64,000 bases of DNA from Streptomyces sp. CBMA29 (GTDB lineage: Bacteria > Actinomycetota > Actinomycetes > Streptomycetales > Streptomycetaceae). This document shows, in pieces, positions 1 to 64,000 of the stretch. Position 1 is the stretch's first letter. The number at the start of each line of letters is the position of its first letter. The stretch covers positions 1 to 64,000 of the forward strand of contig NZ_MECL01000150.1 of assembly GCF_014596445.1 (NCBI RefSeq), in the 5' to 3' direction. The notes under the pieces were generated by a model. The model was not told where the DNA came from. It searched no databases and was given only the letters and a program-made list of their open reading frames with translations. The translations under genes and the position numbers were made by a program.

Positions 1-324
1 GTACCGCGCCGCGTCGCCGGACAGTCCCGCGTACCGGTCGACCGCCTTGCGCAGCGCGGTCTTGTCCGTCGCGGTGGGCGTGTCAATGTGGCTGAAGGTG
101 ATCCGGCCCAGATTCGCGACGGACGGGCGCGGGGAGGCGGGGGCCTCCGCGGCCGGGTCCGCCGCACTGTCGGTACGGGCGGCGGTGCGGGCGGCGGTCC
201 TGGTGGTCCTGCGGTTCCCGCGGGCGGCGTCGCGGGCGGCCTTGGCGTCCCGGGCCAGCCGCCAGGCGTCGGCACGGTGCTGGAGGTCGTCACGGCGGGC
301 CTGCTGGAGTTCGTAAGCGAACAT
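1..324 (-). CDS. Hypothetical protein, N-terminal 108 residues (runs off the left edge)
   Basis: An open frame starts at an ATG at 324 (minus strand) and stays open to base 1, so the C-terminal part is missing. A strong ribosome site (GGGGAGAG) sits just upstream of the ATG. The visible part begins MFAYELQQARRDDLQHRADA, a basic, helical stretch rich in Arg, Asp and Ala. An Ala/Pro/Thr-rich linker follows, then a more ordered segment ending in DRYAGLSGDAARY. I see no recognisable domain. It is transcribed in the same direction as the next gene, with about 160 bp between them. Coding is supported by the start, the ribosome site and G/C-ending codons; the function is unknown. Confidence 0.6.
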   Translation of the reverse strand, partial: MFAYELQQARRDDLQHRADAWRLARDAKAARDAARGNRRTTRTAARTAARTDSAADPAAEAPASPRPSVANLGRITFSHIDTPTATDKTALRKAVDRYAGLSGDAARY

Positions 325-485
325 CGGTCTCTCCCCTTGGATGATGTGCTTGTTCCGATGCCACAAGCTTCGTCTCCAAGGGGGTCCCGCCACATCGGGC
401 AGTTGCCGCAACTCTCGGCCTCAGGGGGCCTTAGACGGCCGCCTCGGACGGGGTACGGATGCCTTAGACGCTCACCGCGCGGGGA

Positions 486-1130
486 TCAGGACGCGGGGAC
501 CGTAGGGAGGTCGGCGAATACGTCGAACCACATGGCGCCCGCGATGAGCAGGCCGATGAAGGCCAGGACGGCACCGCCCCAGGCCAGCGCCTGGCTCCAG
601 TGGCCGCGGGCGGCGCGGGCCCGGGAGGCCGGGTGCAGCAGCACCCCACCGCAGACGATCAGCGCGACGACCGCGAAGATGCCGTTGACCAGGGCGATCG
701 CGTGCCAGGGCGTGCCGTATCCGGCGGCGATCTGCTGCTTGGCGGTGCCGCTGGACGTCTTGATCTGGCCGATCAGGCCCTGCCGCTGGGAGACCACGTT
801 GCTGAGCCAGGTGCCGGTGAGGGAGGACAGCGCGAGCGCGGCGCCCGCGACGGCGGCGGCGCCGGTCACGATGGCGGAGGCGGCGGACGGCGGCGCGGGC
901 TCCACGGCGAGGGCGTCGTCGTCCTCGGCGTCATCGACGTCGTCATCGGCGTCGGCTCCGTCGCCGATCACCTCGTAGTCGGTCTCGTCCACGACTTCGA
1001 GGTCGGCCGCGGTCTCGGCGGCGGCGGTGCCGGGCTTCTCCTCGGCGGGTGCGGTCCCGCTCTCGGTCCCGCTCTCGGTCTCGCTCTCGTTCTCGGCGTC
1101 GGTCACTGTGGGGGGCTTGGTGGTCTCCAT
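486..1130 (-). CDS. Hypothetical membrane protein with acidic N-terminal region
   Basis: About 214 residues. The first 85 or so are very acidic and low-complexity (Glu/Ser/Thr then Asp runs), which suggests a disordered cytoplasmic segment. Three hydrophobic stretches follow, at roughly residues 92-112, 143-165 and 178-202, so a three-span membrane protein is likely. An in-frame GTG at 1139 is an alternative start; I prefer the ATG at 1130, but neither has a clear ribosome site. The region upstream (about 1150-1185) has three CTGAGAG repeats. The family is not recognised; the gene sits next to gatB on the same strand in what looks like core chromosome. Confidence 0.65.
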   Translation of the reverse strand: METTKPPTVTDAENESETESGTESGTAPAEEKPGTAAAETAADLEVVDETDYEVIGDGADADDDVDDAEDDDALAVEPAPPSAASAIVTGAAAVAGAALALSSLTGTWLSNVVSQRQGLIGQIKTSSGTAKQQIAAGYGTPWHAIALVNGIFAVVALIVCGGVLLHPASRARAARGHWSQALAWGGAVLAFIGLLIAGAMWFDVFADLPTVPAS

Positions 1131-1336
1131 GGTCCGCACCGTAGGGATGCTTTCTGAGAGCGGCCTGAGAGTCGTCTGAGAGTGCCCGCCTCAACCTGTG
1201 AGATCCGCTGTCCGCATCCCGGCCGGGCACGGCCGAGGACGCCCCCGGCGAAGAGAACCGCCCACGGCCGAGGGCGGCCCCCGCCAAAGGGAACCGCCCT
1301 CGTGGAACCGTCGGGCACACCGCGGGCGGCCTGGCC

Positions 1337-2845
1337 TCAGCCCTGCACGCCCAGCTTCTCCAGCACCAGCTCACGGACCCGCTTCGCGTCCGCCTGCCCG
1401 CGCGTGAGTTTCATGACGGCGCCGATCAGCGCGCCCGCCGCGGCCAGGTTGCCGCCACGGATCTTGTCCGCGATCGCCGCGTTGGACGCGATGGCCTCGT
1501 CCACGGCCGCGCCCAGGGCGCCGTCGTCGGACACGACCTTCAGACCGCGCTTGTCGACCACCTGGTCGGGGTCGCCCTCGCCCGCGAGGACGCCCTCGAT
1601 GACCTGGCGGGCCAGCTTGTCGTTGAGGTCGCCGGCCGAGACCAGCGCCGCGACCCTGGCCACCTGCGCCGGGGTGATCGGCACATCGGCCAGCTCGGCG
1701 CCGGACTCGTTGGCGTGCCGGGCCAGCTCGCCCATCCACCACTTACGGGCCGCCGCCGCGTCCGCGCCCTCGTCGATGGTGGCGAGGATCAGGTCGAGCG
1801 CGCCCGCGTTGAGCACCGACTGCATCTCGTGGTCGGCGATGCCCCAGCTCTCCTGGAGCCGCTTGCGGCGCAGCCGCGGCAGCTCGGGCAGCCCGGCGCG
1901 CAGCTCCTCGACCCAGTCGCGGGCCGGGGCGACCGGCACCAGGTCGGGCTCGGGGAAGTACCGGTAGTCCTCGGCCTCCTCCTTGATCCGGCCGGAGGTC
2001 GTCGACCCGTCCTCCTCGTGGAAGTGCCGGGTCTCCTGGAGGATCGTGCCGCCGGAGGACAGCACCGCCGCGTGCCGCTGGATCTCGAAACGGGCCGCCC
2101 GCTCCACACTGCGCAGCGAGTTGACGTTCTTGGTCTCGCTGCGGGTGCCGAACTTCTCCCGCCCGTGCGGGCGCAGCGACAAGTTGACGTCGCAGCGCAT
2201 CTGGCCCTGTTCCATCCGGGCCTCGGACACGCCCAGCGCCTTGATCAGCTCGCGCAGCTCGGCGACGTACGCCTTGGCGACCTCAGGGGCGCGCGCGCCC
2301 GCTCCCTCGATCGGCTTGGTGACGATCTCGATCAGCGGGATGCCCGCGCGGTTGTAGTCGAGCAGCGAGTGCGAGGCGCCGTGGATACGGCCGGTGGCGC
2401 CGCCGACGTGCAGCGACTTGCCGGTGTCCTCCTCCATGTGGGCGCGTTCGATCTGCACCCGGAAGACCTCGCCGTCCTCCAACTGGACGTCCAGATAGCC
2501 GTTGTACGCGATCGGCTCGTCGTACTGGGAGGTCTGGAAGTTCTTCGGCATGTCCGGGTAGAAGTAGTTCTTCCGGGCGAAGCGGCACCACTGCGCGATG
2601 TCGCAGTTGAGCGCGAGGCCGATCTTGATCGCGGACTCCACGCCGATCGCGTTGACCACCGGCAGCGCGCCGGGCAGGCCAAGACAGGTCGGGCAGGTCT
2701 GCGAGTTGGGGTCGGCGCCCAGTTCGGTCGAGCAGCCGCAGAACATCTTGGTCCTGGTGCCCAGCTCGACATGGACCTCAAGGCCCATCACCGGGTCGTA
2801 GGACTCCAGCGCGTCCTCGTAGGACAGCAGCTCCGTGACGGTCAC
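1337..2845 (-). CDS. gatB: Asp-tRNA(Asn)/Glu-tRNA(Gln) amidotransferase subunit B
   Basis: 502 residues, the usual length for the family. GatB is the tRNA-binding kinase-like subunit of GatCAB, which converts Glu-tRNA(Gln) to Gln-tRNA(Gln), and in some species Asp-tRNA(Asn) to Asn-tRNA(Asn), in the cytoplasm. The N-terminus has the family signature [19 protein letters not shown] followed by CPTC, the cysteine pairs expected to bind zinc. The C-terminal helical YqeY-like tail (from about residue 350) is present. gatA and gatC follow the same direction upstream, separated by one small membrane gene. Identification is secure. Confidence 0.97.
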
Positions 2846-2877
2846 AGTTCCCTCTGCATTCTCGGTCCGTCAGGCTC

Positions 2878-3102
2878 TCAGCCGGTCAGGATGTCGTCGT
2901 CGTGCGCCTCGCGCAGCTCGCGGATGAGCAGGGCCACGCCGGTGGCCACCGCGGCCACCCGGATCAGGCCGTCGACCAACTGGAGGGTGTCCTGCTCGCC
3001 ACGCGCGTTGCGCACCTTCTTGACGTTGCTGAAGGCGGCGAAAAGCGTGCTGCCGATGGCCAGGTACGTACCGGCCCGGCCCTTCTTCTTCACGGTGCTC
3101 AT
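2878..3102 (-). CDS. Small membrane protein between gatA and gatB
   Basis: 74 residues, [20 protein letters not shown] onward, with a basic N-terminus and hydrophobic stretches at about 13-26 and 46-62. Its ATG overlaps the gatA stop codon (ATGA), and a GGAGG ribosome site lies inside the end of gatA, so it is translationally coupled to gatA. A longer open frame in the same phase exists upstream, but it only overlaps gatA in another frame. The function is unknown. Conservation of this small gene inside the gat cluster would be the easiest test of whether it matters. Confidence 0.75.
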
Positions 3103-4592
3103 AGCTGGGGTGCCTCCTCTAGCAAGGGGTGGCCCCACTTCTTCACGAAGGCGGCCTCGACGGCGGCGCCGACCCGGTAGAGCCGGTCGTCCTTGAGTGC
3201 GGGTGCGATGATCTGGAGTCCCACCGGCAGCCCGTCCTCGGGGGCCAGACCGCAGGGCAGCGACATCGCCGCGTTGCCCGCGAGGTTGGCGGGGATGGTG
3301 CACAGGTCCGCCAGGTACATCGCCATCGGGTCGTCGGCGCGCTCGCCGATCGGGAAGGCGGTGGTCGGGGTGGTCGGCGAGACGATCACGTCGACGCTCT
3401 CGAACGCCTTCTCGAAGTCCCGCGTGATCAGCGTGCGGACCTTCTGCGCCGAGCCGTAGTACGCGTCGTAGTAGCCGGAGCTGAGCGCGTACGTGCCGAG
3501 CATGATGCGGCGCTTGACCTCGGGGCCGAAGCCCGCGTCACGGGTCAGCGCGGTGACCTCCTCGGCCGACTTCGTGCCGTCGTCGCCGACCCGCAGGCCG
3601 TAGCGCATGGCGTCGAAGCGGGCCAGGTTGCTGGAGCACTCCGACGGCGCGATCAGGTAGTACGCGGCGAGCGCGTACGTGAACGACGGGCAGGAGATCT
3701 CCACGATCTCGGCGCCCAGGTCGCGCAGCAGCTCCACCGACTCGTTGAACCGCTGGACGACACCGGCCTGGTAGCCCTCGCCGCCGAACTCCTGGACGAC
3801 GCCCACCCGCAGGCCCGCCACGCTGCCGTTGCGCGCGGCCTCGACGACCGGCGGCACCGGCGCGTCGACGGACGTGGAGTCGAGCGGGTCGTGCCCGGCC
3901 ATCACCTCGTGCAGCAGCGCGGCGTCCAGCACCGTACGGGCGCAGGGGCCGCCCTGGTCGAGCGAGGACGAGAAGGCGACCATGCCGTACCGCGAGACGC
4001 CGCCGTAGGTGGGCTTCACGCCGACCGTCGCGGTCACCGCGGCGGGCTGCCTGATCGAGCCGCCGGTGTCGGTGCCGATGGCCAGCGGCGCCTGGTACGA
4101 GGCCAGCGCCGCGGCGCTGCCGCCGCCAGAGCCGCCGGGGATACGGGTCAGGTCCCACGGGTTGCCGGTCGGGCCGTACGCGCTGTTCTCCGTCGAGGAG
4201 CCCATCGCGAACTCGTCCATGTTCGTCTTGCCGAGGATCACCACGTCGGCGGCCTTGAGCCGCTTGGTGACGGTCGCGTCGTACGGCGGGATCCACCCTT
4301 CGAGGATCTTCGAGCCCACGGTGGTGGGCACACCCTCGGTGGTGAAGATGTCCTTCATCGCCAGCGGCACACCCGCCAACGGGCCCAGCGGCTCGCCCGC
4401 GGCGCGCTTGGCGTCCACGGCGCGGGCCTGCTTGAGCGCGCCCTCGCGGTCGACGTGCAGGAAGGCGTGCACCTTCTCGTCGACGGCCTCGATCCTGGCC
4501 AGGTGCGCCTCGGTGACCTCGACCGCGGTCAGTTCGCCGGACGCGATCTTCTCCGCCGTCTGAGCGGCGGTCAGCCTGATGATGTCCGTCAT
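3099..4592 (-). CDS. gatA: Asp-tRNA(Asn)/Glu-tRNA(Gln) amidotransferase subunit A
   Basis: 497 residues. GatA is the glutaminase of the GatCAB complex and belongs to the amidase-signature family. The catalytic Lys-cisSer-Ser set is visible: MKDIF near residue 80, the glycine/serine run [13 protein letters not shown], and [11 protein letters not shown] with the nucleophilic Ser. The ATG at 4592 lies just after the gatC stop, and a GGGGGAGGAC ribosome site is buried in the gatC 3' end, which indicates coupling. The 3' end overlaps the next small gene by 4 bp. Identification is secure. Confidence 0.97.
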
Positions 4593-4596
4593 GGTC

Positions 4597-4893
4597 TTAG
4601 TCCTCCCCCAGGATCTGCGGCACCTTGAAGCGCTGCTGCTCCTGCGCAGGGGCGCCCGACAGGGCCTGCTCCGAGGTCAGCGACGGCCGGACGTCGTCCG
4701 GGCGCATGACGTTGGTCAGGGGCAGCGGGTGCGAGGTCGGCGGTACGTCCTCGCCGGCCACCTCGGACACGCGGGCTACCGCGCCGATGATGTCGTCGAG
4801 CTGTCCGGCGAAGTGGTCCAGCTCCTCGGCGGACAGTTCCAGCCGTGCCAGCTTGCCGAGGTGGGCGACCTCCTCGCGCGTGATGCCAGGCAT
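4597..4893 (-). CDS. gatC: Asp-tRNA(Asn)/Glu-tRNA(Gln) amidotransferase subunit C
   Basis: 98 residues starting [20 protein letters not shown], the classic GatC beginning (a helix that wraps GatA). GatC stabilises the GatA-GatB interface. I chose the ATG at 4893; the upstream in-frame extension to 5253 has no family similarity and crosses an inverted-repeat intergenic region. It is the first gene of the gatC-gatA-small ORF-gatB run. Confidence 0.95.
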
Positions 4894-5004
4894 GCGATTG
4901 CGATCCTCTGCGGGGTGAGATGTCGGTGGACCCCTCATCCTACGGGCCCGGGGGCACGCCCCCGGACCCCATTTCCCTGCCGCGGGCGGCAACCCGATCT
5001 TTTT

Positions 5005-5132
5005 AGGGGCGCGGGGAACTGCGCGCTCAGCCACGGCGGTGGCGCGCCTCACCACCCGCCCCAGCGGGGCAATTCGGTTGTCCCCGGACCACCGGCCGGT
5101 GGTGGGTTGCCCGCGCAGTTCCCCGCGCCCCT
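5005..5132. repeat. Inverted repeat of a common Streptomyces intergenic motif
   Basis: The 21-mer at 5005-5025 (reading AGGGGCGCGGGGAACTGCGC and one more base) is repeated as its exact reverse complement at 5112-5132, with about 86 bp between the arms. Motifs of this kind are scattered through Streptomyces intergenic DNA. Here it lies between gatC and the end of the c-di-GMP gene, and it could form a long cruciform or act as a transcription end. The gatC side (around 4950-4967) has a second small GC hairpin. Confidence 0.7.
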
Positions 5133-5168
5133 GACGGGGCGCACCCACCTGCGCACGGTGGACGCGCG

Positions 5169-7307
5169 TCAGGGCCGGCGGATGTCCGGGAGAGCCGAGT
5201 GCTCGGGCTCGGGTTCGGGCGTCGCTGCCAGCGCAGCGATGGGCCGCTGCCACCCCCGCTCACCGCGGGCGCGCAGCCACGCCGTGGCTTCGTCAGGAGG
5301 CATGGCGGCGGCGACGAGCCACCCCTGTACGGCGTCGCACCGCAGATCCCGCAGGCGTTCCCAGGTCTCGTCGTCCTCGACGCCCTCGGCGACGACGAGG
5401 AGGCCGAGGGAGTGGGCGAGGTCGATGGTGCAGCGCACGATCTCGGCGTCCTCGTTGTCGATGACGAGGCGGGCGACGAAGGAGCGGTCGATCTTGAGTT
5501 CGCTGACGGGGAGCCGTCGCAGGTGGACCAGGGAGGAGTAGCCGGTGCCGAAGTCGTCGAGGGACATCTTGACTCCGTGTCCGGTGAGCCCGTTGAGGGT
5601 GTCGGCGGCGCGCTGCGGGTCTTCGAGCAGGACGTGCTCGGTGATCTCCAACTGGAGCGAGCCCGGCGGGACCTGGTGCCGGGCGAGGCGGGCGGCGACG
5701 GCACCCGCGAAACCGGGGCTGTGGACGTCGCGGGGCGAGACGTTGACGGCGACGGGGACTTCGAGGCCCATCCGGCGCCAGCGGGCGACCTGCGCGAGGG
5801 CGGTGTCGAGGACGTACTCGGTGAGCTGCGGCATGAGCCCGGACGTCTCGGCCATCGTGATGAACTCTTCGGGGTTCACCCGGCCGCGCTCCGGGTGCTC
5901 CCACCGCACCAGCGCCTCGAGTCCGGCGACCTGGCCGTCGAAGCGGACCTTGGGCTGGTAGTGGAGCTGGACGTCCCCGGCGTCGAGGGCGCGGCGCAGG
6001 TCGCCGAGCAGGCCCAGCCGGTCGGGGGTGTTGCCGTCGCGCTTGGCCTCGTAGACCTCGACGCCGCTGCGGTCCAGCTTGGCCTGGTACATCGCCACGT
6101 CGGCGCGGCGCAGCAGCCCTTCGGCGTCCACCGCGTGGTCGGGGAAGACGGCGACCCCGGCGCTGGCCTCCAGCACCAGGGTCAGGCCGTCCAGGCTGAT
6201 CGGGGAGCCGAGTGCCAGGGCCAGCGCGCGGGCGACGCGCTGGGCGCGGGTCGGTGAGTCGCAGACGGGCAGCAGGACGGCGAATTCGTCGCCGCCGAGC
6301 CGGGCGGCCTCGGCGCCGCGCGGCAGCGCGAGCCGCAGCCGGTCGGCGACCTGGAGGAGCAGCCGGTCGCCCGCGAGGTGTCCGAGCGTGTCGTTGACCG
6401 AGCGGAATTTGTCGAGGTCGATGAGGATCAGGGCGCTGCGCTCGCCGCGGTCCTGGGCGATGTCGAGCGCCGACCGGACGCGTTCCAGGAGCCATTGACG
6501 GTTCGGCAGGCCGGTGAGCGGGTCGCGGAGCTGTTCCTCGGCGCGGGCGTGCGCGATCCACAAGGTGGAGTCAAGCGCGATCAGCGGGACGGAGAACAGC
6601 GGCAGCAGGACGGGCATGTCGCAGGCGACGACCAGGATCAGCGGGGAGATGCCGAGCAGGGCGACGCCGACCATGCCCTGCCGGATCAGCGCGGTGCGCG
6701 CGGCGGTGGGCAGGCCGCTGCCGCGCGGGGCGAACGCGAGCCACAGCAGCAGCCGGGTCGCGGTCAGATAGGCCAACGCGGTGACGAGGATGGCCGGGGC
6801 GGCGGACAGCGTCCAGGCGGCGGGCCGCCAGGGGCCCTCGACGGAGGGGTGGTCGCCGAAGCAGTAGAGGGCGAGCGCGCCCGCGCCGATGCCGAGGATG
6901 TCGATGGCGCCGTGCAGCGCGGCCTCCCGCCAGCGGTGCCTGCGGGCGGCCCCGACCAGGACGACCACGGCGAGGCTGACGAGGACGGCGGGCACCCAGC
7001 CGTAGAGCAGCAGCATGGCGAGGGTGAGGGCGGCGCCGGAACCGGTGCCGCCCCACCAGCGGTCGCGGCCCATCGCGACCAGGTGGCCGACGACGATGCC
7101 GGTGAGTACGGCCAGGGCCCAGCCGATGGTGCCGCCGGGGAACAGCGCGTGGCCGCTGACGACCATGCGGACGACGCCCGCGACGAGCGCGGCACCGGCG
7201 ACCGCCGGCACCCCTATCCGGATCGACGGCCGGGTTGCGCACGGGAGCGGTGTCGCGGCCTGGCTGCTGGGCAGCGGCGCCGCTACGACGCCCTCCGTCG
7301 TTTCCAT
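5169..7307 (-). CDS. rmdB: Membrane-anchored GGDEF-EAL cyclic di-GMP protein (RmdB-like)
   Basis: About 712 residues from the ATG at 7307, which has a GAGAGGGA ribosome site; an upstream in-frame extension to 7448 looks non-coding. Residues about 20-270 are strongly hydrophobic (several membrane spans). A GGDEF domain with an intact [10 protein letters not shown] near residue 335 follows, then an EAL domain with EALVRWEHP near residue 460 and [10 protein letters not shown] further on. Tandem domains of this kind make and/or break c-di-GMP, a signal controlling Streptomyces development. The position beside ligA matches the S. coelicolor phosphodiesterase gene rmdB (from memory), so the symbol rests on synteny plus domain order. 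Net activity cannot be read from sequence. Confidence 0.85.
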
Positions 7308-7530
7308 GCCCGTCCCTCTCGCAGCCTGGTGTGGCAAGCAGGTCCAACCGCGCCGGTGCCCGCGGTGGGACCCGCTGAGGCCGCTGGAAGGTTCATGCCC
7401 GGCGGGCGCGCTTCTCAACAGTAGGCCGCGACGGGCCACCTCGGGCACCGATCAGCAGGGGTTCCCGGAATGCGACCTGGGCGGTCGCCGTATTCTGATA
7501 TAGGCCGAACGGGTGACATCCCAGGGCCAT

Positions 7531-10909
<3,379 letters not shown>

Positions 10910-10948
10910 GTCGCTGAGCGTAGGCCACCCGGTGGGCGCGGCTCACCG

Positions 10949-12163
10949 CTACGGCGGGCCGTTCCACACCAGGGACAGGTGGACTCCGTAGACCGCGGAG
11001 GCGACGGCGGCGAAGGAGAGGGTGCAGGCGATGGTGCGCGGGTGGGTGCGGGCGAGCACCCGGGCCAGGGGGATCAGCAGCGGGAAGGCGGGGAGCAGGA
11101 AGCGGGCGCGGGCGATGTAGACGCCCGCGCCGAGGGTGAGGACGGCGAGGAGCGCGCCGCTGAAGAGCAGCAGTGGCAGCGGCTGGCGCTGGACGAGGCA
11201 GAAGACGAAGAGCGCGAAGCAGGCCACGACGACGAGGGTGACGACGACGAAGGCGACGGGTACGTCGCTGCCGCGCGGGCCGAGGAAGACCCAGCGGAAG
11301 CGCCGCAGCAGGTAGCCGCCCTTGCTGAAACGGTTGCCCCAGGCTTCCTGGACGGCGAAGTAGCCGTCGGCGCGGTGTACGCGCAGGCCCACCCAGACGA
11401 CGAAGGCCAGCCATCCGGCGGGCGCGAGCAGCATGCCGAGCGCGGGCCGCCAGACCGGCCCCCACCAGGGCCCCGCGCGCGGCTGCCGCAGTGCCCGGAC
11501 CGCGGCGAGCCCGGCGGTGAGACCGATGGCCGCGGCGATGGCGACGCCGGTGGGCCGGGTGAGTCCGGCCAGCGCGGCGAACGTCCCGGCCCACACCCAG
11601 CGTCTGGCCAGCGTGACGTAGAGGGCGGCGGCGCAGAGCGCGGTGAACAGCGACTCGGTGTACGCCATGCTCTCGACCAGCGCGTGCGGCAGGCAACCCC
11701 ACAGCACCGCGAGGATGACGCCGGTACGCCGCCGGTGGAGGCGGTTGCCGACCAGGAAGATCAGCCAGGCCGCGGCCATCGAGGCGGTCAGCGAGACCAG
11801 CCAGGACGCCTTGGCGGCGCCGACCGGCAGGACCGCGTCCGCGACGCGGCAGAGCGCCGGGTACAGCGGGAAGAAGGCGAGGTTGCTCCAGCCGTGCCAG
11901 GCGTTGGGCACTCCGGTGACCGTACGGTCGTAGCCGTGCTCGACCACGTCCTGGTACCAGCGCGAGTCCCAGGATCCGTACAGCACCGCGCCGGGCGAAC
12001 GGCCGCGCCGCTCGGCGAAGTAGCAGAGCAGGCCGATGCCGAGCGCGCGGGCGGCGCCGTAGCCGAGCAGCGCGGGGGCGGCGAGCCGCAGGGCGGCCTC
12101 GGCGCGGGCCCGTACGTCCCGCCCGGCGCTGCTCGGCCGGGGTACTGCGGTGGCAGAGGCCAT
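10949..12163 (-). CDS. Multi-pass mannosyltransferase-like membrane protein (PIG-V / GT-C type)
   Basis: 404 residues with about 8-10 hydrophobic spans. The N-terminal loop carries YGSWDSRWYQDVVEHGYD, which matches the Asp-containing first loop of PIG-V-type polyprenyl-phosphate-mannose transferases. NAWHGWSNLAFFPLYPAL follows, another family hallmark. The likely role is transfer of mannose from a lipid carrier on the outer face of the membrane; the acceptor is unknown. The ATG at 12163 has a GAGGGAGCGG ribosome site. The sequence downstream of the stop leads directly into the metE-like gene's start region. Confidence 0.85.
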   Translation of the reverse strand: MASATAVPRPSSAGRDVRARAEAALRLAAPALLGYGAARALGIGLLCYFAERRGRSPGAVLYGSWDSRWYQDVVEHGYDRTVTGVPNAWHGWSNLAFFPLYPALCRVADAVLPVGAAKASWLVSLTASMAAAWLIFLVGNRLHRRRTGVILAVLWGCLPHALVESMAYTESLFTALCAAALYVTLARRWVWAGTFAALAGLTRPTGVAIAAAIGLTAGLAAVRALRQPRAGPWWGPVWRPALGMLLAPAGWLAFVVWVGLRVHRADGYFAVQEAWGNRFSKGGYLLRRFRWVFLGPRGSDVPVAFVVVTLVVVACFALFVFCLVQRQPLPLLLFSGALLAVLTLGAGVYIARARFLLPAFPLLIPLARVLARTHPRTIACTLSFAAVASAVYGVHLSLVWNGPP

Positions 12164-12409
12164 GGTCGGTCCGCTCCCTCGGATCGGGGTGGGGCGCGGA
12201 TGACCCTAAGGTGCGAAAGTGACGAAAGCAGTCGGATATCGGCTGCGCCGGAGCAATCACCCGGCATATGTACACGCTTGGACGACCGGCCCCCTGCGGG
12301 GGGCTCGACGGAAACGGCGGGGTGGACCCGGCCGCCCGGGTCATGACGGGCTCCCGCCCCTCGGGTCGGGACCCGGCCGCAGTGCCGCCTCCGGCGCGGC
12401 GAACAGCAC

Positions 12410-13063
12410 CTTGGCGCTGGCACCGCCAGCAGTCCTCGGCCGCCCGCCGCCGGTCCTCACCCGGCGCAGACGGCACCCCACCGTCGTCGTCAGCCCCGCC
12501 GTCACCGGCACCCCGCTGGCACCGCCAGCCCCGCCGCAGGCGCAACCTCGGCATCACCACCAGCCCCGCCGCCACCGAAGCCCGGCTCGCACCGCCAGCC
12601 GTCCTCGGCCGCCCGCCGCCGGTCCCTACCCGCCGCTGCCACCAGCCCCGCCGCAGGCGGCACCTCGTCGTCGTCAGCCCCGCCGGAGGCAGCACCCCGC
12701 TGGCACCGCCGGCAGTCCTCGGCCGTCGGCCGACGCCGGTCCCTACTCGCCGCTGCCACCAGCCCCGCCGCAGGCGGCACCTCGCCCGCAGGCACAACCT
12801 CACCGTCGCCACCAGCCCCGCCGGAGGCGGCACCCCGCCGTCGTCAGCCCCGCCGGAGGCAGCACCCCGCTGGCACCGCCGGCAGTCCTCGGCCGTCGGC
12901 CGACGCCGGTCCCTACTCGCCGCTGCCACCAGCCCCGCCACAGGCGGCACCTCGCCCGCAGGCACAACCTCGCCGCTGCCACCAGCCCCGCCGGAGGCGG
13001 CACCTCGCCGTCGTCGTCAGCCCCGCCGCAGGCGGCACCTCGTCGTCAGCCGCGCCGCAGGCG
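12410..13063. repeat. GC-rich tandem repeat tract
   Basis: About 650 bp between the SDR stop (13064) and the upstream region of the PIG-V-like gene is built from repeated C/G-rich blocks. The block starting near 12671 recurs 170 bp later near 12841 almost unchanged. Shorter related blocks beginning at the phrase CACCGCCAGCAGTCCTCGGC occur near 12421 and 12590. Sub-repeats of CAGCCCCGCCGCAGGCGGCA occur throughout. Open frames exist in several phases on both strands only because the tract lacks A/T-rich stops; none has a convincing start. It reads as a minisatellite, not a gene and not a CRISPR array (no unique spacers). Confidence 0.8.
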
Positions 13064-13753
13064 TTATCGGCCCGGTCGTACCGTCAGGTCGGTGATCTCC
13101 GCGTCTTGCGGAAGGTCGATCGCGGTGAGGACCGTGGTGGCCACCGACTCGGGCGCGATCCAGCGCTCGGCGTCGTACCGCTTGCCCTCCTGCTGGTGCA
13201 CCTTGGCCTGCATGGGCGTGGCGGTGCGGCCCGGGAAGACGGAGGTGACGCGCAGGCCGCCCGGGTGCTCCTCGCGGCGCAGGGCGTCCGCGAGGGCCTT
13301 GAGGCCGTGCTTGCTGGCCGCGTACGGGCCCCACTGCGCGTGCGCGTCGAGACCGGCGCCGGAGTTGACGAAGACCACATGGCCGCGGGAGAGCCGCAGT
13401 TGGGGCAGGAACAGCCGGGTCAGCTCGGCGGGGCCGACGAGGTTGACCGCGAGCGTCTCGTTCCAGACCTTCGGGGTGAGGTCGCCGATGTCGCCGAGTT
13501 CGACCACGCCCGCGATGTGCAGGAGCGAGTCCAGCCGGTCGGGCGGTGCCTGGTGGCCGAGCGCCCAGGACAGCCGGGACGGCTCGGCGAGGTCGCCGAC
13601 CAGGGTCCGCGCGCCGGGGAAGCCGGCGGCCAGCGCCTTGGCCCGGCCCGCGTCCCTGGCCAGCAGCCACAGTTCGTCGCCGCGCTCCAGCAGCCTGCGC
13701 GCGACCGCGGCGCCGATGCCGGAGCCGGCTCCGGTGACCAGGTGGATGCTCAC
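13064..13753 (-). CDS. Short-chain dehydrogenase/reductase
   Basis: 229 residues with the Rossmann NAD(P)-binding motif TGAGSGIG at residues 7-14, an inner-strand motif (LLHIAGV in place of NNAG), and the catalytic YAASK near residues 143-147 preceded by VNSGAG. It starts with a GTG that overlaps the stop of the upstream LOG-like gene by 4 bp (GTGA), so the two are coupled. The substrate is unknown. The C-terminal end abuts a repeat tract. Confidence 0.9.
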   Translation of the reverse strand: MSIHLVTGAGSGIGAAVARRLLERGDELWLLARDAGRAKALAAGFPGARTLVGDLAEPSRLSWALGHQAPPDRLDSLLHIAGVVELGDIGDLTPKVWNETLAVNLVGPAELTRLFLPQLRLSRGHVVFVNSGAGLDAHAQWGPYAASKHGLKALADALRREEHPGGLRVTSVFPGRTATPMQAKVHQQEGKRYDAERWIAPESVATTVLTAIDLPQDAEITDLTVRPGR

Positions 13754-14280
13754 ACGTTCTCCGTCAGGTAGGTCATGGCCTCTTCGCCGGTGTCGGCGAA
13801 GGCCACCAGATCGGCCAGCGGGAGCGGCAGGAAGCCCTCCGCGTCCATCCGGTGCAGTTGTTCCCTGAGGCCGTCGTAGAAACCGGCGCTGTTGAGCAGG
13901 ACCACGGGCTTGGCGTGCAGCCCGTGCTTCTTCAGCTCCAGGATCTCGGTGGCCTCGTCCAGCGTGCCGGTGCCGCCGACCATGATGACGATCGCGTCCG
14001 CGCGCCGCAGCAGTTCCGCCTTGCGCTCGGCGAGGTCCACCGCGGTCACCATCTCGTCCGCGGTGTCGCGCGCCTTGGACCGGAGGAATTCCACCGACAC
14101 CCCGACCAGCCGGCCGCCGCTCTCCTGGACGCCGTCCGCGACGACCTTCATCAGGCCGACGTCCGAGCCGCCCCAGACCAGGGTGTGGCCGCCGCGGCCG
14201 ATCAGCTCGGCGAATTCCCGGGCGGGGGCCGTGTACCGCTCGTCGAGATCGGCGGCGGAGAGGAAGACACAGATGTTCAT
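13750..14280 (-). CDS. LOG-family (TIGR00730-type) protein
   Basis: 176 residues beginning [20 protein letters not shown]. The family motif [11 protein letters not shown] (equivalent to PGGxGTxxE) lies near residues 101-111. Family members hydrolyse nucleoside monophosphates, releasing the free base (cytokinin-activating LOG enzymes in plants), or bind nucleotides; the bacterial role here is not known. The first position of PGG is Val here. The ATG overlaps the mnmA stop codon (ATGA), and the 3' end overlaps the SDR start, so mnmA, this gene and the SDR form a tight operon. Confidence 0.88.
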
Positions 14281-15431
14281 ACGGTCACGGTATCGGCGCT
14301 CCCCCGCGCCCCCGCGGTCCGGTCCGTCGTGGCGATCGTCGCCGAGCCGACGACGCGCGTGCCGTCGTACAGCACCACGGCCTGGCCTGGCGCGATGCCG
14401 CGCACGGGCGCGCCGAAGCCGACCCGCAGCTCGCCGTCCACCAGCTCCGCCGTCACCGGTACGTCCTCGCCGTGCGCCCGCAGTTGCGCGGTGTACGCGG
14501 CGGGGCCGGTCGGCGGGGTACCGCACCAGCGCGGCTTGATCGCGGTGAGCGAGGTCACGTCGAGAGCGTCGACGGGGCCGACCGTCACCGTGTTGTCGAC
14601 CGGCGAGATGTCCAGGACGTAGCGCGGCTTGCCGTCGTCCGCGGGGACGCCGATCCGCAGGCCCTTGCGCTGGCCGATGGTGAAGCCGTACGCACCCGTG
14701 TGCGTGCCGACCCGCGCGCCGTCCTCGTCCACGATCGCGCCCTGCGCGGTGCCGAGGCGCTTGGCCAGGAAGCCCTGGGTGTCGCCGTCCGCGATGAAGC
14801 AGATGTCGTGGCTGTCGGGCTTGCGCGCCACCGCGAGCCCGCGCCGCTCGGCCTCCGCGCGGATCTCGCCCTTGGTGGTCAGGGTGTCCCCCAGCGGGAA
14901 CATCGCGTGCGCGAGCTGCCGCTCGTCCAGCACGCCGAGCACGTACGACTGGTCCTTGGCCGCGTCGCTCGCCCGGTGCAGCTCGCGCGTGCCGTCGTCC
15001 TTGACCAGGACGGTCGCGTAGTGCCCGGTGCAGACCGCGTCGAAGCCCAGCGCCAGCGCCTTGTCCAGCAGCGCGGCGAATTTGATCTTCTCGTTGCAGC
15101 GCAGGCAGGGATTCGGCGTCCGGCCCGCCGCGTACTCCGCGACGAAGTCCTCGACCACGTCCTCCCGGAAGCGCTCGGCGAGGTCCCACACGTAGAACGG
15201 GATGCCGATCACGTCGGCCGCCCGTCGCGCGTCCCGCGAGTCCTCCACCGTGCAGCAGCCCCGCGCGCCCGTCCTGAAGCTCTGCGGATTCGCCGACAGC
15301 GCCAGGTGCACGCCGGTCACGTCGTGCCCCGCCTCGGCTGCGCGCGCCGCCGCCACCGCGGAGTCCACACCGCCGCTCATCGCGGCCAGTACACGCAGCT
15401 TCTTGCGATCGGCGTCAGGGAAGTCATTCAC
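14277..15431 (-). CDS. mnmA: tRNA-uridine 2-sulfurtransferase
   Basis: About 384 residues. MnmA thiolates U34 of tRNA(Lys/Glu/Gln) using ATP and persulfide sulfur. The PP-loop [11 protein letters not shown] is near residues 16-26. The two catalytic Cys are in NPCLRCNEK (about 105) and HDICFI (about 210). The start is uncertain: the GTG at 15431 has a GGGGGA box immediately adjacent, with little spacing, but no better upstream start exists in frame. The cysteine desulfurase gene ends 33 bp upstream, which gives a natural sulfur donor partner. Confidence 0.93.
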
Positions 15432-15463
15432 TCCCCCAGAGTAACGGCCTCCCGGCCCGGCCC

Positions 15464-16630
15464 TCAGGTCTGGCCCGCGGCCCTGGCGCGGTCGACGGCG
15501 GGGCCGATGGCGGCGGTGAGGGTGGCGATCTCGGCGGGGGTGGTGGTGTGGCCCAGCGAGAAGCGGAGGGTGGCGCGGGCGTGGGTGGGGGGCTGGTGCA
15601 TGGCGAGCAGGACGTGGCTGGGCTGGGCGACGCCCGCGGTGCAGGCGGAGCCGGTGGAGCAGGCGATGCCCTGGGCGTCGAGGAGCAGGAGGAGGGCGTC
15701 GCCCTCGCAGCCGGGGAAGGTGAAGTGGGCGTTGCCGGGGAGGCGGCCCGCGGGGTCGGGGTCGCCGTTGAGGATGGCGTCGGGCACGGTGGCGAGCACG
15801 TCGCGGACGAGGGTGTCGCGCAGGGCGCCGATGTCGCGGGCGAAGGCGGTGCGGCGCTCGGCGGCGAGGGCGCCGGCGGTCGCGAAGGCGGCGATGGCCG
15901 GTACGTCGAGGGTGCCGGAGCGGCTGCGCTCCTGGCCGCCGCCGTGCAGCAGCGGTACGGGGGTGTCCTCGCGCCGCAGTACGAGCGCGCCGACGCCGTA
16001 CGGGCCGCCGATCTTGTGGCCGGTCACCGTCATCGCGTCGAGGCCGCTCGCGGTGAAGTCCACCTCGGCCTGGCCGAACGCCTGCACGGCGTCGGAGTGC
16101 ATCGGAATGCCGAACTCCCGTGCCACCTCGGCCAGCTCGGCGACCGGCAGCACCGTACCGACCTCGTTGTTCGCCCACATCACGGTGATCAGGGCCACGT
16201 CGTCGGCGTCGCGGTCGATCGCGGCGCGCAGCGTCCGGGGGTGCACGCGGCCGTAGCCGTCGACATCCAGCCACTCGACGACGGCGCCCTCGTGCTCCGC
16301 GAGCCAGTGGACGGCGTCCAGCACCGCGTGGTGCTCGACCGGGCTGGCCAGGACGCGGACCCTGCGCGGGTCGGCGTCCCTGCGCGCCCAGAACAGGCCC
16401 TTCACCGCCAGGTTGTCCGACTCGGTGCCGCCGCCGGTGAAGACGATCTCGCTGGGCCGCGCGCCGAGTGCCGCGGCGAGCGCTTCCCGTGACTCCTCGA
16501 CGGTTCGCCGGGCCTGCCGCCCGGCGGCGTGCAGTGCGGACGCGTTCCCGGTCACCGTGAGGTGGGCGGTCATCGCCTGGACCGCCTCCGGGAGCATGGG
16601 CGTGGTGGCGGCGTGGTCGAAGTAGGCCAT
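15464..16630 (-). CDS. Cysteine desulfurase (IscS/NifS family)
   Basis: 388 residues. It removes sulfur from L-cysteine with PLP and passes it on as persulfide. The N-terminus [20 protein letters not shown] is typical. The PLP lysine is in [16 protein letters not shown] (about residue 203), and the active-site Cys loop is [18 protein letters not shown] (about 323-340). Because mnmA follows immediately, the likely main job is sulfur supply for tRNA thiolation. There are no Fe-S scaffold genes next door. Confidence 0.93.
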
Positions 16631-16807
16631 GGTGCCCCGATTCTACGTTCGCCGGAGCAACCTTCCGACCCCCACCCGCGTCCGCCCCCTCCCCACCTCT
16701 CGCCCCCACCCCGAATCGGTCACCCCGCGCGCATGGTCTACCCCGTTTCGGACGAAGCGACCAGACGACTTCACACGAACCCGCGCCTCTGCGAGCAGGA
16801 AACTGCT

Positions 16808-17338
16808 CTATGCGACGACAGCCCTGGCTTTTGAGAATTCACTCACTATTCCACCGGATTGACTTCTCTCGATCAGTGAGCCTTCGCTGGAGAGAAGAAC
16901 CTCGGAAACATCGACACGTATGCATACCGGTGAGCCCGCCGCGTGAAGCAGACCAACGCACGTTCGATAGGTCTCACCGGCATTGCTCTTCGTTTTTCCA
17001 GCCACGAGGTAGATTACCTTACCCACGTCGACACTCTGCACTACCAGGCTCTCAGGAACGAGATTCCTGAATCCCTTCGCGCGCATATCAGGTTGACTGC
17101 CTTGAAGTGCGGAGAATTCCATTTGATAAATTGGTCTCGATGATGCACCGAAGTCGCCAGGTAGTGCGCGCCCCCGCGCCGTCAATTGATGACCCAGGAC
17201 GGTTCCCCATGCCAGGCAAGAGAGCGCGACGGCATATCGGGCAAGCGGTGAGCTCGCGAGCAGGAGCGCTACTGCGACGATACTCAAGGCGCATGCTGTC
17301 GTGATAAAAATTACCGCACCTGGGCGCAACTTCGGCAT
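16808..17338 (-). CDS. Hypothetical membrane-anchored protein of atypical composition
   Basis: 176 residues. Two N-terminal hydrophobic segments (about 7-28 and 34-50) are followed by a soluble domain of about 120 residues without a recognised motif. The ATG at 17338 is preceded by GGACGG. The gene and its surroundings are noticeably richer in A/T than its neighbours and use codons such as ATA, AAA and TCA, which suggests recent acquisition. A long hairpin lies upstream (17392-17429), separating it from the next transcription unit. Confidence 0.6.
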
Positions 17339-17391
17339 AAGGTTCCGTCCTTCGGGCTCGAGAGTTCTCTGTGTGATGGATGGGCGGCGAA

Positions 17392-17429
17392 GCCCGCCCC
17401 CGAGCGCTGCTGCCGCACCGGGGGCGGGC
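17392..17429 (-). terminator. Terminator-like hairpin
   Basis: GCCCGCCCCCG at 17392-17402 pairs exactly with CGGGGGCGGGC at 17419-17429 around a 16-base loop. It lies on the upstream side of the 176-residue gene and downstream of the small frame at 17481-17717. It has no U-run, which is normal for strong Streptomyces terminators. Confidence 0.6.
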
Positions 17430-17480
17430 CGACGCCACTGCCGCCGCGGCGATCAAGCAGCCGATGCCCCCCGTTGCTCC

Positions 17481-17717
17481 TCAGAAGAGACCCGCTCCGG
17501 CCCCGGCAGCGACGATGACTGCGGCCCGGAGGCGTCCTCGCCGCAACCGTGCCATCAACCGCGCCGACAGCACATCCCGCGCCTCCGCCACCCCGTACGA
17601 CGGCGGCGACGCGACGGTCCCCTCCCGCTCGGGCCCAGGCGCGGCGAGCGCCACCCCGACCCCGAACGCCGAGCGTCCCCCCACCCTGACCTCACGAACC
17701 CTCCCCAGAGACCGCAC
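17481..17717 (-). CDS. Possible small hypothetical protein
   Basis: A 78-residue frame, basic, with a hydrophobic C-terminus (RAAVIVAAGAGAGLF). It starts with a GTG without a clear ribosome site. The only contextual support is the hairpin about 50 bp after its stop. The rest of the 510 bp between the neighbouring genes shows nothing else. I cannot exclude that it is non-coding. Confidence 0.3.
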   Translation of the reverse strand: MRSLGRVREVRVGGRSAFGVGVALAAPGPEREGTVASPPSYGVAEARDVLSARLMARLRRGRLRAAVIVAAGAGAGLF

Positions 17718-17848
17718 AGTTGCTCAATCAAGCAACCAGCAGATCTTCACACGGTCACCACATGGCGGGGAATAGGTAAAGGGATACCCAAGCACGTCTC
17801 ATGGGCGCCGTGAATTCACGCTCCCGCGAGCTTCGTGGAGAAGAGGCG

Positions 17849-18724
17849 TCAGGGAGCGGCGGAGGCGCGGGGGGCGCGGGCGAGTTGGCGGGACTGGGCT
17901 ACGAGGCGGTCGGCGGTGTCCCAGACCTCGGCGTCTTCTTCGAGGAGGCCGCCGGCGAGATTGCGGGTGGTGAGGGCGATACGGAGGGGGCCGGGGGCGG
18001 GGCGGGCGCGGAGGTGGACGGTGAGTTCGAGGGTGGGGACCCAGCCCTGGAGGCCGAGGTCGAAGGCGGTGGGGGGCAGGGCGTCCACGGCCAGGAGGAG
18101 CGAGAGGGCGTCGTGGTCCCGGCCGTCGGCCAGGCCGAACCAGCCGCGCATGTCACCCCGTCCCGAGGGCGCGCCGACGGCCCAGCCCGCGGTGGCCGGA
18201 TCGAGCCGGAGCGCGATGCGGTCGAGGAGGGCGCTGGAGCCGGGCAGCGGCGCGCCGCCCTCGGGGGCGTCCTCGGGGCCGACGCAGTCCGCGTACTCCG
18301 GCATCGACGGCGCGGGCGCGGTGGTGCGTACGTCGTCGGGCAGCGCGCCCAGGTCGCCGTACGCGGCGATGACCCGCATCCGCTCGACCTCACGGCCCTG
18401 CTCGTCGGTCTGGCAGAGCGACGCCTGCCCGCTGGAGAGGGTCCGGCCCGCCCGTACCGTCTCGGTCCTGATCACGGCGGGGCCGGGGCGTGAGGCGGTC
18501 AGGTAGTGGGCGGTGATGGTGAAAGGGTCGTCGTGCGGCAGCGCGTCGCGCAGGGCGCGGGCGACGACGGCGAGCAGATAGCCGCCGTTGACGGCCGCGG
18601 CGATGGTCCAGCCCGGTGACAGGTCGATGTCGTACGTGCCGGGCTCGCCCGGCCGGGCCGCCACCGCCGTGTCGCGGTCGAATTCGCTGTCGCCGAGGGT
18701 CGCGCGGGCTGTCGCATGTGCCAT
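17849..18724 (-). CDS. Acyl-CoA thioesterase family protein (TesB-like double hotdog)
   Basis: 291 residues. The N-terminal hotdog segment contains DLSPGWTIAAAVNGGYLLAV, the glycine-rich element of thioesterase-superfamily proteins. HYLTASRPGPAVIRTETVRAGRTLSSGQASL follows as an extended-strand motif set, and a second hotdog starts at about residue 185 (GDMRGWFGLADGRDHDALSL). The likely role is hydrolysis of acyl-CoA thioesters; the natural substrate is unknown. The start ATG at 18724 lies next to an A/T-containing promoter-like region. Confidence 0.82.
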   Translation of the reverse strand: MAHATARATLGDSEFDRDTAVAARPGEPGTYDIDLSPGWTIAAAVNGGYLLAVVARALRDALPHDDPFTITAHYLTASRPGPAVIRTETVRAGRTLSSGQASLCQTDEQGREVERMRVIAAYGDLGALPDDVRTTAPAPSMPEYADCVGPEDAPEGGAPLPGSSALLDRIALRLDPATAGWAVGAPSGRGDMRGWFGLADGRDHDALSLLLAVDALPPTAFDLGLQGWVPTLELTVHLRARPAPGPLRIALTTRNLAGGLLEEDAEVWDTADRLVAQSRQLARAPRASAAP

Positions 18725-18854
18725 ACCCCGATGTTACCCAGCGGTAGAGACCTCGTGTCCACCGCTGGCGGTTTCCCGCCGCCGCGACCGGCCGCGAGAC
18801 CCCGCCGTTCCTCCGTACGGCCCGGCCCGTACGGCCCGGCCCGGACGGAGTCCG

Positions 18855-19514
18855 CTACTCCCCTTCCGCCGCCGCGCTCCTGCGGTGCCACGCCCGCGGC
18901 GCCCGCCAGCGGAACCGCAGCGCCAGCAGCCGCAGGACGAAGGCGACCAGCGCCGCGAGCCCCGCGGTCACAGCGCCCAGCACGTCGAAGTGGATCAGCA
19001 GCGCGACCGTACTCGCGCCGACCAGGGCCGGGACGGCGTACAGGTCGCGGTCCCAGCGCAGCAGCGACGGCACCTCGTTCGCCAGCAGGTCGCGCAGGAC
19101 GCCGCCGCCGGCCGCCGTGGCGAGGCCGAGCGCGACGGACGGGGTGAGCCCGAGCCCGTACGTGTGCGCCTTGATCGTGCCGGTCACGCAGAACAGCCCG
19201 AGCCCGGCCGCGTCGAAGACGTTCATCGTGGCGTTGATCCGCTCGACCTCGGGGTGCAGGAAGAAGACCAGCGCGGTGGCGACCAGCGGCGTCGAGAAGT
19301 AGCCGATGTCGGTGAAGGCGGCGGGCGGCACCGCGCCGATGACCAGGTCGCGGAAGACCCCGCCGCCGAGCGCCGTGACCTCGGCGAGCACCGCCATGCC
19401 GAACACGTCGTAGTTCCTGCGGACCGCCGCCAGCGCGCCGGAGATCGCGAAGACGAAGATCCCGACGACGTCGAGCGTGTGCTGGACGGTGGGCGTGAAC
19501 AGATCCGTGGCCAT
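18855..19514 (-). CDS. TRIC-type cation channel family protein (UPF0126)
   Basis: 219 residues with seven hydrophobic spans arranged as two related halves. Each half contains the family's glycine-rich turn: [14 protein letters not shown] near residue 47 and [17 protein letters not shown] near residue 133. Prokaryotic relatives are trimeric intracellular cation channel (TRIC) homologues. Its physiological role in Streptomyces is unknown. The gap to the thioesterase gene holds a hairpin with CTCCGT/ACGGAG arms and a repeated GTACGGCCCGGCCC. Confidence 0.88.
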
Positions 19515-19593
19515 GCCGATGTTGTACTACGGCCCGCCGCCGGACCCGCGAAACCCACCGTACGAGCCCGGCGCCCGCCCCCGTCGCGACTGC

Positions 19594-20870
<1,277 letters not shown>

Positions 20871-20874
<4 letters not shown>

Positions 20875-21950
20875 AGCTTCGGTTCGATCTCTTCGGTCCA
20901 GATCCGGAGGCGGTCGGCCTCGCCGAGGTGGCAGGCGGCCATGTGGCCGGGACCGACCTCGCGCAGTTCCGGCACGTCCGTCTCCGCGGCGCCGCCGGTC
21001 AGTGCCGCGTACGGGCAGCGCGGGTGGAAGGCGCAGCCGGACGGCACGTTGATCAGGCTGGGCGGGGTGCCCTTGACCGGGTTGAGCCGTTCCAGGCGCT
21101 CCCGGTCAAGGCGCGGCATGGAGCCCAACAGGCCCCAGGTGTACGGGTGCCGGGGCGCCGTGAACAGCGTCTCGGCGGTGCCGCGCTCCACGGCCCGGCC
21201 CGCGTACATCACCAGCAGGTCGTCGGCGACCTCGGCGACCACCCCGAGGTCGTGGGTGATCATGATGACCGCGGAGCCGAACTCCTTTTGCAGGTCCCGG
21301 ATCAGGTCCAGGATCTGCGCCTGCACGGTCACGTCGAGCGCGGTCGTCGGCTCGTCGGCGATCAGCAGCTCGGGGTTGTTGACCAGCGACATGGCGATCA
21401 TCGCGCGCTGCCGCATACCGCCGGAGAACTGGTGCGGGTAGTCCGAGAAGCGCTTCCTGGGCTCCGGGATGCCGACCCGGTCCAGCATCTCCACGGCCCG
21501 CTCGGCCGCGACCCTCCGCGACGCCTTCTGGTGCACCCGGTACGCCTCGACGATCTGCGCGCCGACCGTGTAGTAGGGGTGCATCGCGGAGAGCGGGTCC
21601 TGGAAGATCATCGCCATCTTGCGCCCGCGCAGCCGCCGTACGTGGTCCGGGTCCGCGGCGACCAACTCCTCGCCGTCCAGCCAGACTTCGCCGGATATCC
21701 GGGCCCGCGAGGTGCGGTGCAGACCCATGATGCCCAGCGACGTCACGGACTTGCCCGAGCCGGACTCGCCGACGATGCCGAGGGTACGGCCGCGCTGGAG
21801 GTCGAAGCTGAGGCCGTCGACCGACTTCACCAGGCCGTCGTCGGTGTCGAAGTGGATCCGCAGGTCGCGTACCGACAGATACGCCTCCCCCGCCGGAGCG
21901 GCACCCGCGGTGTCGCTCTCGGGGGCGGTGCTGCCGTCCGTGGTGCTCAC
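20871..21950 (-). CDS. Oligopeptide ABC transporter ATPase, OppD/DppD type
   Basis: About 359 residues from the GTG at 21950, which overlaps the upstream permease stop (GTGA). It carries Walker [10 protein letters not shown], the signature [15 protein letters not shown], Walker [13 protein letters not shown], and the C-terminal peptide-family Cys motif [10 protein letters not shown]. It pairs with OppF to power import. The in-frame extension to 22994 only shadows the permease gene. Confidence 0.94.
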
Positions 21951-22957
21951 GAGTACCTCACGCGGGGGTCGATAGCGGCGTACAGCAGGTCCACCACAAG
22001 GTTGCAGAAGACGATGAAGGTGGCCGCGACCATCGTCACGCCGAGCACGATCGGCAGGTCGTTGTCCTTGACGCCCTGCACGGCGTAGGCGCCGACTCCC
22101 TGGAAGGAGAAGACGCGTTCGGTGATGATCGCGCCGCCGATCAGCAGGCCGAAGTCCATGCCGAAGATGGTGACGATCGGGGTCAGGGCCGCGCGCAGCG
22201 CGTGCTTGCCGACGACCGTCCGCTCCGGCAGGCCCTTGGCCCGCGCGGTACGGATGTAGTCCTCGCCCATCGTCTCCAGCATCCCGGCTCTGGTGAGGCG
22301 GGCGTACAGCGCGGAGTAGAGGAAGGCCAGCGCGATCCACGGCAGGATCAGATTCCACGCCCATTGCGCGGGATCGGTGGTGAACCCGACGTATTCGACG
22401 TTGTCCCAGATCGTCCACTTGTAGGAGAACAGGCCGAGCAGCACCATGCCGGTGAAGAAGATCGGAAGCGAGACACCGGCCAGAGCCACGCCCATGGAGA
22501 CCCGGTCGAAGATCGTGCCGCGCTTGAGCGCGGAGATGACGCCGATGACGACACCGGAGACCACCCAGATCACGGCCGCGCCGATCGCCAGCGAGAAGGT
22601 CACCGGGATACGGGACTTGATCTGCGGCCACACCTCGACGTGCGACTTGAAGGAGTAGCCGAAGCAGGGGCGGTGGCAGACCGCCGCGTCCGGGCCGAAC
22701 TTGTAGTTCGCGCCCATGACGATGGCCTTGATGAAGTGCCAGTACTGCTGGTAGAGCGGCAGGTCCAGCCCGAGGTTCTTCTTGACCGCCGCGATCGACT
22801 CGGGGTTGGCGTCCTTGCCCACGTACTGGGTGGCCAGTTGGGTCGTGCTCTGGCCGCCGATCTTGGGGACCAGGAAGAAGATCGCGAAAGTGACCGCGCT
22901 GACGACAAGCACCAGGATTATCGCGGCGATCACGCGTCGAATGATGTACGCAGTCAC
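21947..22957 (-). CDS. Oligopeptide ABC transporter permease, OppB/DppB type
   Basis: 336 residues with six predicted spans. The first is at residues 9-29 (VIAAIILVLVVSAVTFAIFF). The EAA-like coupling loop is YIRTARAKGLPERTVVGKHALR, near residue 235. The large periplasmic loop after span 1 is longer than in many relatives. A strong hairpin separates it from the binding-protein gene upstream. Confidence 0.93.
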   Translation of the reverse strand: MTAYIIRRVIAAIILVLVVSAVTFAIFFLVPKIGGQSTTQLATQYVGKDANPESIAAVKKNLGLDLPLYQQYWHFIKAIVMGANYKFGPDAAVCHRPCFGYSFKSHVEVWPQIKSRIPVTFSLAIGAAVIWVVSGVVIGVISALKRGTIFDRVSMGVALAGVSLPIFFTGMVLLGLFSYKWTIWDNVEYVGFTTDPAQWAWNLILPWIALAFLYSALYARLTRAGMLETMGEDYIRTARAKGLPERTVVGKHALRAALTPIVTIFGMDFGLLIGGAIITERVFSFQGVGAYAVQGVKDNDLPIVLGVTMVAATFIVFCNLVVDLLYAAIDPRVRYS

Positions 22958-22973
22958 AGCGGTTCGGCGCCGG

Positions 22974-23011
22974 GTCCGCCGGGCCGGGGGTCAACCCCGG
23001 TCCCGGCGGAC
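22974..23011 (-). terminator. Intercistronic hairpin between binding protein and permease genes
   Basis: A near-perfect inverted repeat with arms of 16-17 bases (GTCCGCCGGG... pairing with ...CCCGGCGGAC) and a 4-base loop. It lies between the oppA-like stop and the oppB-like start. In such operons hairpins at this position usually trim or protect the mRNA so that binding protein exceeds permease. It may also act as a partial terminator. Confidence 0.75.
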
Positions 23012-23052
23012 ACCGATGCCTTCACCTGCCTTCCGGTGTTCGGTGCTCTCGC

Positions 23053-24828
23053 TTACTTGGAGGAGCTGAGCAGCAGGTAGTCGTACATGCCCAGGTACGC
23101 CTGAGTGATCGTCACGTTCGTGGCGCTCTCCGGGCGGTACAGCAGGTTCTTGCGGTAGATCAGCGGCACGACGGTGGCGGTGTCGAGCACCATCTTGTCG
23201 ATGTCGCCCCACGCCTTCTCACGGGCGGCCGCGTCGGTGTTGGCGATCGCGTCCGACAGCGCCTTGTTGATGGCCGGGTCGTTCAGCTCCATCAGGTTGT
23301 TGCCGCCGGACGGCTTGATGGCGCTGCCGTCCACGATCTGGTCGAGGAAGCCGTAGCCGGTCGGCCAGTCGGCGCCCCACGCCATCATCATCAGGCCGAG
23401 CTGGTGCTCGTGCACGTAGCTCGGGACACCGGCGAAGTTGGCGAAGTACTTGCCCGCCGGGTAGCTCTTGATGTTGGCGGTGATGCCGACCTGCTTGAGC
23501 GAGTTCTGCACCGCGGTGGCCTGCGCCATCTCGGCCGGACGGTCCGAGCGGGCGGTCAGGTTGGTGGTGAAGCCGCCCGGCTTGCCGCAGGCGGTCAGGG
23601 CCTGCTTGGCCTTGGCCGCGTCGCCCTTGTTGCCCTCGGTCGGGTACTGGTCGAACTTCGCGTAGCCGTTGACGGTCGGCGGGAGCAGCGTGGTGGCGAT
23701 GTCGCCCTTCACGCTGCCGCCGATCGCGGTCTGCACCGACACCTTGTCGATCGCGTACTCGACGGCCTTGCGGCACTCGATGTTGTCGAACGGCGCGACC
23801 TTGGAGTTGATCGCCATGTACGCGGTGGCGCCGGCGTACGAGTCGTCGGTGCTGCCCTTGTACTTGGGGCCGAGCACCTTGCCCTGGGTCTGCGGGGTGA
23901 CACCGGTACCGCCGGAGTCCACCGTGGTGTTGCCCGCCAGCAGGTTGTTGTCGATGGTGACCGCGTCGACCTTGAACTTGATCGTGTACTTCTCCGGCAG
24001 CGGGTTGCGCACCGGGTCGGTGGCCTGGCTCCACTGCGGGTTACGGACCAGCGTGGCGCCCGCGCCCTCGGTGTACGAGGAGAACTTGTACGGGCCGGAC
24101 GAGACGATGTGCTTCACGTAACCGGCGCCGTCGTCCTTCGCCTGCGGCACGGGGGCCGTCTGCGAGAACGTCGCCAGGTAGTCGAAGTCCGCGAAGGGCT
24201 TGGCCAGGTGGAAGACGATCGTGGTGTCGTTCGGGGTCTCGATGGACGCGAGCCCGTTGGGGTTCTTGTCCTTGTACGGACCCTGGTACTTGTCGCCGCC
24301 CGCCAGGTACGCCTTGAAGTACGTCGGACCGTTGGACAGCGCCTCGGGCGCGAAGTTGCTGCGCTCGATCGCGTACTTGATGTCCTTGGTGGTGATCGGC
24401 GTGCCGTCTTCGTACTTCAGCCCGGACCGGATGGTGTACGTCCAGGTCTTGGCGTCCGCGCTGGCCTTGCCGAGTCCGGTGGCGAGGTCGGGGACGACGG
24501 TGAGGCCGTCCTTGCCCGCGGCGGGCTTGAAGGTGAGCAGGGTACGCGCGTAGAGGCGGGAGAAGTTCTGCACCCAGCCGTAGTACGTGTTGCCCATGTC
24601 CAGGGAGTCCGGCACGTCGGAGTTCTCCATCACGACCGTCCCCCCCTTCTTGTCGGACTTGTTGACGATCGAGGTGAGCGCGGCGTCGGAGCCGGAGGCG
24701 GACTTGCCGCTGCCGCTGCTCGGGTTCTTGCCGCCCTTGTCGTCCTTCGAGTCACTGCTGCACGCGGATGCTCCCAGGGCCAGAGCCATGGCAAGCGCCA
24801 GCGCGGCTGTCGCTTTTCTGCTGTTCAT
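23053..24828 (-). CDS. Peptide-binding lipoprotein of the ABC transporter (SBP family 5)
   Basis: About 591 residues. The signal sequence MNSRKATAALALAMALALGA ends in a lipobox with Cys at about residue 23, followed by a Ser/Gly/Lys/Asp linker typical of secreted Streptomyces lipoproteins. The family-5 hallmark region around residues 130-165 (DAKTWTYTIRSGLKYEDGTPIT) is present. It should be anchored on the outer face of the membrane and deliver oligopeptides to OppBC. I chose the ATG at 24828 (GGAGG upstream, long spacing); a TTG at 24846 is possible. It sits between the two permease genes. Confidence 0.93.
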   Translation of the reverse strand: MNSRKATAALALAMALALGASACSSDSKDDKGGKNPSSGSGKSASGSDAALTSIVNKSDKKGGTVVMENSDVPDSLDMGNTYYGWVQNFSRLYARTLLTFKPAAGKDGLTVVPDLATGLGKASADAKTWTYTIRSGLKYEDGTPITTKDIKYAIERSNFAPEALSNGPTYFKAYLAGGDKYQGPYKDKNPNGLASIETPNDTTIVFHLAKPFADFDYLATFSQTAPVPQAKDDGAGYVKHIVSSGPYKFSSYTEGAGATLVRNPQWSQATDPVRNPLPEKYTIKFKVDAVTIDNNLLAGNTTVDSGGTGVTPQTQGKVLGPKYKGSTDDSYAGATAYMAINSKVAPFDNIECRKAVEYAIDKVSVQTAIGGSVKGDIATTLLPPTVNGYAKFDQYPTEGNKGDAAKAKQALTACGKPGGFTTNLTARSDRPAEMAQATAVQNSLKQVGITANIKSYPAGKYFANFAGVPSYVHEHQLGLMMMAWGADWPTGYGFLDQIVDGSAIKPSGGNNLMELNDPAINKALSDAIANTDAAAREKAWGDIDKMVLDTATVVPLIYRKNLLYRPESATNVTITQAYLGMYDYLLLSSSK

Positions 24829-24932
24829 GCCGAGGAAAGCCTCCAAATCGAATGGATATACGTGGTTTCAGCGGTGGTACGGGCGGGCTGGTACCCGGTA
24901 CGGGCGGTGCGGCGTGGCGTGCTTGCGGCCGT

Positions 24933-25931
24933 TCACTTGCTGCGCGGGTCGAGGGCGTCGCGCAGTCCGTCGCCCAGCAGGTTGAAGGCCAGTACGGTGA
25001 TGAAGATCGCGAGGCCGGGGACGACCATGTACTGCGGGTCGGCGTAGAAGAGGTCGACGGCGTCGTTGAGCATGCCGCCCCAGGACGCCTGGGGTGGTGC
25101 GATGCCGACGCCGAGGAAGCTCAGGGCGGCCTCGAAGAGGATGTTGGTCGGGATCAGCAGCGTCGAGTAGACGAGGATCGGCGCGACCAGGTTGGGCAGC
25201 AGTTCCTTGAAGAGGATGAAGGGGCCGCGGGCGCCCATGCTGCGGGCGGCTTCGACGAACTCGCGTTCGCGCAGGCTCAGCGTCTGGCCGCGCACGATGC
25301 GTCCCATGTAGGGCCAGTTGAAGAAGCCGATCACGAAGATCAGCACGCTGATCCGCAGCGGCAGCCCGTTCATCCCGAAGGCGCCGTCCTGGAGCGAGGC
25401 GGAGATCGAGATCGCGAAGAGCAGCAGCGGGAAGGCGAGGAAGGTGTCCATCAGCCGGCTGATCAGGCTGTCGACCCAGCCGCCGTAGTACCCGGCGATG
25501 ACGCCGAGGACGGTGCCGATGATGTTGGACAGGATCGTCGCGCCGGTCGCCACCAGCATCGAGACCCACGAGCCCTCGATGATCCGGGCCAGCAGGTCAC
25601 GGCCGAACTGCGGGTCGATGCCCAGCGGGTGGGCCCAGCTCATGCCGCCGAACGGGCCCTTGGGGGCGACGCGGACGGGGTCCACGAGGTCCTGGTGGAA
25701 GGCGGTCGGGTCGAGGCCGAAGACGTGCTCGATCGGCTTGGCCAGGATCGCGAGCAGCACCAGCAGGATGACGACGACACCGCCGGCCACCGCCACCTTG
25801 TCGCGCTTGAAGCGCATCCAGGCGATCTGACCGAGGGACCGGCCCTCGATCTGGCTCCGCTCGACCCCGCTGAGAATGGCTTCCGGCTGTGCCTCGGCCT
25901 GCCCGTGGGTGGTCTCAATCGGTGCGGTCAT
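24933..25931 (-). CDS. Oligopeptide ABC transporter permease, OppC/DppC type
   Basis: 332 residues with an N-terminal cytoplasmic tail, six spans and the coupling loop [24 protein letters not shown]. The segment [20 protein letters not shown] is the OppC/DppC signature region. It is the first gene of the operon, and its upstream region is shared with the divergent DUF885 gene. Confidence 0.93.
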
Positions 25932-26020
25932 GGTGTGACTGACCCCTCTCGCCGGCGGGTAACCGGCGCGCGCCCGCCGCTGTAGCGGCTTTACTCATCA
26001 GTCGTGCTGCTGGTGCGAGT

Positions 26021-26040
26021 TGCATGACGTGCGTGATGCA
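26021..26040. promoter_or_regulatory. 20-bp palindrome between divergent genes (candidate operator)
   Basis: TGCATGACGTGCGTGATGCA is symmetric at 16 of 20 positions (half-site TGCAT-N-ACG). It lies about 90 bp upstream of the oppC start and 200 bp upstream of the DUF885 gene. The surrounding 300 bp intergenic region is less GC-rich than the genes and must hold both promoters, but I cannot place the -10/-35 boxes with confidence. Confidence 0.4.
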
Positions 26041-26240
26041 TGAACTGGCTCTGCAGAAAGTGCTGTTGGTACGAGGCGGTGCAGGTGGTGCAGATGACAA
26101 CGGGGGACCTGAGGCCCTTGCCGCTGGATTCTTCTGTGATGTGTCGATCACCCGCCAGCCCTCACCACGAAGGGATGCGCAACTGTGATGTGGTGATTCA
26201 TCGACCGTTACCGACGCGTACCTCGGGGTACGGTCGTGTG

Positions 26241-27761
26241 GTGAACGAGCGGCTGCGTGCGGTATGCGACCTGATGGTGCCGGTGGTACGGGAAATGGCG
26301 GGGCGTCACGAGTACGACGGCCGTGTCCAGGACCTGTCGCCGGACGGCGTCCGCCGCGGCCTCGACGCGATGGCCCGCGCCCAGCGCGCCGCGGGACCGC
26401 TGGAATCCGCCCACGACGACCGGCACCTGACGGTCTTCGAGGAGGCGCTGCGCGTGCAGTACGGGGACCTGGAACTGCACAGGCGCGACCCGTACCCGCA
26501 TCTGTCCAATCTCGAACTCGCCTGCTACGACCGGGAGTACGCGTCCGGGCGGGAGCGCGCCAAGGCCCGCCGCAAGCATCTGGCGCGCTGGCCGGAGGCG
26601 GTGGACGGCGCCGTGGCGTCGCTCGACCGGGTGAGCGCGCCGGTCGCGGACGCGCTGCTCGGCGCCGTACGCGGACTCGCCGCCGGGCTCGACGCCGAGG
26701 ACAGCCCCGACACCGCCGCCGCACTGGCCGCGCACGGGCGGCTGGTCGCGCACATCGAGCGGGCCGCCGAGCACGGCGACCCCGACCCCCGGCTCGGCGG
26801 CAACGCGCTGGCCGCGCTGATGGGCAGTCAGGAGGGCCTGAGCGTGGACCTGTCGGCGCTCGCCGTCGAGGCCGACCGGGAGCGCGCCCGGCTCACCGAG
26901 CTGCTGGTCGACTCCTGCCGCGCGTACGACCGGCACCGGCGCGTGGACGAGCTGCTGCCCGAGCTGATGGCCGACCACCCCGACGCCGACGGCGTGATCC
27001 CCGAGGCGGCCAGGCTCACCGACGAGGTGATCGCCTTCACCCGTGCGCACAAGCTCGCGCCGTACGTGGACGGGGACTGTCTCGTCGGACCCGCGCCGCC
27101 TTCCCGGCGCTGGGCCATGGCCATGATGAGCTGGGCCGCGCCCGCCGAGGCCGATGCCGCGTCCTGGTACCACGTCACTCCGCCGGAGCCGGACTGGCCG
27201 GCCGAGGAGCGCGAGGAGTGGCTGACCGTCTTCAGCCGCACGAGCCTGCCGTCGATCACCGTCCACGAGGTCGCTCCCGGGCACTTCGCGCACAGCCGCT
27301 CGCTGCGGCGGGCCGCGACGCCGGTGCGGCGGGTCCTGCACAGCCTCTCCTTCGCCGAGGGGTGGGCGCACTACGTCGAGGAGGTCTGCCTCGAAGAGGG
27401 GTTCCGGGCGCGGGACCCGCGCTTCGCGATCGGGGTCGCGCTCGAAGCGCTGGTCCGCGTGACGCGGCTGACGTGTTCCATCGGGCTGCACACCGGGGCG
27501 CTCTCCATAGAGGACGCGACCCGGCTCTTCATGCGCGACGCCCATCTGGCCCGTGCCGGGGCCGCCGCCGAGGCGCGGCGCGGCACCTTCGACGCCGCCT
27601 ACGGGCGTTACACCTGGGGCAAGCTGGAGATCATGCGGCTGCGCGAGCGGGCCAAGCGGAAGCCGGCCTTCACCTTGCCCGGTTTCCACGCCGCCCTGCT
27701 CGCCCTGGGCAGCCCGCCGCTCGGCCTGATGTCCGCCGCCCTCGACGGTGCCGGGTCGTAG
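26241..27761 (+). CDS. DUF885-family protein (putative metallopeptidase-like)
   Basis: About 506 residues. The motif HEVAPGHFAHSRSL near residues 341-354 is the HExxPGH metal-binding signature of DUF885 proteins, and EGWAHYVEEV follows about 35 residues on, supplying further acidic/His ligands. The start could be the GTG at 26241 or the one at 26238; the upstream extension to 26040 lacks family features. It is divergent from the peptide transporter, so a role in processing imported peptides is an attractive inference only. Confidence 0.82.
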   Translation: MNERLRAVCDLMVPVVREMAGRHEYDGRVQDLSPDGVRRGLDAMARAQRAAGPLESAHDDRHLTVFEEALRVQYGDLELHRRDPYPHLSNLELACYDREYASGRERAKARRKHLARWPEAVDGAVASLDRVSAPVADALLGAVRGLAAGLDAEDSPDTAAALAAHGRLVAHIERAAEHGDPDPRLGGNALAALMGSQEGLSVDLSALAVEADRERARLTELLVDSCRAYDRHRRVDELLPELMADHPDADGVIPEAARLTDEVIAFTRAHKLAPYVDGDCLVGPAPPSRRWAMAMMSWAAPAEADAASWYHVTPPEPDWPAEEREEWLTVFSRTSLPSITVHEVAPGHFAHSRSLRRAATPVRRVLHSLSFAEGWAHYVEEVCLEEGFRARDPRFAIGVALEALVRVTRLTCSIGLHTGALSIEDATRLFMRDAHLARAGAAAEARRGTFDAAYGRYTWGKLEIMRLRERAKRKPAFTLPGFHAALLALGSPPLGLMSAALDGAGS

Positions 27762-27785
27762 GGGGTCGCTCATTGCCGCTCGGGC

Positions 27786-27840
27786 TAGTCCTCAATCACC
27801 GGCCGGGCTCAAAAGATGTCCTCAAACGCCGGACGGGCTA
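27786..27840. repeat. Streptomyces intergenic TCCTCAA-CCGG-CGGGCTA motifs
   Basis: Two imperfect copies of a common Streptomyces intergenic motif, at about 27789-27810 and 27818-27840 (core CCTCAAACGCCGGACGGGCT), lie between the convergent DUF885 and SseB genes. They may mark a shared transcription end. Confidence 0.6.
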
Positions 27841-28602
27841 GCGGGGGCCCCAGGCCGGGCCGCCGGCGAAGGCTTCGCGGTCGAAGAAGGGCTGGCCGTT
27901 GGCGCGCATCCACATGGCGACGGGATCGTAGGCGTCGGCCATGGCGACGGTGGAGACGGGCAGACCGTCGGGGACACCGGCGACGGACTGCTGCATCATG
28001 AGGCGGACGGACTCGACGGACTGCGGAGAGTCGTCGTAGACCTCGACGCCGATGGCGAGATAGGGCTCGCCGAGGGTGGGCTGGACCCAGGCGCGCCGCA
28101 GGGCGCGTACGGCGGGGGTGCGGTGCGCGGCCTGCGCGAGCAGAGCGTAGAACTGCGGGATCTGCAACGAGGGTTCGCCGATCTGGAGCGGCCCGGCGGG
28201 CAGCAGGTCGAGTCCGGCGGCGATCCGGCGCAGGTCGAGCCAGGGCACCCCGACCCCGCCGCCCGGGGCGTGCGGGTTGAGCCAGAGGCCCCAGCGGTCG
28301 GGGAAGAGGGTCAGGGCGATGTCGCGCCCGGAGACGACCTCGTACTCACGGCTCCAGCCGCTGGCGGCCAGCTCACGCGGCGAGGTGACGCACGGCGCGT
28401 AGCCGTGACCGCCGATCCGGAGGTTGCCGTACTGGGCATCGGCGGAACCGGGCGTGCCGTGCCAGAGCAGCATCCACACCTGGCCCTCGGCCAGCGACGC
28501 GAGCAGGTTCTCGTATGCGTCGAAGCGGCCGGGCGCCACCTGGAGCAGCATCTGCTCCACATGGCCGGCCGCCGCCGCACCGCCTTGCGCGCCCGCGATC
28601 AC
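27838..28602 (-). CDS. SseB-family protein (first copy)
   Basis: 254 residues from a GTG. N-terminal half: VEQMLLQVAPGRFDAYENLL, then a WMLLWHG... strand typical of SseB N-domains. The C-terminal part (about 150-240) has the SseB C-domain pattern, with LAIGVEVYDDSP and DPVAMWMRANGQPFFDRE. SseB is named for enhanced serine sensitivity when overexpressed in E. coli, but its biochemical role is not settled. It is paired with a second SseB-type gene and lies directly next to the serine/glycine genes. Confidence 0.75.
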   Translation of the reverse strand: MIAGAQGGAAAAGHVEQMLLQVAPGRFDAYENLLASLAEGQVWMLLWHGTPGSADAQYGNLRIGGHGYAPCVTSPRELAASGWSREYEVVSGRDIALTLFPDRWGLWLNPHAPGGGVGVPWLDLRRIAAGLDLLPAGPLQIGEPSLQIPQFYALLAQAAHRTPAVRALRRAWVQPTLGEPYLAIGVEVYDDSPQSVESVRLMMQQSVAGVPDGLPVSTVAMADAYDPVAMWMRANGQPFFDREAFAGGPAWGPR

Positions 28603-28755
28603 GTGGGACCGCCCCTTCCCCTCGTTCGGTCTGCCCGGCGCACACCTGTGCGCCGCCCGCCATCAAACCAGGTCACGTCCTGGATCCCCACCCGCGTCGT
28701 ACGGCCTCCCGCCGGTCGGTCCCGTTCGGTCCCGATGAGTCCGGTTCGGTCCGGT

Positions 28756-29547
28756 TCAGTCCCGTGTGAAGAACGGCCGTACGGACTCCAGCATCCAGTC
28801 CGCGACCGGGTCCTGTGCGACGTCCAGCAGAATCAGCTGGACGGGCCAGGGCAGCGGCGCGGCGCCGAGGGCGCGGCCGACGGCGTCCATGGCCGCGGCG
28901 CGGTCCGCCTCCTGCCAGCCGTCCAGCTCGACCCCGACGAAGAGCGCGGGCGGCTCCTCCTCCACGGCGGCCAGCGCGCGGCGCGCGGACAGTACGACGG
29001 GGGTGACGGCGAACTCCCCCGCGGCGGTGGCGAGGAAGTCCACCGGCTCGTCGTCGTGGTCCGGTTCCCACAGCCGTACGCGGGCGCCGACCGTACGGCC
29101 GGGGGGCGCGCCGTCCTGCTCGTACCGTTCGGCGGCGCCGCCCCCGCGGCACAGCTCGGCGACGGCGGCGGGCGGCAGCGGCACGCCGACGGCGCCGCCG
29201 GGGTTCACGGCGATGCCGACCAGCGGCGGCAGGCCGCGGGCGAATTCGTGGACGGGCGCGACGGTGCAGGCCATGCCGTCGGCGGCCTGCCGGAACTGCT
29301 GCTCTGAGCTGAAGACCGGTACATAGGTCGCGCCCTCCAGTTCGACGGTGGGCAGGTCGAGCCCCGGCGCGTCCGGCGCCCCGCCGTTCGGCAGCGGCAC
29401 CCAGACATGGGAGCGCCCCAGCACCTCCAGCAGCCGGGGGGCGGCCGAGGGGTTGCCGAGGCTCGCGGTGAGCACCTCTTCCAGCTCGTTGGCCGGCCAT
29501 ATGTCCGGCGATATGTACGGTGCCGTGTACGGTGCCGGTATCTCCAT
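28756..29547 (-). CDS. SseB-family protein (second copy)
   Basis: 263 residues, MEIPAPYTAPYISPDIWPAN onward, with ATG at 29547 and ribosome site AAGGGTGG. It has the SseB N-terminal region (LPTVELEGATYVPVFSSEQQF) and C-terminal region (ALFVGVELDGWQEAD ... DPVADWMLESVRPFF). The closing motif DPVAxWM...PFF is shared with the first copy, so the two are paralogues. It is divergent from the glycine-riboswitch-controlled gcvT operon; a longer in-frame extension upstream runs over the riboswitch and was rejected. Confidence 0.82.
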   Translation of the reverse strand: MEIPAPYTAPYISPDIWPANELEEVLTASLGNPSAAPRLLEVLGRSHVWVPLPNGGAPDAPGLDLPTVELEGATYVPVFSSEQQFRQAADGMACTVAPVHEFARGLPPLVGIAVNPGGAVGVPLPPAAVAELCRGGGAAERYEQDGAPPGRTVGARVRLWEPDHDDEPVDFLATAAGEFAVTPVVLSARRALAAVEEEPPALFVGVELDGWQEADRAAAMDAVGRALGAAPLPWPVQLILLDVAQDPVADWMLESVRPFFTRD

Positions 29548-29649
29548 GTCCACCCTTGTCCGCCCATGTGCCACTGTCCTGCCCGGAAACCCTAGCGGCT
29601 GGCGTGCAATGATTGGCGGCACAACTTGTATACCGGCCGTTGGAGGCCG

Positions 29650-29856
29650 CGCGGGAGAGTTCCGTCCCCTCACCGGGCCGGGCGCCGAAGGAGCAAGCCC
29701 TCCCTTGAATCTCTCAGGCACAGATACCGCGCGGGCGAGGCAGATCTGAAAAGCGGGCGGCTCCCTTTCCGGGGAGCGGCCCCACCCAAGGTGCAAACCG
29801 GGACCCGCGAGGGTCACGGTGAACCTCTCAGGTTCCGATGACAGATGGGGAGACCC
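29650..29856 (+). promoter_or_regulatory. Tandem glycine riboswitch upstream of gcvT
   Basis: Two glycine-aptamer signatures in series. Aptamer 1 has CGGGAGAG, CGCCGAAGGAGCAAG and GAATCTCTCAGGCACAGATA. Aptamer 2 (from about 29757) has CCCAAGGTGCAAACCG, GAACCTCTCAGGTTCCGATG and ACAGATGGGGA. The last conserved bases fall about 64 bp before the gcvT start. Known behaviour of the family: glycine binding turns on glycine-cleavage genes. Confidence 0.93.
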
Positions 29857-29919
29857 GGGGCGGCCATGCCCCGGCCCGCCCTGTCCGTCCCGCGCCGTCA
29901 CCCCTCTGGGAGCCCTCCG

Positions 29920-31050
29920 ATGAGCCAGCCACCGACCTCCCCGCGCCACACCGCCCTCGACGCGTCGCACCGCGCGCTCGGCGCGACCATGACCGACTTC
30001 GCGGGCTGGGACATGCCGCTGCGGTACGGCAGCGAGCGCGACGAGCACACCGCCGTCCGCACCCGCGCCGGTCTCTTCGACCTCTCCCACATGGGCGAGA
30101 TCACCGTCACGGGACCGCGGGCGGGCGAGGCGCTCGACCACGCGCTGGTCGGCCACCTGTCAGCGCTCGCGGTCGGCAGGGCCCGCTACACGATGATCTG
30201 CGCGCCCGACGGCGGCATCCTCGACGACCTGATCGTGTACCGGCTCGCCGAGCAGGAGTTCATGATCGTCGCCAACGCCTCCAACGCCCAGGTGGTGCTG
30301 GACGCCGTCACCGAGCGCGCGGCCGGTTTCGCGGGCGCCGCCGTACGCGACGACCGGGACGCGTACGCGCTGCTCGCCGTCCAGGGCCCGGAGTCCCCCG
30401 GCATCCTGAAGTCGGTCACGGACGCGGACCTGGACGGGCTGAAGTACTACGCGGGCCTGCCCGGCACGGTCGCCGGGGTGCCCGCGCTGATCGCCCGTAC
30501 CGGTTACACCGGCGAGGACGGCTTCGAGCTGTTCGTGGCGCCCGCCGACGCCGAGCGGCTGTGGCAGGCGCTGACCGAGGCCGGCGCCGGGGCCGGGCTC
30601 GTACCGTGCGGCCTGTCCTGCCGGGACACGCTGCGCCTGGAGGCGGGCATGCCGCTGTACGGGCACGAGCTGACCACCGCGCTGACGCCGTTCGACGCGG
30701 GGCTCGGCCGGGTCGTGAAGTTCGACAAGGCGGGCGACTTCGTGGGCCGGGCGGCGCTGGAGGCCGCGGCCGAGAAGGCGGCGGCCACCCCGCCGCGCAA
30801 GCTGGTCGGGCTGATCGCCGAGGGCCGCCGGGTGCCGCGCGCGGGTTACGCGGTGACCGACGCCTCGGGCGCCGTGGTCGGCGAGGTCACCTCGGGCGCA
30901 CCGTCCCCGACGCTGGGCGTGCCCCTCGCGATGGCGTACGTGGACGCCGCGCATGCCGCGCCCGGCACGGAGGGGGTCGCGGTGGACATCCGCGGCACCC
31001 GTGAGCCGCACCGGGTCGTGGCGCTGCCGTTCTACAAGCGTGAGCGCTGA
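29920..31050 (+). CDS. gcvT: Glycine cleavage system T protein (aminomethyltransferase)
   Basis: About 376 residues from the ATG at 29920 (GGGAG upstream). GcvT moves the aminomethyl carbon from H-protein-bound intermediate to tetrahydrofolate. Family motifs: LFDLSHMGEI near residue 48, YTMICAPDGGILDDLIVY, and RTGYTGEDGFELF near residue 193. It is controlled by the riboswitch directly upstream. gcvP is not in this cluster and must be elsewhere. Confidence 0.96.
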   Translation: MSQPPTSPRHTALDASHRALGATMTDFAGWDMPLRYGSERDEHTAVRTRAGLFDLSHMGEITVTGPRAGEALDHALVGHLSALAVGRARYTMICAPDGGILDDLIVYRLAEQEFMIVANASNAQVVLDAVTERAAGFAGAAVRDDRDAYALLAVQGPESPGILKSVTDADLDGLKYYAGLPGTVAGVPALIARTGYTGEDGFELFVAPADAERLWQALTEAGAGAGLVPCGLSCRDTLRLEAGMPLYGHELTTALTPFDAGLGRVVKFDKAGDFVGRAALEAAAEKAAATPPRKLVGLIAEGRRVPRAGYAVTDASGAVVGEVTSGAPSPTLGVPLAMAYVDAAHAAPGTEGVAVDIRGTREPHRVVALPFYKRER

Positions 31051-31170
31051 CACGCTCGTACCGCCGCCTGGTACCGGGCCCGCCCGCCTGGTACCGGACC
31101 TGTCCGCCGAGCCGACCGACCGCGCCGTCCCCGCGCGCGGGCACCCCTTCGCATCCGGGAGAATTCCGTC

Positions 31171-31551
31171 ATGAGCATCAACCCCCAGAATCTTCGGTAC
31201 ACCAAGGAACACGAGTGGCTGTCGGCCCCCGAGGCCGAGGGCGTCACCGTCGGGATCACCTCGCACGCCGCCGACGCGCTCGGCGACGTCGTGTTCGTGC
31301 AGCTTCCCGCGGTGGGCGACGCCGTCACGGCGGGTGAGACCTGTGGTGAGCTGGAGTCCACCAAGTCCGTCAGCGACCTGTACTCGCCGGTCACCGGCGA
31401 GGTCACGGAGATCAACCAGGACGTCGTGGACGACCCGGCCCTGATCAACTCCTCGCCCTTCGCGGACGGCTGGCTGTTCAAGGTGCGCGAGCCGCGGGCG
31501 ACGGACGAGCTGCTGTCCGCCGCCGAGTACGACGCCTTCATCGCGGGCTGA
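31171..31551 (+). CDS. gcvH: Glycine cleavage system H protein
   Basis: 126 residues. It carries the aminomethyl group on lipoyl-lysine, here Lys65 in [23 protein letters not shown] at the N-terminus is typical. A ribosome site CGGGAGAA precedes the ATG. It follows gcvT after 120 bp without an obvious terminator. Confidence 0.97.
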
Positions 31552-31568
31552 CCTCCCGGCCCCCGTCA

Positions 31569-31620
31569 CGGGCCGGTCCCCCGGCCGTCATGGCGGGCCG
31601 GCCCCCGGCCGTCATCGCGG
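31569..31620. repeat. Two-copy GC-rich direct repeat between gcvH and glyA
   Basis: A unit of about 25 bp, CGGGCCGGYCCCCGGCCGTC with a short tail ending near ATGG/ATCG, occurs twice in tandem just after the gcvH stop. Each unit is self-complementary (GGCCGG/CCGGCC) and could form hairpins acting as a partial terminator between gcvH and glyA. Confidence 0.5.
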
Positions 31621-31700
31621 GCTCGCTTCCCGCCGGGCCCGCCGTCACCGGCCGTTCGCCGGCCCCCGGTATTCATTGACCTTCTGACCAGGAAGATCTC

Positions 31701-32954
31701 ATGTCGCTGCAGAACCAGTCCCTGCACGAGTTCGACCCGGACGTCGCCGCCGCGGTCGACGCCGAACTCCACCGCCAGCAGTCCACCCTCGAAATGATCG
31801 CGTCGGAGAACTTCGCGCCGGTCGCGGTCCTCGAGGCCCAGGGCTCCGTGCTGACCAACAAGTACGCCGAGGGCTACCCGGGCCGCCGCTACTACGGCGG
31901 CTGCGAGCACGTCGACGTGATCGAGCAGCTCGCGATCGACCGCGTCAAGGCGCTGTTCGGCGCCGAGGCCGCGAACGTGCAGCCGCACTCCGGCGCGTCC
32001 GCGAACGCCGCCGCGATGGCCGCCCTGATCAAGCCGGGCGACACCATCCTGGGCCTCGACCTAGCGCACGGCGGCCACCTGACCCACGGTATGAAGATCA
32101 ACTTCTCCGGCAAGCTGTACAAGGTCGCGGCCTACCACGTCGACGAGCACACCGGTCTTGTCGACATGGCCGAGGTCGAGAAGCTGGCCAGGGAGCACCG
32201 GCCGCAGCTCGTCATCGCGGGCTGGTCGGCGTATCCGCGCCAGCTCGACTTCGCCGAGTTCCGCCGGATCGCGGACGAGGTCGGCGCGTACCTGATGGTC
32301 GACATGGCGCACTTCGCGGGCCTGGTCGCGGCCGGTCTGCACCCCTCCCCCGTGCCGTACGCGGACGTGGTCACCACCACGACCCACAAGACGCTCGGCG
32401 GCCCGCGCGGCGGTGTCATCCTCTCCAGGGCCGAGCTGGCCAAGAAGATCAACTCCGCGGTCTTCCCCGGTCAGCAGGGCGGCCCGCTGGAGCACGTGAT
32501 CGCCGGAAAGGCGGTCGCCTTCAAGGCCGCGGCCACCGACGAGTTCAAGGACCGGCAGGCGCGTACGCTCCAGGGCGCCAAGATCCTCGCCGAGCGGCTG
32601 GTACAGGACGACCTCACCGAGGTCGGCGTCTCCGTCCTGTCAGGCGGCACCGACGTCCACCTCGTGCTGGTCGACCTCCGCGACTCCGCGCTCGACGGCC
32701 AGCAGGCCGAGGACCGCCTCCACTCGGTCGGCATCACCGTCAACCGCAACGCGATCCCCAACGACCCCCGGCCGCCGATGGTCACCTCGGGCCTGCGCAT
32801 CGGCACGCCCGCGCTGGCCACCCGCGGCTTCGACGCCGAGGACTTCCGCGAGGTCGCGGAGATCATCGCGGCGGCGCTGAAGCCGGATTACGACGCCGAC
32901 GCCCTCCGGGCGAGGGTCGACGCCCTGACGGCCAAGCACCCGCTGTACACGTAG
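31701..32954 (+). CDS. glyA: Serine hydroxymethyltransferase
   Basis: 417 residues. It interconverts serine and glycine with tetrahydrofolate. The start motif [27 protein letters not shown] is present, and the PLP lysine is in [14 protein letters not shown] (about residue 230). A ribosome site AGGAAG precedes the ATG. Within the gcvT-gcvH-glyA-sdaA run it links glycine cleavage with serine breakdown. Confidence 0.97.
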
Positions 32955-32963
32955 TGCCCCTAA

Positions 32964-32992
32964 GGGGTGCTGGGGGCACCTCCCAGCACCCC
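32964..32992 (+). terminator. Strong hairpin between glyA and sdaA
   Basis: GGGGTGCTGGG (32964-32974) pairs perfectly with CCCAGCACCCC (32982-32992) over 11 bp with a 7-base loop, beginning 10 bases after the glyA stop. A likely terminator or attenuator for the upstream genes; no U-run follows. Confidence 0.8.
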
Positions 32993-33080
32993 TCAAAGAA
33001 ATCGGCCCCACCCTCGCGCAGGGAGGGGAACCCCACCGGGGGGACAACGGCGTCACCCCGAACGTCAGGAGCTGGACCCG

Positions 33081-34481
33081 ATGGCGATATCCGTGTTCGA
33101 CCTCTTCTCCGTGGGCATCGGCCCGAGCAGTTCGCACACTGTCGGCCCGATGCGCGCCGCGGGCATCTTCGTGCACCGGCTGAAGAACGAGGGGCTGCTG
33201 GCGCACACCGCGTCGGTCCGGGCGGAGCTGTTCGGGTCGCTGGGGGCGACGGGCCACGGGCACGGGACGCCGAAGGCGGTGCTGCTGGGTCTTGCGGGGC
33301 ACTCGCCCCGGACGGTGGACGTGGAGACGGCGGACGACGAGGTGGCCGCCGTCCGCGCCTCGGGGCGGCTCAAACTGCTCGGGGCGCACGAGATCGGCTT
33401 CGACGCGGACACCCAGATCGTGCTGCACCGGCGCAGGTCGCTGCCGTACCACGCGAACGGGATGACGTTGTTCGCGTACGACGCGGACGGCGTACCGCTG
33501 CTGGAGAAGACGTATTACTCGGTGGGCGGCGGCTTCGTTGTGGACCGGGACGCCCTCGGCGGGGAAGGCGGGGGCGAGGACCGCATCAAGCTGGACGACA
33601 CGGTGCTGCGGCACCCCTTCCGCACCGGTGACGAGCTGCTGCGGCTCTCGCGTGAGACGGGTCTGTCGATCTCGGCGCTGATGATGGAGAACGAGAAGGC
33701 GTGGCGTACGGAGGAGGAGATACGCGCCGGGCTGCTCGACATCTGGCGGGTGATGGAGTCCTGCGTGGGGCGCGGGATGTCCCGTGAGGGCATCCTGCCG
33801 GGCGGTCTGAAGGTCCGCCGCCGCGCGGCGCAGTCGGCGCGCCAACTGCGCGCGGAGGGCGATCCGGCCGCGCACGCGATGGAGTGGGTCACCCTCTACG
33901 CGATGGCGGTCAACGAGGAGAACGCGGCGGGCGGCCGGGTCGTGACCGCCCCCACCAACGGCGCCGCGGGCATCATCCCGGCCGTCCTCCACTACTACCT
34001 GAACTTCGTCGCGGCGCCGACCGCCGGCGCCGTCGACCGGGAGGACGCCGTCGTCCGCTACCTGCTGGCGGCGGGCGCGATCGGCATGCTCTTCAAGGAG
34101 AACGCCTCCATCTCCGGCGCCGAGGTCGGCTGCCAGGGCGAGGTCGGCTCGGCCTGCTCGATGGCGGCCGGCGGTCTCGCCGAGATCCTCGGCGGCTCCA
34201 CGGAACAGGTCGAGAACGCCGCCGAGATCGGCATGGAACACAACCTCGGCCTGACCTGCGACCCGGTCGGCGGTCTCGTCCAGATCCCCTGCATCGAGCG
34301 CAACGGCATGGCCGCCGTCAAGGCCGTCACCGCCGCCCGCATGGCCATGCGCGGCGACGGCCGCCACCACGTCTCCCTCGACAAGGTCATCAAGACCATG
34401 AAGGAGACCGGCGCCGACATGAAGGTCAAATACAAGGAGACCGCCCGCGGCGGTCTGGCCGTCAACGTCATCGAGTGCTGA
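33081..34481 (+). CDS. sdaA: L-serine ammonia-lyase (iron-sulfur type, single chain)
   Basis: About 466 residues from the ATG at 33081 (AGGAG upstream). It deaminates L-serine to pyruvate using a [4Fe-4S] cluster. The N-terminus [20 protein letters not shown] and the block [15 protein letters not shown] are family hallmarks. The protein ends [19 protein letters not shown]. From known structures of this enzyme class, the C-terminal tail with its final Cys folds back into the active site, so this end is functionally essential. The mobile element is inserted exactly here, yet the reading frame is complete. Upstream in-frame codons from 32967 cross the hairpin and were rejected. Confidence 0.95.
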
Positions 34482-34482
34482 C
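34461..34482 (+). repeat. Left attachment-site core (attL) within sdaA
   Basis: These 22 bases, including the sdaA stop codon, are identical to 61201-61222. The similarity continues without gaps over about 150 bp (34411-34560 against 61151-61300) at roughly 86%. Two further identical runs are 34419-34435 (17 bp, upstream) and 34484-34502 (19 bp, downstream). All mismatches within the coding part are synonymous. Confidence 0.9.
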
Positions 34483-34510
34483 CCGGTAGGCCCTGACCTG
34501 GGACTTCCCG

Positions 34511-34587
34511 TCTTTCAGCTCTGTCGGAGCCTTCCTGGTTTGCACGGCGAAAAGTCCCCGGGAAGTCCCTCCGACAGAGTTGAAAGT
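34511..34587. repeat. Inverted repeat just inside the left end of the element
   Basis: TCTTTCAGCTCTGTCGGAG at 34511-34529 is the reverse complement of 34569-34587 at 17 of 19 positions. It may act as a terminator for sdaA after insertion or as part of the recombination complex. The left arm also appears, less perfectly matched, beside the right attachment site. Confidence 0.65.
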
Positions 34588-34604
34588 CCCTGAAAAGTCC
34601 CTGG
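34582..34604 (+). promoter_or_regulatory. Left arm-type integrase site (double AAGTCCCT box)
   Basis: Two AAGTCCCT boxes 12 bp apart in a 23-base segment, matching 61068-61090 at 22 of 23 positions. It lies 99 bp beyond the core. Two further AAGTCCC boxes occur just to the left (about 34552 and 34563). In the excised circle this site and its partner would flank the core on both sides, as arm sites of tyrosine integrases do. Confidence 0.6.
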
Positions 34605-34689
34605 GATTCCGGGCAGCAGAGGGCCTCCACCAGGGGCTACTCCGCGCTTCATCAGCCGCGGGGGCAGCCGGCGTGGCAGGTCAGCGGCC

Positions 34690-34810
34690 GAGCTTCCTCA
34701 TATCTTGCGACGCCAGACGGGCCGAGGCACGATGACTCGAACCCACGATCGACGGATTAGGCACAGGGATCTTAGCCCCTGGCCTGACTTGCTGCGTTCG
34801 CGAGGGCGCC
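34690..34810 (-). other. Degenerate tRNA-like sequence
   Basis: On the minus strand CAGGG-(8-base loop containing CTAAGAT)-CCCTG resembles an anticodon arm, and GGGTTCGAGTC further on resembles a T-loop. The T-stem does not pair properly, and I cannot close an acceptor stem or D-arm. It may be a decayed tRNA gene carried at the element's left end, or chance. The rest of 34605-34879 shows no gene. Confidence 0.25.
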
Positions 34811-34879
34811 GAGTCGCGAGTCGTGGGAGTCGCTGCGATTTGCATTACTACTGGTGCCCGGAATCTTTACGGTAACGGC

Positions 34880-34899
34880 TGTGATCAATCGATTACACA
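34880..34899. promoter_or_regulatory. Imperfect palindrome upstream of the ABC-3C operon
   Basis: TGTGATCAATCGATTACACA has outer TGTG/CACA arms and a perfect central AATCGATT, slightly asymmetric. It sits in an A/T-rich stretch about 100 bp before the first gene of the operon and could be an operator. No particular regulator is implied. Confidence 0.35.
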
Positions 34900-34995
34900 C
34901 CGCATCAGCCCTGTGGTAGTCCTGGTTTTCTTCCGCCCTTACGGCCGCCCTGGCCGACGCGGGGCCGGTTGAGGGGCAACTGGGCAGGGGGCGCG

Positions 34996-36342
34996 GTGGT
35001 CGACGTGGTAGCCGAGGCGGCAGGGAGCCGGGAGGGGTTCGAGCATCCGATCTTTCGGCTTGCGCCGAAGGAGGACGACGGCTCCAGGACGTCGGGCCTG
35101 TACCGCTACCAGGCGGAGGTCGCGGCGCGGTTTTGCCTGGCGATGCTCACGCAGGAGAGCGTCGACTACATCGTCTGCGAGTGGCACGAGGACTTCGTGA
35201 TCGCCTTCTGCGACGGTGCGGTCGAGCTGGTCTCGGTCAAGCACCGCCAGCACGATCAGGGCCCTTGGACGTTGAGTCAGCTGTTTCAGGACGGGGGTCT
35301 TGCCCACTTGTTCGATCGCTGGGTGGGCTGCGATCGCGCGAGCAACGTGCGCCTGCGTCTGTTCACCAATGCTGCGCTGAAGCCAGCCAGGGACAACGCG
35401 CGTGGCCTTGCCAGGATGTGCGGCCCGCAGCCGGAGCTCACCGAGGGCCGCGACGCGATGGTGAAGAACGTGGCCAGGCAGCTGCTGAAGGTCCGGTGGA
35501 AGCAGCCTTACGACAACATTCCTGATACGCCCCAGGTGAACGTTGCTGACATCGTCTTTCCCGAGGGCTTCCTCGACCAGGTGGGGGGCTTCCTAGCGGT
35601 ACTGGCCATCGACCACGACCAGTCCGCGAATCACTCGATCACGGACACCAACATCCAGCAGTTCCTGCTGCCGGCCATCGCCAGCCTGGAACTGGTCGAC
35701 GTAGACGCCGAGAGCACCTACCGGGATCTGGTCAACCGCATCGAGAAGGCGAACCGGGACGAAAGTGACCGCGGGCAGCTCGCCTCCTACATCGTCGACC
35801 CTGCCCGGGTCCTGAACAACAGGCAGATGTCCGCGCGCATCGCCAGGCGCAGGCTGCGCCGCGTCACCGTCCTGGATGGGTTCGCCTACCTGCGCACCGC
35901 CGTGCCGACGTATGTGCGTGGCCAGGTGCCGATCAAGGCCCCCGGAGGCACGAGGCTGGGGCGCAAGCTTGCCCACGGCCAGGTGCCCTCGGACGAGGCT
36001 GCCCACGCTGAACGGCTGCGCTCGGCCTGGTACGTGACCTGGTCCCAGCAGCGCTCGGGCCTGGTAGGAGATGCCGCGGACCTGGAGAACCTGAGCCTTG
36101 AGGTGACCGACGCCGCTTTCGAGTGCCGTGGAAGAGCAGAGCAGGAAACTGCGCCCGGCTCGGCGTACGGCCGGCGGATGAATCAGCTCCTCATCCAGTA
36201 CCTGACTCCCGAGACGGTGGCGGCAACGCCCCCGTTCAAGGTCAACAAGCAGCATCTGCGTGGCCTGGCTTACCAGCTTGCCGATGAGTGCCACTTCTAC
36301 TTCTCCGAGCCGTTCGACGCCTCCGCCGAGGGCGCCCCGTGA
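34996..36342 (+). CDS. Probable effector nuclease of an ABC-3C-type system (DUF4297/Cap4-like)
   Basis: About 448 residues from the GTG at 34996, which has an AGGGGG ribosome site; a TTG at 34969 is a weaker alternative. Residues 33-90 have the layout of the DUF4297 restriction-like nuclease: GLYRYQAEVAARFCLAML (the helix with RYQ), an acidic strand (CEWHEDFVIAF) and a strand ending ELVSVKHRQ, equivalent to the E-x-K of the active site. The C-terminal 350 residues are helical, with no other motif, and probably contact the partners. GTGA overlap with the next gene implies tight co-translation. Family-level inference: a DNA-cutting effector gated by the ATPase. The assignment rests on motif layout, not on a profile search. 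Confidence 0.72.
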   Translation: MVDVVAEAAGSREGFEHPIFRLAPKEDDGSRTSGLYRYQAEVAARFCLAMLTQESVDYIVCEWHEDFVIAFCDGAVELVSVKHRQHDQGPWTLSQLFQDGGLAHLFDRWVGCDRASNVRLRLFTNAALKPARDNARGLARMCGPQPELTEGRDAMVKNVARQLLKVRWKQPYDNIPDTPQVNVADIVFPEGFLDQVGGFLAVLAIDHDQSANHSITDTNIQQFLLPAIASLELVDVDAESTYRDLVNRIEKANRDESDRGQLASYIVDPARVLNNRQMSARIARRRLRRVTVLDGFAYLRTAVPTYVRGQVPIKAPGGTRLGRKLAHGQVPSDEAAHAERLRSAWYVTWSQQRSGLVGDAADLENLSLEVTDAAFECRGRAEQETAPGSAYGRRMNQLLIQYLTPETVAATPPFKVNKQHLRGLAYQLADECHFYFSEPFDASAEGAP

Positions 36343-36911
36343 CCAACAGTACCGAGCAGGCCGCGGCCGCTAGACGGATCAGGACCGAGGGCCGCCAGGA
36401 GGAACAGCGTGAATCTCACTATCACGAGGCTCGCGTGCTGCTGCTGATCAGCCAGTTCACCACGGCGAAGAAGGGCCTGGACGGCCTGACGAAGCTGGCC
36501 AAGCTCGACTTCCTGCTCCGCTATCCAGCCTTGCTCGAACGGCTCCTCAATGAGCGGAACCTGTCCTGGCCAACGGGTGCGGAGCCTACGAGATTCGAGC
36601 GGATCGCCGTGGAGAGCCGCATGACCCGCTACAAGTACGGCCCCTGGGACCAGCGCTACTACAGCGTCCTTGGCTCTCTTGCCGCCCGTGGGCTGATCAC
36701 CTATGCCGGAGGCGGCCGTGCCGAGTTCCGCGTTACCGCCACGGGGGCGATCGCCGCTGACACCCTCGCCTTAACCGACGAGTGGGCTGTCGTCGCCGAG
36801 CGGATCACCCTGCTGAAGAAGCACTTCAACAAGACCGGGTCAGCCCTTAAGACCCTTATCTACGAACGCCTGCCCGACGCGGTGGACAGGCCCTGGCGGA
36901 CGGAAATCTGA
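36339..36911 (+). CDS. Middle component of an ABC-3C-type system (winged helix)
   Basis: 190 residues from a GTG overlapping the upstream stop. The N-terminal half contains LTKLAKLDFLLRYPALLERL, typical of the small helical middle components of ABC three-component systems. The central segment SRMTRYKYGPWDQRYYSVLGSLAARGLITYAGG matches their winged-helix element (the YxYGPWD-like motif). The role is probably as adaptor between nuclease and ATPase. The stop codon overlaps the ATG of the ATPase gene by one base (TGATG). Confidence 0.72.
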   Translation: MTNSTEQAAAARRIRTEGRQEEQRESHYHEARVLLLISQFTTAKKGLDGLTKLAKLDFLLRYPALLERLLNERNLSWPTGAEPTRFERIAVESRMTRYKYGPWDQRYYSVLGSLAARGLITYAGGGRAEFRVTATGAIAADTLALTDEWAVVAERITLLKKHFNKTGSALKTLIYERLPDAVDRPWRTEI

Positions 36912-38866
36912 TGGCAGTCCACGTCCGCTTCCTCTCCCTGACGGTCACCACCGCTACTGCGGAGAAGACCTACCGGTTCGACCAGCCGGCCACAGTCATC
37001 AGCGGAGCGAGCGGCTCCGGCAAATCCAGCCTGCTCATGCTGCTCAAGCACACCATCGGCGGGTCCGCCCGGCTGACGACCACCGTGCGCGACCACGTCC
37101 ACTCGGTGCGCGCCGACGTCGTCATGGGCAACCAGCACATGATCCTCAAACGGACCATCAGCGACGAGCGCTCCGACCACGTGGACATCCTCGACCCCGA
37201 CACCCTGACGCTGCTCCACAGCCTCGCTGTGCGGTCCGCCAACCGACGCGAGACGCTCTCGGACTACCTCCTGCAGGCCACCGGTTTCCCCCGCGCCTCC
37301 ATCCCGAGCACACGCGACGGGAACGCGCAGTCGCTGGACCTGACGTTCAGCAACCTGTTCGCCTACACCTACATGGAGGCCCACAACATCGACAGGGAGG
37401 TCGTGGGCCACCGCGACACCTGGTTCAACCGCAAGCGCAAAGAGCTGTTCAAGCTCATGTTCGCGCTGACTGATAGCGCCCTCATGGAACTGCGGCTGGC
37501 CAAGAACCTGCTGGACGAGCAGCTGAAGAAAAAGAAGTCCGAGTACGCGAACGTCACTCAGTTCCTGCAAGCCTCCGACTCCCGAAGCGAGGAGGAACTG
37601 CGGACCGAGCTCACCAGCCTGCGCGACATGCTCGGCCGGGCCGAGAGCACCCTGTCCTCCCTCCGGTTCGAGCTGGAGGACAATGCGGCAGCGGACACCG
37701 TCCTGCGCCAGGATCTGGGACGGGCGGTCGACGCGACCCGCGACGCCGCCCAGGAAGTCCTCGGCGCCCGCGACCTGGTCGAAGCACGAGCCGCCGTCGT
37801 CGCCCAGGTGACCCTGGACCTCGCCCGCCTGGAACGGTCCTCCACCGCCATCGACCTGCTCTCCCCCTTCGACTTCGTCATCTGCCCGCGCTGCATGCAG
37901 CGCCTGGAGAACAGGCCCGTCCCCGCCGACTACTGCGTCGTGTGCCTGCAGCCTGATCCGCGCGACGCCGACGTCGACCCCGTCGTCGTACAACAGACCC
38001 GCACAGCGCTGGAGGAACAACTTCAGGATGCCCGTGCAGTCCAGGACGCCGACGTTCAGGTTCTGCAACGTGCACAAGAGGCCGCCGAGCAGGCGGACTT
38101 CCGTGCCACCACCCTGCGCCGCCAGCTCGATGCGCTGACCCGGGACACGGTCGCACCCCGCTTCGAGGCGATCGCGCAGTCCAGCGCCCGAGTGGCCACG
38201 CTCAAAGCGACCATCGACGCAGTGGCACAGCTACGCGACTTCTGGACCCGCGCCCGCTCGATCAACCAGTCCGTCCGCGACATCACCGCCGAACGCAAGG
38301 AGCTCACCGCGGCGATCAAGGCCCGTACCGCAGACCTCCAGAGCCGACAGACCCTGGTCGCGGAACTCAGCACATCCTTCCGCACGATCCTCGAGGACTT
38401 TCAACCGCCGTGGGAGGTGGAGTCAGCGGTCGTGGACCCCGACTCGTACCTGCCGGTCGTTAACGACACGCAGTTCGAGAACCTCCAGGCGTCCGGCGGC
38501 GGCATCAGCGCCTGCGTCAACCTTGCCTACAGCCTGGCGCTCCTCGAGTTTGGCCTGACCCACCCTGACGTGCTGGTGCCCTCCCTCCTGATCATCGACT
38601 CCCCCCGAAGAGTGTTCGGCAACAACCCCGAAGACCAGGAAACTAGCCGCCGAATTTACGACCGCTTCAAAGATCTGGCTTACACCTATGGTGAAGCCCT
38701 GCAATTGATCGTCGCCGACAACGACACAGCACCCGTTCCCAGCGACACCTTCGGCGAGATCGAACTCGACTACATCAGCCCATTGGTCCCCGGCGTCGTC
38801 CATCCCGGCCCCGGCCACACAGCCCGCATCGAAGACGAGACTGTCGAAGGTAACGCATCCTCCTGA
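36911..38866 (+). CDS. Rad50/SMC-like ABC ATPase of an ABC-3C-type system
   Basis: 651 residues. Walker A is GASGSGKS at 32-39. A long coiled-coil region is interrupted by a zinc-hook-like pair, CPRC (about 325-328) and CVVC (about 342-345). The ABC signature-like ASGGGISACVNLAYSLALLE lies near 527, and Walker B LLIIDSPRRVFG near 558. This is the standard order of a Rad50-type ATPase with a short coiled coil. In ABC-3C systems it is thought to sense DNA or nucleoprotein and license the effector. The third and last gene of the operon; it is followed by about 860 bp without a clear gene. Confidence 0.82.
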   Translation: MAVHVRFLSLTVTTATAEKTYRFDQPATVISGASGSGKSSLLMLLKHTIGGSARLTTTVRDHVHSVRADVVMGNQHMILKRTISDERSDHVDILDPDTLTLLHSLAVRSANRRETLSDYLLQATGFPRASIPSTRDGNAQSLDLTFSNLFAYTYMEAHNIDREVVGHRDTWFNRKRKELFKLMFALTDSALMELRLAKNLLDEQLKKKKSEYANVTQFLQASDSRSEEELRTELTSLRDMLGRAESTLSSLRFELEDNAAADTVLRQDLGRAVDATRDAAQEVLGARDLVEARAAVVAQVTLDLARLERSSTAIDLLSPFDFVICPRCMQRLENRPVPADYCVVCLQPDPRDADVDPVVVQQTRTALEEQLQDARAVQDADVQVLQRAQEAAEQADFRATTLRRQLDALTRDTVAPRFEAIAQSSARVATLKATIDAVAQLRDFWTRARSINQSVRDITAERKELTAAIKARTADLQSRQTLVAELSTSFRTILEDFQPPWEVESAVVDPDSYLPVVNDTQFENLQASGGGISACVNLAYSLALLEFGLTHPDVLVPSLLIIDSPRRVFGNNPEDQETSRRIYDRFKDLAYTYGEALQLIVADNDTAPVPSDTFGEIELDYISPLVPGVVHPGPGHTARIEDETVEGNASS

Positions 38867-39727
38867 CCACACCGTCCTCCATAAGCGCATCCGCGGCTTG
38901 TCCAGTGCGGCGCTCCTCCGGGCAGTGTCGTGGGCGCACGACCACCAGCCCCGCGCCCCACCGAGTGCTCACCGCCGTTCTGGACAGCCATCACCTGTCT
39001 CCAAGTACGCGGCCGATCCTCCCCCAAGCGCCCATGACCGGGAGGACTGAAGTGCCGGCGCAGGCCCTCACGGCCGGAGGCGCTAAAACGGCACCACGCG
39101 AGTCAATCCGCCAGGGTGCCGGCAGAGATGGGCCATTGGGCCGGCGAACCGCGAAGGTTACCGCCGCGGCCGGCGATTACGGCCTCCGGGTTGAGCTCGC
39201 GCACACCGACGCAGCCGCCCGTTCAACAGCGCGATCGTCACTAGGTGCCGAGTCAGGCGCGAGATCTGTCGAGACCGGACAGCCCCGACCTCGCCGGACG
39301 GTCACGGCGCGGTGATAGCCATTGGCCTGTCGACCGAAGATCAATGACAGAACCTGACTAGGTGTCACGCACGCTGGTCCACCGGGGCTTTCACTACGTG
39401 CGCCCGACCTATCCCGCTAGACAAGGGAAAGCTCAGTTCAAAGGCCCGGGACATCCATATGATTACGGAAATCAAACCTGCGATCCGATGCCGTGTTCTG
39501 CCACCCCGTCCAAGAGCGTCCGCGCTCGCCTTGCGCTCTCCGTGCCCGTGCTGCACCCCCGTGTCCCGCAACGTTCAGGGGCAGAGCTGCCGCCTCGTGG
39601 CATCTCCCAAGACCAATGGCTTCCGCCGTCCGGGTGAATACCTCGCCGTGGACGTCACACGACAACGAGGGACCAGCCACTTGTAGCACTTGCACAGCTA
39701 TTTCTCAGGAGCGCGAGCCTGGCCCTT
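38867..39727. other. Gene-poor stretch between two defence loci
   Basis: About 860 bp. Open frames exist in several phases, but none has codon bias, a ribosome site and a plausible product together. Local composition around 39400-39490 is A/T-richer than average. It may hold remnants of a lost gene and the transcription end of the ABC-3C operon. Confidence 0.5.
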
Positions 39728-40930
39728 CTAGCCTTGTCCCTGACGCGGGAAGGGCTCCCCGATCGGCCACGGGTTTGTGAGGCCGAACCACTCCGCCTGC
39801 GTGTGCTCAGGATCAACGAAATGCATTGCGCCGTGGGCGTCGACGGTCGATCGACGCCACATCGGTAGCGAGGGCACGGGCCACTCAGGGTCGGGGTGCT
39901 CCCAGATGGTGTGCTGCTGCGTGGCCACGAAGGCGGGGTGCAGTTGCTTGACCACGACCACTGCCGACACGTGACGGTGGTCCGAGCGATCACCCTTGTA
40001 CCAGTAGCCATCGGGATTGCGGATGACAGCCCCCAAGTGGGTCTCGGCGCCAGGTCGAGTGTCGATGAGCAGGCTCTCCGTGCCGTACAGCGCGTTCCTC
40101 ACGTCGTAGTCATCGGTGGTGAAGCTGCTCAACGCCACCGCAACGATGTACGGAGCACTGAGCGGCCCGTATGCGGAACCCTTGTCACTCAGGGCCTTCT
40201 TGATCCCCTCCTCGCCTTGCACCACGAAGGCTCGTCCGCCGCCGAGGATCCCAAGTGGTCTCACGCCCTCCTTTCCGCGCGCCTCGGGCGACCTCGGAAG
40301 CGCGTGGAACTGAATTCGCCACCCGTCCGCCTCATAGGGCATTCCTGGAAAGTCGCGGCGGCCGTTCCCCTGGTTCCTGTAGGCGTCCGGATCCAGCTCT
40401 GCTAGCCATTTTCCCAGTCTGGAGCGCAACGGGCGGGCTGGGAGCGGGCCACCTCCCTGCATTTCTACGTCGATCGACAGGACGAAGTTCGGGCTGCTGA
40501 TCTTGTCGAGCGAGTCGTACAGAGTGTTGACCCTCGCTGCTGCGCGCCCCGAGACGTCACTGAACGACGCTGATCGAGCTTCAACGTAGACCGCCGTGCC
40601 GTCCTTCTCCGCAAGGAAGTCCGGGCGGCGGCTAGTCCCGTCAACTTCCGGGTGACAGGTCACGGCGTAGCCCATCCGGAGAAGACACTCGTGCAGGTAC
40701 AACTCGAAGAAAGCCCCTTTGGACTGCCGGTCGTCAGTGGAGCGCAGCCGTCCCATGACGTCCGGCCGAGCATCCGGGCACAGCCGGGAGAACCAGTCCT
40801 CGATCACGTTGCGGACTTGTTCCCAGTAGGAGCCTGCCACGCGGTCGATGAACTGGGAGTGGCTCTCCTCGTACTTGGCCGGGGACGGGTCGGTTCGCTC
40901 GATCGGCGAGAAGATGTTCACGCCGATCAT
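39728..40930 (-). CDS. Stand-alone PD-(D/E)XK-like nuclease protein
   Basis: About 400 residues from the ATG at 40930; a GTG directly before it is also possible. The central segment GAFFELYLHECLLRMGYAVT, then RRPDFLAEKDGTAVYVEARS (about 70-125), has the E...PDF...VEA layout of restriction-endonuclease-like folds; the catalytic Lys position is replaced (VEARSAS in place of VExK). C-terminal residues from about 325 recur in a duplicated fragment at 48773-49026. It is minus strand, between the ABC-3C operon and the Gabija-like pair. A defence role is inferred from context; the exact family is not recognised. Confidence 0.6.
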   Translation of the reverse strand: MIGVNIFSPIERTDPSPAKYEESHSQFIDRVAGSYWEQVRNVIEDWFSRLCPDARPDVMGRLRSTDDRQSKGAFFELYLHECLLRMGYAVTCHPEVDGTSRRPDFLAEKDGTAVYVEARSASFSDVSGRAAARVNTLYDSLDKISSPNFVLSIDVEMQGGGPLPARPLRSRLGKWLAELDPDAYRNQGNGRRDFPGMPYEADGWRIQFHALPRSPEARGKEGVRPLGILGGGRAFVVQGEEGIKKALSDKGSAYGPLSAPYIVAVALSSFTTDDYDVRNALYGTESLLIDTRPGAETHLGAVIRNPDGYWYKGDRSDHRHVSAVVVVKQLHPAFVATQQHTIWEHPDPEWPVPSLPMWRRSTVDAHGAMHFVDPEHTQAEWFGLTNPWPIGEPFPRQGQG

Positions 40931-41063
40931 CACACCCGGTCCACCGGTCCGGGGCAAGACACCCTGTCGCCCTCCAAGGGACCTCCGCTCCGCCGAGTCT
41001 TGGGTCCGCACTTCGAACCCGCGGCGGTGCGCGGTGGAGATGAGCTGTGCGAGTGCCGCGCCA

Positions 41064-41120
<57 letters not shown>

Positions 41121-41254
41121 AAGGGTGTACAGGGGTTGTCCGGGCAACCCGGGTTCCGGGGTCGTGGCGCCGGTGGCCGCTTAGACGACGCCGGTGAGCC
41201 GACTGCTTCCGAAGGGCTTGCGGGCCCAATGGCCTCGTAAACGGCATGCGGCGG

Positions 41255-43159
41255 TCAGTGCTCGGTGAGGTCTCGGATGTCCCAGCCCGCGTCGACCATT
41301 GCCTCCGCGTACTGCTTGCCGCGATCGCGGTGGGCGGCGAGCACCAGCAGGTGGGTGGGGCGCGTCGCCCCGACGAAGACGAGCTGCACAGCGGCCTGGA
41401 CGCTCTTCAGCTCCCGCCGGGGGTCACTCCCCTCGGCAACCATGCGGAGCGCCTCGGTCACGTCGAACTTCCTGCCGTTCTTCTCCAGGCACTCCAGGAT
41501 CAGCGTCGCCGCATGGGTCTCGCCCTTCGCGCTCTGGATGGTCCCGGGTATGGCGCGCGCCGCTGGCACTGCGGCAGAACTCCTGGGAACGCCGCCCACT
41601 GCTGGGGCCGACTCGCCCGCGGGGGTGAACTCCAGGCCGAGGGCCTTCAGCGGTGCGTCGGCGAGCAGCTTCATCTGGACGGTCAGCTGATCGGTGATCA
41701 TGCCCCAGCTCGCCTCGTCGAATGTGGCTCCGTGGGCGAGGAGTTCGCGCAGCAGGATCCGTACCTTGCCGCCGGGGGTCGCCGCAGACCTCTCCAGGCG
41801 GCCGAGCGCCGGCAGCCCTTCGCCGGTCAGGGGCGTGAAGGACGCGCGCAGGGCGTTCCACAACTCAGTGGCCGCTTCGTAGCTGTTCGCGTCCGACCTC
41901 CACTGGGGCCCTGCCGCGCGTGCCGCGTCGATCAGGGCGCGGTGGGCCGTTGGGCGACCGGGCGGGGTGTAGCCGGGCAGGTAGCAGGAGATCGACTGCG
42001 GGTATGCCTGGGAAGTTCCCGGGCCCTGCCGCGCGCCCAACACGCGCGGCGGACGTCTGAGGAGAACATCCTCGGGGAGGATCGCGGCAGCCATGCGTTC
42101 GAAAGTCGGCACGACATCGATCGCTGTGGCCTCGTTGAACAGCAGTATCGCCACCTGTCCGTCGGGGCCGGCTCCATGGATCTGCTGGGGGCGCCGGACC
42201 GCCAGGCGGCTGGCCACTGCTGCGATCTGCGGTCCGAAGCGGCGGCTGACCGGCAGCTCCGCAGCACCGGCCAGCGGGAACGCTGAGGTTGGCCCGGTCA
42301 CGGCGCCCGAGTCACTGTAGATGCCCTGATTGGTGTCGCCTACCCGCTGCACCACGGTGGGTGAGGAGGCGAAGACCAGGTCCAGCAGTTCGTGCTGGGG
42401 GACGCTGGTGTCCTGCATCTCGTCGAAGAGAACGAACGGGAAGCGCGCGGAGACGGCCGGGATGATGCCTGGGTGCTCGGTGAGGTACTGCTGGGCGATG
42501 GCGTACATGTCCTGGTAGCGAAAGACGCCTCGGCGGGCCAGAGCCCACTTGAGCCTGGACAGTTGCTCGCCGCTGACCGTCTCGGCGCGGAAGGGGAGTT
42601 CCCCAGTCGCGCCGGTGACCACGAGTTTGCTATCCCGGTAGGTGAACGTCGCCCCCGTGACGATGCCGGTGCCGCCGCGCTGACGTTCCACGTAGCTGCG
42701 CAGGGTGGAGTAGTTGGGGTGCTGCAGGAGCCGGATCGCTGCGGTCTCGAAGGCCGCGTCGTCGACGGAGCGAACCTCGACTCCCTCGGCCCGCACGGCC
42801 GGAAGCGCAAGGAAAGTGTGCACGAAGGACTGGATGGTGCCGATGAAGTGTGGGTAGCGCAGCAGGCTGCGCCCCGTGGCGAGGGAGGCCACCCGGTCGG
42901 CGATCTCGTTCTTGGCCGTGTTGGTGTGGGACAGCACGCACACCCCGCACGTAGCGGAGGTCCATGCGTCGGCCATAAGTGCGAGCTTGAGCCCGATCAA
43001 GGTGGTCTTGCCCGACCCCGGAGCGGCTTGGAGGTCCTGTGTGGTCTCGCTCTGCAGGAAGTCCCACTGCTCGGCGTCGAGCGGGTCGAGTCCGAGGAGC
43101 TTCACCATGGCCTCCACTTTGTGCGTGGCGAAGGCATCGGGCAGGTAGGTGCCGGTCAC
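41255..43159 (-). CDS. UvrD-like helicase of a Gabija-like pair (GajB-like)
   Basis: About 634 residues from a GTG overlapping the upstream stop (GTGA). SF1 helicase motifs: Q-motif-like DFLQSETTQDLQ, Walker A AAPGSGKTT (46-53), motif II LFDEMQDTS (about 243-251), motif III-like VQRVGDTNQGIY, and a C-terminal VGATRPTHLLVLAAHR near 605. It is longer than the roughly 500-residue GajB prototype. It is coupled to an OLD-family nuclease, as in Gabija, where GajA and GajB form one complex that stops phage. An in-frame upstream extension to 43600 lies inside the partner gene and was rejected. Confidence 0.8.
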   Translation of the reverse strand: MTGTYLPDAFATHKVEAMVKLLGLDPLDAEQWDFLQSETTQDLQAAPGSGKTTLIGLKLALMADAWTSATCGVCVLSHTNTAKNEIADRVASLATGRSLLRYPHFIGTIQSFVHTFLALPAVRAEGVEVRSVDDAAFETAAIRLLQHPNYSTLRSYVERQRGGTGIVTGATFTYRDSKLVVTGATGELPFRAETVSGEQLSRLKWALARRGVFRYQDMYAIAQQYLTEHPGIIPAVSARFPFVLFDEMQDTSVPQHELLDLVFASSPTVVQRVGDTNQGIYSDSGAVTGPTSAFPLAGAAELPVSRRFGPQIAAVASRLAVRRPQQIHGAGPDGQVAILLFNEATAIDVVPTFERMAAAILPEDVLLRRPPRVLGARQGPGTSQAYPQSISCYLPGYTPPGRPTAHRALIDAARAAGPQWRSDANSYEAATELWNALRASFTPLTGEGLPALGRLERSAATPGGKVRILLRELLAHGATFDEASWGMITDQLTVQMKLLADAPLKALGLEFTPAGESAPAVGGVPRSSAAVPAARAIPGTIQSAKGETHAATLILECLEKNGRKFDVTEALRMVAEGSDPRRELKSVQAAVQLVFVGATRPTHLLVLAAHRDRGKQYAEAMVDAGWDIRDLTEH

Positions 43160-45042
43160 AGGGTCGCCTCGCCGCACAGGTGGGTGAAGGCGTCGATCAG
43201 GTAGGGCGGGACGTCGCTCTTCGTCACCGAGGTGGAGGCGAGGAGCTGCGCGGCGAACTGCGCGGTGATCGACTTGCTGGCGCTGTTGAGCTTGAGCGGT
43301 CTGTAGATAGCCAGAGCAGCCTGCTCGAGGGGGACCTTCTGGCGCAGCCAGCGGTCGACGACCTTGTCGGCCCGTGCGATGACCTGAGCAGTCTTGGCGG
43401 CGTCCGGCCAGGACCGTTCCGCAACGGATGCGAGCTTGACCGCGCGGTGCATCAGCCTGGCCATGGTCCAAGAGGTGACGGCGAGGTCGTACTCCAGCGT
43501 CCACCAGTTCGACACGAAGGTCTTCACCGGCCCGTCGTCTTCGCTGGCGAGGTCCGCAATGTGCGCGGCGATCTCCTGCTCCGTCATCTCGTCCCAGCAC
43601 TTCAAGCTGCCTCGCATCTTCTCCGAGGTGCCGGCGGGAACGAGGTCGCGGTCGCGGATGCAGGCGACGGGGACGGGGATCTGCTCGCCGGAGCGCTGGA
43701 AGACGCGGCTGTACCGGAACAGGCCGACGTGGCCGACGTTGACCACGCTGACGCCGTGCTCGTTGAAGGGCATACCCAGGACGGCGGCGAGAGCGGGCAG
43801 GAAGATTGCCTCAGCGTCGCCCTCGACCATCGCCAGGCTGCGGGCGAAGAACATATTAGCCTTGGTCACGTCCAGGAACCGGGTCAGGAACGCATAGTCC
43901 TCGCCGGTCAGGCGCGTGATACCCCGCCGCAGCGGGAAGGTGCGGCCCCGGACGACGAGGGTTAGGCACTCGACGGGCGTTGATGAGGCGAGGTTGGGGC
44001 TGTGGGTGGTGAGGATGACCTGGACCGGGGCCCTGCCATTTTCCTGCGGCCTCTGGGCCTTGTCGTGGAGAAGGTCCATGATCCGGGTCTGGAGCTGGGG
44101 GTGGAGGTGCGCCTCGGGTTCCTCGATCAGCAACAGGGGAGCCAGTTCGCTCTTGCCCAGCAGGAGGAGCTCCGCAGCCATGAACAAGGCATTGTTGTAT
44201 CCGAGCCCTCGGCGCGTCCACTCGTCGGATCTGGCGAAGAGATTCAGTTCGAGTCGTTCCAGTGCGCGGGCCAGCGTCGCGTCGGTGGCGACGCTGATCT
44301 TGGCGCGCAGGACGTCGTCGCCGATGGCGAACCGCTGCAGGTAAGCTGAGTTAATGTCCTGGCTCACATCAGCGACGGCATTGTTGTTTCGGATGTCGTG
44401 CTCGGCGCGGCGCAGGATCCCCACCAGAGTGGACGGAGGGGTATCGCCCTCGGGGTCGTAATCATCAACACCCTGGTCCTTCATTGCCGGGTAGCCGGCG
44501 AGGATCTGGGAGAGCCGTGATCCGCGACCCGAGCGCAGTTCCGCCTCCGCGTCGCGCAGAGGGCGCAGGTAGGTGGCGCGCAGGAGTTCGCGTGCGGCGC
44601 CATCCAGGGCCGGGCCGTTGCCGTCTGGTCCGGTCCGTGTGGTGACCGAGACCCGGTTCCGGACCGGGTCCATCCGCTGGGCCTTGAACGTCACGCAGAG
44701 CCAGGCGGCGCCGTGGCGGTCATGAGTGAGCAGTTCAAGGAAGACCGCCTGCTCCTCGGTCGACAGGTCGGTGAACCCGCACACGATGGTGAAGGTCTCC
44801 GCCCGCCCGTCCTTCCCGAGGTGGAAGTCATCCTGGGAGACTCGGTAGTAGTCCGTCGCCGCGGTCTGCAGGCACAGCCGGATCGCGTCGATGATCGCCG
44901 TCTTCCCGCTGTCGTTCTCGCCGACGAGCACGTTCGTCCCGGCCGTGAATGACAGGGCCAGCGACGCGTCCGACTCGCCTTCGCTCAGGGCCGCAGCTCC
45001 GAAGACCCGGAAGTTCTCGACCCGAAGATGCGCTAAGTACAC
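43156..45042 (-). CDS. OLD-family ATPase with TOPRIM nuclease domain (GajA-like)
   Basis: 628 residues. N-terminal ABC-type ATPase: MYLAHLRVENFRVFG, Walker A GENDSGKTAI (41-50), and Walker B LLLIEEPEAHLHPQLQTRI near 310-328 with H-loop TTHSPNL. C-terminal TOPRIM: MVEGDAEAIFLPAL (about 402-415, the catalytic Glu) and CIRDRDLVP (the DxD). This is the class 2 OLD architecture that, beside a UvrD-like helicase, defines Gabija-type defence. In studied examples the nuclease nicks DNA and is held off by nucleotides until phage replication depletes them. Order (nuclease then helicase) and 4-bp overlap match. Confidence 0.85.
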   Translation of the reverse strand: MYLAHLRVENFRVFGAAALSEGESDASLALSFTAGTNVLVGENDSGKTAIIDAIRLCLQTAATDYYRVSQDDFHLGKDGRAETFTIVCGFTDLSTEEQAVFLELLTHDRHGAAWLCVTFKAQRMDPVRNRVSVTTRTGPDGNGPALDGAARELLRATYLRPLRDAEAELRSGRGSRLSQILAGYPAMKDQGVDDYDPEGDTPPSTLVGILRRAEHDIRNNNAVADVSQDINSAYLQRFAIGDDVLRAKISVATDATLARALERLELNLFARSDEWTRRGLGYNNALFMAAELLLLGKSELAPLLLIEEPEAHLHPQLQTRIMDLLHDKAQRPQENGRAPVQVILTTHSPNLASSTPVECLTLVVRGRTFPLRRGITRLTGEDYAFLTRFLDVTKANMFFARSLAMVEGDAEAIFLPALAAVLGMPFNEHGVSVVNVGHVGLFRYSRVFQRSGEQIPVPVACIRDRDLVPAGTSEKMRGSLKCWDEMTEQEIAAHIADLASEDDGPVKTFVSNWWTLEYDLAVTSWTMARLMHRAVKLASVAERSWPDAAKTAQVIARADKVVDRWLRQKVPLEQAALAIYRPLKLNSASKSITAQFAAQLLASTSVTKSDVPPYLIDAFTHLCGEATL

Positions 45043-45507
45043 AGATTCCCCCGCCGGCGGGCCGCAGCGCGCTCTTCTCCGGACAGGAGTCCCCGGGCGG
45101 CGCGGCCCATGATCGATATTTCCGGAATCCTATGCTCTCCGAACTGGCCGCCCGAGGGTATCCGGCAGATTGCGGGGGACGGTGTAAGGTCCCGGACACC
45201 TCGTCTGCCCGAACAGCCGTACTCCTGCGGGCCGCCATGATGTCTTGCCGTCCCCGGCCAACCAGGCGTGAAGGAAGGCTGCCACTCCACCGATCTCCGG
45301 CAACAGCAAAGCGCGAGCGCGCTGGGTGCTGCCGCCGATCACTCCTCAACTAGGGTGAATTCGGCATCGCGCCGACCCTTTCGCCGTCCCCAGACAGCGG
45401 TACTGCACGACAGGTTGACGCCGTGACCGTTGCGGTGTGGCTCCTCGCCGACGCCTGTGCAGTGCGAGAGGTTGGCGCCGGGCCGCCACCGGTGTCGACA
45501 GAGTCGG
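45043..45507. other. Upstream region of the Gabija-like operon
   Basis: About 465 bp without a supported gene. On the minus strand a TAGGAT hexamer (around 45127-45132) could be a -10 box for the operon, but its -35 is unclear. Frames crossing it (for example 45350-45838 on the minus strand) look like shadows of neighbouring genes. Confidence 0.4.
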
Positions 45508-45720
45508 TCAGCGCCGGAGGAGACCGGCCAGCACGCGCAGTACGAAAAGGCCGAGCATCAGCTCCAGGACCCGCATGGCCGCTTGTCGACGATGACTTCG
45601 GCGTGACCACACCGCAGGCAGGACAACGCCCAGATAGAGCAGCACGAAGACGACCAGGACGATGACGCCCGGGGATGAGAGCACGACCGCACCGATTCGT
45701 ACGGCATCGGCGAATGACAC
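45508..45720 (-). CDS. Small two-span membrane protein
   Basis: 70 residues from a GTG with AAGGGATCC upstream: MSFADAVRIGAVVLSSPGVI onward. A hydrophobic span at about 9-35, a basic loop (WSRRSHRRQAAMRV), then a second short hydrophobic stretch ending LRVLAGLLRR. It is divergent from the STAND gene, sharing a 170 bp intergenic region. Small membrane proteins sit beside several defence genes, so an accessory or toxin-like role is possible, but there is no direct evidence. Confidence 0.55.
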   Translation of the reverse strand: MSFADAVRIGAVVLSSPGVIVLVVFVLLYLGVVLPAVWSRRSHRRQAAMRVLELMLGLFVLRVLAGLLRR

Positions 45721-45891
45721 GAGAGGATCCCTTCGTGGAGAACGGGGCGATCGGGACTCTCGCTGTCCGGCGGGTCCGTACGGAACCCGGATTCTCCGTT
45801 TGTACAGTCGAGGCGGAGAGCGGGAGGTCACCGGGCATACGCCGAGGGGCCGTCCAACGGCAGGCGAGACAGATCGGACAGGCGGGGCGGC

Positions 45892-48432
45892 GTGCTGGGC
45901 AGTGGTGAGGAACGGTTCCGATCGGACCTGCGGACCCTGGGGGAGTGGCGCCTCAGCAGGCTCAGGCCGGTGCCGGGTCTGCGCAGACTCGCGCGCAGTG
46001 CCCGTGTCGAGTCACCTTCGACGGTCGGCGGCTGGCTCCTCGGACGGAACCTGCCGGCCTCCGTGGAGCGCCTGATTGGGCTGGTGCTCGCGATCGGTGC
46101 CGAGGCGAAGCGCCAAGGAGCGGAGCCGCTGCCCGACGAGCGGCACCTCTTCGACCTCGACCACTGGCGCCGTCGCCATCGGGACGCCGTGGCCGACCGG
46201 ATCGGGGGGCAGAACGGCGGGACCGCGCAACGACCAGTGCACTCCGACAGAGAACCCTGCGTCGTCGGCCCCCTCGACCTGCCACGTCCGCTGGCCAGCT
46301 GGCAGCCCGAGCGGCTCGGCGTGCACGCGGCGATCGCCGATCCGCTGCGAACGGCCGCGACTGACTTCGTGCTCCCGACGTACATCGCCCGCCGCCACGA
46401 CCACGAGCTGCGCGGCCTGCTGAAGGATGCGGCGTCCGGAGCAGACCCAGTGCTGCTCGTGCTGAGCGGGTATAGCTGCGCCGGGAAGACGCGCACCGCG
46501 TACGAGGCGGTCCTGGCCTGCCTCGCTGACTGGGCGCTGGCGTATCCGAAGGACGCAGACAGCCTGAACCGGCTGCTTGCGGCGAACGCCCTCGGCCCGC
46601 GCACCGTGCTGTGGCTCAACGAGGCCCAGGAACTGCTCGGCGGCAACGGCGGTGAGGCCGCTGCCGCGGCACTGCGCCGACGGCTGGAGCAGCCAGGACC
46701 GTTGGTGGTCATCGCCACCCTTTGGCCGGGCCACCGAAACGAACTGACCGATCGTCCGACCGGCGTCCAGGACCGCCATCCTCAGGCCAGGGCACTGCTT
46801 GCGGCAGCGCGCGTGATCACTGTTCCTGCGGTCTTTGACGGCTCGGCGTTGGGGCGGCTGCACGAGACGGACGACGGTTCCCTGGCCGTCGCCGCGCGAA
46901 CAGCTCTGGACGGTTCCATCACCCAGACCCTGGCCGGCGGGCCAGCCTTGGTTCAACGGTACGAGCAGGCAGATGGAGCGCAGGACTGCTACGGCAAGGC
47001 TGTTGTCACGGCCGCAATGGACGCGCGCCGACTTGGTCACGCCTCCCCGCTCTCGTTCGCGCTGCTGGAAGCGGCCGCGCCCGGCTACCTGACGGACTCT
47101 CAGCGCGCAGCAGCGCCGGCGGACTGGTTCGAGACCGCGTTGGCCTTCGCACGAACCAGGGTCAAGGACGTGGCGGCGGCGCTCGGCGACGTTGCCCGCG
47201 ACCACGGCATGGGCGCCAGGTCGGGAGTGAGCCGCCTGGCGGACTACCTCGACCACTACGCCCGGACGGCTCGGCGCGAGTGCTTCCCGCCCTCCTCGTT
47301 CTGGCACGCTGTTGAACACCACTCGGCGACCGCCGCTGACCTGTACGGACTGGCCTGTGCCGCAAAGAATCGGGGGCGGCTGCGTCTGGCGGCCGCACTG
47401 CTGCGCCGCGCGGCAGATGGGGGACACGGTCCGGCCTGGGAGACAATCGTCACGATGATGGCGTACCGGGGCCTAACCGAGGAACCCGAGACGCTGGCGC
47501 GATCTATCCTCCGGAGCGGAGACCCGGAGCCGATGTTAGCCCTGGCTTGGACACTCAACGAGGTCGGCGACCCTGACGAGAGCGAACGGCTGATTAGGGA
47601 AGCGGCCACCACCGGGCGGGCCTCGGCCCTGACATCGCTGGCGGTGGTGCTGGACCACGGCCCGGAGGCCGAAACGGCATTGACGGAGGCTGTGGCGCTC
47701 GGAGATCCGGCGGCGCCCTACCTGCTGGCTGAGCTGCGCCGAAAGGCGGGCCACCTCGCGGAGTTCGAACGGCTCCTGTGGCTGGGGGCATCGGCGGGTG
47801 ATCGGGATGCCAAGGGCGAATTGGTAACACTCAAGTGCCGCGTTGACGAGTGGGGCGAGGCCGAGCTCTTGGCGCGATCGTTCGCGGAAAGCGGCGATGG
47901 ATTCGAACTGGCCATGATGGCGATGGAACGGTACCGGGACGGCAATCGGTTCGAGGCCGAACGGCTGGCCTGGACGGTCGTCGAGTTGGCCGATCGGGAC
48001 GTGCTTGGCGCGGCAGAGCGGCACTGGCCGGGCGGGGTGTTCGCTGCGGTCATGTTACTGATGGGCTTGTACGGCGACGACGAGGTTGACGCGGAGTCCG
48101 TCCTGTATCGGCTGGCGGAGTCCCGGAACCCGCAGACCTGGGCCGTGGCGGGCTGGCACCAGGAGGCCCGTAACCCGAGCCAGGCCGAGGCTCTGCATCG
48201 ACGCGCGGCAGATCGGGGGGACCTCTATGCGCAGGAGCGGCTGGCCATGATGGAACGGCACCGGAATACAGCCCATGCCGAGCGCACGCACCGGGCGTTG
48301 GTCGATGCTGGCGGTGGCGTCGGCCCGCTTGCTGCTCTCTGGGAAGACGAGGGCAGAGCTAAAGAGGCCGAGCAGGCCAGCTGTTATGGCCTGGAGATCG
48401 ACGGTTCGATCGCCGACCCTTGGCTGTTCTAA
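45892..48432 (+). CDS. STAND-like NTPase with N-terminal HTH-like domain and C-terminal TPR/Sel1-like repeats
   Basis: 846 residues from a GTG. The first 70 residues resemble a small helix-turn-helix (SPSTVGGWLLGRNLPASVERL). The NTPase core has Walker A GYSCAGKTRTAYEA (about 191-204) and Walker B TVLWLNEAQELL (about 240-251); the Asp of Walker B is replaced by Asn-Glu. From about residue 470 to the end are helical repeats of TPR/Sel1 type (AEALHRRAADRGDLYAQERL and others). Tripartite sensor-switch proteins of this plan act in bacterial immunity or regulation; the effector activity here is not evident. It lies between defence and decayed mobility genes. Confidence 0.72.
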   Translation: MLGSGEERFRSDLRTLGEWRLSRLRPVPGLRRLARSARVESPSTVGGWLLGRNLPASVERLIGLVLAIGAEAKRQGAEPLPDERHLFDLDHWRRRHRDAVADRIGGQNGGTAQRPVHSDREPCVVGPLDLPRPLASWQPERLGVHAAIADPLRTAATDFVLPTYIARRHDHELRGLLKDAASGADPVLLVLSGYSCAGKTRTAYEAVLACLADWALAYPKDADSLNRLLAANALGPRTVLWLNEAQELLGGNGGEAAAAALRRRLEQPGPLVVIATLWPGHRNELTDRPTGVQDRHPQARALLAAARVITVPAVFDGSALGRLHETDDGSLAVAARTALDGSITQTLAGGPALVQRYEQADGAQDCYGKAVVTAAMDARRLGHASPLSFALLEAAAPGYLTDSQRAAAPADWFETALAFARTRVKDVAAALGDVARDHGMGARSGVSRLADYLDHYARTARRECFPPSSFWHAVEHHSATAADLYGLACAAKNRGRLRLAAALLRRAADGGHGPAWETIVTMMAYRGLTEEPETLARSILRSGDPEPMLALAWTLNEVGDPDESERLIREAATTGRASALTSLAVVLDHGPEAETALTEAVALGDPAAPYLLAELRRKAGHLAEFERLLWLGASAGDRDAKGELVTLKCRVDEWGEAELLARSFAESGDGFELAMMAMERYRDGNRFEAERLAWTVVELADRDVLGAAERHWPGGVFAAVMLLMGLYGDDEVDAESVLYRLAESRNPQTWAVAGWHQEARNPSQAEALHRRAADRGDLYAQERLAMMERHRNTAHAERTHRALVDAGGGVGPLAALWEDEGRAKEAEQASCYGLEIDGSIADPWLF

Positions 48433-48772
48433 CCGTCGATGCCGACAGCAATGAGCGTTCCTGCCGGACGGGCAGCGCATTCAGCGCGACGGGGCTCTGT
48501 CCGCGCCGATGGTGTCCAGGAGGGCAGAGAGGTCTGTGGCGCTATCTGGGGCCTGGGTGTGCGGGATAAGTTGCGGAGTGGGTATGGGCGCTGGCGCGGA
48601 CGACGGCTGGGACCAGGCGCTGACACGGTGCCCAGCGAGCCCCTCCAGTTCGCGCTGAGCGCGGGAAAGACAGCGCACAGACGCCGAGGCTAGGCAGCGC
48701 CGCGAACACGCCCCCGAGTCCACTGTCACTGCAGGCCAGCTCGAGCAGGAGCGCGAGCGTGGCCTCTTTGTA
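48433..48772. other. Short gene-free stretch
   Basis: 340 bp between the STAND gene and the duplicated nuclease fragment. No supported gene; probably debris from the recombination that joined the fragment to the relaxase pseudogene. Confidence 0.4.
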
Positions 48773-49026
48773 ATTGTCCCTGTCGGGGGGAGCACATCCC
48801 GATCGGCCACGGGTTCGTAAGGCCGAACCACTCCGTCGGCGTGTGCGCGGGATCGACGAAGTGCATGGTGCCGTGGGCATCGACAGTCGATCGCCGCCAC
48901 ATCGGGAGTGAGGGCACGGGCCACTCAGGGTCTGGGTGTTCCCAGATGGTGTGCTGCTGGGTGCCCACGGAGGCAGGGTGCAGTTGCTTGACAGTGAGCA
49001 CCGCCGACACGTGGCAATGGTCCCAA
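48773..49026 (-). pseudogene. Duplicated 3' end of the stand-alone nuclease gene
   Basis: About 255 bp closely matching 39733-39985, roughly 85-90% by eye. It encodes KQLHP...TQQHTIWEHPDPEWPVPSLP and the following C-terminal residues, with the same WFGLTNPWPIG ending. It has no start of its own and is fused in frame to a piece of relaxase C-terminus (ALLQQAVSR then WDHCHVSAV). This shows a non-homologous or micro-homologous join of two element segments. Confidence 0.8.
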
Positions 49027-50544
49027 CGACTGACGGCCTGCTGGAGCAGGGCTTTGGGGTCGCGGCCTGCCTGTTGGGCCTGGGCGAGGGTGGCGGCCAG
49101 CGCGTCGTGCTGGGTCTCGGTACCGGTGCGGGTGAGGTGGTGCGCCAGTACCGCGCGGATGGTGGCCTCGTAGCTGCGGCGTTCGGTTTCGGGCAGGGCT
49201 CGACCCTGGGCGTGCAGGGCGTTCATGGGTGCGGCGGCGGCTTGGCGGTAGGCGGCGCGCAGGTGTTCGGCGGTCTGGCTTGCGGCGTGGGCTTGTTGGG
49301 CTGTCCTCGGGCGGAGTGCCAGTGGGCGGCGGCGATGGCGAACAGGACGAGGGCGGACAGGAGCATTGCGGTGGCGCCGCCGTCTTCGCCCCTCCCCAGT
49401 GCCCCGCCGGCCTGGATGATGCCCCGGGCGGCCGAGCACATCGCGCGGGTGTCGGCTTGTTCGGCACGGGTGTGGCTGCGGGTGGCGCGTTCGAAGGAGC
49501 GGGCCACGGCGGCCAGTTCGGCGCGGGTCGCGGCCGGGGAGGTCTGCGCGACGGCGTCCAGGAGTTGGCCCATGCCGGTGAGCTGGGCTGCGGCTTCGTC
49601 GCCGTCTCCGTCCAGGAGGGCGGTGGCGCGTTCGGCGACGCCGGTTGCCGTGCGGCGTACCCGGGCAGGCGCCGACCAGTGCGGCCGGGCGGCGCCGGTT
49701 CGCGTTGACGTGTGCTGGTCGGGGGTGCCGTCGGTGAGGCGTTGTCGGATGCGGGGCAGGGAGAGGTCGGCGGCCAGGGTGGAGCCCGCGAACCAGATGG
49801 GCTCACCCCTGGCGTTGCGGTCGCCGGGCAGGGCGACCGCGTAGCCGAGGACGTCCCCGGACGGCCCCTGGGTGAGTTTGATGCGCAGGCCCTTGTCCCG
49901 CAGCCGGGTGAAGAACTCGGCTTACGTGGCGGCTCCGGCGAGGGCCTGGCGGGCGGCTTCGCGCAGCGTCTCGCGCGGGATTTCGGCGCGTCCGGTGCGT
50001 TCGGCTTTGAACCGCTTTTGGCTGGTGGGGTTCTTGGCGGCGGCGCCGTCGCCGGGGTTGAGTCGGCGCAGGCCGTAGTCCTTTTCTATCTGCCGAGCTC
50101 CAGCCTGGGTTTTGCGCTGGTCAAACTTCAGGTCGGCGCGGCGGCCGTCCTGGCGCACCTGGGTGGCGGCGATGTGGATGTGATCCTCGGCGTGGCGGAC
50201 GGCGACCCACCGGCAGGCGGTGGTGTCGCCTTCGGGGGCAACGCCGACCGCGGCAACAAAGCGGCGGGCGATGGCCGCCCAGTCGGCATCATCGAGGTGC
50301 CGGTCGCCGGGGTCTGCTCGGACCGAGCAGTGCCAGAACGTCGTGGCCGGTGCCCGGTCGCCGATTGCTTTGACGGATTGGTCGCGCCGCCCGGCGAACT
50401 GGGCGATGGTGTGGTGGGGGTTGCGGCCGGGGCCGGGGGCGTAGTCGTTCCAGGACGCGACCAGGTGCCGGTCGGTGTGCTCGTCGCGTTTGCCGGGGCC
50501 GAACAGGTAGCGGATCAGCCTGTGCGTTCCACCGGTGCCGTCAC
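49025..50544 (-). pseudogene. Relaxase / mobilisation nuclease, multiply disrupted
   Basis: Reassembled product: VTAPVERTG (from a GTG at 50544 overlapping the mobC stop), then after a frameshift near 50520 LIRYLFGPGKRDEHTDRHLV, then the His-rich relaxase motif RHAEDHIHIAATQVR, which binds the catalytic metal. An in-frame TAA at 49922-49924 splits the protein after QALAGAAT; the sense continues as AEFFTRLRDKGLRIKL. A second frameshift near 49300-49325 leads to QQAHAASQTAEHLRAAY, and the 3' end is replaced by a duplicated nuclease fragment. It would initiate conjugal transfer by nicking oriT if intact; here it must be dead. Confidence 0.8.
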
Positions 50545-51152
50545 CGGCGCACCAGCCACCCGACGGCGTCGTCCACCGAAGCGAGTGCGCTGTCGATGCG
50601 GTGCAGGAGCTGCTGGAGGTCGGTGGCGGGCTGCCCGCCGGCGTTGAGGAAGTGGGCGACCTGGTTCAAGTTGTTCCCGACGGCGGCGAGCTGCCGGTTG
50701 GACTCCATGAGTTCCTGTACACCGCGCCGGTAGTCCGCGACCGCGGCGGTGGGGTTGACGCTGGCCGCGGCAGCGAGGGTGGCGGCTGCGGCGTAGCCGC
50801 CGGGGGCAAGGTCGGCGGCGTGGGCAGCGAGCTGGACGGCGGTCCATTCGGCGTCGCTGAAACGCAGGCTGGTGCAGGTGCGGCGCTGGGCGCTGTGGCG
50901 CGGACGGCGTCGGCGGGACACGGCGCGCACGGCGGTGTTCTGCGGCAGCTCCTCCCCCACGGACGGCACCCCCGGGCCGTCGTCCCGTTCGGCGGCAGGC
51001 ACCCCCGGGCCCGCCGCCGAACGGTAAGCTCCCGCCCCTTCCGGGGCGGGAGCGGGGTAAGCAGCGCTTACCCCACAACTTGCTGCCCGGAGGGCTGTGT
51101 TGACCTCACGCTGCTGTACCGGGGTGGTAGCTGCCGAGTCGTTCGCGGTCAC
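50541..51152 (-). CDS. MobC-like relaxosome accessory protein
   Basis: 203 residues from a GTG. A long disordered Pro/Ala/Gly N-terminal part precedes a C-terminal core with CTSLRFSDAEWTAVQLAAHA (ribbon-helix-helix-like) and the MobC hallmark QLAAVGNNLNQVAHFLNAGG. It helps relaxase load at oriT. It overlaps the upstream small gene and the relaxase start by 4 bp each. It appears intact although its partner is broken. Confidence 0.8.
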   Translation of the reverse strand: MTANDSAATTPVQQREVNTALRAASCGVSAAYPAPAPEGAGAYRSAAGPGVPAAERDDGPGVPSVGEELPQNTAVRAVSRRRRPRHSAQRRTCTSLRFSDAEWTAVQLAAHAADLAPGGYAAAATLAAAASVNPTAAVADYRRGVQELMESNRQLAAVGNNLNQVAHFLNAGGQPATDLQQLLHRIDSALASVDDAVGWLVRR

Positions 51153-51340
51153 CGACCCGACTCCGCGTCCTGCTGGTGGACCTCGTGCAGGAAGTCCTCT
51201 GTACGGTCCATGGCCAGGAGAGGGTGGTGCAGCGTCCAGGTGCGGTCAGGTCCGGGTTCGGCGCGGTGGAGGTGGCAGCTGTGGTGCGGCACGCCCAGCC
51301 AGTTGTCCACTTCGGCTGGGGTGGCAGGGGTCGTGCGCAT
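51149..51340 (-). CDS. Small protein upstream of mobC
   Basis: 63 residues from an ATG with an AGGAG ribosome site at proper distance: MRTTPATPAEVDNWLGVPHH onward. GTGA overlap with mobC supports co-translation. Rich in His, Trp and Asp; no family recognised. Probably part of the mobilisation operon. Confidence 0.6.
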   Translation of the reverse strand: MRTTPATPAEVDNWLGVPHHSCHLHRAEPGPDRTWTLHHPLLAMDRTEDFLHEVHQQDAESGR

Positions 51341-51420
51341 GGCGGTGTTCTCCTGTGGTTAAAAGAAGTCGGAACGGTGACGCTCGCTGGATGGGTGACC
51401 GGCCGTGCTATCCGGCCCGG

Positions 51421-51876
51421 TCACCCACCGTCGTGGTGTGCGGTCAGTCCCGGTGGGGGGTGACTGGGTGACGGGGTGTCGTGCTGTTCGCGGAGCTGGG
51501 CCATCGGGGCGGTCAGCGTGTCGCTCGACAGCGGGATCTTCTGACCTCGGACGGCCTGGGCGATGACCTGCCGCGTCAGCTTGTCCTCGGCTCTGACCGC
51601 CGACCGGACGATCGCCAGCAGCTCCTCGGTGTCCGGGTCAGACCGCCGGTCACCGGCCCGACGGAATTCGCGGTCACTGACCGGCGCCGGGGTGACCGGC
51701 CGGTCAGTGACCGGCGGACGGCTGACCGGGCAGACGGTCACCTGGTCGGTGGCGGCCAGTCGTTCTCTGACCGCCGGGCGACTGATCGGCTGACCGCGAA
51801 GGTCAGCGGCCCGAACGCCCGAACTGGGATCCTTGCAGTGGCCGGTGACCGCGCCGGGCGTCGTCCGCCAGGTCAC
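51421..51876 (-). CDS. Possible C-terminal remnant of a DUF2637/Spd-like plasmid protein
   Basis: 151 residues. The middle is a linker of repeated VTDRPVT-like units. The C-terminal 60 residues (EELLAIVRSAVRAEDKLTRQ ... PLSSDTLTAPMAQLREQHD) look like a folded winged-helix-like tail seen on some actinomycete plasmid spread proteins. No membrane spans are found upstream in frame, so the N-terminal half is lost or was never there. The family call is tentative. Confidence 0.4.
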   Translation of the reverse strand: MTWRTTPGAVTGHCKDPSSGVRAADLRGQPISRPAVRERLAATDQVTVCPVSRPPVTDRPVTPAPVSDREFRRAGDRRSDPDTEELLAIVRSAVRAEDKLTRQVIAQAVRGQKIPLSSDTLTAPMAQLREQHDTPSPSHPPPGLTAHHDGG

Positions 51877-52020
51877 CGTTCCCTCTCACCGACCGGCTGA
51901 CCGGCGCCGACCTGACCGGCCCGGGGTGACCGCTGACCGAACTGATCATCCCGAGTGACCGGATTCGCCCGGAGTGGTCGGACTGACCGTGACCGTGGTG
52001 GTCAGGTCGGTCGGCGCGGT
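51640..52020. repeat. Cluster of GACCGG / GGTCA(C/G) short repeats
   Basis: TGACCGG-type heptamers in both orientations recur more than fifteen times in about 380 bp. They cover the linker of the preceding gene and run on into the non-coding upstream region, so coding need alone does not explain them. They resemble iteron or TraB-recognition (clt) clusters of actinomycete plasmids, but no matching Rep or TraB is present. The non-coding part 51877-52228 holds nothing else that I can support. Confidence 0.5.
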
Positions 52021-52228
52021 TGTCGGAGCCCCCGCAGACTGCCTGGTTCTGCCAGGTCCGTCCCCCAGCGACCGGTGGTGGGCGGGGGGTTCGTCGTGCT
52101 GGGCATGCGGGGTGTGCTCCGATCGCTCTCTCCGTGCGCTGGTGGTGCGTCGGCGGAGTGGTCTGGCTGGGAAGTCGACGGGGTGGCGCGCTCGGGGGCG
52201 GACCCGTGCGGAGCGGCTTGCCCTGGGG

Positions 52229-52933
52229 TCAGGCAGCGGTGCGGGTGCGTCTGCGGTCGACCGGCGCGAACTCGACCCTCGTGGTCATCTGTGCCAGGCG
52301 GGAGGCGACGCGGTCGCCGACGTGCGCCCGCAGGGCGCTGATCGCCAGGTTGGAGGTGATCAGCGTCGGCAGGCATTGGTTGTAGCGGCGATTGACCAGC
52401 CGGTACGTGATCTCCTCGACCCACTCGCTGGCCTTCGCCGCACCGAGGTCGTCCAGGATAAGCAGCGGCACCCGGGCCACGGCTGTCAGATTCCGCTCGC
52501 TATCCACCCCGGCCCTTGGGCGCAGTTCGGCGTACAGGTCGGCCGCCGTCGTCGCCCGCCACCGCACCCCGACCCCTGCCCCAACCAGGGCCCGCACCGC
52601 CCCGTACGCCTGGTGCGTCTTGCCCGCGCCGACCACCCCGGCCATCAGCAGCGACGGCCCCGTCGCGACCTGCCGCCGTGCCCCGGTGCCCGGCGCGATC
52701 GCCTGCGCGGCAACCTCCCGGCACCAGGCCAGGACCTGGGGATGGTCGGCCGCCGCGCCCCGGTAGCGCGGCGGCATCCCGGCCACGAGGGCGTCCAGCG
52801 GCGAGTACGGCACCGACTCGTTCGAGGCTGTGAGGGCGGCCGGGTCGATGTTCCGCGCGGCCAGGATTCGGGCGAGGCGGTCGAGGGCTCCGGCTTCGGC
52901 GAGGGTCTGCGGTTCACGGGTTCGGGTACGCAT
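52229..52933 (-). CDS. DnaC/IstB-like AAA+ ATPase (helicase loader-like)
   Basis: About 234 residues from the ATG at 52933. Walker A MAGVVGAGKTHQAYGA (about 98-113), Walker B PLLILDDLGAAKASEWVEEI, sensor LITSNLAISALRAHVGDRVA and the arginine region RVEFAPVDRR form the DnaC/IstB pattern. The start overlaps the upstream gene's stop (TGATG). Together with the upstream initiator-like gene it forms a phage- or plasmid-type replication pair. Confidence 0.82.
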   Translation of the reverse strand: MRTRTREPQTLAEAGALDRLARILAARNIDPAALTASNESVPYSPLDALVAGMPPRYRGAAADHPQVLAWCREVAAQAIAPGTGARRQVATGPSLLMAGVVGAGKTHQAYGAVRALVGAGVGVRWRATTAADLYAELRPRAGVDSERNLTAVARVPLLILDDLGAAKASEWVEEITYRLVNRRYNQCLPTLITSNLAISALRAHVGDRVASRLAQMTTRVEFAPVDRRRTRTAA

Positions 52934-53962
52934 CACAGCTCCTCGGCGTAGGCGGTGGAGGCGTCGACCGGGTTGGTCCATGCCCTGTGAGCGGGCACGT
53001 TAGACCCGAATCCCGGACGGCCCAAACCAGCCCCCGATCCACCGGGGGCGTTCATGGCGTCGTTGACAAGGCTCGGCAGCCGCGACGGGTGGCCCTGGAC
53101 CTCGGCGTACCGCCGCAGCCCGGCCCGGACGTGCTCCGGGGTGATGCCCTCGTCCAGCAGCTTCCTGGTGATCCGTCCCAAGTGCCCGATCACGTCCTCG
53201 GGGGGCCGCCGGTCGCACGAGGCGACGTACTCGCCGATCAGCTGGTTCGCCGAGACGCTGCCCGCGCCGGGCGCATCGCGCCCCGTAGGGAAGAAAGATC
53301 CAGGATCCAAGATCCTAGATCCAGGGGCCGAGCCCTCGGAGAGTATTCGGGGAGCCTTCGGCGAAGGTTCGGCGAGTGCCTCCTGACCTGCGGTTTTGCC
53401 AACGCCCTCCTGGGGCGTGGCTGCGGCGGTGTCGCGGGTGTCCAAGGCCGGGGCCGAGGTGGCCCCGGTGGGTGCAGGAGGGGTCGGCACAGGACGTGGG
53501 GGCGTTTCGAGGGCTCGGGGAGGGTTCGGCGAGTCCTCCCCGAACCCTCCGGGAGCCTTCGGTGAAGGGTCGGGGTGCTGGGTGCAGGGGCCCGTGCAGG
53601 GGCCGCACCGGTGGTCGGGGTGGTGGCCGGTGCAGACCGATCCGGGACTGGCTCGGCTTGTCGATCTTCTGGTGCTCGAACCACCCGACGATGTGCAGGT
53701 ACCGCTTGCCGTCGCACCCGGTGTAGCGGCAGATCAGTCCGGCAAGCGCCAGCTGGATGAGGTCCTCCTCGACGTGCACGGCGGTGTGTTCGGCGCGCTG
53801 CGGCCAGATCACGCCCCCGATGATCGCCGCGTTGTCCCGGTGCCGCCCCCAGTCGTCGACCTGCGGGAGCAGCCCGATGAAGGTCAGCAGCGCGGTCACC
53901 GAGACCTCGTTGCACCGGTCGTTGATGAACAGCTCCGGCTTGATCGTGCGGATCCTCGGCAT
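52933..53962 (-). pseudogene. Replication initiator-like protein with a frameshift
   Basis: The 5' part (ATG at 53962) encodes MPRIRTIKPELFINDRCNEV...WFEHQKIDKPSQSRI, a winged-helix start typical of actinophage and plasmid replication proteins. After about residue 108 the sense passes to another frame (SVCTGHHPDHRCGPC..., then a Pro/Ser linker) and continues into SANQLIGEYVASCDRRPPED...YAEEL, ending at the DnaC-like start. The break is near 53635-53655. Either a real frameshift mutation or two overlapping genes; the single-gene view fits the usual family length. A cluster of GATCC/GGATC repeats lies in the linker. Confidence 0.6.
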
Positions 53963-54556
53963 CTCAGCGGCCCCGCCCTGCCGCGACCAGGCCGCTGCGG
54001 ATGAGGGTGGCGGTGGTGGCCAGGTCGACGGCGCGCGGGCACGCCGCACCGGAAACCATGTCGGCGAGGCGGCGTGGGCGATCGACATCCGGGCAGGCCG
54101 GACTTCCGCTCGGCATGGCGGGCATGTGCTACTCCGTTGCTTGTAGAAGCGCGGTGCGGCGGTTCTCGTACAGAGACGGCATGCCGCCCGCTAGATATGA
54201 ATCGGCGCCCTTCGGGCTGCCCGCCCGGCGCCCACGACTTGGTACCTCTCGGGCGCCGGTCGACTTTCCGACGGCTGTTCCGCGCCCCTGCCTCATCGGA
54301 TCGACGGCGATTCCCCCTTCCCTGCCGTGCATTCGGACGAGCGCGGACCAGCAACGTAGGCGGGGAAGCCGCTATCCATCCAGCGAATGAAGCCCCTTCG
54401 CCCGCCTCGACGCCAAAACGACATCCCCCTTTCGCGGTGAGGCTTTCTCGCAAAGTGATTTCGTGTGATGACTCGGCAAGGGATTCCACGAGCTGCGATG
54501 AGTCCTGCGGCGTCCGGCAGTCGTAGGGTCGGACCCGTTACCGAGGAGGACTTCTG
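53963..54556. other. Region between replication and DHFR-like genes
   Basis: About 590 bp with no supported gene. The last part holds the ribosome site GAGGAGGAC of the next gene. Composition is lower in G+C around 54170-54480. Possibly the lost promoter region of the rep-like operon. Confidence 0.4.
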
Positions 54557-55121
54557 ATGCGCAGCGTGACCTGTTCGATGAGCGTTTCGCTGGACGGCTA
54601 CATCGTCGGGCCGGACGGCGGCTTCGACTGGGCGCCGCCCGACGAGGAGGTCTTCCGCTTCGCCACCGATGAGGTGCGGGAGGCCGACGTCCATCTGCTG
54701 GGGCGGCGGCTGTACGAGTCGATGCTGTACTGGGAGACCGCAGGTCAGGACCCCGCGCTCGGTTTCTCGACGGGCGAGTTCGCCGCGATCTGGAGGGCGC
54801 TGCCCAAGGTGGTGTTCTCCACCACCCTGTCGGCGGTACAGGGCCATGCCCGGCTCGCTTCCGGCGGCTTGGTGGAGGAGATCGAGCGGTTGCAGGCCGA
54901 ACCGGGGGACGGCAACATCGCGATCGGAGGCGCGAATCTCGCTGCCGAGGCCGCCGACTCGGGCCTGATCGACGAGTACCGGGTCAGGGTTCTACCCGGT
55001 ACTGGTCGGCGACGGCGTTCCATTCTTCCCTCAGCACGAGCGCCGGATGCATCTCGAACTCGTCGAGACCCGCACCTTTGGCTCGGGAGTCGTCTATCTC
55101 CGCCACCGTGTGGCGCGTTAG
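54557..55121 (+). pseudogene. Dihydrofolate reductase-family protein with a one-base insertion
   Basis: Starts MRSVTCSMSVSLDGYIVGPD with a GAGGAGGAC ribosome site. RibD-C/DHFR features: ADVHLLGRRLYESMLYWETA, KVVFSTTLS and NIAIGGANLAAEA (cofactor loop). After DEYRVR an extra G in the GGG run at 54987-54989 shifts the frame. Removing it restores FYPVLVGDGVPFFPQHERR and then HLELVETRTFGSGVVYLRHR to a TAG at 55119-55121. As sequenced the protein would read on to 55150 with a nonsense tail. Confidence 0.8.
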
Positions 55122-55522
55122 CTGGCTCGTCCGCCGTGCCCTGGGCATGATCTGCCCGAAGCGGTGATGGTGCGCTCCCCCGGCACGCCGGTGGTATCGC
55201 CGAGGGGCCTGTGTGGCCGAACGTGGTGGTCTGATGCTCGCGTACGGTCGCCAGTTGCACGCTGTGCTCGGTGAGGGCGCGGCTGGTGCGGAACGCTGCT
55301 GCCTCCAGGTCCCGCAGCCGTCAGCCGTACGCCATGGTCTCGTCCGGCGTGCCGTTCTCGTGCCAGCCGGCCATCACTGCCCCCCACGTTCGCGGAACTA
55401 CGCGCATGCGCGAACAGACCCACCATGGGTCGGTGCGGGGGGCAGTTGTCTTCCCGGTGGTGACGTCCGCCATCGCGTCCGGGCAGGGATGTGCCCACGT
55501 CGGCGGTCGGCGGGTCGGGGCG
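55122..55522. other. Gene-free stretch
   Basis: About 400 bp with only shadow frames. Nothing supported. Confidence 0.4.
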
Positions 55523-55795
55523 TCAGCGTGAGCGGACTCCTCGACATCGATATGACGGCGTCGCGCGCTTGCAATCCAATGCGACGATCGGGCAGTTCAG
55601 CGCCTCGGCAATCTTGATCAGGCTGGCTGGGGTGGCGCTGCGCCAACCGGACTCGATCTCGCCCATCAACTGCTCGCCTATGCCGACGAGATCAGCAAGT
55701 GCCCGCTTGGTCGGCTCGGATTTCTCCCGTGCCCAGGTGACCGCCTCGGGCTCTTGGTGCAGCCTGCTCGGCCGGGTGCGCTGACGTGCGGACAT
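55523..55795 (-). CDS. Small XRE-family helix-turn-helix regulator
   Basis: 90 residues. HTH core: TKRALADLVGIGEQLMGEIESGWRSATPASLIKIAEALNC (about 29-68), matching the Cro/XRE pattern. Ribosome site AGGGGAA precedes the ATG. The C-terminus is short and basic. It likely controls element genes, perhaps the xis/int or maintenance functions; the target is unknown. Confidence 0.75.
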   Translation of the reverse strand: MSARQRTRPSRLHQEPEAVTWAREKSEPTKRALADLVGIGEQLMGEIESGWRSATPASLIKIAEALNCPIVALDCKRATPSYRCRGVRSR

Positions 55796-55910
55796 CCCCG
55801 GTTCCCCTCGAAGTGATCGTTGTTGGCCGACAAGGTGTTGCGGAGAGGCATGACAGGACGGACCGGAATCGGTGGCCCGCCCCGCCGACAGTGCAGAACG
55901 TGGTCAGGAG

Positions 55911-56435
55911 TCAGTCCGGTTGGCGCGTGGCCCAGTCTTGGCGGGCGGCAATGAGCGCGGGCAGGACCTCGTCGTGGAGACGATCGGCCTGGGCGCGTAA
56001 CTTCAATGCGATCTCCGCGAGTTCCTGCGGGTCCAGGCCCAGAATTCGGCACTCCGGACTGACTTGGATGTTCACCACCGGCACGCGCAGGCGGGGGTCC
56101 ACGTCGTACGGGTTGCAGTCGATGCTTCCCTCGAAGACCGCGTCCTCCTCGGCCTCGTCTCTGCTGTCCGTGGTGGTGAGGGGCATCATCGCGCCCTCGA
56201 AGAAGTTCCGGTGATTGATGCTGGCCAGCCGTGCCGACAGCAGGTCCAACGGCACGCCGACCTCCGTCGGATCGTCCTCGGCCCACTCGGGCAGATAGCC
56301 GGACACCGCGAGCACGGCCGTGGTAGTGATCGTCCACGAACCCGGCGTGCTCCACGGCTTCGGATGCTCCAGCGGGCCCGCAGGCTGCGGCGGCTGGGGT
56401 ACGTGCTGCTCGTTGATCTCGATCTCCTTCTCCAT
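55911..56435 (-). CDS. Hypothetical protein (DUF6907-like)
   Basis: 174 residues. An acidic/proline N-terminus is followed by TITTTAVLAVSGYLPEWAED, a central cysteine-containing region and a C-terminal helix LDPQELAEIALKLRAQADRLHDEV, a layout typical of small proteins found on Streptomyces integrative elements. The family name is a tentative match from memory. Confidence 0.55.
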   Translation of the reverse strand: MEKEIEINEQHVPQPPQPAGPLEHPKPWSTPGSWTITTTAVLAVSGYLPEWAEDDPTEVGVPLDLLSARLASINHRNFFEGAMMPLTTTDSRDEAEEDAVFEGSIDCNPYDVDPRLRVPVVNIQVSPECRILGLDPQELAEIALKLRAQADRLHDEVLPALIAARQDWATRQPD

Positions 56436-56513
56436 GGGAAAACAGGCGTGCTGCTGCTGTCGCGGCCGACCGCCCCTGGAGCGGCCACCCGCGGTGACTC
56501 TTCTCGAACCTCT

Positions 56514-56993
56514 TCAACTCGGTTGCCCCGCCTGGGGGATCTTGAGGACGCACCAGGTGCACGTTCCGTCGGGGCTGACACCCCACTCGTCCGCCACAGC
56601 GGAAACCAGGAGCATGCCGCGCCCGCTCTCCTCGTCCGGCCCCGCCTCACGGACCCGCGGCCGGCCAGGCGATCCGTCGTCCACCTCGATCACAAACGCG
56701 TCGGCGGCGAGGACGAGTTTGAAGGCGATCGCGTCGTCCGCTCCGTACCGCAGAGCGTTGGTGACCAGCTCGCTGATCAGCAACTCGGCGCTCTCGACGA
56801 GCCCGGGATATCCCCAACGAGCCACCACGGCAGCCCCGATGCGGCGGAGACGTCCGACCCACAGTGCGTCGTCCTCCGACACCGTGTCGCCGTCGCGGTT
56901 GGGTCCACGCTCGATACGGAGGGCCAATTCGTCGAGTACGGGCTCAGCGTATGCCGGGCTCTGCGCGAGACGTTCCGGGGAGTGGGCGGTCAT
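56514..56993 (-). CDS. Anti-sigma-factor-like histidine-kinase-type ATPase (HATPase_c)
   Basis: 159 residues from the ATG at 56993; a longer start near 57150 is possible. GHKL motifs: ELLISELVTNALRYGADDAI (N-box), VIEVDDGSPGRPRV (G1) and GRGMLLVSAVADEWG (G2). Such single-domain proteins are common in Streptomyces, often beside XRE regulators and DUF397 partners, and probably act in regulation. Divergent from the next gene. Confidence 0.85.
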   Translation of the reverse strand: MTAHSPERLAQSPAYAEPVLDELALRIERGPNRDGDTVSEDDALWVGRLRRIGAAVVARWGYPGLVESAELLISELVTNALRYGADDAIAFKLVLAADAFVIEVDDGSPGRPRVREAGPDEESGRGMLLVSAVADEWGVSPDGTCTWCVLKIPQAGQPS

Positions 56994-57283
56994 TGAGGGC
57001 TCGCTCCCCGGGTACCCCTGTCGGGCCAGTTGGCAGGAGGGGTGCGGCCGACCTGTCCGTTGTGAGGGCGTGCTGCCGGGGCGAAAAGGGGCAGTCTCTT
57101 CTTCACGCACATCTGATCCTCCTTCCGGCTTGCCGGGAGTGACGCTCATGCTCTTCCCTCCCGGGACCGTGGTGTTGGCGAGTACGTTGAGTGTTCCGCC
57201 GATCACAGAGCCACGGAATGAGGTCAAGGCCCGTGAGCTGGTGAAGGTGGTGAAAGATCGCTCCGGCACGGGAGGACGCGAAG

Positions 57284-58675
57284 ATGGCGCGTAGCCGTAA
57301 TGAGAAGTTGGCGCAGGTCATCGCCCAGGCAGGGTGGTCGCACGCGCAGGTGGCGGCGGCCGTCGTGCGCGTCGCCACGGAGAACGGCATCAGCGCGTGC
57401 ACGGCCGTCGGACGGTCGCATGTGACCTACTGGGTGGGAGGGACGGTGCCCTCCGGCGACGCGCCGTTAGTGTTGCGCGAAGCGCTGTCCCGTCGCCTCG
57501 GCCGTCATCTCACGCTGGACGAGATCGGTCTCGCGGACTTGTCCGTGACGGCGGTCGGTGCTCTGGACTGGCGTAGTGATGCCTTGGTGACCTTGACGGA
57601 ATTGGGGAGGGTGGAAGTGGACGAGGAGCGGCGTCGCCTGCTCAGCCGGTCGGCGTATTCGTTGGCGGCCCTGGCACTTCCGTCGCCGTCGCAGCCGGAG
57701 CCCGCCGCGCGAAGGGTTACACCTGCCGGCGGCAGTCGCGCGCTCACCGTGGGAGCCGCGGAGGTGGAGGCCGTACGCGACATGGTGCGGTTCTTCTCGC
57801 AGATAGACCAGAAGCGGGGCGGTGGCCACGGACGTACCGCCGTGGTGGCGTACCTGCGGAACGAGGCGCTGGGCTACCTCAACGGATCGTTCACCGACGA
57901 CCACGTTCGCCGGGCGATGTTCTCCGCCGCCGGGGAACTGGTCTATCTCGCCGCGTGGATGGCGTTCGACAACGACGAACACGCTGTGGCACAGCCGTAC
58001 TTCACTACGGCCGTGAAGCTCGCCGTCGAGGCCGGGGACGCTCCGCTCGCCGGCCACGTCCTGCGGGCGATGGCACATCAGGCCCTCGAACTCGGACACG
58101 GCCCGGAAGCTGCGCGTATCGCGTCCGCCTCCGTGGAGGGCGACCGCTACCGGCTCGCCTCCCCCCGCGAACGGGCACTTCTCGGAGTCGTTCACGCTCG
58201 GGCCCTTGCACACATTGGCGACCAACGCGGCTCCGCCGCAGCCCTGCTGCGCGCCGAAGACGACCTTGCATCCGCCGGCCCTGATCGCGAGGAGCCGGGG
58301 CGAACGTTCTTCTTCGGCGAGGCCAGCCTCGCCCACGAGACGGCCCGCACGCTCCAGGCATCCGGCGATACGGGTGGAGCTCTGCGGGAGTTCCGCCGCA
58401 GCGTCCGCACCCGCAACGCCGCGACCTTCTCCCGGACCCATGCGGTGACGCTCGGCTATCTGGGCTCCATCCAGGCCACGACCGGCCGGGTGGAGGAGGC
58501 ATGCGTGACCTGGAATCGCGCGCTCGACGCCATGGCGGGCATAACCTCCGGCCGAACCCGCCAGACGGTGGTGGACATGCGACGTGCGCTGTCGCCCTTT
58601 CGGCGGCGCGGTATCGACGCGGTGGCCGAACTCAACATGCGGGCGGCCCAGTTCATGGGGCACCCGGTAGCCTGA
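57284..58675 (+). CDS. HTH-TPR transcriptional regulator-like protein
   Basis: 463 residues with a GGGAGGACG ribosome site. The first 70 residues form an HTH-like domain (KLAQVIAQAGWSHAQVAAAV ... HVTYWVGGTVPSGDAPLVL). From about 150 onwards are TPR-like helices (VYLAAWMAFDNDEHAVAQPY in form, GDAPLAGHVLRAMAHQALEL). Streptomyces have many proteins of this type of unknown target; it may control the neighbouring element genes. Confidence 0.78.
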   Translation: MARSRNEKLAQVIAQAGWSHAQVAAAVVRVATENGISACTAVGRSHVTYWVGGTVPSGDAPLVLREALSRRLGRHLTLDEIGLADLSVTAVGALDWRSDALVTLTELGRVEVDEERRRLLSRSAYSLAALALPSPSQPEPAARRVTPAGGSRALTVGAAEVEAVRDMVRFFSQIDQKRGGGHGRTAVVAYLRNEALGYLNGSFTDDHVRRAMFSAAGELVYLAAWMAFDNDEHAVAQPYFTTAVKLAVEAGDAPLAGHVLRAMAHQALELGHGPEAARIASASVEGDRYRLASPRERALLGVVHARALAHIGDQRGSAAALLRAEDDLASAGPDREEPGRTFFFGEASLAHETARTLQASGDTGGALREFRRSVRTRNAATFSRTHAVTLGYLGSIQATTGRVEEACVTWNRALDAMAGITSGRTRQTVVDMRRALSPFRRRGIDAVAELNMRAAQFMGHPVA

Positions 58676-58721
58676 CAGCCTTGGCACACTGCCCGGCCAC
58701 AACGCCGGGAAAGGGGAAACG

Positions 58722-59201
58722 GTGAGCGAATCGTACGAGGTCACAGCGCTGGCCCACGTCGTCGGCGGGCGCAAGGAACCCACGGACGACTACTGGGGCG
58801 GCACCCGATCCATCATCCGGATCGATCCCTCCTTCCCTGCCGATTCCACCGCCGGACTCGCCGACTTCAGCCACTTGGAGATCGTCTTCCGCTTCCACCT
58901 GACCGACCCCACCGACCTCCACCCCGGCGCCCGCCGCCCTCGCGACAACCCCGGCTGGCCCCCGGTCGGCACCTTCGGCCATCGCAACATGCGCCGCCGC
59001 AACTGGCTCGGCGTCTCCCGCTGCCGCCTCCTGCGCGTCGACGGACTCGACCTCCACGTCGAAGACCTCGACGCCGTCGACGGCACCCCGGTCCTGGACA
59101 TCAAGCCGTGGTTTGCCACCATGGGCCCGCGCGGCGAGATCCATGAGCCCGAGTGGCCCAGTGTCATGCTCGCCGACTACTTCGCCCCGAACCGGGACTG
59201 A
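58722..59201 (+). CDS. TsaA/TrmO-like protein (putative tRNA methyltransferase O family)
   Basis: 159 residues. The TrmO fold motifs are present: SHLEIVFRFH near residue 45, PPVGTFGHRNMRRRNWLGVS and DGTPVLDIKPWF. TrmO N6-methylates t6A37 of tRNA(Thr) in E. coli; here the NRPNPIG-like motif is changed to RRRNWLGVS, so activity is uncertain. Located within the element just before xis, possibly passenger cargo. Confidence 0.78.
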   Translation: MSESYEVTALAHVVGGRKEPTDDYWGGTRSIIRIDPSFPADSTAGLADFSHLEIVFRFHLTDPTDLHPGARRPRDNPGWPPVGTFGHRNMRRRNWLGVSRCRLLRVDGLDLHVEDLDAVDGTPVLDIKPWFATMGPRGEIHEPEWPSVMLADYFAPNRD

Positions 59202-59385
59202 AGCAGCAACGCAAGCAATAGCACGAGCCAGGGCCGCTCGTGCCTGCTGCGGCAGGGCAGCCGATATCGCCAGTAGCCCTCAGCCCGATGAGGGCCAAAT
59301 ATCACGGATGCGCGGCACGTCCAAGCCCGAACCTTTCCCCCACTCTTGCGGCGAGCTGAATCCCGCCCGCAGGAGGAACCCCACC

Positions 59386-59646
59386 ATGGACAGCAGCACC
59401 ACGCACCGGCCCGAACCCGCGTTTCTCACCCTGCCGCGTGCCGCGGCCTACCTCGGCATCTCCCCCAACACCCTCTATGTATGGCGGCATCGCCGCCAGG
59501 GGCCGCCGAGCTTCCGCATGGGGCGACGCGTCATGTACAGGGTCTCCGCACTCGACGAGTGGGTGGATCAGCAGGAGAAAGCCGACTCTCGGTCCAACCC
59601 GACCTTGAATCCGCTGAACCGGAAACCTCAGCGACGCACACCGTGA
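59386..59646 (+). CDS. xis: Excisionase (MerR-like HTH, Xis)
   Basis: 86 residues from the ATG at 59386 with an AGGAGG ribosome site. FLTLPRAAAYLGISPNTLYV...RQGPPSFRMGRRVMYRVSALDEW is the standard actinomycete excisionase winged helix. It lies 135 bp upstream of int in the same direction and should direct excision by bending attL/attR. The longer in-frame extension from 59113 overlaps the TrmO-like gene and was rejected. Confidence 0.9.
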   Translation: MDSSTTHRPEPAFLTLPRAAAYLGISPNTLYVWRHRRQGPPSFRMGRRVMYRVSALDEWVDQQEKADSRSNPTLNPLNRKPQRRTP

Positions 59647-59781
59647 TGCCTTCGACTTCACAGAGCAACGACACCCAACCGACACCATATTCGCAGCCCA
59701 CAGCGGGATCCGACCTGCCTCGAAGAAGCGTTCCCAACACCGTCTTGATCGGAACGGAACATTCAAGCAGGCAGGAGAGTA

Positions 59782-61221
59782 GTGGTGGCGGGTTACGTAG
59801 AAGACCGATGGCTCAGGAAGCGGCCGGACAAGGCAACCGGCAAGCGTGAGCGCACCTCTTTGTGGGGGAAGGGAAAACGCTATCGGGTCAAAGCCATACC
59901 CGGGGTCCAGGACCGGTCCTTCGACTCCAGCGAGGACGCAAAGAAGTGGCTCGCCGTGGCCCAGGCGGACAGTTCGCGGCAGGAGTTCGTCGACCCGAGG
60001 AACGGCGACATCCTACTCGCCGACTACATCGAGGACTGCTGGTGGCCCAGCCGGACCGACGAGCCCTCGACCGCGGCGCCCATGCGCAGTCGCATCCGGA
60101 ACCACATCATTCCGCTCCTCGGCTCGTACCCCCTGCGTGGGATCGACGCCTCAGCTCTCCGCAGGTTCAAGGCGGGTCTGCTCGCACGTGTCGAGGAGTC
60201 GACCGCCGAGGTCATCTGGATCCACCTGACCACCATCCTCAACGCCGCGGTCGACGACAGGCGCCTGGCCAAGAGCCCGGTGGCTGCCAACCGCAGCGTG
60301 AAGCGGCCGAAGCCCGCCAAGAAGAAGGCGCAGGCGTGGCCCCGGGCGACCGCTGACGCCGTGCGGGCCGGTCTGCAGGAGCGATATCAGCTCGCCGTGG
60401 ACCTCGGGCTCGGCCTCGGACTTCGTCAGGGGGAGGCGTTCGGCCTCAGTGAAGAGGACTTCGACTTCCGGGCCATGGTCGTACACGTCCGGCGGCAGCT
60501 CCGTTGGGACGCGAGGGGCCGACCGTATTTCTGCCTTCCCAAGGGCCGCAAGACCCGCGATGTGCCACTCTCCCCCAACCTCGCACGAAGGGCGCGCCTC
60601 CACCTCCGGCGCTTCCCTCCGGTCGCGTGCACCCTGCCGTGGCGGAACCCCGAGGAGCCGACGACCGACCTCGAAGAGCGCCAGCGCAAACCGGTCACGG
60701 TGCGGCTCGTGCTCAGCTCTTCGCACGGCCTTCGGATCAGCTACAAGACGTGGAACGAGCGCAGTTGGAAGCCGGCGCTCGCGACCGCCGGTGTGCTCCG
60801 CGAGGTAGGCCGGAAGGTGGAGCAGCACGGCGCGCGCACCCGTCGTCATCCCGTCTTCGAACGCTCGCGGCGCGACATGTTCCACGTCCTGCGGCACACC
60901 TACGCCAGCGTGCAGCTGGAGGCGGGCGAGTCCATCGTCAGCGTGTCGGCCTGGCTGGGACACTCCTCACCGAACATCACGCTCGCCCACTACGCCCACT
61001 TCATGCCCGGCGCGGGTCGGCGGGGTCTGGCCGTGATGGACGCCTGGCTGGCGAGCGACCGGCAGCGGAAAGTCCCTGAGAAGTCCCTGGCGCCCTCGTG
61101 GCTTACCCCGGAGTCGCTGAAACCGCAGGTCAAAGCCACCGCATCGAGTGCCGCCGATATGAAGGTCAAATACAAAGAAACCGCGCGGGGCGGCCTCGCG
61201 GTCAACGTCATCGAGTGCTGA
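59782..61221 (+). CDS. int: Tyrosine integrase whose C-terminus copies that of SdaA
   Basis: 479 residues. SAM-like N-domain, then a catalytic domain with Arg in LGLRQGEAFG (about 215), HVLRHTYAS (His368, Arg371), WLGHSS (about 392-397) and the likely nucleophile in ITLAHYAHF (Tyr about 404). GTG start at 59782 (or 59785) with CAGGAGAG. The last residues, [19 protein letters not shown], are identical to the C-terminus of SdaA with different codons, so the gene crosses the attachment site. A double AAGTCCCT arm-type site lies inside the coding region at 61068-61090. Confidence 0.95.
   Translation: MVAGYVEDRWLRKRPDKATGKRERTSLWGKGKRYRVKAIPGVQDRSFDSSEDAKKWLAVAQADSSRQEFVDPRNGDILLADYIEDCWWPSRTDEPSTAAPMRSRIRNHIIPLLGSYPLRGIDASALRRFKAGLLARVEESTAEVIWIHLTTILNAAVDDRRLAKSPVAANRSVKRPKPAKKKAQAWPRATADAVRAGLQERYQLAVDLGLGLGLRQGEAFGLSEEDFDFRAMVVHVRRQLRWDARGRPYFCLPKGRKTRDVPLSPNLARRARLHLRRFPPVACTLPWRNPEEPTTDLEERQRKPVTVRLVLSSSHGLRISYKTWNERSWKPALATAGVLREVGRKVEQHGARTRRHPVFERSRRDMFHVLRHTYASVQLEAGESIVSVSAWLGHSSPNITLAHYAHFMPGAGRRGLAVMDAWLASDRQRKVPEKSLAPSWLTPESLKPQVKATASSAADMKVKYKETARGGLAVNVIEC
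61068..61090 (+). promoter_or_regulatory. Right arm-type integrase site within int
   Basis: Almost identical (22 of 23) to 34582-34604, with two AAGTCCCT boxes 12 bp apart. It is 110 bp before the right core. In the circular form this and the left site would flank the core nearly symmetrically. Confidence 0.6.
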
Positions 61222-61222
61222 C
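61201..61222 (+). repeat. Right attachment-site core (attR) at the end of int
   Basis: Identical to 34461-34482, including the stop codon that ends int. Chromosomal sequence resumes after it; the next 70 bp still resembles the left copy at lower identity. Confidence 0.9.
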
Positions 61223-61403
61223 GCGGTAGGCCCTGACCTGGGGTTTCCCGTCTTTCCGCGCTGTCGGAGCCTTCCGTGCTTGTACGGCGGAAAGTCTCTG
61301 TAAGGGCGACCGATTTCTGAAGTGTACGACGGCCGCGAGGGTACCTAGCATTGTCCTCTGCGCCGCGTGCGCGAGGCGATGTCGATCCGGAGTGGGGTTA
61401 TCG

Positions 61404-64000
61404 GTGGAGCGGCTACTGGTGGACTTATCGGACGACGGTATGGCTCAGGTGCTGTCGTGGCCAGCAGGAGAGTCGCTTCCGCGTCCTGCCGGTGGGCCGA
61501 CAGAGCTGGTATGGCCACTGTCTGACGACAATCTGAGGGATCTGCGCTGGTATTTGGAGCAGTATCTGCGGCTGCCCACCGCTGTCTACGGCGAGCGCGG
61601 TGCGCAGGTGGCGGAGGCGCTGCCCGGGTGGAGCGAGGCGGTCTTCGGCGCGATCTTCAGTTCGGAGTCGGCTCGGGACGCGTATGCGCAGGCACGGGCG
61701 CGGGCGCAGGGAGATCCGGTGGAGATCGTCCTGCGGTCCCAGTCCGCGGAGCAACTGGGCCGCCCTTGGGAGCTGATGGCGGCCCCGGGGCGCCATCTGG
61801 CGGTCACACGCATGCTGCCGAGTGACGCGGGCGAGGACTCCTTCGACGTTCCTGGTGCGCGGTTCAGGGTGTTGATGGTGATCTCTCGTCCAGCAGGGGC
61901 GAACGACGTCGGTTACCAGATGATCGCGCGGCCGCTGCTCCAGCGGCTGAAGGAGGTGCGCGACCACGTGGAACTGGTGGTGCTGCGGCCCCCGACGCTG
62001 AGGCGTCTGGACCAAGTGCTGACCGAAGCGAGGGAAGCCGGAACGCCGTTCCAGGTGGTGCACTTCGACGGGCACGGTTCCTACGGACCGGTGCCCACCA
62101 CCAGCGGGTCGGCCGAGCGGGGGGCGGGCACACGTGAGGCGCATGATTCACAGGGGATGCTCGCGTTCGAGGATGCCAGCGGCGACAGCGACCTGGTCGA
62201 GTCCGGACAGGTGGCGTTGGTTCTGGCCGGGGCGAAGGTGCCGCTGGTAGTGGTGAACGCCTGCCAGTCCGCGCAGGTGGGTTCACAGGTTGAGGCGACG
62301 GTGGCGACGCGGCTGCTGGCCGAGGGGTGTTCCAACGTCGTGGCGATGGCCTACAGCGTGTACGCGGTCGCCGCTGCGGAGTTCATGACCGCTTTCTACG
62401 AGCGGCTGTTCGCGGGCGACCGCATCACGGCCGCAGTCGCTGCCGGGCGACACCGGCTCGCGCAAAGCGACAAGCGGCCGTCATTGGAAGGGGATTTACC
62501 GCTGGCGGACTGGATGGTGCCCGTGTTGTACACCCGCGGCGAGACCCGTTTCCCGGATCTGCGGACTTCGCGCACTCCGCAGAAGAAGGTAACGGAAGTA
62601 TCCGCCCGAACGCGCGGGCTGACTGATCAGCGCGCGTCCGATTCAGGAATCGGACTGAAGTCCGAGGGTAAATTCGTGGGCCGTGACGCGGATATCTACA
62701 CCCTGGAAGCGGCCACTCGGCTGCGGCGCGTTGTCGTACTGCACGGGCCGGCCGGCACGGGAAAGACCGAGCTGGCCAAAGCACTTGGCCGTTGGTGGCG
62801 CGACAGCGACGGTGTCGACAGTTTGGAGGGGGTGATATGGCATTCCTTTGAGCCAGGCGTCGCCTCCTTCGGTTTGGACGGCCTCATCGACGCCGTCGGA
62901 GCGCGGGTTCTGGAAGGCGAGTTCACGTTCCTGGACACCGCCCAGCGGCAGACCGCGGTGGAGAAGATCCTGGCTGCCCGACGGCTACTGCTGATCTTTG
63001 ACAACTTCGAATCCGTGCACGACATGCCAGACCCCGGCCACGCCACCATGCCCTTGTCACAGCAGGAGCAGGACAAGATGCATGAGTTCCTGAACCGCCT
63101 CGCCGCAGGCGGCAGGAGCACTGTGGTCATTACCAGTCGCAGCCCCGAGAACTGGCTCGGGCTCGGCGTGGGCCGCGTCGAGCTGGGCAGCCTCAATATC
63201 GCGGACGCTGCCGCCTACGCGGATTGGCTCCTGGCACCCTATCCGGCCGCCCGCGAGCACCGGCACAATCCCGCGTTCGCCGATCTGATGCGGTGGCTGG
63301 CCGGGCATCCGCTGACCATGCGCTTGGCCTTGCCCCATCTGAACGACAAGGACGCCACTGTCCTCCTGTCTGAGCTCAAGAGCGCCAAACTCCTGCCCGA
63401 CGACGGCATCACCGACCACCGAAACGCCTCGTTGGCCGCCAGTCTCTCCTACAGCCTTCGCCACTTGGCCCCCGCGGACCAGGAGGCTCTCACTGTTCTG
63501 AGCCTGTTCCAGGGCGCCACCCACGTCGATGTCCTCGCCCGGCTCTCAGCCGACGCCCGGACACCCCAACGCTTCCGCGGCCGCACCGGCCCGCAGTGGA
63601 CGGAACTGATGCAGCGGGCCGTGGATCTCGGTGTCCTGACGTCACTCGACGCGGACGTGTTCGGCCTGCACCCCGTGCTCCCCGCCCATCTGGCCGCTCG
63701 CTGGGCCACCGGCAGGCCCGTCGAGTACGCCTTGGAGCGCCGCGCCGCCAACCGTGCGCTTCTCTCGGCCCACGCGGCTCTCAGTACCGAGCTGACGAGA
63801 GAACTCGCGGACAGGAACGCGGATCTCGCAATGACGTCGGTCGAACATCAGCGACGGACACTCGGCGTGATGCTCGACTACGCCCTCACAAAAGGTCAGT
63901 GGGGCGAAGCCCTGGATCTCGTCCGGCCATTGGACAAGTACTGGACGGCCCGCGGGCTACGGGAGGAGGCACAGTCATGGACAGGGCGGGTACGCAAGGC
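61404..64000 (+). CDS. CHAT-domain protease fused to NB-ARC/STAND NTPase (C-terminus beyond window)
   Basis: At least 865 residues from the GTG at 61404 (GTG at 61392 also possible); the end is outside the window. The CHAT peptidase domain (about 150-380) has the catalytic pair His in VVHFDGHGSYG (about 224) and Cys in VVNACQSAQ (about 287). The NTPase follows: FVGRDADI, Walker A GPAGTGKTELAK (about 447-458), Walker B LLLIFDNFES, and GHPLTMRLALP in the NB-ARC GxP region. Helical repeats begin near the right edge. Proteins of this plan are predicted caspase-like conflict or regulated-cell-death effectors. It lies just outside the right attachment site. Confidence 0.85.
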   Translation, partial: MERLLVDLSDDGMAQVLSWPAGESLPRPAGGPTELVWPLSDDNLRDLRWYLEQYLRLPTAVYGERGAQVAEALPGWSEAVFGAIFSSESARDAYAQARARAQGDPVEIVLRSQSAEQLGRPWELMAAPGRHLAVTRMLPSDAGEDSFDVPGARFRVLMVISRPAGANDVGYQMIARPLLQRLKEVRDHVELVVLRPPTLRRLDQVLTEAREAGTPFQVVHFDGHGSYGPVPTTSGSAERGAGTREAHDSQGMLAFEDASGDSDLVESGQVALVLAGAKVPLVVVNACQSAQVGSQVEATVATRLLAEGCSNVVAMAYSVYAVAAAEFMTAFYERLFAGDRITAAVAAGRHRLAQSDKRPSLEGDLPLADWMVPVLYTRGETRFPDLRTSRTPQKKVTEVSARTRGLTDQRASDSGIGLKSEGKFVGRDADIYTLEAATRLRRVVVLHGPAGTGKTELAKALGRWWRDSDGVDSLEGVIWHSFEPGVASFGLDGLIDAVGARVLEGEFTFLDTAQRQTAVEKILAARRLLLIFDNFESVHDMPDPGHATMPLSQQEQDKMHEFLNRLAAGGRSTVVITSRSPENWLGLGVGRVELGSLNIADAAAYADWLLAPYPAAREHRHNPAFADLMRWLAGHPLTMRLALPHLNDKDATVLLSELKSAKLLPDDGITDHRNASLAASLSYSLRHLAPADQEALTVLSLFQGATHVDVLARLSADARTPQRFRGRTGPQWTELMQRAVDLGVLTSLDADVFGLHPVLPAHLAARWATGRPVEYALERRAANRALLSAHAALSTELTRELADRNADLAMTSVEHQRRTLGVMLDYALTKGQWGEALDLVRPLDKYWTARGLREEAQSWTGRVRK

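Follow-up and report, generated by a model that had tools for sequence, protein, structure and literature searches.

An integrative element at the 3' end of sdaA whose integrase probably ends in the displaced SdaA tail

In the 64,000 nucleotides of Streptomyces sp. CBMA29 DNA analysed here (the window), a tyrosine recombinase ends in the same peptide as a metabolic enzyme, which raises the question of how one C-terminus came to stand on two unrelated proteins. The enzyme is the iron-sulfur L-serine dehydratase SdaA (33081..34481; Pfam SDH_alpha and SDH_beta, NCBIfam TIGR00720), and the recombinase is Int (59782..61221; Pfam Phage_integrase, phrog_1); both genes, like all features described below, lie on the forward strand. 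In the integrated state int is an ORF of 479 codons, the start of which may be 59785 rather than 59782, given the MAGY start of four homologs and the common homolog length of 478 aa. The last 22 codons of sdaA (34413–34478) and int (61153–61218) specify the same 22-residue peptide, each followed by TGA. With the stop codons, the two copies of this repeat occupy 34412..34481 (attL side) and 61152..61221 (attR side), and they are offset by exactly 26,740 bp without a gap. Eight of the 22 codons differ (GAC/GAT, AAG/AAA, GAG/GAA, GCC/GCG, CGC/CGG, GGT/GGC, CTG/CTC and GCC/GCG), always at the third position and always synonymously, exactly as the first-pass annotation had reported. Synonymous sites make up 23% of this stretch, and eight synonymous differences out of eight would have a probability of p ~7e-6 under equal per-site rates. 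By blastn, the similarity covers 145 bp at 87.6% identity (34412–34556 against 61152–61296), and the repeat runs ~75 bp past the stop codon because the left arms of related elements adjoin both stops.

The target gene is sdaA, the ORF of which is intact with the element in place. The nearest relative compared, G003, has an empty sdaA site and is collinear with the contig again from 73621; the 39 kb gap against this empty site holds two elements. The repeat copies, the intact ORF and the empty site all bear out the original proposal that the element uses the 3' end of sdaA and that the C-terminus of SdaA is restored when the site is occupied. The arrangement of sdaA and int recurs in other genomes, including G030, which is a single contig. 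Among the 16 genomes with an sdaA-type integrase, 12 have sdaA and the int tail on one contig and strand, the tail lying 3.6–137 kb to the 3' side; in genome G292, int is 605 kb away from sdaA. The phage and plasmid collections yielded 52 and 6 matching records, respectively, each below 60% identity. Protein synteny of the far flank against empty sites gave one remote match and nothing more, and the far flank of G030, compared as DNA with 35 genomes, gave scattered accessory matches only.

The left arm of the element (34482..34606) carries AAGTCCC-type repeats, and the same arm is present 3' of sdaA in other genomes. The window contains just four exact copies of AAGTCCCTG: two in the left arm (34584–34592 and 34595–34603, with one-mismatch copies at 34552–34560 and 34563–34571) and two inside int (61070..61089), where the repeats have an 11-bp spacing and encode part of KVPEKSL. 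The copies inside int are probably arm-type sites. Near int lies a helix-turn-helix protein (59113..59646; Pfam HTH_17, phrog_66 excisionase), a probable excisionase. This protein and Int were the two with a PHROGs match among the ten submitted, a subset of the ORFs; the other eight had none. In a Pfam scan of 23 chosen ORFs, representing part of the element, no Rep or TraB-type protein, relaxase or T4SS was recognised. Directly after the int stop codon begins the left arm (61222..61296) of a second element of the sdaA site; the remnant of this element would run beyond the window to ~73.6 kb of the contig. The sequence after 61222, taken earlier for bare chromosome, is this arm. Two observations that the first-pass annotation had named in advance as speaking against its reading were indeed made as worded: the tail is absent from all six relatives at another gene, and the nearest empty site lacks the sequence found after 61222. 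They are not counted as a refutation here, because both fit the model as corrected below.

The locus is very probably a tyrosine-integrase island at the 3' end of sdaA, which brings a replacement tail and leaves the displaced tail in frame as the end of int. The sdaA 3' end would serve as attB for an integrase presumably specific for it, and strand exchange would take place near AARTACAAG. To the right of the exchange point, the circular attP would carry a working copy of the last 13–16 sdaA codons, stop codon included, and then the left arm. With the attP tail in this position, SdaA would receive the element's tail on integration, while the resident tail would be shifted to the far end. There int would end in it, since no stop interrupts the int reading frame on its way through the arm sites and core. 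The resident tail itself probably came from an older sdaA-site element, since the arm of such an element adjoins it. Through integration and presumed excision, each tail would alternate between the end of SdaA and the end of Int, with purifying selection on SdaA holding the peptide while third positions drift. The attP had previously been seen as a fixed synonymous mimic of attB; instead, the integrated int tail right of the exchange should be the displaced earlier tail.

Third positions also bear on where the exchange occurs. They map the crossover modestly, with 13, 14 and 13 of 14 at the core but 9–13 further right and 12–13 just left. The exchange maps best to the Lys-Tyr-Lys codons of AARTACAAG, that is, to a putative core AAATACAA at 34428..34435 and 61168..61175. 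This points to a single place rather than to either of two crossover points in the repeat, as had been suggested. Codons give modest evidence for the swap, the direction of which in this genome is presumed. In its favour, a stop codon other than TGA ends 5 of 25 occupied sdaA genes and 1 of 75 empty ones. In S. radiopugnans, the attR codon is that of the empty sister and the attL codon is not. In A. paucisporea, two of three informative differences favour the swap and one does not. G019, with an integrase type that has no tail junction, shares two changes left of the core between both ends, which a simple swap would not predict. Over eight close occupied/empty pairs, no excess of divergence was seen right of the core (16/408 vs 34/960).

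Why the peptide has been conserved is best asked of SdaA. The alignment with PDB 4rqo covers SdaA up to its final residue, and the premise that the C-terminal Cys tail of bacterial L-serine dehydratases reaches into the active site is backed by the available text of PMC12647591. Tail copies without an int junction have a pN/pS of 0.189 (n=9, a mixed set), compared with 0.094 (n=15) for copies joined to int; by pN (0.053 vs 0.030), the unjoined tails are about half as strict. Since conservation, if looser, extends to copies lacking an int junction, selection on SdaA explains the constant peptide better than selection on Int does, which supports the earlier view that selection on SdaA has purified the tail of the integrase.

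Relatives of the integrase are found at other genes, and the tail goes with the target. Half of the homologs listed (60 of 120) end in the SdaA tail. Among ten relatives without it, six are followed by C-terminal codons of 3-hydroxybutyryl-CoA dehydrogenase (hbd). These hbd-type loci have the same TACAAGGAG core, with a mismatch in one, at a distance from int similar to that of the sdaA type, and all six genomes possess both a gene-length hbd copy and a fragment. The hbd-site integrases (72–80% identical) have the common core and stop before the SdaA tail. A presumed Kitasatospora relative shares the tail of yet another gene, and tails of element and host can be told apart. In G210, the C-terminus of the occupied host gene differs in amino acids from those of five homologs, and one int has a host-like end. 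A gene fragment beside other relatives matches Pfam EPSP_synthase; the gene may be that of MurA. For more distant integrases, tRNA targets had been guessed from sequence; none of the six loci contains a tRNA, and this idea was dropped.

The integrase might instead need the peptide, as a functional C-terminal piece that happens to equal the tail of its target. The int frame of the linker before the tail lacks stops in all 15 cases, whereas the other two frames are open in 1/15 and 0/15, and ~26 stops would be expected if truncation were neutral (737 parsimony changes, 58 proteins); the joined tails are also somewhat more conserved. Yet the linker set was picked for openness, and the arm motif alone creates stops in another frame. 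A neutral linker was considered and rejected: pN/pS is 0.90 over all pairs, but some constraint appears in close pairs, a comparison that leaves out pairs with L192, the catalytic values of which look misaligned. Tails outside any integrase show conservation too, the hbd relatives do without the tail, and int tails are frameshifted or shortened in L197, L089, P0039 and P0061, so that a requirement of Int for the peptide appears unlikely. It is highly improbable that the tails are kept alike by homologous recombination or gene conversion, with either the other copy or another host's sdaA as the partner. The tails of G009 are identical from ATG through the stop, and the two changes shared by the ends in G019 are missing from its empty sister, as such exchange would produce; against this, the copies in the window differ at 8 of 22 codons, several other pairs differ as well, and homologous recombination usually acts on longer repeats. 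Chance similarity of unrelated gene ends or a misjoined contig, conceivable in a draft of 277 contigs, is excluded by the genome comparison, with the arrangement recurring even in single-contig G030 and the tail in half of the homologs listed.

The proposed tail swap has precedents, contrary to the initial impression that a protein-coding attB with a replacement in attP is unusual. The attP of e14 brings a replacement end for icd in Escherichia coli (PMC6379469, PMC10111431), and in one Streptomyces population 14 of the 51 ICE/AICE sites lie in protein-coding genes (PMC9513070), according to the available text of these sources. As described there for e14, the element at sdaA is inserted near the 3' end, within a protein-coding gene that would stay functional while a displaced fragment is left at the other end. 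What sets it apart from e14 is the target, sdaA, and the displaced fragment, which would continue the integrase reading frame and form the end of Int. The e14 int is not known to be joined to the icd fragment. With actinomycete ICEs and AICEs, as far as the available text of PMC9513070 describes them, the element shares a Streptomyces-type host, an integrase at one end, protein-coding targets and accretion at one site; that text does not name sdaA as a target. A possible difference from AICEs is that the 23 Pfam-scanned ORFs include no recognised Rep/TraB-type protein. An attachment site inside the int coding sequence is also known from suicidal archaeal integrases, which in the text available are split on integration (PMC8371274), whereas Int is intact here, with its final residues unchanged. 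In the tRNA/tmRNA islands outlined in the accessible part of PMC4383910, the ends are likewise marked by the restored target and the fragment displaced from it; here, by contrast, the target is protein-coding, and its restoration preserves the amino acids while synonymous positions drift. A literature search found no paper linking integrative elements or prophages to either serine dehydratase or 3-hydroxybutyryl-CoA dehydrogenase, and a search on attP sharing a reading frame gave only matches that appeared unrelated by title and the start of the abstract. Target-gene rescue is thus already known, and the in-frame sharing of the tail with the integrase looks like a new twist.

A further and rather doubtful possibility is that the integrase family is locked to the frame of its target. 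Such an integrase would have no stop of its own, a fast-changing linker and selected read-through into a shared C-terminus; a new target would mean either a gained stop, as at hbd, or a new host tail, as in Kitasatospora. If so, the common translated C-terminus may itself act, for example by tuning Int or competing with the SdaA tail. The tail-swap model accounts for the C-terminal peptide of an enzyme on an unrelated integrase, and it would make the protein-coding attachment site a natural archive in which tail exchange can be read. As one integrase family occurs at several targets (sdaA, hbd and the gene of a small Kitasatospora protein), target switching may be traceable codon by codon.

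The L-serine dehydratase gene sdaA (33081-34481) and int (59782-61221), the tyrosine recombinase gene of element 1, end in the same 22 residues. The two copies of this tail are offset by exactly 26,740 nucleotides and differ at eight codons, each time by a synonymous third-position change (P ~7e-6, assuming equal per-site rates). Similarity continues for about 75 bp beyond the stop codon, and 34412-34556 aligns with 61152-61296 over 145 bp at 87.6%. The first-pass annotation, in which a mobile element rebuilds the SdaA terminus from a peptide shared with its integrase, was right in kind and exact in its observation of the repeat. It has been corrected as to the exchange point, which it put at either of two places within the repeat, the role of the far tail, which it regarded as a synonymous-only attP mimic, and the right flank, for which it took the sequence after 61222. 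The structure 4rqo aligns with SdaA through the last residue, and an excerpt of PMC12647591 describes the C-terminal Cys of the Legionella enzyme as binding the fourth iron.

In a tail swap, the element would give sdaA its own tail, and the displaced resident tail would end up as the end of int. In S. radiopugnans, compared with an empty sister locus, sdaA carries CTC followed by the arm and the far tail carries CTG; the flank of the far tail resembles, by eye, that of the empty sister. The two tails of A. paucisporea differ at three places, two speaking for a swap and one against. After sorting of 123 sdaA loci by sequence pattern and exclusion of 5 trace and 18 ambiguous loci, all with TGA, a TAG or TAA stop was found in 5 of 25 occupied but only 1 of 75 empty sdaA genes (P=0.0035). 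Over eight close occupied/empty pairs, no excess divergence was detected right of the core (16/408 vs 34/960), while the flank of the same pairs does differ (445/640). One genome (G019) has two changes left of the core common to both ends, which would not be expected from a simple swap. G210, presumably a Kitasatospora because a named Kitasatospora protein (P0102) has the same tail as locus L228, labels the swap at the amino-acid level. Its integrase, 49% identical to int, uses another small host gene, which has no Pfam match and whose homologs in five genomes end in QPKD, SPKE, PVKE, TPKE and PTED. The G210 gene ends in VSNGTVGEASSGH, as does one int, and another int ends in APKE; given a run of N in the sequence, the copies could lie in either order.

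Third positions were mapped in 14 aligned sdaA/int pairs out of 16. Agreement was 13, 14 and 13 of 14 at the codons AAR-TAC-AAR, 12 at the next codon, 12-13 just to the left and 9 to 13 further right, and it collapses past the stop. The support this lends to exchange at AAR-TAC-AAR is modest, because codon usage strongly favours TAC and the first and second positions are under constraint from SdaA. Stronger evidence comes from the sister group. Among ten tailless relatives (at least 55% identity), six carry C-terminal codons of 3-hydroxybutyryl-CoA dehydrogenase (hbd), named via PDB matches (6hrd), at a distance of 100-120 bp from residue 425 of int; the corresponding distance to the core in sdaA types is 111-123 bp. 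The core in these six is TACAAGGAG, in one of them TTCAAGGAG; no recognisable core was seen in the other four. A gene-length hbd ORF and a fragment are present in all six hbd-type genomes, on one contig and strand in three.

Matches to int occur in 28 of 35 genus genomes (E<=1e-20), reaching residue 479 in 4, in 45/394 family genomes (E<=1e-110) and in 14/392 genomes of the genus of G064 (E<=1e-165). Among the best 120 of 339 homologous proteins (E<=1e-60), 60 terminate in the SdaA tail when up to one substitution is allowed. In a quick tree of 105 integrases built without the tail region and with weak support for 32 of its 102 inner branches, tail-bearing integrases spread over a deep clade with the hbd-like proteins ending in VPEKSL nested within it; the 59 labelled rows show 14 label changes, against a shuffled mean of 34.5 (0/500 shuffles as low). 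At L013 and L036, remoter relatives of the integrase terminate next to an EPSP-synthase/MurA-type gene that is read in the opposite direction, at its 3' end. The positions of sdaA and int were compared in 16 genomes whose int is of the sdaA type. In 12 of them the tail follows sdaA in the 3' direction, 3.6-137 kb away on the same contig and strand; for G445, the tail so counted belongs to a truncated copy, and a further int copy 3.8 Mb off has a frameshifted tail. The two genes lie on different contigs in three genomes (G009, G011 and G416) and, unexplained, 605 kb apart in G292 (loci L171, L221, L249, L250), where more SdaA-tail matches occur at 1.244 and 7.887 Mb. Spans of 109-137 kb from sdaA to the int tail in G064, G654, G447 and G058, the last with another tail at 20 kb, may represent arrays of several elements.

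Right of the core, pN/pS is 0.074 in occupied (n=25) and 0.016 in empty sdaA (n=75), and 0.094 in tails joined to int (n=15) against 0.189 in tails not joined to it (n=9). Unjoined tails are conserved, but only with about half the strictness of joined ones, and they are a mixed set: some lie at the far end of an element in which a different integrase, or no integrase, was seen. Three of them (L072, L073, L079) are themselves followed by a left arm, and another, L221, resembles a fragment of sdaA. Over 11 integrases, pN/pS is 0.32 in the catalytic part and 0.90 in the linker preceding the tail. Six close pairs gave pN 0.058-0.187 and pS 0.173-0.356 in the linker, and 0.024-0.034 and 0.139-0.204 in the catalytic part; the linker is therefore relaxed, not neutral. 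It reads through without a stop in the int frame in 15/15 cases and in the other two frames in 1/15 and 0/15; neutral truncation would be expected to yield about 26 stops over 737 changes in 58 proteins. This argument is weakened by selection of the set for openness, alignment error and stops within the arm motif. One linker stop was seen, at L243, and some of the shorter proteins may be truncated sdaA types.

Many sdaA genes of the genus run directly into a shared left arm that contains AAGTCCC repeats, and unrelated DNA follows others; 61222-61296 is an arm of this type. In the closest relative compared (G003; SdaA 95%), DNA collinear with the contig from 73621 (83-89%) begins within ~30 bp after sdaA, so that ~39 kb lies between. 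Element 1 accounts for 26.7 kb, and a second element, reduced to a remnant of 12 kb, probably makes up the rest. No SdaA tail was seen near the right end of this remnant, and pattern scans of the contig found none besides the two ends. The putative remnant encodes two CHAT-domain proteins (L087:1393-5166 and L087:6944-10579; contig 61392-65165 and 66943-70578), one also with NACHT and TPR. Exact copies of AAGTCCCTG occur four times in the window, as one pair with 11-bp spacing at each end, the right pair lying inside int and coding for part of KVPEKSL; their position suggests arm sites. Adjoining the left end, three genes (34969-38866) match LmuA, LmuC and LmuB of Lamassu-type defence (PADLOC). 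Cargo includes a RibD_C protein (54557-55150), an NsdA-family regulator (57284-58675) and a TrmO_N protein (58722-59201).

The attP of phage Mx8 lies within its int gene. No report of an integrase ending in its target's peptide was found among titles and abstract openings, a search with subscription papers mostly outside its scope. The rarity claimed for a protein-coding target has to be tempered: an excerpt of PMC9513070 describes Streptomyces elements at protein-coding sites and their accretion, and one of PMC8371274 describes archaeal att sites inside int. According to excerpts of PMC10111431 and PMC6379469, elements at icd carry replacement gene ends in attP, as is proposed here for sdaA.
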